Assembly (NCBI RefSeq): GCF_963675165.1 | Contig: NC_087380.1 | Location: forward strand, 328,001-392,000 | From: Halichondria panicea | Taxonomy: Eukaryota; Porifera; Demospongiae; Suberitida; Halichondriidae | Direction: 5' to 3' | DNA length: 64,000 nt | Shown: one piece after another, positions 1 to 64,000 of the stretch | Layout of the letters: the number at the start of each line of letters is the position of its first letter | How positions within the stretch are numbered: position 1 is the stretch's first letter | Position numbers and translations under genes: made by a program | The notes under the pieces: model-generated | The model's database searches: none | Told to the model about the DNA's origin: nothing | Seen by the model: only the letters and a program-made list of their open reading frames with translations

Positions 1-48
1 AGCAGTTCTTGCCCTTGTGTTTGTGTAGCCCTGAGCAGCCCCTCCCCA

Positions 49-224
49 TATAAGTATGTACAAGCTAATGCATTGTGGGTGTGACCACTCCTTGGAATGC
101 TAAGCATGGTTGCACATCCGCTGCACCTTCCGGCTACAAGGTATACTATACTATAGCTGCAACAACACAGCTATCTAGCTAGGGATACCTACTAACTGTC
201 TATACCATTGAAGAGAGACTACCC
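49..224 (+). promoter_or_regulatory. RPTP-1 upstream region with TATAAG
   Basis: TATAAG lies at 49-54, 176 bp before the ATG, close to the TATA-to-ATG spacing of most other copies. Sequence from about 150 to 224 (GCTGCAACAACACAGCT, then GGGATACCTACTAACTGTCT) is shared with all copies and is probably 5' UTR. Upstream of about 150 the sequence differs from the promoter block of copies 2-8, so this first gene may have a different promoter or the block may be rearranged. Core promoter function is inferred from position only. Confidence 0.4.
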
Positions 225-3200
225 ATGACCTCCATGCTGTGTGGACTAGTGTGTGTGGTCCTGCTCTCTGGGCTCACTGCACTGGCAGGGGGGCAGCAAG
301 GTGAGTCAGTAGATATATAGTCTATAAACGGTCTATAGTAATTATGCTAAATATAATAATATGAGTGGATTTGTTACATGCAGTCTACCTGACTCTGGGA
401 TCTGGTCCTAGCATCACTACTGACAATACTGAGATCCTCATCACTGCCATTGGAGAAGATGGTAGTCTCCCTTCTCTCACCTGTCACACTGACCTCACTA
501 CCTGCTGTAGAAGTAGTGACAACAATGATAATGGAGCACTAGGACAGTGGACGTATCCTGATGGGAGTGTGGTACTGCAAAAAGGTGGCTCAGCGACTGC
601 TGGACAACAGTTCTACGTTCTAAGGGGGGCACCTCAGGTCATCAGACTGGCTCGTAGAGAGGCTAGTACCAACCCTGTCACTCCAACTGGGTCCTACTGT
701 TGTTCTGTACTAACTACTGGAGGAGATATGACCCTCTGTGCTAACCTGGGTGAGTGGATCAATACTTCTGTGTTTTATGTTACCAGTATATGTTCGCCTT
801 TATGAGTTTATGAAACCATCACAACTCTCATAATTATTATTGTATAATGTTCATTCCATCTTGCAGTGGCACCAGTCTGTTCTGATAATCTCCCAGCCAT
901 CTCTAATGGAGCCATAACCTATGCTAGTGGATCCACTAACAACAGACCAGTGGGTGCTACAGCCAGTTACGCTTGTTTTAATCCCTACCGTCTGGTTGGA
1001 GTGTCAGTGAGGACTTGTGGGGGTGATGGAGAGTGGAGCTCAACAACAGCTCCAGTGTGTCAGAGTAAGGAATGACTGAATGTGTAATAATGTGTACGTT
1101 GAGTGTGTACCTGTTCCCATAGTGATCTGCTCTGACCTACCCTCACTGGAAAATGGGGACATTGACTATGGTGGTGGTGGATCCACTAACAGCAGACCAG
1201 TGAACACTGTGGCCACCTACACCTGTAACCCTGGCTACACTCTCAATGGAGGCACCACCAGGACTTGTGGGAGTGATGGAGTGTGGAGTGGGCCAGCTAT
1301 TGATTGTCAGCGTAAGTGGAATGGACTTTGTACTGTTTGTTTGTTGAGTGTATCGTCTCCCATACAGCTGACTGCCCTGACTTACTACTGATCAATGGGA
1401 TGATTATGTACAGTGCTGGATCCCCTGGCAACAGACCTTTCATCTCTACTGCTGTACACTCCTGTAACCCTGGCTACACTCTCACTGGAGGTACTTTCAC
1501 TACAGGCACCACCAGGATCTGTCTGGGTGGAGGGAAATGGAGTGGGTCACCTCCAACTTGTCAGCGTAAGTAAAGGAATTGAATTTGTACAGTATATTTG
1601 TTGAGTGTGTTCACTATTTCAGGAACTTGTTCTGATTTACCACCACTAATGAATGGAGGCATTACCTACACTGGTGGACTTGCTGACAGCAGACCCACTG
1701 CTACCTACACCTGTGACGATGGTTACACTCTCACTGAAGGGGTTAGCAGAGCTTGTCAGAATGATGGGACCTGGAGTGGATCAGCTCCAACCTGTCAAGG
1801 TGAGTTCCACTATACAACTTAACAGTTGCTTCATCTTTTTGAACAGTGAACACAGGACCCACTGAACCACCCACCACCTGTCCTGACCTCACTGTACCAG
1901 CCAATGGAATAATTAGCTACAATATGGGGACTGCTAGTCCCAGACCAGTGGACACTGTGGCCACCTACACCTGTATCTTCAGATACACTCTCAATGGAGA
2001 CACCACCACCAGGACTTGTGGGAGTGGAGTGTGGAGTGGGTCAGCTCCAACTTGTCAGCGTAAGTAAATGTACTTTGTACTGTTTGTTTGTTGAGTGTAC
2101 CATAATCCTATACAGGTATCTGCTTTTCCTTACCCCCACTGACCAACGGGGTGATTACCTACAGTGGTGGACCCACTGGCATCAGCTCTGATGGTAGTGG
2201 AGCTACCTATTCGTGTAACCCTGGCTTCACTCTCAATGGAGGTACCACCACCAGGACTTGTGGGAGTGATGGAGTGTGGAGTGGCAGTGAACCAACTTGT
2301 CAAGGTGACTGAGTTCTGTAACTCTTTCTCTCAATTTGTGGTTTTTTTAACTTACGTGGGTATACGCGTAAAGATTGTGTATATATTAAATGTCTAGTAC
2401 ATCGTTATTGAGGATCTTCTCCCCTACAGTGAACACAGGACCTACACCCTCTACCTGCCCTGACTTGACTGCTCCAACCAATGGAATGATTGGCTATGAT
2501 ATGGAGACCGTGAACGCTAGACCAGTGAACACCGTGGCTACCTACACCTGTAACACTGGCTACACTCTCAATGGAGGTATCACCACCATGACTTGTGGGA
2601 GTGATGGAGTGTGGAGTGACCTTGAGTCACCTCCTACTTGCAGTGAGTTATGCATGATGGATGAACTGTTTGAAACTTTAATATTTCTTCAAGTTGTCTC
2701 CTGTGGCAACCCTCCCATCATTATCAGTGGAATGATGACCAGCTCTACTGGTACAACATTCGGAGCAATGGCCACGTACACCTGCAACACTGGGTATCAA
2801 AGGTCAGGATCAGCCACAATAACTTGTCAGGCTAGTGGGAGCTGGAGTACAGCACCAGTGTGTACAGGTAAGACACAACACTGAACGTATTAATTGTATC
2901 AGACTATTTCCCACAGCTCTCTGTGATGATCTCATTGTACTAGCCAATGGAGTGATCAGCTACAGTCCAGCTACCACTCCCAGACTAGAGGGAGCCATGG
3001 CTACACACAGCTGTACTGAGGGGTACGGACTATCTGGTGGGATGGAGAGAACATGTCAGTCTGACAGAACATGGAGTGGAGTGATCATCACCTGCCAACA
3101 ATGTAAGTTAGTCTGCTCGTCATTCCATCATCACCCCCACCCCCACAGTACCTCCTGTCTACGTCTCCGTGGGAACCACCAACTATGCTGTTATGAACTC

Positions 3201-6200
3201 ACAGGTTGCCATAGGCACCATCGGAGAGGCTGATGACCAGGCGCTTATCTGCAGAACTGACAATGCTCAATGTTGTCGTGGAAGTGACGGACTTGCAGCC
3301 GGAGAGTGGAGCTTCCCCAGTGGAGAGGTTGTTCCTAGACGTGTTGATGGTAACACCTCTGTTCCCTTTTTTTCCTCCCGTGATACTGGGATACTTCGAC
3401 TCCATCGTCGAGGGTCTGTGTCAGGCCCCACTGGTTCCTACTGCGCTGTGATTCCTGACAATACTGGAGTAGATATGACATTCTGTGTGCTAATAGGTGG
3501 GTGTATTTTGCTCTGATACATATATCTACATATTTATAATATGTTGTTTTCAGTGACTGAAGTCATCATTACCTCTCCTCCTCCCATTACAAGTAAGCTG
3601 TCCTCTTTATTGACCATGTACTAGCAACTTCCCCACAGCCACTACCACTACTGGAGGAGATACTGTACCCACCGCTGCTAACAGCATAGGAGGTGTGGTG
3701 GCAGGTGTAGTCATTGTGTTACTCATTCTAGCCGCTGTCATTGTGGTGGGTATCATTGTCGGGGTCTACTTCTGGAGGTGAGACTATCATCAGAATGTGT
3801 GCATGTAATAATGTGTTGTTTTGTGTACAGGAAACTTCGTGGCAACCAGACCAAGTACAGCCCCTCCCCACGCCATGCCCCTCCCCCTCGCCCCACCCCC
3901 TATCAAGCATCCTTCAAGAAGAGCAACGGACAAGACAGTAAAGCCACCATTGAGAAAGTTGACGGTAAGAAAAATAACATTTTGTACTCTATTATTGACT
4001 ATCTTTTGATAATTAATTATACTGAGTTTTTTCAACTTTCAGCACCAACTATTTGTCTATATTTCAGAGCCTAGTATAGTAGAGTTTCCTAGTGATACTC
4101 ATGTGACGGAGGGGGAGGAGGTGTATCTGAGGGTGAAGGTGGGAGGTCACCCTCCACCCAGTCTCACCTGGTACCACGATGGTAGGAAGGTGACTGCAGA
4201 CTATGCCACAGAACTGTACCAGGACGGTGGATTATCCTTCCCTAGTGTGGAGACTAAGCATGCTGGTGAGAGTAGTGTCCATTGTTTAGGAAGTGTCTAC
4301 GTGATTTAGAAGCCCACATGTATAGTATCTCAAACATAGTGAAGGTTCTTCTAAATCACATGGAAACTCCCTAAACAGTGTCTAGATCATTATAAGCAAC
4401 CATGATCTGTCTCTAGCCAATCAGATTAGACTGATCTTAGCTAAGAAGTACCGTATAACTGGAAAATTTGGCAGGTGTTGTAATTTGGGATTTGGCAAAT
4501 TTTACCGAAGATCACCAAATTAGTTTTCCGATGGCACAACGTCATTGCTGTAGTAGCCACACCATGTCGATTCAAATTACTCCTTCACTAAATATAATAG
4601 TCGCCAAATTTTCCAGTTGTACGGTATAAGTTGGATAGAACACTACCTCTAGCCAATCAGATTACTGGATAAAAGATTGTAGGCTACACAAGGTCTTGTT
4701 GTATACTATAGTGTCAATGCACTTCCATTCTGAACTTCCTTTTCGGTGAATACAGTAGAACTCAATTATCCGGACACCTTGGTTCCAGAGGCAGGCCAGA
4801 TAACTGGATAAATATTATGCCGGATAATCGAATAGATAAACCACGCCTTGATCCATCTACTTAATTGATAAACAGCAGTGCATGTGGGCGTATGCGTATG
4901 CGCAGAAGATATGATAAACCTGTCTGTATCCATGGTAACAGCTGTTAATTGCGCATACGCATTAAGGGACATGCTCAAGCTCGATAAACGAGGCTCCGTA
5001 TAATCTGAGGTTCTACTATAACGTACCTACAATGTATTGTACATAACCACAGAGATGTTGATAAGATAACAGTGTGTGTTTATTGTAGGTGTATTGAAAC
5101 TAAAATCAATGTTGGTGTTTGCTCGTACTCTGTAGGTGTGTATAAACTGGTGGTTACTGGAGCCTCAGGGTCAACAACACAACAGCTCGTCACGGTAACA
5201 GTGATGAGTGAGGGTGGTGAGGCTAGTGAGGGGGTGGAGGGGGTGGACTACGCCCCCATACCTGTGACAGAGTTTGGAGTGTACGTGGCTGACCTCCATG
5301 CTGGCAGCAATAAGAAGTTCAAAGATCTTTACAAGGTAATGTTATACTAGCTGTGTGTGTGGGTGTGAGAGTGTGTACTAGCAATGGCCATACTAGGCAG
5401 CCTGCACCATCATCATAGTGGTGTAGGGTGACTATACTCACACACTCGCAATGTTGTAATGAGATTCATAATTATTGATTAAACTCTATTTGTGTTGAGT
5501 TTGACCTCCATAATGTTTTCATAATTTTTTCATACTTCACTAAAATTCGAAGTCATATACCATTGGATTCCTTGTTAACATGTGCTTCTATCTATCTAGA
5601 GGTGATAAGCTCCAACCAGCTAAAAGTTAGCATTTTCCTGTAAAAGTCCCTGGCATACTTATCAACCACATAAAGTAAACTATAGATGAAGCCATAAGTG
5701 ACTACAGAACTTCCAGGGCCAAACTCAACGCAAATGTTGGGACACACACACACACTCAGAATCTGGACAGTGGGGAGAGGGGTCATCCAGTTATCATTTC
5801 AGTGACTCCTGAGAACAGAGTCAACAACAGATTTGGCAACATTGCTGTGTGTGAGTGTATATCCTCAGAGTTAGCACGTATTAGTAGTTGTGTGTACACA
5901 GGCAGATGGTCAGCCAAGAGGTCATTATATGCATACAATGTGTGTGTGTGTGTGTATTCTCAGTAATAAACACCTATTCTTGCAGATGATGATAACCTTC
6001 TTGTGTTGCAACCCATCCCTGGACAAGAGGACTGTCAGAGTGACTACATCAATGCCTGCTATGTAGACGTGAGTGTGTGTGTGTTGAGCTCTTATTTTAA
6101 TGGTTCATTGTTTTTATTGTTGTGACCATTACAGCACATGTATGTACGTACATCATCTGCCTAATGACTTGCTGCATTCCACTGCTAATGGTGCACTTGT

Positions 6201-9200
6201 TGAGTATACAATGAAACCTTAGCTGTCTAAACTGGCTCTTTCATTCACTGTATTCTGTGTATAGTTTATTTGAAGCTTGTACCACAGCATACGTACATGT
6301 GCTAGCTCATGAATATTCTTTTTCTATTCTCAGGGGTACAAGAAGCCTAAAAAGTTCATAGCAACACAAGGTTGGTTCCTAAGTGTTGTATCCATACCTT
6401 ATATGGGCATTTTGTGGTTGTTGGTTTACCTTGTTGTGGGCACAGTTGAAACTGTAACCGTGTACAGTGATACACAGAACAGTCGTCATACTCATAGCAG
6501 TGACTCTGTAATGTGTTGTGGTTTTGTGGTCTGATCACACTCTCTGAGTCAGCAACTTCAAACAAGGGGACATTCCGTGTTGAGCTGCCCACCTGAAATG
6601 GTGTAGATGTGTTCCCACAAGAGCAGCACTGAGGAGTAGTTCAAATTTAAAGTTACTGTGCATGCATGCAGTGCTTCATTCTGAACTACTCTTCAGTGCC
6701 GCACGCATGCATACACCATATCCAGTAATTATAAGGTGGTGGGTAACACAGTTCATTCAAGTTGCTGTCGTGACTCATGAGTGACACAGAGGAGGTACGA
6801 CAGGCGCGGTGCAGCTCAGTAATTATGAACACTAATTATCCGCCCAATGTACAAAAATATTGTGAGTTCAATCAGAGGCGCTAATTGCATGCTAATGGCT
6901 GAGCTGCACCCCGCCTCTTCTGTGAGTGAATGGTCTACTCAACACACTTGAGAGTCAATGCCTGCTATATAATTATGAGTATGACAACTGTTCTGTAACT
7001 GATTGATCAGTGTATACAATTTAGTGTGATGTTTCCCCCTTCCCCTCATATAGGACCACTGCCACAAACTCTGGTGGACTTCTGGCGTCTCATGTGGCAG
7101 GAGAGACCACCCATAATAGTCATGCTCACCAACCTCAAGGAGAACAACAAGATCAAGTGTCAGCCATACTGGCCAGAGTCTGGGAAGAAGCAGTTTGGAC
7201 CATTCACAGTGGCCATTACAGATCAGCAGATACTGGCTGACTACACCATCAGAACACTGGAGGCTTCAGTGAGTTGCAATACACTGGCTTTATATAAGAG
7301 AGTGGGATTATTATCATCCTCTCTTCCCCCTGCCTCTAGTTGGATGGAGACCGCCGTGTGCTGAGAGTCAAGCTATTCCATTTCACTGCCTGGCCTGATC
7401 ACGGTGTGCCTGACTATGCCACGCCCATCCTTGGGTTCCATCGTCGGGTCCAGTCCCAACACAAGCCATCGAAAGGTCCTATTCTGATCCACTGCAGTGC
7501 TGGTGTGGGACGCACAGGCACTTACATTGCCATTGATAATGTCCTTGATCAGATCTCTGTCGAGGGTCTCATCGATATATCCGGTATCATTGTCAAATCT
7601 CGCAACCAGAGGATGAAGCTTGTACAAACACAGGTGGGTATACATCACTCTAATGCTATTGCTTCCATCCTTGTTGCTATTTTGATTCTACTGAGCATGC
7701 TCATTGCCCCTCTCCCTATAGGACCAATATGTGTTCATCCACGATGCTATCCTGGAGTCAGTGACGTGTGGAGACACTCAGATCAGTGCTGGAGATCTGC
7801 GCAGACAGATACAGAAGATGTTATCAGTAGCCCCGGGAAAAACCCTCTCAGATTTCCAATACCAGTTCCAAATTCTGGAACAGGTTACTCCAAATCCTAA
7901 AGAAGTTCGAAGTCCTATTGCTGTTAAGAATGCTGCCAGGAACAGGAACATGGACTACCTGCCACGTAAGGACTGCTGCTAACTGTGTACATTATATCCA
8001 TTCACTGTTTCCCCAACAATAGCTGAGACCAGTCGTGTGATTCTGAAGGGAGAGCAACCTGACTACATTCATGCTGTGTTTGCTCATGTAAGTGTTCAAC
8101 TACTACAGCCCTTGACCTATTGTACTCTTATGGTCCCCTCCCTCCCTCCAGGGCTACAAGCACCAGAAGGCATACATCATTGCCCAGAATCCACTGGACT
8201 CAACTGTACGTAACTTCTGGAAGGTGATCTATGACAGGAAGTGTGCGGCTGTTGTGATGTTGACTCCACTCAGTGAGAATGGGAAGGTAAGAGATGGTCT
8301 CCATTAGAGGTCCTCCCTGTTGAGTGTGTGTGTGTGTGCGTGTGTGTGTGTGTGTGTGTGTAGGAGGCATGCTCCCAGTACTGGCCAGAGAGTGGCAATG
8401 TCACCTCCTTCGGTGAATTCACTATCGATAACTTGGGGGAGGAAACCAACACTGGGTTCGTTATGAGGCAACTGAGCGTCCTCAATGAAAAGGTACGTCA
8501 TGCATCTCTTTGTTGCCTTCAAACCTCTCTTTATTCCTTGTTGCCTCCATGCAGACCCAAAAGGCCCATCAATTAATTCAGTTTCACATCATTAGCTGGA
8601 AAAGTAGTGGAAAGTGTGAGAACCTCAAGACTGTAACTGACGTCAATGAGGAGGTTATAAAGGTTCAAAGGAGGACTGGAAACAACCCTGTGCTGGTCCA
8701 CTGCAAGTACGTACAAGTGCTGTAATCTACTGGACATTTAATAGCCTTGTGTTCTAGAAGTCAGTCGATTTGGCAGATATCTTTGAGAGCCCGTCATTCG
8801 TATTCAGATTGTCCAATTTCAAATCATTTGATATAGCTCTCAGAATTTATATATTTGTAACTTCCCCCTATCCAGTGACACTGCGACCCGCTCTGGTATG
8901 TACTGCTCTGTAGCTACTACCATTGACCGTTGCAAGACAGAGGGAGTGGTGGATGTGTTCCAGGTGGTCAAGGCTCTCAGGGTCCACAAGCCAGGGGCAG
9001 TACCCTCAGTCGTGAGTTCATCTGCTGCTTACATAGTGGGAGGCTTGTACTATTGCAAGAGCCAGACCTTGCCTAGTATAGGACCTGTACCAACACATAC
9101 TGTTTAATACAAGATATTGTGAAAGCTTCAAGCCTCTGTACTGTTGATTAGTGCCATTTGCAATGTAGTTTTGTACCATCATGTGTGCCGTATTTGCGCG

Positions 9201-9470
9201 TCAGTCAATATGACTGCCACGTGCAGAGATGATAGCCTCAGATAGGGTCAAAGTTCACTGAGGCTACTATTTGATTGCGGCTTCCATTGCACTGAAGATG
9301 GGCTGTAGGGAGGCTACTATTTGAGGGCGGCCTTTATACAAGAGAGGCCTCTATCAAGCAAATACTGTAGTTAGTGTATCCCCTCACAGGACAACTACAA
9401 GGATCTGTTTGATGCTACTCTGGTCTACTTGGACTCCTTTGACAACTATGCCAACTTCCAAGATATTTGA
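225..9470 (+). CDS. RPTP-1: Ig-A + 9 CCP + Ig-B receptor tyrosine phosphatase
   Basis: Spliced gene of 29 inferred exons; the exon sum (4,899 nt) is an open frame of about 1,632 aa. Residues 1-25 are a signal peptide ([10 protein letters not shown]..., hydrophobic core [11 protein letters not shown]). Ig-A covers about 26-147, nine CCP modules 148-726 (four cysteines each with a GxW motif), Ig-B 727-842, the TM helix about 870-898 ([20 protein letters not shown]), then a proline-rich linker, a cytosolic I-set-like Ig 947-1079, PTP D1 1080-1400 and PTP D2 1401-1632. By family knowledge D1 should dephosphorylate phosphotyrosine at the inner membrane face: it has [17 protein letters not shown] (from nt 7490) and the Q-loop QTQDQYVF. 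D2 has HCNDTATRSG and no WPD. The ATG was chosen because all eight copies share it and its context. This is the copy with the longest ectodomain. Exons were inferred by eye from splice sites and paralogue comparison; the ligand is unknown. Confidence 0.9.
384..3777 (+). other. RPTP-1 ectodomain and TM exons
   Basis: Exons: signal peptide 225-300; Ig-A 384-749; CCP 867-1064, 1123-1311, 1368-1565, 1623-1799, 1847-2059, 2116-2304, 2430-2642, 2694-2867, 2917-3102; Ig-B 3149-3496; juxtamembrane mini-exon 3554-3592; TM 3639-3777. All from Ig-A to the mini-exon are multiples of 3 and phase 1-1. CCP types by opening motif: D (CSDNLPAISNG), E (CSDLPSLENG), C ([13 protein letters not shown]), A ([11 protein letters not shown]), B ([10 protein letters not shown]), C-like, B, then two modules (CGNPPIIISG and CDDLIVLANG). 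The first of those two occurs only here; the second is matched only by the 3' half of the last CCP of RPTP-7. Ig-B is the 348-nt subtype, shared only with RPTP-7. Confidence 0.8.
4284..4376. mobile_element. Short foldback (MITE-like) in the RPTP-1 I-set intron
   Basis: Imperfect inverted repeat: GTTTAGGAAGTGTCTACGTG at the left and its near complement ending GGAAACTCCCTAAAC at the right, with AGTGTC on both sides as possible target duplication. Absent from the same intron of copies 2-7. Confidence 0.55.
4449..4626. mobile_element. MITE, TACCGTATAACTGG ends
   Basis: Terminal inverted repeats of about 24 bp: it starts TACCGTATAACTGGAAAATT and ends with the complement GCCAAATTTTCCAGTTGTAC plus GGTA. 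Length 178 bp, no coding capacity. A related degenerate copy lies at 20943-21171. Confidence 0.75.
4753..5018. mobile_element. pogo/Tigger-like MITE
   Basis: It begins CAGTAGAACTCAATTATCCG and ends with the near complement TATAATCTGAGGTTCTACT, flanked by TA on both sides. Those ends and the TA duplication match the pogo/Tigger branch of Tc1/mariner elements. Length 266 bp, non-autonomous, no transposase frame. Confidence 0.65.
5494..5729. mobile_element. MITE copy A (GTTGAGTTTGACCTC ends)
   Basis: Ends GTTGAGTTTGACCTC and GGGCCAAACTCAAC are inverted repeats. The body is an inverted copy of 9684-9906 downstream of the same gene (shared stretches include AGCTGGTTGGAGCTTA and its complement). 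It sits in the intron before the first D1 exon. Confidence 0.65.
6626..6699. repeat. Hairpin-forming inverted repeat in an RPTP-1 D1 intron
   Basis: GCACTGAGGAGTAGTTCA at 6626-6643 is complementary, with one mismatch, to 6682-6699; the loop is 38 nt. It lies in the 683-bp intron 6371-7053, which is longer than in the other copies. Confidence 0.6.
6802..6916. mobile_element. MITE-like element, AGGCGCGGTGCAGCTCAG ends
   Basis: The left end AGGCGCGGTGCAGCTCAG is complementary, with one mismatch, to the right end CTGAGCTGCACCCCGCCT. Length 115 bp, in the same RPTP-1 intron as the preceding hairpin; absent from the other copies. Confidence 0.6.
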
Positions 9471-9563
9471 TGTACATGAACTATACACAAGAAATGAACA
9501 AATGTAATTATGGACTCTGTTGAGTATAGAGATTATTGACTTCCTTTTAACATCCTTTTGTAC

Positions 9564-9569
9564 AATAAA
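9564..9569 (+). terminator. Possible poly(A) signal of RPTP-1
   Basis: AATAAA lies 94 bp after the RPTP-1 stop, inside TACAATAAAATT. At the equivalent place other copies read TACAATAATAATT or diverge, so the hexamer is not conserved across the family and the signal is tentative. Confidence 0.4.
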
Positions 9570-9683
9570 ATTATCATAGACCTCTTTATTTTGTATAATC
9601 AGAGCAGAGCCGTTTGTTATCACCCTGAATTCGAATATCAAATAACAGATATTAATAATGCAGACATTGTAATAATTAAATGC

Positions 9684-9906
9684 GTTGAGTTCGGCCTCTG
9701 AAGTTATGTGGTCAATTATAGCTTCATTAATGCTTTATGTGGTGGACAAGTATGCCTGGGACTTCTACATGGAAAATGCTAACTTTTAGCTGGTTGGAGC
9801 TTACCAGCTCTACAGCATAATTATAGATACAAACTTTTTTAACAAGGACTCCAATAATTATTGAATTTCTGTGAAGTATGACAACTTTATGAAGGTCGAA
9901 CTCAAC
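9684..9906. mobile_element. MITE copy B (GTTGAGTTCGGCCTC ends)
   Basis: Opposite orientation to copy A. It lies in the spacer between RPTP-1 and RPTP-2 and ends AGGTCGAACTCAAC. Two copies in opposite orientation in or beside one gene could pair. Confidence 0.65.
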
Positions 9907-10020
9907 ACTAATAGACTTTAGCATTCAATTTCCTAATAAGAGTATTAAAGTACACTCACTTGAATTTCAAGTACACCCACCACTTGAATGAGCCTAAGGC
10001 TAAGGCTAGCATGCAGTACT

Positions 10021-10218
10021 ACATGCATGCATGCATGTACATACACAGGGAGGTCGTATATATAGCGCCACTATAAAATGGGCCTAAGGCTATAGGATGC
10101 AGTTACTGCTTACAGGGACGTGATTAGTGTCACTAGACATTGTGCTAGCTGCAACAGTAAACACATATAGCTAGCTAGGGATACCTACTAACTGTCTACC
10201 ATTGAAGAGAGACTACTC
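10021..10218 (+). promoter_or_regulatory. RPTP-2 promoter-like block
   Basis: GTCGTATATATAGCGCCACT, with the TATATATA stretch starting at about 10057 (162 bp before the ATG), then a GGGCCTAAGGCTATAGGATGC stretch and the shared 5' leader ending CCATTGAAGAGAGACTAC. The same order recurs in front of copies 3-8. The rest of the spacer 9471-10020 holds the RPTP-1 3' end and a 223-bp inverted-repeat element at 9684-9906. Confidence 0.5.
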
Positions 10219-13200
10219 ATGACCTCCATGCTGTGTGGACTAGTGTGTGTGGTCCTGCTCTCTGGGCTCACTGCACTGGCAGGGGGACAGCAAGGTGAGT
10301 AATCGATATGGTAAAGGTATAGATGCATGCCTTCATTACTTTAACAAAACGTGTCCAATGATTATTCACTATATGAACTGATATGAGACGCTTTAATTGA
10401 TTACCCTTTACTATGGATATAATTATAGTGCACTTTCCAGTAAATTATTGCTTAGTGCCTGCCTATCTACTTAATCGCTTTAATCAACACATGTGAGAAA
10501 GTTTAGTTACACACAATGCATAATAATAATTGTAACTTGTACATGCATATGTACCGTATAGCGGGTAATTTTCGTTGCCTAATTAGAATTTTATATATAT
10601 TCGTGCAGCTCAGGATAGTGACGTTGAACGTATTGCAGTAGAATAATTTAAATTTCGTATGATGCTCTACAATACGAAATATATACGAAAATTTCCACCA
10701 TACGAAAATAACCGGCTATACGGTATTCACTTAAGAGAACAAAATGCATTTTTGTGGTCATTATGTGGTTAAATCATACTGTTGAACACTAACCTCTATG
10801 CCTCTTTGTTGAAGAACGACGTGACTCATAATACTGTCGTTCTTAGTTGAATACATGCATAAGTCAGTATACACTGATTTTAGAATCACAATGTTTTAAT
10901 TGTACAACGATTTTCTTATAATGGTTGGCATGAAGTATAGTTAAAGTGGAAGTGCAGTCAACCATGACCACTATAATTGCATTAGTGAAATGAATGTTGT
11001 ACTGTTTGTTTGTTTGTTGCACTATTTCAGGAACTTGTTCTGATTTACCACCACTAATGAATGGAGCCATTACCTACACTGGTGGATTTGTTGACAGCAG
11101 ACCTATTGATACCATTGCTATCTACACTTGTGACAATGGCTACACTCTCACTGGAGGGAGTTTCAGCCAATGTCAGAATGATGGGACCTGGAGTGAAACA
11201 GCTCCAACCTGTCAATGTGAGTTCCACTACATCTTAACAGTTGCTTCACCTTTCTTGATACAGTGAACACAGGACCCACTGAACCACCCGCCACCTGTCC
11301 TGACCTCATTGTACCAGCCAATGGAATGATCAGCTACAATATGGGGACTGCTAGTCCGAGACTAGTGGACACTGTGGCCACCTACACCTGTGACACTGGC
11401 TACACTCTCAATGGAGGCAGCACCAGGGCTTGTAGGAGTAATGGGACGTGGAGTGGGTCAGCTTCAATTTGTCAAAGTAATTAATTTGTACTGTTTGTTT
11501 GTTGAGTGTATCGTCTCCCATACAGTTAACTGCCCTGACTTACCCTCACTGATGAACGGGATGATTATGTACAGTGCTGGATCCCCTGACAACAGACCTT
11601 TCCTATCTAGTGCTGTGCACTCCTGTAACCCTGGCTACACTCTCACAGACACTAGAGGGGATCTCACTCTAGGTACCACCAGTGTTTGTGTGGATAGAGG
11701 GTGGAGTGGGTCACCTCCAGTGTGTCAGCGTAAGTGGAATGAATTTTGTACAGTTTGTTTTGAATATAATTATGTTCACTATTTCAGGACCTTGTTCTGA
11801 TTTACCACCACTAATGAATGGAGGCATTACCTACACTGATGAACTTGCTGACAGCAGACCTATTAATACCATTGCTATCTACACTTGTGACAATGGCTAC
11901 ACTCTCACTGGAGGGAGTTTCAGCCAATGTCAGAATAATGGGACCTGGAGTGCAACAGCTCCAACCTGTCAAGGTGAGTTCCACTACATCTTAACAGTTG
12001 CTTCACCTTTCTTGATACAGTGAACACAGGACCTATTGAACCACCCACCACCTGTCCTGACCTCACTGTACTAGCCAATGGAATGATCAGCTACAATATG
12101 GGGACTGCTAGTCTGAGACCAGTAGGCACTGTGGCCACCTACACCTGTGACACTGGTTACACTCTCAATGAAAGAGGAGGTACCAGGACTTGTGGGAGTG
12201 ATGGAGTATGGAGTGGGTCAGCTCCAACTTGTCGAGGTTAGGAAATAAACTTTGTACTGTTTGTTTGTTGAGTGTATCGTCTCATACAGCTGACTGCCTT
12301 GACTTACCCTCACTGATGAATGGGATGATTATGTACAGTGGGGGACCCACTGGCATTAGATTTATTGGTAGTGGAGCTACCTACACCTGCAACCCTGGCT
12401 ACACTCTCATTGGAGGTACCACCAGGGTCTGTGTGAGTGGAAGGATCTGGAGTGGGTCACCTCCAACTTGTCAAAGTAAGCTTTTGTATAGTTTGTGTTT
12501 CATTAATACGTGTGTGAGTACTTTTGGTACTATACATGTATGCGTAAACCCAATGAAAATTGTGTCGATCAAATTTCTGGTGGATATAGCTTAACGTACC
12601 TAGGACCCACTGAACCACCCACCACCTGTCCTGACCTCACTGTATCAGCCAATGGAATGATCAGCTACAATATGGGGACTGCTAGTCTGAGACCAGTGGG
12701 CACTGTGGCCACCTACACCTGTGACACTGGCTACACTCTCAATGGAGGTAGCACCAGGACTTGTGGGAGTGATGGAGTGTGGAGTGACAGTGATCCAACT
12801 TGTGGAGGTAATGTGTACAAGCTAGTATGTTGATGGTTGACAGATTTTGCTGTTTCCACAGCTACCTGTCCTGACCTCACTGTACCAGCCAATGGAGTGA
12901 TCATCTACAGCTCTAGTACCTCACCACACCGCCCTCGGGGAACCATGGCTACACAGAGCTGCTTGAATGGATACGTACCCTCCACTACCAGCACTGCTAC
13001 CAGAGTGTGTAGAGCTGACAGATTGTGGAGTGGATCAGATCTCACTTGTCAATGTAAGCTAGTACAATGAACTCTAACAGACTTACAATCCTCCACCCCC
13101 ACAGTACCTCCTGTCTACGTCTCCATGGGAACCACCAACTATGCTGTTATGAACTCACAGGTTGCCATAGACACCATCGGAGATACCACTGAGACAGCAT

Positions 13201-16200
13201 TGACTTGCAGAACTGACTCAACTATTTGCTGTACAGGACAAGATAATCCCAATAGTGCCAATGGATTAGGAGATTGGCTACTACCAAATGGAACAGCTGT
13301 CACTAGGAGTCCGGACATTACTGATTCAGACACAGATCTACTGTACAGTGTTGGAGATACAGGTGCACTCAGACTCCATCGTCGAGGGTCTGTGTCAGGC
13401 CCCACTGGCTCCTACTGCTGTGTGATTCCTGACAATACTGGAGATAACACAACATTCTGTGTACAGTTAGGTAAGTGGGTCTGTGTTCTCATCCATTTAC
13501 TGTATTATCCTGTGTTTCAGTGACTGAAGTCATCACTACCTCTTCTCCGAGTAAGTTAATTGCCATCTTTATGGACTATGTACTAGCATCCTCCCCACAG
13601 GCCCTGGTGAAGCTAACAACACAGGAGGTGTGGTGGCAGGTGTATTCATTGTGTTACTCATTCTAGCTGCTGTCATTGTGGTGGGTATCATTGTCGGGGT
13701 CTACTTCTGGAGGTGAGACTATCATCAGAATGTGTGCATGTAATAATGTGTTGTTTTGTGTACAGGAAACTTCGTGGCAACCAGACCAAGTACAGCCCCT
13801 CCCCATGCCATGCCCCTCCCCCTCGCCCCACCCCCTATCAAGCATCCTTCAAGAAGAGCAACGGACAAGACAGTAAAGTCACCATCCAGAAAGTTGACGG
13901 TAAGAAAAACATATTTTATTATACTATCAGTACCAACTGTTTCTCAGAGCCTAGTATAGTAGAGTTTCCTAGTGATACTCATGTGACGGAGGGGGAGGAG
14001 GTGTATCTGAGGGTGAAGGTGGGAGGTCACCCTCCACCCAGTCTCACCTGGTACCACGATGGTAGGAAGGTGACTGCAGACTATGCCACAGAACTGGACC
14101 AGGACGGTGGATTATCCTTCCCTAGTGTGGAGACTAAGCATGCTGGTGAGTACAGGCTATAATGTACCTACAATGGCATAAGATAACAGTGAATGTTTAC
14201 TGTGCATATTGAAAACTAAGATTAATGTTTACACGACTCTGTACGTAGGTGTGTATAAACTGGTGGTTACTGGAGCCTCAGGGTCAACAACACAACAGGT
14301 CGTCACGGTAACAGTGATGAGTGAGGGTGGTGAGGCTAGTGAGGGGGTGGAGGGGGTGGACTACGCCCCCATACCTGTGACAGAGTTTGGAGCGTATGTG
14401 GCTGACCTCCATGCTGGCAGCAATAAGAAGTTCAAAGATCTTTACAAGGTAATGTTATACTAGCTGTGTGTGTGGGCGTGACAATAATGTACTTTATCCA
14501 CACACACACACTCAGAATCTGGACAGTGGGGAGAGGGGTCATCCAGTGATTATTTCAGTGACTCCTGAGAACAAACTCAACAACAGATTTGGCAACATTG
14601 CTGTGTGTGAGTGTATATCCTGAGAGTTAGCACATATTAGTAGTTGTGTGTACACAGGCAGATGCATGGAGGTCATAGCACTGTGTGTGTGTGTTCTCAT
14701 ATCTCATACTAATCACACATATTCCTGCAGATGATGACAACCTCATTATCCTAGACCCCATCCCTGGACAAGAGGACTGTCAGTGTGACTACATCAATGC
14801 CTGCTATGTAGACGTGAGTGTGTGTGTTGAGCTCTTATTTTAATGGTTCAATGTTTTTATTGTTGTGGCCTTTACAAAATGTATACATTGTACATCTGCT
14901 TATAATTACTTAAGTATACAATGAAACCTTAGCTCTCTATATACTGGCCCTCTCATTCACTGCATGTATACACACACACATACTTGCATAATTATGCTTT
15001 GTGTGCGCATACGCAGCGATGTATGACAGTAGTGTGTACACTCTTTTCACCATTTGCATGCAAATGTAATGATAGTCTGCTAGTACTGTAGATTCATCAC
15101 CGTAAGGCTTTGGCCCACCGAGGCATCAGCACCCGCAGTGCTTTCATTATTGTATAGTATCTGGTACCAGCACATGAATTTATTTCTTCTTGTATTCTCA
15201 GGGGTACAAGAAGCCTAAAAGGTTCATAGCAACACAAGGTGAGGTCCTGGGTTACCAAATGTGTACCATTACCTTATATGGGCATCGAGGTGGTCCTTGT
15301 TTACCTTGTTGTGGGCACAGTTGAAACTGTAACTGATCCGACTAGAAAAACATTTGTTACGGCTACTACTGAGTATGACCACTGTTCTTTGCAAACCAGC
15401 TACTGATTGTTCAGTGTAAAATTCAGTGTTTTCCCCCTCCCCCTCATATAGGACCACTGCCAGGAACTCTGGTGGACTTCTGGCGTCTCATGTGGCAGGA
15501 GAGACCACCCATAATAGTCATGCTCACCAACCTCATGGAGAACAACAAGATCAAATGTGAAGAGTACTGGCCCGAGTCTGGGAAGAAGCATTTTGGCCCA
15601 TTCACAGTGGCCATTACAGATCAGCAAATACTGGCTGACTACACCGTCAGGACACTGGAGGCTTCAGTGAGTTACAATACACTGGCTTTATATAAGAGAA
15701 TGGGATTATTATCAGCCTCCCCCTGCCTCTAGTTGGATGGAGACCGCCGTGTGCTGAGAGTCAAGCTATTCCATTTCACTGCCTGGCCTGATCACGGTGT
15801 GCCTGACTATGCCACGCCCATTCTTGCATTCCATCGTCGGGTCCAGTCCCAACACAAGCCATCGAAAGGTCCTATTCTGATCCACTGCAGTGCTGGTGTG
15901 GGACGCACAGGCACTTACATTGCCATTGATAATGTCCTCGATCAGATCTCAGTCGATGGTCTCATCGATATTTCCGGCACCATTGTCAAATCTCGCAACC
16001 AGAGGATGAAGCTTGTACAAACACAGGTGGGTATACACCACTCTAATGCTATTGCTTCCATCATTGCTGCCATTTTGATTCTACTGAGCATGCTCATTGC
16101 CCCTCTTCCTCTAGGACCAATATGTGTTCATCCACGATGCTATCCTGGAGTCAGTGACGTGTGGAGACACTCAGATCAGTGCTGGAGATCTGCGCAGACA

Positions 16201-17740
16201 GATACAGAAGATGTCATTAGTGTCCCCGGGAAAAACCATCTCAGATTTCCAATACCAGTTCCAAATTCTGGAACAGGTTACTCCAAATCCTAAAGAAGTT
16301 CGAAGTCCTATTGCTGTTAAGAATGCTGCCAGGAACAGGAACATGGACTACCTGCCATGTAAGGACTGCTGCTAACTGTGTACATTATATCCATTACTGT
16401 TTCTCCAACAATAGCTGAGACCAGTCGTGTGATTCTGAAGGGAGAGCAACCTGACTACATTCATGCTGTGTTTGCTCATGTAAGTGTTAAACTACTAGAG
16501 CCCTTGACCTATTGTACTCTCATGGTCCCCTCCCTCCCTCCAGGGCTACAAGCACCAGAAGGCATACATCATTGCCCAGAATCCACTGGACTCAACTGTG
16601 CGTAACTTCTGGAAGGTGATCTATGACAGGAAGTGTGCGGCTGTTGTGATGTTGACTCCACTCGATGAGAATGGGAAGGTAAGAGATGGTCTCCATTAGA
16701 GGTCCTCCCTGTTGAGTGTGTGTGTGTGTGTGTGTAGGAGGCATGCTCCCAGTACTGGCCAGAGAGTGGCAATGTCACCTCCTTCGGTGAGTTCACCATC
16801 GATAACTTGGGAGAGGAAGTCAACACTGGGTTCGTTATGAGGCAACTGAGCATACTCAATGAAAAGGTACGTCATGCATCTCTTTGTTGCCTTCAAACCT
16901 CTCTTTATTCCTTGTTGTCTCCATGCAGACACAAAAGGCCCATCAATTGACTCAGTTCCACATCACTAACTGGAAGAGCAGTGGAAAGTGTGAGAACCTC
17001 AAGACTGTAACTGACGTGAATGAGGAGGTTATAAAGGTTCAAAGGAGGACTGGAAACAAGCCTGTACTGGTCCATTGCAAGTACGTACAAGTGCTGTAAC
17101 CTTATATGGACATTATATAATCTCCCCCTATCCAGTGACACTGCGACTCGCTCTGGTATGTACTGCTCTGTAGCTACTACCATTGACCGTTGCAAGACAG
17201 AGGGAGTGGTGGATGTATTCCAGGTGGTCAAGGCTCTCAGGGTCCACAAGCCAGGGGCAGTACCCTCAGTCGTGAGTTCATCTGCTGCTTACATAGAGGG
17301 AGGCTTGTACCAAATTGGCAATACAAACCAGACCTTGCCTATACAACCCGTATACTAAGTTGTTTTCCCCAATACAAGAGCTTCCAGCCTCTGTATTGTT
17401 TATTAGTGACATGCATTTGCAATGTAGTTTTGTACCATCATGTGTGCTGTATTTGCGCATCAGTCAATATGGCTGCCACGTGCAGAGATGATAGCCTCAG
17501 ATAGGGTCAAAGTTCACTGAGGCTACTATACTCTCACTATTTGAGATTGGCTTCTATTGCACTGAAGATGGGCTGTAGGGAGGCTACTATTTGAGGGCGG
17601 CCTTTATACAAGAGCAGCCTCTATCAAGCAAATACTGTAGTTAGTGTATCCCCTCACAGGACAACTACAAGGATCTGTTTGATGCTACTCTGGTCTACTT
17701 GGACTCCTTTGACAACTATGCCAACTTCCAAGATATTTGA
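10219..17740 (+). CDS. RPTP-2: 8 CCP + Ig-B receptor tyrosine phosphatase
   Basis: Spliced gene; inferred exons sum to 4,365 nt (about 1,454 aa) with no frame break. After the signal peptide exon the first coding exon is a CCP ([14 protein letters not shown]), so Ig-A is absent; the 736-bp first intron carries a MITE instead. Eight CCPs in type order A-B-C-A-B-C'-B-F suggest a duplicated A-B-C block. Ig-B is the 366-nt subtype (CRTDSTICC...YCCVIP). The TM exon is 27 nt shorter than in RPTP-1, trimming the Thr-rich stalk. D1 keeps WPDHGVP and [10 protein letters not shown]. Copy-specific residues include Cys for Ser in DCQCDYINAC and Ser for Pro at the D1-D2 junction (CCA T|CT). One donor, after CCP 12021-12236, is GTTAGG rather than the usual GTAAG/GTGAG. 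The mini-exon is intact here. Confidence 0.9.
10552..10725. mobile_element. MITE, TACCGTATAGCGGGTAATTTTCG family (RPTP-2)
   Basis: Ends TACCGTATAGCGGGTAATTT and GAAAATAACCGGCTATACGG TA. Length 174 bp, in the first intron of RPTP-2. Same family as 20016-20899 and 48429-48635. Confidence 0.75.
11031..13712 (+). other. RPTP-2 ectodomain and TM exons
   Basis: Signal peptide 10219-10294; CCP 11031-11216, 11264-11476, 11526-11729, 11788-11973, 12021-12236, 12290-12475, 12604-12807, 12862-13053; Ig-B 13105-13470; mini-exon 13521-13550; TM 13601-13712. The CCP at 12604 starts at an acceptor placed directly before GACCCACTGAACC. It lacks the VNTG residues that open most type B modules but stays in phase. 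Confidence 0.8.
13766..17740 (+). other. RPTP-2 cytoplasmic exons
   Basis: Linker 13766-13899; I-set 13948-14145 and 14249-14448; D1 14516-14606, 14731-14813, 15202-15238, 15452-15666, 15733-16026, 16115-16358; D2 16415-16479, 16544-16678, 16738-16866, 16929-17080, 17136-17271, 17660-17740. All lengths equal those of RPTP-1. The intron before the fifth D2 exon is only 55 bp, lacking the roughly 110-bp AT-rich stretch present in copies 1, 3, 4, 5 and 7. Confidence 0.82.
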
Positions 17741-18033
17741 TGTACATGAACTACTAACACAAGAAATGAACAAATGTAATTATGGACTCTGTCGAGTATA
17801 ATAGGAATAATTTATAGACTTCCTTTTGATTTGTACAATAATAATTGTCATAGAGCTCTGTTTATATACTCACCATGCACAGCTGTTTGTAATCACCCTG
17901 AATTCAATGAATGGATAATTATAACTTGATGTTTTCAAATAGATATTAAAGCGGCAGACATAATTATAAAACATAATTACACAACGTGTCATGGATTAAG
18001 GGAAAGTGTCTCTATATATATATATAACTATAT

Positions 18034-18110
18034 CAGTTTCTGTGAGCATGCTGACTGGTCTCATGTAGGGATCCAATACCTGCAGGCAAAACACAAGCAG
18101 TTTCAACACA
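18034..18110 (+). repeat. Repeated intergenic element (four copies)
   Basis: About 65-77 bp beginning CAGTTTCTGTGAGCATGCTG and ending ACACAAGCAGTTTCAACACA. It occurs at 18034-18110 (before RPTP-3), 36186-36261 (RPTP-5), 43664-43740 (RPTP-6) and 54961-55024 (RPTP-7, with an internal deletion). It is absent before RPTP-2 and RPTP-4 and only a remnant before RPTP-8. It probably spread with the tandem duplications; a regulatory role is possible but unsupported. Confidence 0.6.
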
Positions 18111-18199
18111 TTATAATTATGATTATGTAATAGTAGTATTCAATTTCCTAATAAGAGTAAGAAGTAGATCTACACCCACTTGAATGGGCCTATAACGCG

Positions 18200-18396
18200 C
18201 TAGCAGTACTGTACGTAATGGGGGAGGGAGGTCGTATATATATAGCGCCACTACAATGTGGGCCTAAAGCTATAGGATGCCGTTACTGCTTACAGGGAGG
18301 TAGTTAGTGCCACAATATATTGTATACTAGCTGCAACAACACAGCTAGCTAGCTAGGGATACCTACTAACTGTCTACCATTGAAGAGAGACTACCC
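18200..18396 (+). promoter_or_regulatory. RPTP-3 promoter-like block
   Basis: GGTCGTATATATATAGCGCC with a TATATATATA stretch at 18235-18244, 162 bp before the ATG, followed by GTGGGCCTAAAGCTATAGGATG and the shared leader. The remaining spacer from 17741 holds the RPTP-2 3' flank and, at 18034-18110, a repeated intergenic element. Confidence 0.5.
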
Positions 18397-21300
18397 ATGA
18401 CATCCATGCTGTGTAGACTAGTGTGTGTGGTCCTGCTCTCTGGGATCACTGCACTGGCAGGGGGACAGCAAAGTTCAGGTGAGTCAAAAACCCTACTGAT
18501 ATACCATTGTGTAGGCCGGTGAATGAATAAAGTTCCAACATAATTGTCAAAAATATTTCCATGCATGGCAATATAAATTGCATGGTGAGTTACTAGAACA
18601 GCAAAAAATTGTTGCAGTGGGTAATTGGTTAGAACGAGAAAAGACCAACGATTAGGTCTGGCAATGTCTATAAGATAGTTTGGCCGTCTTACTATGCAAG
18701 GTTCAATGTTGATTACATGCATATCTACACATCCTCTGCAGTGCTCAAAATCCCTAGTTTTATTGCTTTTTTGTTTAGAGTAGTATCTTAAGAAAATGTA
18801 TTGGCTAAGTCCAACACTATACAGAGTAAGCTTGAATAAAATGTTCTGACTTTTGGTACAAAAAAGACATTTTACTTCCAGAGATAATACATCTCAGCTT
18901 GTTATACATCTTTTTACGATCACCCGTTTTCACCTAAATGATTTTCCACTATAACAATTTTGGGGGAAATATTTTTGACTTACTTTTTTGTGTTTTATTC
19001 CACCAGTACGTATATTCACCATATATCGCCACCTTCACGAGTTCATGCACAACTCTCCTAGTTCCATGTTCATAAACCTCAGTGTATATACCTGTTCCCA
19101 TAGTGATCTGCACTGACCTACCCTCACTGGCTATTGGGGATATCGACTATGGTGGTGCTGGATCCACTAACAGCAGACCAGAGGGCACTGTGGCCAGGTA
19201 CACCTGTGACACTGGCTACACTCTCAATGGAGGCAGCACCTTCAGGACTTGTGGGAGTGGAGTGTGGAGTGGGTTTGCTCCAGTGTGTCTGCGTAAGTGG
19301 AATGGACTTTGTACTGTTTGTTTGTTGAGTGTATCGTCTCCCATGCAGTGAACTGCCCTGACTTACTCCCACTGACCAATGGGATGATTATGTACAATGC
19401 TACTGCTGGATCTACTGTTAAAAACAAAACGTTCAGCTCTACTGCTGTGCATTCCTGCAACACTGGCTACACTCTCACTGGAGGTGCCACCACCAGGGTC
19501 TGTGTGAGTGGAGGGAGATGGAATGGGTCACCTCCAACTTGTCAAAGTAAGTTCTGTAACTCTTGTACAGTTTGTTTGTAAGTACAGAAATTTGATAACC
19601 AAAAATCAGAAATGCGCTAGACTAAACAGTGTACATATGTACACAGTAGGTTGCATTTCAAGTGAGCTGAAAAGGTTGTAATATCCATGTAATCTTACAC
19701 GTAATGAAGATTGTGTGAATCAAATTTCTGGTTGTGAAGTAGTTTTGTTGTGTGTCTCACACTCTATACACAGAGGACACAGGACCCACCTGCCCTGACT
19801 TACCCTCACTGACAAATGGGATGATTATGTACAGTGCTGGATCCCCTGACAACAGACCTTTCATCACTGTGGTCACCTACTCCTGTAACCCTGGCTACAC
19901 TCTCACTAGTACTGGAAGGGACACCACGCGGATCTGTGTGAGTGGAGGGAGCTGGAGTGGGTCAGCTCCAACTTGTCAAGGTAAGTTCCACTCTCTATTA
20001 TTTGACTTGTTTAACTACCGTATAGCGGGTCATTTTCGGGGGACAAAATATTCGTGGTTCAGCAATATTGAGACATTTCGTGGGTAATATTTTCGTGGTT
20101 GCTTAGCTTGCACTGCAGGTAAAGGTACAGTGCTTTTATACACCTTTGCAATAAGCTGGTATCACATATAGTAAACCACAAATAGTAACATGCAAACCAC
20201 AGGCTGCTACAGGAGGAATTTGTGATGTTGTCTTGTTGATGAGCTGCTTATAGGATGTGTTCTAAGGCTTACAGTAAGGGCATAAGGTGGAGGATACACC
20301 AGAGGTGTGACCTTGGGTTATCTTACAAAACAATAGCTGAAAATCTCAATATGAACCCCTCTACTGTATGCAAGACTGTGCATGAGGCTTTTTTAGGAAA
20401 CTAGTACGGTTGAAAACATGCATTCAAGGGTACCACAAAACTACTACTAAAAGACTAAGTGCCAGAGATAAAATTGTTCTTCTTGAAGCTGTTTTGGAAA
20501 CGCCTTAAGATCTAAGACTTATAGTAAGGACATAAGGTCACACCTCTGGTGTATCATCCTCCACCTTATGTCCTTACTGTAAGCCTTAGTTAGATCTTAC
20601 ATTTCTATGGAATACATCCTTAATTTAAGCAGCTCATCAACAAGACAACATCACTATTTCTCAAATTCCAAATTTCCTTACTTTAATATTATGATAAGGT
20701 GAGGTACAGTCTGTAGCCTGTAGCCTGTGGTTTGCATGTTACTATTTGTGGTTTACAATGTGATACCAGCTTGTTGCAAAGGTGTATAAAAGCACTGTAG
20801 GCAAGGTCGCTTCATTCGTGGATAAAATATTCGTGGTCAGACCTCCAACCACGAAAACTACGAATATTTTTCCCCACGAAAATTACCCGCTATACGGTAT
20901 TATTTAGATAAGATCTAGATGTGAAAAGTACCTCAGAGGAGGTACCGTATAGCGTGTAAATTTGGCGAAGGAGACTTTTATAATTTGACGATCATGTTGC
21001 ATGGCAATATTTAGGTGTGAAGAGCTGAACAAAGGATATAATAATAATAGCCACATTGTGTGTTACCCACTGTCGATATACCCTTACTGAGTTATGTCAA
21101 TGTGATATACTGCAAGCTAGGTGATTTTAGATTTTGGCAATACTCACTCTGATTCGCCAAAATTACTGTAACTGAGTGTCACAACAACTTAGTATCTCGT
21201 TGTCAAGTAATTGTCTTAATTATTGTAGTCAAGCCTTGAGGACAAGGTTTATGCTTGTATCTGTATGAGCTATGAGCTAAATACTCAAGTGGAGATGTCT

Positions 21301-23583
21301 ATGACCCAAAAAGGCACACCATCGACACACCCCAAAACAGTGTCTATATATATATTATATTATAGTTACTTATGTTGATGATCTCACACCCTATATGGTC
21401 AACACAGGACCTACTGAACCACCCACCACCTGTCCTGACCTCACTGTACCAGCCAATGGAATGATCAGCTACACTATGGGGACTGCTAGTCTGAGACCAG
21501 TGGGCACTATGGCCACCTACACCTGTGACACTGGCTACACTCTCAATGGAGGCAGCACTAGGGTCTGTGTGACTGGATGGATCTGGAGTGGGTCAACTCC
21601 AACTTGCCAAGGTGACTCTTGTACGTATGTATTTCAACTTATGTGGGTATACACGTATGATGTTTCATCGATTCAATTTCTGGTGGACATTTTTAAAGGA
21701 GTATGATGATGATCTTCTCCCCTACAGTGGATACAGGACCGACAGTTGCTCCATCCATCACCTGCCCTGACCTAACTTCTATGACCAATGGAATGATCAG
21801 CTACAATACGGGGAATAGTCCCAGATCAGTGGACACTGTGGCCACCTACACCTGTGACACTGGCTACACTCTCAATGGAGGTACTACCACCAGGACTTGT
21901 AGGAGTGATGGAATGTGGAGTGGGTCAGCTCCAAATTGTCAAGGTAAGTGAAACTGATTTATACTGTTTATTTGTTGAATGTGTGTTCACTATTTCAGGA
22001 CCTTGTTCTGATTTACCACCACTAATGAATGGAGACATTGCCTACACTGGTGGACTTGCTGACAGCAGGCCTATTAATACAATTGCTACCTACACTTGTG
22101 ACAATGGCTACACTCTCACTGGAGGGAGTTTCCGAGCTTGTCCGAATGATGGGACCTGGAGTGGAACAACTCCAACCTGTCAATGTGAGTTCCACTACAT
22201 CTTAACAGTTGCTTCACCTTTCTGTTACAGTGAACACAGGACCCACTGAACCACCCACCACCTGTCCTGACCTGACTGTATCAACCAATGGAATGATCAC
22301 CTACAATATGGGGACTGTTAGTCTGAGACCAGTGGGCACTATGGCCACCTATAACTGTACCACTGACTACACTCTGGATGGAGGCAGCACCAGGACTTGT
22401 GGGAGTGATGGAATGTGGAGTGGGTCAGCTCCAACTTGTCTGTGTAAGTACAATTTGTGTGCAGTTATTTAGTTGAGTGCATTTTGCTCTGATGACATCT
22501 CCTTTACTGTTGTGTTTCAGTAGCGGAAATCACTACCTCTCCCCCCACTGCAAGTAAGTTAATTGTCCCCTTTAATTTACTGACCATGTACTAGCAACCT
22601 CCCCACAGCCACTGCCACTACTGGAGGGGACACTGGGCCCACCACTGCAGCTAACAACACAGGAGGTGTGGTGGCAGGTGTAGTCCTTGTGTTACTCATT
22701 CTAGCCGCTGTCATTGTGGTGGGTATCATTGTCGGGGTCTACTTCTGGAGGTGAGACTATCATCAGAATGTGTGCATGTAATAATGTGTTGTTTTGTGTA
22801 CAGGAAACTTCGTGGCAACCAGACCAAGTACACACAATCACCCTCCCCACGTCATGCCCCTCCCCCTCGCCCCATCCCCTATCAAGCATCCTTCAAGAAG
22901 AGCAACGGACAAGACAGTAAAGTCACTATTGAGAAAGTCGACGGTAAGAAAAGTAAAGCAGCATTCTGCACTATTTTTGTGTCTGTATAATTATACAGAG
23001 CGTTTTTCAACTTTCAGCACCAACTATTTGTCTATATTTCAGAGCCTAGTATAGTAGAGTTTCCTAGTGATACTCATGTGACGGAGGGGGAGGAGGTGTA
23101 TCTGAGGGTGAAGGTGGGAGGTCACCCTCCACCCAGTATCACCTGGTACCACGACAGTAGGAAGGTGACTGCAGACTATGCCACAGAACTGGACCAGGAC
23201 GATGGATTATCCTTCCCTAGTGTGGAGACTAAGCATGCTGGTGAGTACAGGCTATAATGTACCTACAATGGCACAAGATAACAGTGAATGTTTACTGTGC
23301 ATATTGAAAACTAAGATTAATGTTTACACGACTCTGTACGTAGGTGTGTATAAACTGGTGGTTACTGGAGCCTCAGGGTCAACAACACAACAGGTCGTCA
23401 CGGTAACAGTGATGAGTGAGGGTGGTGAGGCTAGTGAGGGGGTGGAGGGGGTGAACTACGCCGCCATACCTGTGACAGAGTTTGGAGCGTACGTGGCTGA
23501 CCTCCATGCTGGCAGCAATAAGAAGTTCAAAGATCTTTACAAGGTAATGTTATACTAGCTGTGTGTGTGGGCGTATGTATTAT

Positions 23584-23645
<62 letters not shown>

Positions 23646-24158
23646 AGAATTTGGACAGTGGGGAGAGGGGTCATCCAGTGATTATTTCAGTGACTCCTGA
23701 GAACAAACTCAACAACAGATTTGGCAACATTGCTGTGTGTGAGTGTATATCCTGAGAGTTAGCACATATTAGCAGTTGTGTGTACACAGGCAGATGGAGG
23801 TCATAGCACTGTGTGTGTGTGTTCTCATATCTCATACTAATCACACCTATTCCTGCAGATGATGACAACCTCATTATCCTAGACCCCATCCCTGGACAAG
23901 AGGACTGTCAGAGTGACTACATCAATGCCTGCTATGTAGATGTGAGTGTGTGTGTGTTGAGCTCTTATTTTAATGGTTCAATGTTTTTGTTTTTATTGTT
24001 GTTGCTTTTACAGTGTGTATACATCTGCCTAATGACTTGCTGCATTCCACTGCTAATGGCACACTTGTTGAGTATACAATGAAACCTTAGCTGTCTAAAC
24101 TGGTCTTTTCTTTCACGTACTCACTGTATGTTGTGTGCATGCGCAGTGAGGTATACGG

Positions 24159-24221
<63 letters not shown>

Positions 24222-27172
24222 ATAGCTTACTAGTACACACACACACATCTAAACAGATGATTAGATCTAAACATGTATAACTTTTCTTTACAATGTATCG
24301 TCACACATGTATTATCAGGTTTAGCCGCCGCTGCCAAAAAAAAAGGGGAAAAAACTAGCTTGCTATCCATTTTCCACTCTGCAAATGTTATATTGAATTG
24401 ATAGTCTGATACTGTAGCTTCATTCATCAAAGCTTTATAGTGCATCCACCAGCAGATCCATACAATAAAAAGCACACACGGTACTTTCAGTATATGAATT
24501 TTTTCTTCTCTCCTCAGGGATATAAGAAACCTAAAAAGTTCATAGCAACACAAGGTGAGGTCCTGGGTTACCAAGTGTGCACCCTTACCTTATATGGGCA
24601 TCGAGGTAGTCATTGGTTACCTTGTTGTGGGCACAGTTGAAACTGTAACTGATCAGCTAGAAACACATTTGTTACTGCTACTAACTACTATGAGTAAACC
24701 ATTTTGTAACTGATTGTAAAATTTCGGTGTAATGTAATGTTTTTACCCTTTATAATTATAGGACCACTGCCAGGAACTCTGGTGGACTTCTGGCGTCTCA
24801 TGTGGCAGGAGAGACCACCCATAATAATCATGCTCACCAACGTCATGGAGAACAACAAGATCAAGTGCGAACAATACTGGCCAGAGTCTGGGAAGAAGCA
24901 GTTTGGACCATTCACAGTGGCCATTACAGATCAGCAGATACTGGCTGACTACACCGTCAGGACACTGGAGGCTTCAGTGAGTTACAATACCACAGCTTTA
25001 TATAAGAAAGTGGGGCAGTGGTGGATTATTATCAGCCTCTCTTCCCCTGCCTCTAGTTGGATGGAGACCGCCGTGTGCTGAGAGTCAAGCTATTCCATTT
25101 CACTGCCTGGCCTGATCACGGTGTGCCTGACTATGCTACGCCCATTCTTGGGTTCCATCGTCGGGTTAAGTCTCAGCACAAGCCATCGAAAGGTCCTATT
25201 CTGATCCACTGCAGTGCTGGTGTGGGACGCACAGGCACTTACATTGCCATTGATAATGTCCTCGATCAGATCTCAGTCGATGGTCTCATCGATATTTCTG
25301 GTACTATTATCAAATCTCGCAACCAGAGGATGAAGCTTGTACAAACACAGGTGGGTATACATCACTCTAATGCTATTGCTTTTATCATTGCTGCCATTTT
25401 TATTCTACTGAGCATGCTCATTGCCCCTCTACCTATAGGACCAATATGTGTTCATCCACGATGCTATCCTGGAGTCAGTGACGTGTGGAGACACTCAGAT
25501 CAGTGCTGGAGATCTGCGCAGACAAATACAGAAGATGTCATCAGTGCTCCCGGGAAAACCTATCTCAGATTTCCAATACCAGTTCCAAATTCTGGAACAG
25601 GTTACTCCAAATCCTAAAGAAGTTCGAAGTCCTATTGCTGTTAAGAATGCTGCCAGGAACAGGAACATGGATTACCTGCCACGTAAGGACTGCTGCTAAC
25701 TGTGTACATTATATCCATTCACTGTTTCCCCAACAATAGCTGAGACCAGTCGTGTGATTCTGAAGGGAGAGCAACCTGACTACATTCATGCTGTGTTTGC
25801 TCATGTAAGTGTTCAACTACTAGAGCCCTTGACCTATTGTACTCTCATGGTCCCCTCCCTCCCTCCAGGGCTACAAGCACCAGAAGGCATACATCATTGC
25901 CCAGAATCCACTGGACTCAACTGTGCGTAACTTCTGGAAGGTGATCTTTGAAAGGAAGTGTGCGGCTGTTGTGATGTTGACTCCACTCAGTGAGAATGGG
26001 AAGGTAAGAGATGGTCTCCATTAGAGGTCCTCCCTGTTGAGTGTATGTGTATGTGTGTGTGTAGGAGGCATGCTCCCAGTACTGGCCAGAGAGTGGCAAT
26101 GTCACCTCCTTTGGTGAGTTCACCATCGATAACTTGGGGGAGGAAACCAACACTGGGTTCGTTATGAGGCAACTGAGCGTACTCAATGAAAAGGTACGTC
26201 ATGCATCTCTTTGTTGCCTTCAAACCTCTCTTTATTCCTTGTTGCCTCTATGTAGACCCAAAAGGCCCATCAATTAACTCAGTTCCACATCACTAACTGG
26301 AATAGCAGTGGAAAGTGTGAGAACCTCAAGACTGTAACTGATGTCAATGAGGAGGTTATAAAGGTTCAAAGGAGGACTGGAAACAACCCTGTGCTGGTCC
26401 ACTGCAAGTACGTACAAGTGCTGTAATCTACTGGACATTTAATAGCCTTGCGTTCTAGAAGTCAGTCGATTTGGCAGATATCTTTGAGAGCCCGTCATTC
26501 GTATTCAGATTGTCCAATTTCAAATCATTTGATATAGCTCTCAGAATTTATATATTTGTAACTTCCCCCTATCCAGTGACACTGCGACCCGCTCTGGTAT
26601 GTACTGCTCTGTAGCTACTACCATTGACCGTTGCAAGACAGAGGGAGTGGTGGATGTGTTCCAGGTGGTCAAGGCTCTCAGGGTCCACAAGCCAGGGGCA
26701 GTACCCTCAGTCGTGAGTTCATCTGGTTCTTACATAGTGGGAGGCTTGTACCATTACAAGAGCCAGACCTTGCCTAGTAGGGCCTGTACCAACCCATACT
26801 GTTTAATACAATATAATTATTGTAAAAGCTTCAAGCCTCTGTACTGGTGATTAGTGCCATTTGCAATGTAGTTTTGTACCATCATGTGTACTGTATTTGC
26901 GCGTCAGTCAATATGACTGCCACGTGCAGAGATGATAGCCTTAGATAGAGTTAAAGTTCACTGAGGCTACTATTTGAGAGCCGTTTCCATTGCACTGAAG
27001 ATGGCTGTAGGGAGGCTACTATTTGAGGGCGTCCTTTATACAAGAGCGGCCTCTATCAAGCAAATACTGTAGTTAGTGTATCCCCTCACAGGACAACTAC
27101 AAGGATCTGTTTGATGCTACTCTGGTCTACTTGGACTCCTTTGACAACTATGCCAACTTTCAAGATATTTGA
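18397..27172 (+). CDS. RPTP-3: 7 CCP receptor tyrosine phosphatase without Ig-A or Ig-B
   Basis: Spliced gene; inferred exons sum to 3,870 nt (about 1,289 aa). The signal exon is 6 nt longer than elsewhere (ends GGQQSS) and has an Arg in [10 protein letters not shown]. No Ig-A exon is seen: the first intron keeps only eroded traces of the sequence that flanks Ig-A and CCP-D in RPTP-5. Seven CCPs follow in type order E-C-C-B-B-A-B, and the last one is spliced straight to the mini-exon (intact, [12 protein letters not shown]), so Ig-B and the type F CCP are missing. The TM segment and cytoplasmic half are complete, with WPDHGVP and [10 protein letters not shown]. The linker has an insertion ([11 protein letters not shown]). 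One CCP has lost its ancestral acceptor AG and probably uses an AG 14 bp downstream. A 1.4-kb intron between the third and fourth CCP is full of transposon remains. Confidence 0.88.
20016..20899. mobile_element. Large palindromic element with transposase HTH remnant (RPTP-3)
   Basis: Outer ends are of the TACCGTATAGCGGGT family. Inside are further inverted repeats: a pair around 20150-20215 and 20715-20790 (TAGTAACATGCAAACCACAG and its complement) and a pair around 20265-20320 and 20525-20590 (CTTACAGTAAGG...ACCAGAGGTGTGACCTT and complement). Between them, from 20255, a plus-strand frame reads [20 protein letters not shown], followed by [20 protein letters not shown], then a stop at 20402. 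That resembles the N-terminal helix-turn-helix of Tc1/mariner-IS630 type transposases. It looks like a decayed element nested in or captured by a MITE. Confidence 0.65.
20943..21171. mobile_element. Degenerate MITE related to 4449-4626
   Basis: The left end TACCGTATAGCGTGTAAATT is followed by TGGCGAAG. The right side has GATTCGCCAAAATTAC but the terminal bases are eroded. It lies in the same RPTP-3 intron as the large palindromic element. Confidence 0.45.
21172..21330. repeat. Dispersed intron repeat shared by RPTP-3 and RPTP-6
   Basis: TTGTCAAGTAATTGT, then GTAGTCAAGCCT and ATGTCTATGACCCAAA, also found in the same order at 48636-48835 in RPTP-6. Both lie just upstream of a type B CCP, so the two introns descend from one ancestral intron. 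Confidence 0.6.
23585..23642. repeat. (CA)n microsatellite at the RPTP-3 D1 acceptor
   Basis: About 29 CA units directly before the CTCAG acceptor of exon 23648-23738. Confidence 0.9.
24161..24218. repeat. (GT)n microsatellite in an RPTP-3 D1 intron
   Basis: 29 GT units, followed by TACTATAGCTTACTAGTA and a short (CA)n, so the transcript could fold back. The same arrangement is in RPTP-7. Confidence 0.9.
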
Positions 27173-27419
27173 TGTACATGAACTACACAAGAAATGAACA
27201 AACTATATAATTATGGACTCTGCATGTTGAGTATAATAGATTAATTTATAGTGACTTCCTTTTGTACAATATCAAAAGCTCTTTATTTTGTATAATCGCC
27301 ATGCATAGCTGTTTGTAATCACCCTGAATTCGGATTATAAAATAACATACAGACATAATTTGTAATAGTAGCATTCAATTTCCTAATAAGAGCTCCAATA
27401 ACTACACAATAAGAAGTAG

Positions 27420-27566
27420 ATCTACACCCACTTGAATGGGCCTATGGCTAGCAGTACTGTACATACACAGAGAGGTCGTATATATAGCGCCACTACAATG
27501 GGCCCAATTAAGGCTAGCAGAATTGTACTCATGTACTAACTGTCTACCATTGAAGAGAGACTACCC
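27420..27566 (+). promoter_or_regulatory. RPTP-4 promoter-like block (shortened)
   Basis: GGTCGTATATATAGCGCCAC with the TATATATA stretch at about 27479, only 88 bp before the ATG because about 75 bp of leader seen in other copies is missing. At 394 bp this is the shortest spacer in the array; nothing else is recognised between the RPTP-3 stop and this block. Confidence 0.5.
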
Positions 27567-30500
27567 ATGACCTCCATGCTGTGTGGACTAGTGTGTGTGG
27601 TCCTGCTCTCTGGGCTCACTGCACTGGCAGGGGGACAGCCAGGTGAGTCAATATAATTATAGCTATGTTGTATAATTTCATTATTTCATTATTTCATTAT
27701 GGTTTGATTAGATGCTGGCAGCCTATATAGAGAGTGCATGTAGATTACCAAGAAATGGTGCTGTGATATATGCACATTGTGTATAGGTGAATGAATAAAT
27801 CTACGACATAAATGAGCGACAAAAATTGTTATGGTGTATATGGGTAATTGATTAGAGTGAGAAAAGACCAACGGTATTAGACTAAGGTTTGGGAATTTGT
27901 CACAATGTCTGTATAGATAATTATAGTTTGGCTATCTCATGAAAGGTACATCTTTAAAAATCCTCTGCAGCTATCAAAATCGCTATTTTTTCAGTCTTTT
28001 AGTTCTTGTCTCACTACATGTTGTAGTAATATAATAATCTTTGCCCACCCATCCTTACAGAGACCACTGCTCCAGTCACATGTTCTGATAATCTCCCCAA
28101 CCTCCTCAATGGAGCCATAACCTATGATGGTGGATCCATTGACAGCAGACCAGTGGACACTGTGGCCACTCACACCTGTAACCCTGGCTACACTCTCAGT
28201 GGAGTCAGCAGTACCACCAGGACTTGTGGGAGTGATGGAATGTGGAGTGGGTTTGCTCCTGATTGTCAGCGTAAGTGGAATGAACTTTGTACTGTTTGTT
28301 TGTTGAGTGTGTTGTCTCCCATACAGCTGACTGCCGTGACTTACCCCAACTGACCAACGGGATGATTATGTACAGTGGTGGATCCCCTGGCAACAGACCT
28401 TTCATCTCTAGTGCTGTACACTCCTGCAACACTGGCTACACTCTCACTGGAGGTACTTTCAGTGTAGGTACTACCAGGGTCTGTGGGACTGGAGGGAGAT
28501 GGGATGGGTCACCTCCAATTTGTCAAGGTAAGTTTTGTAACTCTTGTACAGTTATATATTTGTGAATATACACACGTAAACCCAATTAAGGAAGATTACA
28601 CCATCTTGTGCAGTAACCTTACACACATGCATGCAGTGAACACTGGACTGAATCCTACGCCCACCACCTGTCCTGACTTGATTGCTCCAACCAGTGGAAT
28701 GATTAAATATGATATGGAGACCATGGGCGCTAGACCACTGAACACTGTGGCCACCTTCACCTGTATCACAGGATACATGCTGACTGGAAATACCACCAGG
28801 ACTTGTGGGAGTGGAGGGAGATGGAGTGGGTCACCTCCTAATTGTATGCGTATGCGTAAGTGGAATTGTGTTTGTTGGCAGTTGATTTGTTGAATGTGTG
28901 TTCACTATTTCAGGAACTTGTTTTGATTTCCCACCACTAATGAATGGAGACATTACCTACACTGGTGGATCTATTGATAGCAGACCTGTTGATACCGTTG
29001 CTACCTACACTTGTAACAATGGCTACACCCTCACTACTGGAGGGAGTTTCAGACAATGTCAGAATAATGGGACCTGGAGTGGGTCAACTCCAACCTGTCA
29101 ATGTGAGTTCCACTGCATCTTAACAGTACGTTGCTTCACCTTTCTTGATACAGTGAACACAGGACCCACTGAACCACCCATCACCTGTCCTGACCTCATT
29201 GTACCAGCCAATGGAATGATCAGCTACAATATGGGGTCTGCTAGTCCGAGACCAGTGAGCACTGTGGCCACCTACACCTGTAACTCTGGCTACACTCTCA
29301 ATGGAGGCAGCAGCACCAGGACTTGTGGGAGTAATGGAGTGTGGAGTGGGTCAGAACTAACTTGTCAGCGTAAGTAAATGAACTTTGTACTGTTTGTTTG
29401 TTGAGTGTATTGTCTCCCATACAGCTAACTGCCCTGACTTACCCACATTGATCAATGGGATGATTATGTACAGTGCTGGATCTAGATTTGATAGTGGTGC
29501 TACCTACTCTTGTAACACAGGCTACACTCTCACTGGAGGGGACGCCGTCAGGATCTGTGTGAGTGGAGGGAGCTGGAGTGGGTCACCTCCAACTTGTCAA
29601 GGTAAGCTCTGTAACTTATAGTTTGTATTTCAACTTTAATACGTATGTGGGTACCGTATTTACTTGAATAAACGCCCATCTCGTTTAACGCCCAGGGTGT
29701 CTTTGTCAATAAACGCCCATCTTAAATAATCGCCCATATATGGGGCGTGGCACTGTGGGTGGAGCTAAAATAGCACATGGAACCCAGTTGCAAGCATGGC
29801 AGCATAGAATAATAATACTTTTTATGATGCATCGATGGCAGAGAGAGAGATACCGACACAGAGGGCACTCCTATATGACTTAAATATTTAAGCTGAGAAA
29901 TAGTAAGCTGAGACAGCAGCCCAAAAAGAGCACAATAACTGCTGCTGTGCAAGAGTTTTGGAGTAGACATAACAATAAACGCCCTCCTGGATTAAACGCC
30001 CCCTCTAAAGACTTTGATCTGAAATAAACACTCGGGCCTTTAATCAAGTAAATACAATATACTCTTGGTACTATATTCGTAAACCCAATGAAAATTGTGT
30101 CGATCAAATTTCTGGTGGATACTTCACGTACACAGAACCTACTGACCCACCCACCACCTGTCCTGACCTCACTAAACCAGCCAATGGAATGATCAGCTAC
30201 AATATGGGGACTGCTAGTCTGAGACCAGTGGACACTGTGGCCACCTACACCTGTGACCCTGGCTACACTCTCAATGGAGACACCACCAATACTTGTAGGA
30301 GTGATGGAGTGTGGAGTGGGTCAGCTCCAACTTGTGGAGGTAAAGAATACAGACTAGTATATACGTATATATGCATGGTATTAATTATACTGTCTCCACA
30401 GCCACCTGTCCTGACCTCACTGTACCAGCCAATGGAGTGATCATCTACAGCTCTAGTACCTCACCACACCCTCAGGGAACAGTGGCTACACAGAGCTGCT

Positions 30501-33500
30501 TGAATGGATACGTACCCTCCACTACCAGCACTGCTACCAGAGTGTGTAGAGCTGACAGATTGTGGAGTGGATCAGCTCTCACTTGTCAATGTAAGCTAGT
30601 ACAATGAACTCTAACAGAGTTACAATCCCCCACCCCCACAGTACCGCCTGTCTACGTCTCCGTGGGAACCACCAACTATGCTGCTAATAACTCACAGGTT
30701 GCCATAGACACCATCGGAGATACCACTGAGACAGCATTGACTTGCAGAACTAACTCAACTATTTGCTGTACAGGAAAAGATAATCCCAATAGTGCCAATG
30801 GATTAGGAGATTGGCTGTTTCCGAATGGAACAGTTGTCACTAGGAGTCAGGAAATTACTGATTCAGACACTGATCTACTGTACAGAAGTCGAAATACAAG
30901 TGCACTCAGACTCCATCGTCGAGGGTCTGTGTCAGGCCCCACTGGCTCCTACTGCTGTGTGATTCCTGACAATACTGAAGTAGATATGACATTCTGTGTG
31001 CAGTTAGGTAAGTGGGTCTGTGCATCCATCACTGTATTATCCTGTGTTTCAGTCACTGAATCCATTACTACCTCTCCTCCAATGTTAATTGTCCCCTGTA
31101 CTGACCATGTACTAGCAACCTCCCCACAGCCACAGCCACTACTGGAGGGGACACTGATGCTAGCAACACAGGAGGTGTGGTGGCAGGTGTAGTCATTGTG
31201 TTACTCATTCTAGCCGCTGTCATTGTGGTGGGTATCATTGTCGGGGTCTACTTCTGGAGGTGAGACTATCATCAGAATGTGTGCATGTAATAATGTGTTG
31301 TTTTGTGTACAGGAAACTTCGTGGCAACCAGACCAAGTACAGTCCCTCCCCACGCCATGCCCCTCCCCCTCGCCCCACCCCCTATCAAGCATCCTTCAAG
31401 AAGAGCAACGGACAAGACAGTAAAGTCACCATCCAGAAAGTTGACGGTAAGTAGAACTTTTGTTCAACTTTCAGCATCAACTATTTGTCTATATTTTCAG
31501 AGCCTAGTATAGTAGAGTTTCCTAGTGATACTCATGTGACGGAGGGGGAGGAGGTGTATCTGAGGGTGAAGGTGGGAGGTCACCCTCCACCCAGTCTCAC
31601 CTGGTACCACGATGGTAGGATGGTGACTGCAGACTATGCCACAGAACTGGACCAGGACGGTGGATTATCCTTCCCTAGTGTGGAGACTAAGCATGCTGGT
31701 GAGTACAGGCTATAATGTACCTACAATGACATAAGATAACAGTGAATGTTTACTGTGCATATTGAAAACTAAGATTAATGTTTACATGACTCTGTACGTA
31801 GGTGTGTATAAACTGGTGGTTACTGGAGCCTCAGGGTCAACAACACAACAGGTCGTCACGGTAACAGTGATGAGTGAGGGTGGTGAGGCTAGTGAGGGGG
31901 TGGAGGGGGTGGACTACGCCCCCATACCTGTGACAGAGTTTGGAGCGTACGTGGCTGACCTCCATGCTGGCAGTAATAAGAAGTTCAAAGATCTTTACAA
32001 GGTAATGTTATAGCTGTGTGTGTGGGCGTGTGTACCTTATCCACACACACACTCAGAATCTGGACAGTGGGGAGAGGGGTCATCCAGTGATTATTTCAGT
32101 GACTCCTGAGAACAAACTCAACAACAGATTTGGCAACATTGCTGTGTGTGAGTGTATATCCTGAAAGTTAGCACATATTAGCAGTTGTGTGTACACAGGC
32201 AGATGAAGGTCATAACACTGTGTGTGTGTGTGTTCTCATATCTCATACTAATCACACATATTCCTGCAGATGATGACAACCTCATTATCTTAGACCCCAT
32301 CCCTGGACAAGAGGACTGTCAGAGTGACTACATCAATGCCTGCTATGTAGACGTGAGTGTGTGTGTGTTGAGCTCTTATTTTAATGGTTCAATGTTTTTG
32401 TTTTTATTGTTGTTGCTTTTACAGTGTGTATACATCTGCCTAATGACTTGCTGCATTCCACTGCTAATCGCACACTTGTTGAGTATACAATTAATGAAAC
32501 CTTCGTACAAACATTGCATAATTATGCCTTTCCTGTGTGCACATGCGCAGCAAGATAGTGTGTTTGTGCGTGTGTGCGTGTGTCTGTACTTTCCATCGTA
32601 CGTGTCCCATTCTTTCACCATTCCATGCATGCAAACAATTGATGTCTGCTAGTACTATAGCTTCATTGCCGTAAAGCTTTGGCCCCTCCACCGAAGCATC
32701 AGCACCTGCAGTGCTTTCATTATTCTATGGTATCTGGTACCAGCTCATGAATTTATTTCTTCTTCTATTCTCAGGGGTACAAGAAGCCTAAAAGGTTCAT
32801 AGCAACACAAGGTAAAGTCCTGGGTTACCAAGTGTGTACCATACCTTATATGGGCATTGAGGTAGTCATTGTTTACCTTGTTGTGGTCATAGTTGAAACT
32901 GTAACTGATCAGCTAGAAAAACACATTTGTTACTGCTACTAGCTACTATGAGTATGATCTGTAAACCATTTTGTAACTGATTGTATAATTTCGGTGTATA
33001 ATTTCGGTGTAATGTAATGTTTTTCTCCCTCTAGGACCACTGCCAGGAACTCTGGTGGACTTCTGGCGCATGATGTGGCAGGAGAGACCACCCATAATAG
33101 TCATGCTCACCAACCTCATGGAGAACAACAAGATCAAGTGCGAACAATACTGGCCAGAGTCTGGGAAGAAGCAGTTTGGACCATTCACAGTGGCCATTAC
33201 AGATCAGCAAATACTGGCTGACTACACCATGAGGACATTGGAGGCTTCAGTGAGTTAGTGTTGCAATACCACGGCTTTATATAAGAGAGTGGTGGATTAT
33301 TTTCCGCCTCTCTTCCCCTGCCTCTAGTTGGAGGGAGATCGCCGTGTGCTGAGAGTCAAGCTATTCCATTTCACTGCCTGGCCTGATCACGGTGTGCCTG
33401 ACTATGCCACGCCCATTCTTGCATTCCATCGTCGGGTTAAGTCTCAGCACAAGCCATCGAAAGGTCCTATTCTGATCCACTGCAGTGCTGGTGTGGGACG

Positions 33501-34308
33501 CACAGGCACTTACATTGCCATTGATAATGTCCTCGATCAGATCTCAGTCGAAGGTCTCATCGATATTTCCGGCACCATTATCAAATCTCGCAACCAGAGG
33601 ATGAAGCTTGTACAAACACAGGTAGGTATACATCACTCTAATGCTATTGCTTCTATTCTTGCTGTCATTTTGATTCTACTGAGCATGCTCATGCCCCTCT
33701 CCCTATAGGACCAATATGTGTTCATCCACGATGCTATCCTGGAGTCAGTGACGTGTGGAGACACTCAGATCAGTGCTGGAGATCTGCGCAGACAGATACA
33801 GAAAATATCATCAGTGGCCCCGGGAAAAACCATCTCAGATTTCCAATACCAGTTCCAAATTCTGGAACAGGTTACTCCAAATCCTAAAGAAGTTCGAAGT
33901 CCTATTGCTGTTAAGAATGCTGCCAGGAACAGGAACATGGACTACCTGCCACGTAAGGACTGCTGCTAACTGTGTACATTATATCCATTCACTGTGTCCC
34001 CAACAATAGCTGAGACCAGTCGTGTGATTCTGAAGGGAGAGCAACCTGACTACATTCATGCTGTGTTTGCTCATGTAAGTGTTCAACTACTAGAGCCCTT
34101 GACCTATTGTACTCTCATGGTCCCCTCCCTCCCTCCAGGGCTACAAGCACCAGAAGGCATACATCATTGCCCAGAATCCACTGGACTCAACTGTGCGTAA
34201 CTTCTGGAAGGTGATCTATGACAGGAAGTGTGCGGCTGTTGTGATGTTGACTCCACTCAGTGAGAATGGGCAGGTAAGAAATGGTATCCAATAGAGGTCC
34301 TCCCTGTT

Positions 34309-34348
<40 letters not shown>

Positions 34349-35376
34349 GAGGCATGCTCCCAGTACTGGCCAGAGAGTGGCAATGTCACCTCCTTCGGTG
34401 AATTCACCATCGATAACTTGGGGGAGGAATCCAACACTGGGTTCGTTATGAGGCAACTGAGCGTCCTCAATGAAAAGGTACGCCATGCATCTCTTTGTTG
34501 CCTTCAAACCTCTCTCTATTCCTTGTTGCCTCCATGCAGATCCAAAAGGCCCATCAATTGACTCAGTTCCACATCACTAACTGGAATAGCAGTGGAAAGT
34601 GTGAGAACCTCAAAACTGTAACTGACGTCAATGAGGAGGTTATAAAGGTTCAAAGGAGGACTGGAAACAACCCTGTACTTGTCCATTGCAAGTACGTACA
34701 AGTGCTGTAATCTACTGGGCATTACCCATAAAATTCAGTCGATTTGGCAGATATCTTTGAGAGCCCGTAATTTGTGTTCACATTGTCCTATTTCAAATCT
34801 AATTGATAGCTCCTCCCAGAATTTATATAATTGTAACCTCCCCCTATCCAGTGACACTGCGACCCGCTCTGGTATGTACTGCTCTGTAGCTACTACCATT
34901 GATCGTTGCAAGACAGAGGGAGTGGTGGATGTGTTCCAGGTGGTCAAGGCTCTCAGGGTCCACAAGCCAGGGGCAGTACCCTCAGTCGTGAGTTCATCTG
35001 CTGCTTACATAGTGGGAGGCTTGTAAAAGCTTTAAGCCTCTGTACTGTTGATTAGTGCCATTTGCAATGTAGTTTTGTACCATCATGTGTACTGTATTTG
35101 CGCGTCAGTCAATATGGCTGCCACGTGTAGATGCATGATAGCCTCAGATAGGGTCAAAGTTCACTGAGGCTACTATTTGGAGCCAGTTCCATTGCACTGA
35201 AGATGGGCTGTAGGGAGGCTACTATTTGAGGGCGGCCTTTATACAAGAGCGGCCTCTGATCAAGCAAATACTGTAGTTAGTGTATCCCCTCACAGGACAA
35301 CTACAAGGATCTGTTTGATGCTACTCTGGTCTACTTGGACTCCTTTGACAACTATGCCAACTTCCAAGATATTTGA
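27567..35376 (+). CDS. RPTP-4: 8 CCP + Ig-B receptor tyrosine phosphatase
   Basis: Spliced gene; about 1,456 aa if the juxtamembrane mini-exon is skipped (4,371 nt, in frame). Signal peptide, no Ig-A, eight CCPs in order D/E-C-B-A-B-C-B-F, Ig-B (366-nt subtype with R-to-N change, CRTNSTICC), TM, linker, I-set, D1 and D2. The mini-exon that starts at 31053 (TCACTGAATCC) has no usable in-phase donor: the normal AAGTAAG reads AATGTTAATT. GTTAAT used as donor would shift the frame, and retention would lead to a stop before the TM segment. The third CCP ends in a tandem donor (TGCGTATGCGTAAG) that would add Arg-Met if the second GT is used. The TM exon has two acceptor AGs 6 bp apart. D1 carries Glu-Gly for Asp-Gly at the start of the WPD exon (LEGDRRVLR); the catalytic motifs are unchanged. 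Confidence 0.88.
28061..31259 (+). other. RPTP-4 ectodomain and TM exons
   Basis: Signal peptide 27567-27642; CCP 28061-28270, 28327-28527, 28637-28855, 28914-29102, 29154-29369, 29425-29601, 30136-30339, 30402-30590; Ig-B 30642-31007; defective mini-exon from 31053; TM 31130-31259. The intron 29602-30135 contains a MITE. The CCP at 30136 opens with [12 protein letters not shown], lacking the VNTG start of other type B modules. Confidence 0.78.
29652..30059. mobile_element. MITE, TACCGTATTTACTTGAATAAACGCCC family (RPTP-4)
   Basis: It begins TACCGTATTTACTTGAATAA followed by ACGCCC, and ends GGGCCTTTAATCAAGTAAAT. Internally it has more AATAAACGCCC-type direct repeats at both ends. About 408 bp, in the intron between the sixth and seventh CCP. 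Confidence 0.7.
31313..35376 (+). other. RPTP-4 cytoplasmic exons
   Basis: Linker 31313-31446; I-set 31501-31698 and 31802-32001; D1 32057-32147, 32270-32352, 32775-32811, 33035-33249, 33328-33621, 33709-33952; D2 34010-34074, 34139-34273, 34349-34477, 34540-34691, 34852-34987, 35296-35376. The (GT)18 tract at 34311-34346 abuts the acceptor of the third D2 exon. Confidence 0.82.
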
Positions 35377-36339
35377 TGTACATGAACTAACACAAGAAAT
35401 GAACAAATGTAATTATGGACTCTGTTGAGTATAATAGATTTGCATGGACAGGCCTGAATAATATATAAAGATATTGACTTCCTTTTGACTATACCTTTTT
35501 GTAGAGCTCTTTTTTTGTATAATCACCACAGCTGTTTGTAATCACCCTGAATTCAATGAAATAACTTAATGTTTTTAAAAATAACAGATAATAGCATGTG
35601 CGTGTGTCCATTCCAGGTGTAACTGCAATTCGACGAAAACTAACAGATTGGCCTCTAGTTACGATGTTCTCTTGGCCTATTCATGAGTTATATACCCTTG
35701 CACTAAAGCGCCAGCTATTTGTTAGCTATGAACAAAAGTCATAAAAGAGCTGCAAACTGTATACTGCATGCAGCAGCCATTGGGAACACTTCCCCTTAAT
35801 CCATGCCATGCATGTTTTGTAATCTGTCATGTTGCAAGCTGCGCTGTGCTAATGCCTCTCACCATGTTCTTCTTCGCTCAAGTGTTATCGAAGAGGTATT
35901 AGTATATAATGATGTTACAAAATAAAATAATAGTATTTGACATTAATCCAAAAGTTTTAGAGTGATATTGAAGGAGCTTATAATTAATGGAAACAGAAGT
36001 CATCTTCAAGGATAGAAGCATGTCCATCTACAATGTAGTGGTTATAATTTTAAGTTTTAAGTATTTTGCATTTCCTGTCTAAAGGAGTTAACACGCGTAC
36101 ATTGGCTTGAATTTGCATGCGCAGAAAAAGGGTTGTATCTGCAATAGATTAAAGTTCCTATAACTAGTTTTTGTGTTTCTATAAACAGTTTCTGTGAGCA
36201 TGCTGACTGGTCTCATGTAGGGATCCAACACCTGCAGTCAAAACACAAGCAGTTTCAACAAATATAACAAATAACATTCAATTTCCTAATATACGGGTAC
36301 AATAACTACACTCCTAATAATAATAAATAGATCTACACC

Positions 36340-36560
36340 CACTTGAATGAGCCTGAGGCTAGCAGTACTGTACATACACATGCAGGGAGGTTGTATATAT
36401 AGCGCCACTACAATGGGCCTAATGTGCATGATAGCTAGTAGTATTGTACTCACAGGGAGGTGGTAGGCCACAATATATTATATACTAGCTGCAACAACAC
36501 AGCTATATAGCTAGCTAGGGATAAACCTACTAACTGTCTACCATTGAAGAGAGACTACCC
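36340..36560 (+). promoter_or_regulatory. RPTP-5 promoter-like block
   Basis: GGGAGGTTGTATATATAGCG with the TATATATA stretch at about 36394, 167 bp before the ATG. The spacer 35377-36560 is the longest in the array (1.18 kb): it also holds a stretch near 35600-35680 resembling 54760-54840 upstream of RPTP-7, about 500 bp of AT-rich sequence in which I recognise nothing, and the repeated intergenic element at 36186-36261. Confidence 0.5.
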
Positions 36561-39500
36561 ATGACCTCCATGCTGTGTGGACTAGTGTGTGTGGTCCTGC
36601 TCTCTGGGCTCACTGCACTGGTAGGGGGACAGCAAGGTGAGTCAGTATAATTATATCATTGGCAGCAGGAATAATTTGATGGTGGTTCCATGCAGTCTAC
36701 CTGACTCTGGGATCTGGTCCTAGTATCACTAACAATACTGAGATCCTCATCACTACCATTGGAGAGGATGCTGATGGTGGTCTCCCTTCTCTCACCTGTC
36801 ACACTAACCTCACTACCTGCTGTAGAAACAATGACAACAATGGCATGGGAGGACAAGGACAGTGGACGTATCCTAATGGGAGTATGGTACTGCAAAATGA
36901 TCCCTCAATGACTGCTGGAGATCAGTTCTACGTTGTAAGGGGGGCACCTCAGGTACTCAGACTGGCTCGTAGAGAGACTACCAACCCCCTCACTCCAACC
37001 GGGTCCTACTGTTGTACTGTACCAACTACTGGAGGAGATATGACCCTCTGTGCTAACCTGGGTGAGTGGATTTAATTATTATGATTGCCTTGCTTCGTGT
37101 TTTATTTCAGCCAATAATTATGTGTGCACGAGTTCAAAACTCTCCTTGTTCATAACCTTGATCCCCCCTACAGTTGCACCATTCTGTTCTGATATTCTCC
37201 CGACCATCTCTAATGGAGGCATAACCTATGCTGGTGGATCCACTGACAACAGACCTGTGGGAGCTACAGCCACTTACAACTGTAATGGTCCCTACACTCT
37301 GGTTGGAGTGTCAGTGAGGACTTGTGGGAGTGATGGAGAGTGGAGCTCAACACCAGCTCCAGTGTGTCTGAGTAAGGATTGGTTAAGTGTAATAATGTGT
37401 ACGTTGAGTGTGTACCTGTTCCCATAGTAACCTGCTCTGACCTACCCACACTGGCAAATGGGAACGTCGGCTATGGTGGTGCTGGATCCCCTAACAGCAG
37501 ACCAGTGGACACTGTGGCCACCTACACCTGTAACACTGGCTTCACTCTCACTGGAGGCATCACTAGGACTTGTGGGAGTGATAGAATGTGGAGTACTGGG
37601 TCAGCTCCAGTGTGTCAACGTAAGTGGAATGGACTTTGTACTGTTTGTTTGTTGAGTGTATTGTCTCCCATACAGCTAACTGCCTTGACTTACCCTCACT
37701 GATCAATGGGATGATTATGTACAGTGCTGGATCCACTAACAGCAGGCCTATCGGCTCTAGTGCTGTGCACTCCTGCAACACTGGCTACACTCTCACTGGA
37801 GGTACCACCAGGGTCTGTACGAGTGGAGGGATCTGGAGTGGGTCACCTCCAACTTGTCAAGGTAAGTGGAACTGAATTTGTACTGTTTATTAATTTTGTT
37901 GAATATACGTATGTTCACTAATAGAAACTTGTTCTGATTTACCACGACTAATGAATGGAGGCATTACCTATGAGGCTGGAGCTGTTGACAGCAGACCTAT
38001 TAATACCCTTGCTACCTTCACTTGTGACAATGGCTACACTCTCACTGGAGGGAGTGTCAGTTTCAGAACTTGTCAGAATGATGGGACCTGGAGTGGAACA
38101 GCTCCAACCTGTCAAGGTGAGTTCCACTACTACATCTTAACAGTTGCTTCACCTTTCTTGATATACAGTGAACACAGGACCCACTGAACCACCCACCACC
38201 TGTCCTGACCTCACTGCTCCAACCAATGGAATGATCAGCTACAATATGGGGACTGTTAGTCTGAGACCAGAGGACACTGTGGCCACCTACACCTGTGTCA
38301 CTGGCTACACTCTCAATGGAGTCAGTACCAGAACTTGTGAGAGTGATGGAGTGTGGAGTGGGTCAGCTCCAGTGTGTCAAGGTAAGGAGAACGAGTTAGT
38401 ATGTTGATGGTTGTCTTCATAGATTGTGCTGTCTCCACAGCCACCTGTCCTGACCTCACTGTACCAACCAATGGAGTGATCATGTACAGCTCTAGTACCT
38501 CACCACACCGCCCTCGGGGAACAGTGGCTACACAGAGCTGCTTGAATGGATACGTACCCTCCACTACCAGCACTGCTACCAGAGTGTGTAGAGCTGACAG
38601 ATTGTGGAGTGGGTCAGCTCTCACTTGTCAGTGTAAGCTAGTACAATGAACTCTAACAGACTTACAATCCCCCACCCCCACAGTACCTCCTGTCTACGTC
38701 TCCATGGGAACCACCAACTATGCTGCTAATAACTCACAGGTTGCCATAGACACCATCGGAGATACCACTGAGACAGCATTGACTTGCAGCACTGACTCAA
38801 CTATTTGCTGTACAGGACAAGATAATCCCAATAGTGCCAATGGATTAGGAGATTGGCTGTTTCCGAATGGAACAGTTGTCACTAGGAGTCTGGACATAAC
38901 TGATTCAGACACTGATCTACTGTACAGTGTTGGAGATACAGGTGCACTCAGACTCCATCGTCGAGGGTCTGTGTCAGACTCCACTGGCTCCTACTGCTGT
39001 GTGATTCCTGACAATACTGGATATAACACAACATTCTGTGTGCAGTTAGGTAAATGTGTTCTCATGCATTAGCCATGTTTCAGTGCATGACTGAGGTCAG
39101 TACTATACCTGTCCTATTATTTTATTGTCTCTTTATATGACCCTCCCCACAGACCCTGGATCCACTGATGCTAGCAACACAGGAGGTGTGGTGGCAGGTG
39201 TAGTCATTGTGTTACTCATTCTAGCCGCTGTCATTGTGGTGGGTATCATTGTCGGGGTCTACTTCTGGAGGTGAGACTATCATCAGAATGTGTGCATGTA
39301 ATAATGTGTTGTTTTGTGTACAGGAAACTTCGTGGCAACCAGACCAAGTACAGCCCCTCCCCACGCCATGCCCCTCCCCCTCGCCCCACCCCCTATCAAG
39401 CATCCTTCAAGAAGAGCAACGGGCAAGACAGTAAAGCCACCATCCAGAAAGTAGACGGTAAGGTGCCCTATACATACTCAACTTTCAGCACCAACTATTT

Positions 39501-42500
39501 GTCTATATTTCAGAGCCTAGTATAGTAGAGTTTCCTAGTGATACTCATGTGACGGAGGGGGAGGAGGTGTATCTGAGGGTGAAGGTGGGAGGTCACCCTC
39601 CACCCAGTCTCACCTGGTACCACGATAGTAGGAAGGTGACTGCAGACTATGCCACAGAACTGGACCAGGACGGTGGATTATCCTTCCCTAGTGTTGAGAC
39701 TAAGCATGCTGGTGAGTACAGGCTATAATGTACCTACAATGACATAAGATAACAGTGAATGTTTACTGTGCATATTGAAAACTAAGATTAATGTTTACAT
39801 GACTCTGTACGTAGGTGTGTATAAACTGGTGGTTACTGGAGCCTCAGGGTCAACAACACAACAGGTCGTCACGGTAACAGTGATGAGTGAGGGTGGTGAG
39901 GCTAGTGAGGGGGTGGAGGGGGTGGACTACGCCCCCATACCTGTGACAGAGTTTGGAGCGTACGTGGCTGACCTCCATGCTGGCAGCAATAAGAAGTTCA
40001 AACATCTTTACAAGGTAATGTTATACTAGCTGTGTGTGCAATCAACTACGTGTACTTTATCCACACACACTCAGAATCTGGACAGTGGGGAGAGGGGTCA
40101 TCCAGTGATTATTTCAGTGACTCCTGAGAACAAACTCAACAACAGATTTGGCAACATTGCTGTGTGTGAGTGTATATCCTGAGAGTTAGCACATATTAGT
40201 AGTTGTGTGTACACAGGCAGATGGAGGTCATAGCACTGTGTGTGTGTGTTCTCATATCTCATACTAATCACACCTATTCCTGCAGATGATGACAACCTCA
40301 TTATCCTAGACCCCATCCCTGGACAAGAGGACTGTCAGAGTGACTACATCAATGCCTGCTATGTAGACGTGAGTGTGTGTGTGTTGAGCTCTTATTTTAA
40401 TGGTTCAATGTTTTTGTTTTTATTGTTGTTGCTTTTACAGTGTGTATACATCTGCCTAATGACTTGCTGCATTCCACTGCTAATGGCGCACTTGTTGAGT
40501 ATACAATGAAACCTTTGTACAAACATTGCATAATTGCATATGCCTTGCCTGTGTGCACATGCACAGCAAGATAGTGGGTTTGTGCGTGTGTCTGTACTTT
40601 CTATCATTTCCCATTCTTTATCACCATTCCATGCATTGAAATGTTATGATAGTCTGCAGCTTCGATTCATTGCCGTAAAGCTTTGGCACCTTGTGCTTTC
40701 ATTATTGTATGGTATCTGGTACCAGCTCATGAATTTATTTCTTCTTGTGTTCTCAGGGGTACAAGAAGCCTAAAAGGTTCATAGCAACACAAGGTGAGGT
40801 CCTGGGTTACTACATGTAAGTGTGTACCATTACCTTATATGGGCATTGAGGTAGTCATTGTTTATCTTGTTGTGGGCACAGTTGAAACTGTAACTGATCA
40901 GCTAGAAAAACATTTGTTACTGCCTATGAGTATGACCACTGTTCTGCAAACCACTGTAACTTATTGCATATGGTTCAGTAAAATTTCAGTGTAATGTTTT
41001 TCTCCCTCCAGGACCACTGCCAGGAACTCTGGTGGACTTCTGGCGTCTCATGTGGCAGGAGAGACCTCACATAATAGTCATGCTCACCAACCTCAAGGAG
41101 AACAACAAGATCAAATGCGAACAATACTGGCCCGAGTCTGGGAAGAAGCAGTTTGGACCATTCACAGTTGCCATTACAGATCAGCAGATACTGGCTGACT
41201 ACACCATCAGAACATTGGAGGCTTCAGTGAGTTAGTGTTGCAATACCACACAGGCTTTATATAAGAGAGTGAGTGGGATTATTATCATCCTATCTTCCCC
41301 TGCCTCTAGTTGGATGGAGACCGCCGTGTGCTGAGAGTCAAGCTATTCCATTTCACTGCCTGGCCTGATCACGGTGTGCCTGACTATGCCACGCCCATTC
41401 TTGGGTTCCATCGTCGGGTTAAGTCTCAGCACAAGCCATCGAAAGGTCCTATTCTGATCCACTGCAGTGCTGGTGTGGGACGCACAGGCACTTACATTGC
41501 CATTGATAATGTCCTCGATCAGATCTCTGTCGATGGTCTCATCGATATTTCCAGTACCATTGTCAAATCTCGCAACCAGAGGATGAAGCTTGTACAAACA
41601 CAGGTGGGTATACATCACTCTAATGCTATTGCTTCCATCATTGCTGCCATTTTGATTCTACTGAGCATGCTCATTGCCTCTCTACCTATAGGACCAATAT
41701 GTGTTCATCCACGATGCTATCCTGGAGTCAGTGACGTGTGGAGACACTCAGATCAGTGCTGGAGATCTGCGCAGACAGATACAGAAGATGTCATTAGTAT
41801 CCACGGGAAAAACCATCTCTGATTTCCAATACCAGTTCCAAATTCTGGAACAGGTTACTCCAAATCCTAAAGAAGTTCGAAGTCCTATTGCTGTTAAGAA
41901 TGCTGCCAGGAACAGGAACATGGACTACCTGCCACGTAACGACTGCTGCTAACTGTGTACATTATATCCATTCACTGTTTCCCCAACAATAGCTGAAACC
42001 AGTCGTGTGATTCTGAAGGGAGAGCAACCTGACTACATTCATGCTGTGTTTGCTCATGTAAGTGTTCAACTACTAGAGCCCTTGACCTATTGTACTCTCA
42101 TGGTCCCCTCCCTCCCTCCAGGGCTACAAGCACCAGAAGGCATACATCATTGCCCAGAATCCACTGGACTCAACTGTGCGTAACTTCTGGAAGGTGATCT
42201 ATGACAGGAAGTGTGCGGCTGTTGTGATGTTGACTCCACTCAGTGAGAATGGGCAGGTAAGAGATGGTCTCCATTAGAGGTCCTCCCTGTTGAGTGTGTG
42301 TGTGTGTAGGAGGTATGCTCCCAGTACTGGCCAGAGAGTGGCAATGTCACCTCCTTCGGTGAGTTCACCATCGATAACTTGGGGGAGGAAACCAACACTG
42401 GGTTCATTATGAGGCAACTGAGTGTCCTCAATGAAAAGGTACGTCATGCATCTCTTTGTTGCCTTCAAACCTCTCTCTTTTACTTGTTGCCTCCATGTAG

Positions 42501-43427
42501 ACCCAAAAAGCCCATCAATTGACTCAGTTCCACATCACTAACTGGAATATCAGTGGAAAGTGTGAGAACCTCAAAACTGTAACTGATGTCAATGAGGAGG
42601 TTATAAAGGTTCAAAGGAGGACTGGAAACAACCCTGTACTGGTCCATTGCAAGTACGTACACAATGGCTGTAACCTTATATGGACATTATATAATAATAG
42701 CCTTGCATTCTAGAAGTCAGTCGATTGGCAGATATCTTTGAGAGCCCATAATTCGTGTTCAGATTGTCCAATTTCCTATCTGCAATCAGTAGCTCTCAGA
42801 ATTTATATAATTGTAACCTGTCCCCATCCAGTGACACTGCGACCCGCTCTGGTATGTACTGCTCTGTAGGTACTACCATTGACCGTTGCAAGACAGAGGG
42901 AGTGGTGGATGTGTTCCAGGTGGTCAAGGCTCTCAGGGTCCACAAGCCAGGGGCAGTACCCTCAGTCGTGAGTTCATCTGCTGCGCTTACATAGTGGGAA
43001 GCTTGTACTATTACAAGAGCCAGACCTTGTCTAGGGCCTGTACCAACCCATACTGTTTTTAATACAAGATATTGTGAAAGCTTCAAGCCTCTGTACTGTT
43101 GATTAGTGCCATTTGCAATGTAGTTTTGTACCATCATGTGTACTGTATTTGCGCGTCAGTCAATATGGCTGCCACGTGCAGAGATGATAGCCTCAGATAG
43201 GGTCAAAGTTCAACTGAGGCTACTATTTTGAGAGCAGCTTCCATTGCACTGAAGATGGGCTGTAGGGAGGCTACTATTTGAGGGCGGCCTTTATACAAGA
43301 ACGTTCTCTATCAAGCAATTACTGTAGTTAGTGTATCCCCTCACAGGACAACTACAAGGATCTGTTTGATGCTACTCTGGTCTACTTGGACTCCTTTGAC
43401 AACTATGCCAACTTCCAAGATATTTGA
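36561..43427 (+). CDS. RPTP-5: Ig-A + 6 CCP + Ig-B receptor tyrosine phosphatase
   Basis: Spliced gene; about 1,430 aa with the mini-exon skipped (4,293 nt). This is the most compact complete-architecture copy: signal peptide (LTALVGGQQ), Ig-A (366 nt, same length as in RPTP-1), six CCPs in order D-E-C-A-B-F, Ig-B, TM, linker, I-set, D1, D2. The A-type CCP is preceded by AATAG rather than TTTCAG and starts [12 protein letters not shown]. The mini-exon region after 39083 reads TGCATGACTGAGG, an insertion relative to the TGACTGAAG of other copies; read in phase it gives Val-His-Asp-stop, so inclusion would truncate the receptor before the membrane. D1 has His for Pro in ERPHIIVML and His for Asp in KFKHLYK; WPDHGVP and [10 protein letters not shown] are intact. 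Confidence 0.9.
36696..39270 (+). other. RPTP-5 ectodomain and TM exons
   Basis: Signal peptide 36561-36636; Ig-A 36696-37061; CCP 37174-37371, 37428-37619, 37676-37861, 37925-38116, 38169-38381, 38441-38632; Ig-B 38684-39049; defective mini-exon after 39083; TM 39153-39270. The TM exon opens with a short stalk ([12 protein letters not shown]) before the [10 protein letters not shown] helix. Confidence 0.8.
39324..43427 (+). other. RPTP-5 cytoplasmic exons
   Basis: Linker 39324-39457; I-set 39514-39711 and 39815-40014; D1 40075-40165, 40286-40368, 40757-40793, 41012-41226, 41310-41603, 41692-41935; D2 41993-42057, 42122-42256, 42310-42438, 42501-42652, 42832-42967, 43347-43427. D2 has Ile for Ser in [10 protein letters not shown], within the loop that replaces the WPD. 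Confidence 0.82.
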
Positions 43428-43799
43428 TGTACATGAACTAACACAAGAAATGAACAAATCGTGTGAACTCCGTTGAGTAGATTTTGAAGGAATAATTTAG
43501 AGCTCTTTATTTGTATAATCACCGAGCACAGCTGTTTGTTAATCACCCTGAATTCAATGAATGGATATAACAATTTGATGGATAATATAGTGGCAGACAT
43601 AATTATAAAACATGAGATTACACAACATGCCATGGATTAAGAGAAATAAATATAACAGTTAATCAGTTTCTGTGAGCATGCTGACTGGTCTCATGTAGGG
43701 ATCCAATACCTGCAGGAAAAACACAAGCAGTTTTAACACACTATATGATCATTTAATAGGATTCAATTTCCTAATAAGAGTACAATAACTACACTCACT

Positions 43800-44044
43800 T
43801 ATAACTTCCAAAGTAGATCTACACCCACTTGAATGGGCCTAAGGCTAGCAGTACTGTATACATACATAGAGATGTCGTATATATATAGGGCCACTACAAT
43901 GGGCCTGAGGCTATAGGATGCAGTATAATTATAATTTACAATTAAAGGACCACAAGATATTGTATTATAGTATAGCTGCAGCCTGCAACAACACAGCTAG
44001 CTAGGGATACCTGCTAACTGTCTACCATTGAAGAGAGACTACCC
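43800..44044 (+). promoter_or_regulatory. RPTP-6 promoter-like block
   Basis: ATGTCGTATATATATAGGGC with the TATATATATA stretch at 43879-43888, 166 bp before the ATG. The GCGCCACT that follows TATATA in other copies is GGGCCACT here. The spacer from 43428 also holds the repeated intergenic element at 43664-43740. Confidence 0.5.
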
Positions 44045-54478
<10,434 letters not shown>

Positions 54479-54703
54479 TGTAAATTAATTGACACAAGAA
54501 ATGAACAAATTGTATATAATTATATGAACTCTACATGTTGAGTATAATAGATTTATATGGACAGGCCCGAATACTTTATAGAGACTATTGACTTCCTTTT
54601 TGTGTAATCACGAGCACAGCTGTTTGTAATCACCCTGAATTCGTATTATTATAATAACTTGATGTTTATAAATATTAACAGATAATAATACCGCAGACAT
54701 AAT

Positions 54704-54930
54704 TATGCACCTCGAGGCATAGCCGCACGAGGATACGATAAAGTTGACTATGCATGTGTGTGTCTGTGTGTGTGTATTCCAGCTGTAACTGCTCAACGGT
54801 CGCAATGCAACGAACACTAACAGCTCGGCTTCTAGCCAGGATTTTGATTCATAGATTTGCAAACTAAAGCTTTGTTTTCGAGTTATGGCTATTTTTACTT
54901 ACAGTGAAGGCTGTTGCAGTCTTTCAGAAC
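54704..54930. repeat. Probable dispersed repeat upstream of RPTP-7
   Basis: ACCTCGAGGCATAGCCGCAC through GTATTCCAGCTGTAACTGCT to TTCGAGTTATGGC. Part of it (TCCATTCCAGGTGTAACTGC, then ACTAACAG, then GGCCTCTAG) recurs near 35605-35660 upstream of RPTP-5, so it is a repeat and not unique spacer sequence. Confidence 0.45.
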
Positions 54931-55079
54931 CGTTGCTAGCATCATCTGCAAACAATTAATCAGTTTCTGTGAGCATGCTGACTGAGGGATCCAGCATCTG
55001 CAGGCAAAACACAAGCTGTTTCAGGACATAAATTATAACATGTAATAATTTATAGTATAGCATTCAATTTCCTAATAAG

Positions 55080-55314
55080 AGTACATGCAATAAGAAGTAG
55101 ATCTACACCCACTTGAATGGACCTATGTACTGTGCATACACAGGGAGGTGGTATATATAGCGCCACTACAATGGGCCTAAGGCTGTAGCTAGCAGTGTAT
55201 ACTGCTTACAGGGACGTGGTTAGTGCCATAAGATATATTATACTAGCTGCAACAACACAGCTATAGCTAGCTAGGGATACCTACTAACTGTCCACCATTG
55301 AAGAGAGACTACCC
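55080..55314 (+). promoter_or_regulatory. RPTP-7 promoter-like block
   Basis: GAGGTGGTATATATAGCGCC with the TATATATA stretch at about 55152, 163 bp before the ATG, then the shared leader. The spacer 54479-55079 also contains a probable dispersed repeat (about 54704-54930) and a copy of the intergenic element (54961-55024). Confidence 0.5.
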
Positions 55315-62745
<7,431 letters not shown>

Positions 62746-63049
62746 TGTACATGAACTATACACAAGAAATGAACAAATTGTTTACATGATTTCTGTTGAG
62801 TATAATAGATTTGTATGGACAGACCTGAGATTATTAACTTCCCTTTTTTTAGAGAGCTCTTTAGTGTAATCACGAGCACAGCTGTTTGTTAATCACCCTG
62901 AATTCAATGATAATAACCAAATAACATCGCAGACATAATTATTAAACATAAATTCAAGCGGTTTCAACACATATAACATGATATATATATACGTAGTATA
63001 GCATTCAATTTCCTTATAAGAATACGTACGTACAATAAGTACACTCACT

Positions 63050-63298
63050 CAAGTTTAAAAGTAGATCTACGCCCACTTTGAATGGGCCTAAGGCTAGCAG
63101 TACAGTATAGTATTGTGCTTACACAGGGAGGTGGTATATATAGCGCCACTACGATGGTCCTAAGGCTATAGCGTGCAGTACTCTACTTCAGGGACTCCGA
63201 GGTGGTGTAGGGCCACAAAGGCATTGTACTAGCTGCAACAACACAGCTATCTAGCTAGGGATACCTACTAACTATCTACCATTGAAGAGAGACTACCC
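63050..63298 (+). promoter_or_regulatory. RPTP-8 promoter-like block
   Basis: GAGGTGGTATATATAGCGCC with the TATATATA stretch at about 63135, 164 bp before the ATG. The rest of the spacer from 62746 is AT-rich; near 62950-62970 only the tail of the intergenic element (GCGGTTTCAACACAT) can be recognised. Confidence 0.5.
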
Positions 63299-63374
63299 AT
63301 GACCTCCATGCTGTGTGGACTAGTGTGTGTGGTCCTGCTCTCTGGGCTCACTGTACCGGCAGGGGGACAGCAAA
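63299..63374 (+). CDS. RPTP-8: signal peptide exon only (gene runs off the window)
   Basis: The same first exon as the other copies ([10 protein letters not shown], then [15 protein letters not shown]), ending in a GTAAGT donor in phase 1. The following 626 bp are first intron only, closely related to the first introns of RPTP-2 and RPTP-7, so the next exon is predicted to be a type A CCP with no Ig-A, beyond base 64000. No phosphatase exon is visible, so the family assignment rests on the signal exon and leader. Confidence 0.7.
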
Positions 63375-64000
63375 GTAAGTCAGTATAATTATATAGCTTT
63401 AGCTATATACGGTGTAATATTAAGGTAGATTCCTGCATGCATTATGAGTCATGCAGGTGGTATTATGGATCACTTTGACAAAACGCTTCCAAAATTTCTT
63501 TTACACTACTGAACTGATATGAAACTCTTTGATCACCCTTTATCTATATAGTGCACTTGTTCAGCAGATTTTACTCAGTGCCCATGTGTAAACACCATGC
63601 ATGCACTTAATCTCACTTCACTTGACACATGTGAGCATTAATACTTGTGGTATACACACTGCACATTATATATTCGAGAAACAGGTTGTGGTTGCCGTAC
63701 GGAAAAGACGACCATATATAACTATCGTAATAAATACCTCTCTTACTCTGGTGTCTCCACACAACTGTTGTATAGCTTCCTCCGGCCAACCAGCAACTAA
63801 TTTTTGTTAGGTATTGAAAAAATGCATTTTTGTTGTTAATTTGCTATGAATTTTATTACACATGCAGTAGTTGAATTAAGCACTATAGCCTCTTTGTTGT
63901 TGTTGAAGAACGATGTGACTCATAATATCATCGTTCCCCAAATTTGTATTTTGCACATCACTTATAAATAGTTACATAAGTAGGACATTTGGTACTGATT

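Follow-up and report, generated by a model that had tools for sequence, protein, structure and literature searches.

A tandem array of receptor tyrosine phosphatases with variable CCP/Ig-like ectodomains in the sponge Halichondria panicea, a candidate recognition system

Described recognition receptors

Vertebrate immune signalling sets a phosphatase receptor, CD45, against receptors with tyrosine-motif tails, and the paired receptors (KIR, LILR, SIRP) join shared outsides to different insides; as a rule the vertebrate phosphatase is a recruited or separate protein. Both likenesses would recur at the sponge locus described here, whereas its phosphatase is fused to the same diversified ectodomain. 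The closest analogue in action may be the fester/FcoR system of Botryllus. In the excerpted account of Botryllus schlosseri, FF/FcoR proteins form a polygenic set of type I receptors whose ectodomains contain Ig and Sushi domains, one class has a tail with ITIM, hemITAM or core Y-x-x-I/L/V motifs, and two related classes are encoded together (PMC12065747). As far as that excerpt goes, the sponge receptors have in common with them type I topology, Ig/Sushi-type outsides, a class with tyrosine-motif tails and the presence of two related classes, a likeness of architecture only. In the sponge, however, the other class consists of receptor phosphatases that contain a cytosolic Ig domain, the CCPs are many and shuffled, and the genes of the two classes occupy separate arrays instead of adjacent pairs.

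The Alr complex of Hydractinia, as excerpted, is a 41-member cluster of unusual Ig-superfamily membrane genes and resembles the sponge locus in being such a large cluster; the excerpt mentions neither CCPs nor phosphatase domains, and allorecognition is reported for Alr, whereas it is a candidate role in the sponge (PMC11999971). Excerpts of the sponge literature state that sponges distinguish self from non-self grafts (PMC5450542) and discuss adhesion molecules and the aggregation factor in recognition (PMC11999971). A literature search found no receptor family of the present design.

A constant inside and a variable outside

In the window, the whole 64-kb stretch analysed, seven receptor tyrosine phosphatase genes are complete and an eighth is present with its 5' end. 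The sequence-only reading of this DNA had counted at least eight head-to-tail paralogues, which holds; the array comprises 18 genes over ~157 kb (C4:328225-485073, C4 being the chromosome of the window).

225..9470, + strand: gene 1; signal peptide, IgA, 9 CCP, IgB, transmembrane segment (TM), juxtamembrane stretch, cytoplasmic Ig, D1, D2; 28 exons, open frame of 1619 aa
10219..17740, + strand: gene 2; signal peptide, 8 CCP, IgB, TM, cytoplasmic Ig, D1, D2; open frame of 1444 aa
18397..27172, + strand: gene 3; signal peptide, 7 CCP, TM, cytoplasmic Ig, D1, D2; open frame of 1278 aa; an outer Ig was looked for and none found
27567..35376, + strand: gene 4; signal peptide, 8 CCP, IgB, TM, cytoplasmic Ig, D1, D2; open frame of 1454 aa
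36561..43427, + strand: gene 5; signal peptide, IgA, 6 CCP, IgB, TM, cytoplasmic Ig, D1, D2; open frame of 1444 aa
44045..54478, + strand: gene 6; signal peptide, IgA remnant, 6 CCP, no IgB, TM, cytoplasmic Ig, D1, D2; open frame of 1229 aa, IgA remnant left out
44304-44411, + strand: the truncated IgA remnant of gene 6
55315..62745, + strand: gene 7; signal peptide, 7 CCP, IgB, TM, cytoplasmic Ig, D1, D2; 25 exons, 1360 aa
58185..58296, + strand: transmembrane exon of gene 7, the sole over-threshold hydrophobic stretch after the signal peptide
63299..64000, + strand: 5' end of gene 8 with its signal peptide exon; the gene runs to 69983, beyond the window

By these models, each array gene is predicted to encode a type I membrane receptor. 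A signal peptide and a transmembrane exon are common to all 18 genes, and hydropathy places a single strong TM N-terminal to the cytoplasmic Ig in 16 of 18 models (genes 9 and 16 left out). Internal stops are absent from 16 of the 18 modelled frames, with one gene 18 junction that could not be modelled; damage is seen in genes 9 and 16 and in the IgA of gene 13. The combination of signal peptide, single TM and cytoplasmic D1 with WPD and HCxAGxGR(S/T) motifs is that of classical receptor protein tyrosine phosphatases (RPTPs), and Pfam searches with pieces of gene 7 confirmed Sushi, I-set and Y_phosphatase.

The twelve constant D1/D2 exons recur in all 18 genes, a few broken or odd exons excepted. 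Their lengths are identical in seven of seven complete copies (91, 83, 37, 215, 294, 244, 65, 135, 129, 152, 136 and 81 nt), as the sequence-only reading had stated, and a 178-nt exon returned by the splice search in place of the 136-nt exon of gene 5 is taken as a modelling artefact. The claim of near-identical phosphatase sequence is likewise borne out, with mean nucleotide identities of 0.962 for D1 and 0.975 for D2 across 16 array genes (genes 9 and 16 left out). D1 carries WPDHGVP and [10 protein letters not shown] in 18/18 genes, the frame of gene 9 breaking just after the D1 P-loop, and D2 has a DTATRSG P-loop and WN or WK replacing WP, also in 18/18. D1 is an active-looking tyrosine phosphatase and D2 is probably inactive. 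Gene 7 illustrates both domains.

59143..60930, + strand: D1 exons of gene 7, WPDHGVP and [10 protein letters not shown] intact; D1 continues into the next exon
61019..62745, + strand: end of D1 and D2 exons of gene 7; D2 retains C(X)5R, and WN replaces WP of the WPD loop

The closest PDB relatives of D1 and D2 are PTP-sigma, LAR and PTP-alpha. The R2A phosphatases (LAR, PTP-sigma, PTP-delta) have ectodomains of Ig and FN3 domains. The sponge proteins share with LAR and PTP-sigma the D1/D2 tandem, the D1 catalytic motifs and the best PDB matches, but differ in their outside of CCP and Ig-like domains instead of Ig and FN3, in a cytosolic I-set domain between the TM and D1, and in an altered D2 WPD loop and P-loop, which depart from the [10 protein letters not shown] P-loop and WPE-type loop of PTP-sigma D2.

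This I-set domain, which the sequence-only reading had missed, is a cysteine-free Ig that the gene models place on the cytoplasmic side, between the membrane and D1. Each copy listed below comprises the cytoplasmic I-set Ig and its linker in two exons.

4068..5335, + strand: cytoplasmic Ig and linker of gene 1
13948..14448, + strand: cytoplasmic Ig and linker of gene 2
23043..23543, + strand: cytoplasmic Ig and linker of gene 3
31501..32001, + strand: cytoplasmic Ig and linker of gene 4
39514..40014, + strand: cytoplasmic Ig and linker of gene 5
50120..50620, + strand: cytoplasmic Ig and linker of gene 6
58562..59042, + strand: cytoplasmic Ig and linker of gene 7; Pfam I-set at 7e-14, no cysteine

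The domain scores above the Pfam I-set cut-off (52 bits against 23.7), and its best PDB match is a titin construct, with Robo receptors next. It resembles titin-type cytosolic I-set domains in that match and in its freedom from cysteines, but differs in lying between a transmembrane segment and a PTP domain. The possibility that the gene model had misplaced an outer domain was considered and rejected, because one strong TM precedes the domain in 16 models, cysteines are absent from it in 18/18 genes, and the same order occurs in the open frames of a distant relative on C3, which joins an FN3-like outside to a cytoplasmic I-set and D1/D2. A literature search returned no intracellular Ig in an RPTP and no sponge RPTP expansion among the matches listed, which does not prove their absence.

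Outside the membrane, the domain strings are distinct in 18/18 genes, with 2-9 CCPs and with or without the Ig-like domains IgA and IgB. The range of 6 to 9 CCPs given in the sequence-only reading is right for the window (9, 8, 7, 8, 6, 6 and 7 in genes 1-7). Its four IgA/IgB combinations reduce to three intact ones (A+B in genes 1 and 5, B only in genes 2, 4 and 7, none in gene 3), the fourth being the truncated remnant in gene 6. The outer IgA and IgB yielded no significant Pfam match and no PDB match up to E 1, one of eight members matching I-set at E 0.3, so that they are taken to be Ig from their C...W...GxYC pattern only.

Comparison of PTP exons and ectodomain gives dN/dS of 0.19 for D1 and 0.25 for D2, whereas six CCP types range over 0.70-1.24 and IgA stands at 1.04; the values for IgB (0.59) and for the cytoplasmic Ig (0.53) are intermediate, and no module is significantly above 1. 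These are Nei-Gojobori values for paralogue pairs with codon bootstrap, computed without a phylogenetic model; genes 9 and 16 were excluded from them and from divergence counts, as was gene 13 from IgA. D1 and D2 are under purifying selection. The constant inside and variable outside that had been proposed are upheld by this contrast together with the distinct ectodomain strings. Homogenisation accounts for part of the near-identity of the inside, since 4 of the 11 introns measured in the constant half differ by only 0.012-0.024 (n=13-16, introns of deviant length left out).

A second class with tyrosine-motif tails

A second predicted class, also missed in the sequence-only reading, has a short tail with three YxxΦ motifs, which gave 41 matches genome-wide, 38 of them on C4. 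Eight tail genes, read in the left cluster and in locus L041, carry CCP and Ig-like domains of the same kinds as the phosphatase genes. All ten distinct tails read contain three Yxx[IVLM] cores, and only four contain a strict ITIM, the consensus of which is [SIVL]xYxx[IVL] in a cytoplasmic tail. An ITAM reading was rejected because the spacing of the tyrosine motifs lies outside the ITAM consensus. Kinase matches (PF07714) are present at C4:2.52-2.76 Mb. Kinases with the same outer domains were looked for, and 0 of 150 IgB matches fell at C4:2.62-2.76 Mb (150 of 313 candidates scored).

Sharing of outer domains between the classes is seen at several levels. The IgB of gene 4 is 80-89% identical to at least 14 places in tail-gene clusters 0.7-1.3 Mb away and, among the matches listed, 69% identical to one further place in such clusters; two IgB copies of the tail class stand apart on a deep branch. 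One chimeric gene runs from a phosphatase-type TM exon (up to 99% identity over 112 bp) into a tyrosine-tail exon, and is damaged, its IgB being broken. The CCPs fall into 17 types, of which the seven commonest are all present in both classes and the ten rarer occur in one class each; type g is mostly in tail genes (4/5). This clustering covered 152 CCPs, four of them too short, with left-cluster matches at or below 25 bits and two CCPs of a third, incomplete L041 gene left out. On a tree of the seven commonest types (129 rows, genes 9 and 16 included), the phosphatase/tail label changes 21 times against a mean of 22.3 in shuffled labels, 113 of 500 shuffles lying at or below this value; the CCPs are thus not sorted by signalling class. 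The clustered genes of the two classes accordingly share their ectodomains and differ in their signalling parts, the arrangement of paired receptors.

Interpretation and significance

The layout suggests a candidate self/non-self recognition system. At a probability of about 0.5, the two classes would be paired receptors, one with a built-in phosphatase and the other its likely substrate or counterpart, serving recognition of non-self or microbes. The array would then belong to a large complex of paired receptors in a siliceous sponge, the outer stalks of its receptors drawing on a common pool of CCP and Ig-like cassettes. That the sponge is siliceous is indicated by silicatein-type active sites; a COX1 search gave one nuclear fragment of 64 positions. 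In the gene models the stalk is followed by one membrane span, a proline-rich juxtamembrane stretch, the cytosolic Ig, D1 and D2; in the copies read of the second class, the same kinds of outer cassettes sit on the three-YxxΦ tail. Both classes may bind identical or overlapping ligands, whether on other cells or on microbes, and we infer that they signal in opposite senses: once a tyrosine kinase had phosphorylated the tails, these would signal, and phosphatase receptors engaged alongside would either dephosphorylate them or be kept out of the contact, the balance setting tolerance or rejection. Purifying selection and gene conversion would keep the inside alike while cassette shuffling and relaxed or positive selection diversify the outside. 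The immune or allorecognition role offered in the sequence-only reading is strengthened by the shuffled ectodomain shared with the tyrosine-tail class, and loses ground in that no dN/dS is significantly above 1 and the likeness of the inside is partly homogenisation.

Several other accounts of the locus have to be weighed. In developmental receptors, fast outer evolution, cassettes shared with a non-phosphatase tail class and tandem expansion would be out of the ordinary, and all three are seen here, which makes it improbable that the genes are LAR-like adhesion or tissue-patterning phosphatases drawing isoform diversity from tandem copies instead of alternative splicing, even with PTP-sigma, LAR and PTP-alpha as the closest PDB relatives of D1/D2 and an FN3-bearing relative on C3. 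Mostly neutral tandem expansion, in which unequal crossing-over and gene conversion keep copies alike and few copies matter, would account for the nearly identical constant-half introns (e.g. 0.012 and 0.022), the broken genes 9 and 16, and a conspicuous stretch that the cytoplasmic Ig of a subfamily at 1.33 Mb shares identically with this array. It is nevertheless very doubtful, given purifying selection on D1 and D2, retained catalytic motifs, 16 of 18 modelled frames free of internal stops (one gene 18 junction aside) and a signal peptide kept in 18/18 genes.

An account confined to microbes or symbionts, with stalks binding bacterial surfaces and the two tails tuning phagocytosis or tolerance, is rather unlikely, though less so than either of these. 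A repertoire that is large, shuffled and present in many copies accords with many ligands no less well than with a single polymorphic self marker, and an expansion of SRCR immune genes has been published for a sponge (PMC10855680, in excerpt). The sequence does not separate this account from allorecognition, but Ig/Sushi outsides with tyrosine-motif tails resemble Botryllus FcoR, which the excerpted source treats as an allorecognition family (PMC12065747).

Within the paired-receptor interpretation, a bolder and tentative proposal, itself on the unlikely side, is that C4 carries a sponge histocompatibility complex, in which ~35 CCP/Ig receptor phosphatases and ~38 tyrosine-tail receptors exchange cassettes, the inhibitory enzyme, rather than being recruited, forms one protein with the recognition domain, and the cytosolic Ig couples both. 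If true, sponges would have their own equivalent of paired NK-type receptors, reached through another signalling chemistry. With catalytic and tail classes located that share a shuffled ectodomain stock, an old problem of recognition becomes a testable genetic question; and if paired-receptor function is confirmed, a receptor phosphatase that has a diversified ectodomain in the same protein, and an Ig on the cytosolic side, would mean that immune receptors can achieve their kinase/phosphatase balance by more than one design.

Organization of the array and its cytoplasmic half

A motif search of the assembly (131 Mb, 39 contigs) places 18 plus-strand matches to HCSAGVGRT in the array, between 335 kb and 483 kb of contig NC_087380.1 (C4), and profile and peptide scans resolve 18 module chains there. 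Simple splice-site searches, from which the gene models were built, give open frames of 1229–1619 residues for the seven genes of the window (C4:328001–392000). A near-identical signal peptide opens all 18 genes. D1/D2 exon lengths are constant in the window genes and the rest of the array, except in genes 9 (292 vs 294 nt and 204 vs 244 nt), 15 (one exon of 247 vs 244 nt) and 16. One junction is missing from the gene 18 model, and the IgA domain of gene 13 is split. Long GT/CA runs lie within introns of genes 6 and 7 (window 51581–51708, 59084–59138 and 59668–59776). Broken genes are:

C4:402–404 kb, plus strand, array gene 9, frame break in D1
C4:459–468 kb, plus strand, array gene 16, broken D2a exon

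In gene 7, Pfam Y_phosphatase scores are 262 bits for D1 and 183 bits for D2, and the top PDB relatives of D1/D2 are PTP-sigma and LAR. The D1 motif WPDHGVP and a second 10-residue motif are kept in 18/18 array genes, gene 9 carrying its frame break in the same domain. D2 is probably inactive, because WN or WK stands where WP would be, despite retention of C(X)5R. An I-set domain lies between the transmembrane segment (TM) and D1 (Pfam E 7e-14, gene 7); its top PDB match is a titin construct, followed by Robo. All 18 copies are cysteine-free, and a single strong TM precedes the domain in the 16 of 16 models examined by hydropathy. A similar cytosolic I-set occurs in a distant gene:

C3:2486001–2494000, minus strand, receptor phosphatase and possible outgroup, FN3-like and Thr-rich outside

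Sequence pieces of this gene give the order FN3-like/Thr-rich outside (FN3-like E 0.00016, under the Pfam cut-off), hydrophobic stretch, I-set and D1/D2 pieces. Judged from this one gene, the cytosolic Ig is likely to predate the CCP/Ig outside.

Diversity and selection in the ectodomains

Clustering of 148 of the 152 CCPs taken, cut at distance 0.35, yields 17 types. Some cassettes, for example "Ig f e b" and "c a b c a", appear repeatedly but in varying order, and all 18 ectodomain strings are distinct. Across 16 array genes (fewer for IgB and IgA), dN/dS is 0.19 (0.12–0.27) for D1, 0.25 (0.15–0.39) for D2, 0.41 (0.20–0.73) for the juxtamembrane region, 0.53 (0.28–1.17) for the cytosolic Ig, 0.59 (0.46–0.74; n=11) for IgB, 0.70–1.24 for CCP types a–f, 0.90 (0.29–2.71) for the signal peptide, 1.04 (0.71–1.53; n=7) for IgA and 1.05 (0.68–1.70) for the TM; none of the modules measured significantly exceeds 1. 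Mean divergence spans 0.012–0.349 across the 11 introns from the TM exon through the D2 exons; by this comparison, therefore, homogenization is patchy and acts on top of selection.

Genomic extent and the tyrosine-tail class

With the first cytosolic Ig exon as query, the phosphatase class occupies at least 37 places, 35 on C4 and two on C1 (at least 60% identity; 80 matches overall, from the best 150 of 203 candidates scored). The gene 4 IgB query gives at least 150 matches, 141 on C4 (best 150 of 313 candidates scored), some of them two pieces of a single domain. The class includes a second subfamily:

C4:1332001–1340000, second CCP/Ig phosphatase subfamily

One half of the cytosolic Ig exon in this subfamily is near-identical to that of the array, which suggests gene conversion across ~0.9 Mb. 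More receptor phosphatase matches, with Ig-like domains nearby, occur at C4:2.09–2.33 Mb and 2.58–2.61 Mb, neither region having a cytosolic-Ig match among those listed (150 of 203 candidates scored). Tyrosine-kinase-like matches cluster at C4:2.52–2.76 Mb.

Left of the window lie receptors with short tyrosine-motif tails, separated from the array by an oxidase gene:

C4:299000–325000, minus strand, tail-class cluster, CCP and Ig-like domains, then TM and short tyrosine-motif tail, no phosphatase
C4:314–318 kb (TM/tail exons C4:314053–314637), minus strand, chimeric tail gene, phosphatase-type TM exon, then tyrosine-tail exon
C4:325176–327707, minus strand, multicopper oxidase gene (Cu-oxidase_3, 3e-39 over the first 235 residues)

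The tail peptide has 41 genome matches, 38 on C4, which makes up 5.9% of the genome. Three YxxΦ motifs are present in all 10 distinct tails read, and a strict ITIM in four. Partial or complete readings cover eight tail-class genes: in three from the left cluster, Ig-like domains flank the CCPs on both sides, and the rest have one Ig-like domain or fragments in the stretches examined. The chimeric TM exon reaches at most 99% identity to the phosphatase type over 112 bp, and the IgB of this gene is fragmented.

Elsewhere, a pattern that we take to mark the silicatein active site matches eight places, vs two for the reversed control; two places read out extend as CGASYAFSAMGALEGAYAL and CGSSYAFSAIGALEGAASL. 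These sites make a siliceous sponge the most likely source of the genome.

C2:656–668 kb, silicatein-type active sites, clustered
C6:200–205 kb, silicatein-type active sites, clustered
C13:25 kb, silicatein-type active site

A lone COX1 fragment with two TGA codons (C1:5280527–5280718) is probably mitochondrial sequence copied into the nuclear genome.

Shared outsides and a possible receptor pairing

The seven commonest CCP types are present in both classes, and ten rarer types are each confined to one. In a tree built from 129 CCPs, of which tail genes supply 24, there are 21 switches of class label, close to the mean of 22.3 for shuffled labels (21 or fewer in 113 of 500 shuffles); on this tree, therefore, CCPs are not sorted by signalling class. 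Two IgA groups also unite the classes (SH-aLRT 82 and 95). The IgB domains point the other way: the tail-class copies Y03 and Y05 form a separate deep branch, and three other tail-class copies group together inside the phosphatase IgBs.

Botryllus FF and FcoR proteins have ectodomains of Ig and Sushi, are encoded pairwise within polymorphic haplotypes, and in FcoR carry tails with ITIM, hemITAM or core Y-x-x-I/L/V motifs (PMC12065747). The Hydractinia complex holds 41 Alr genes (PMC11999971). The main text of a sponge-grafting transcriptome study contains no mention of phosphatase, immunoglobulin, sushi, CCP or candidate (PMC5450542), and a literature search of partial coverage found no published account of CCP/Ig receptor phosphatases in sponges.

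Architecture, common cassettes, retained catalytic motifs and the selection contrast are read from the genomic sequence. In the proposed mechanism the genes would be expressed as modelled, the tails would be phosphorylated, D1 would act on them, and both classes would engage common ligands. Phosphatase and tail receptors would thereby serve to recognize microbes or the cells of other sponges.
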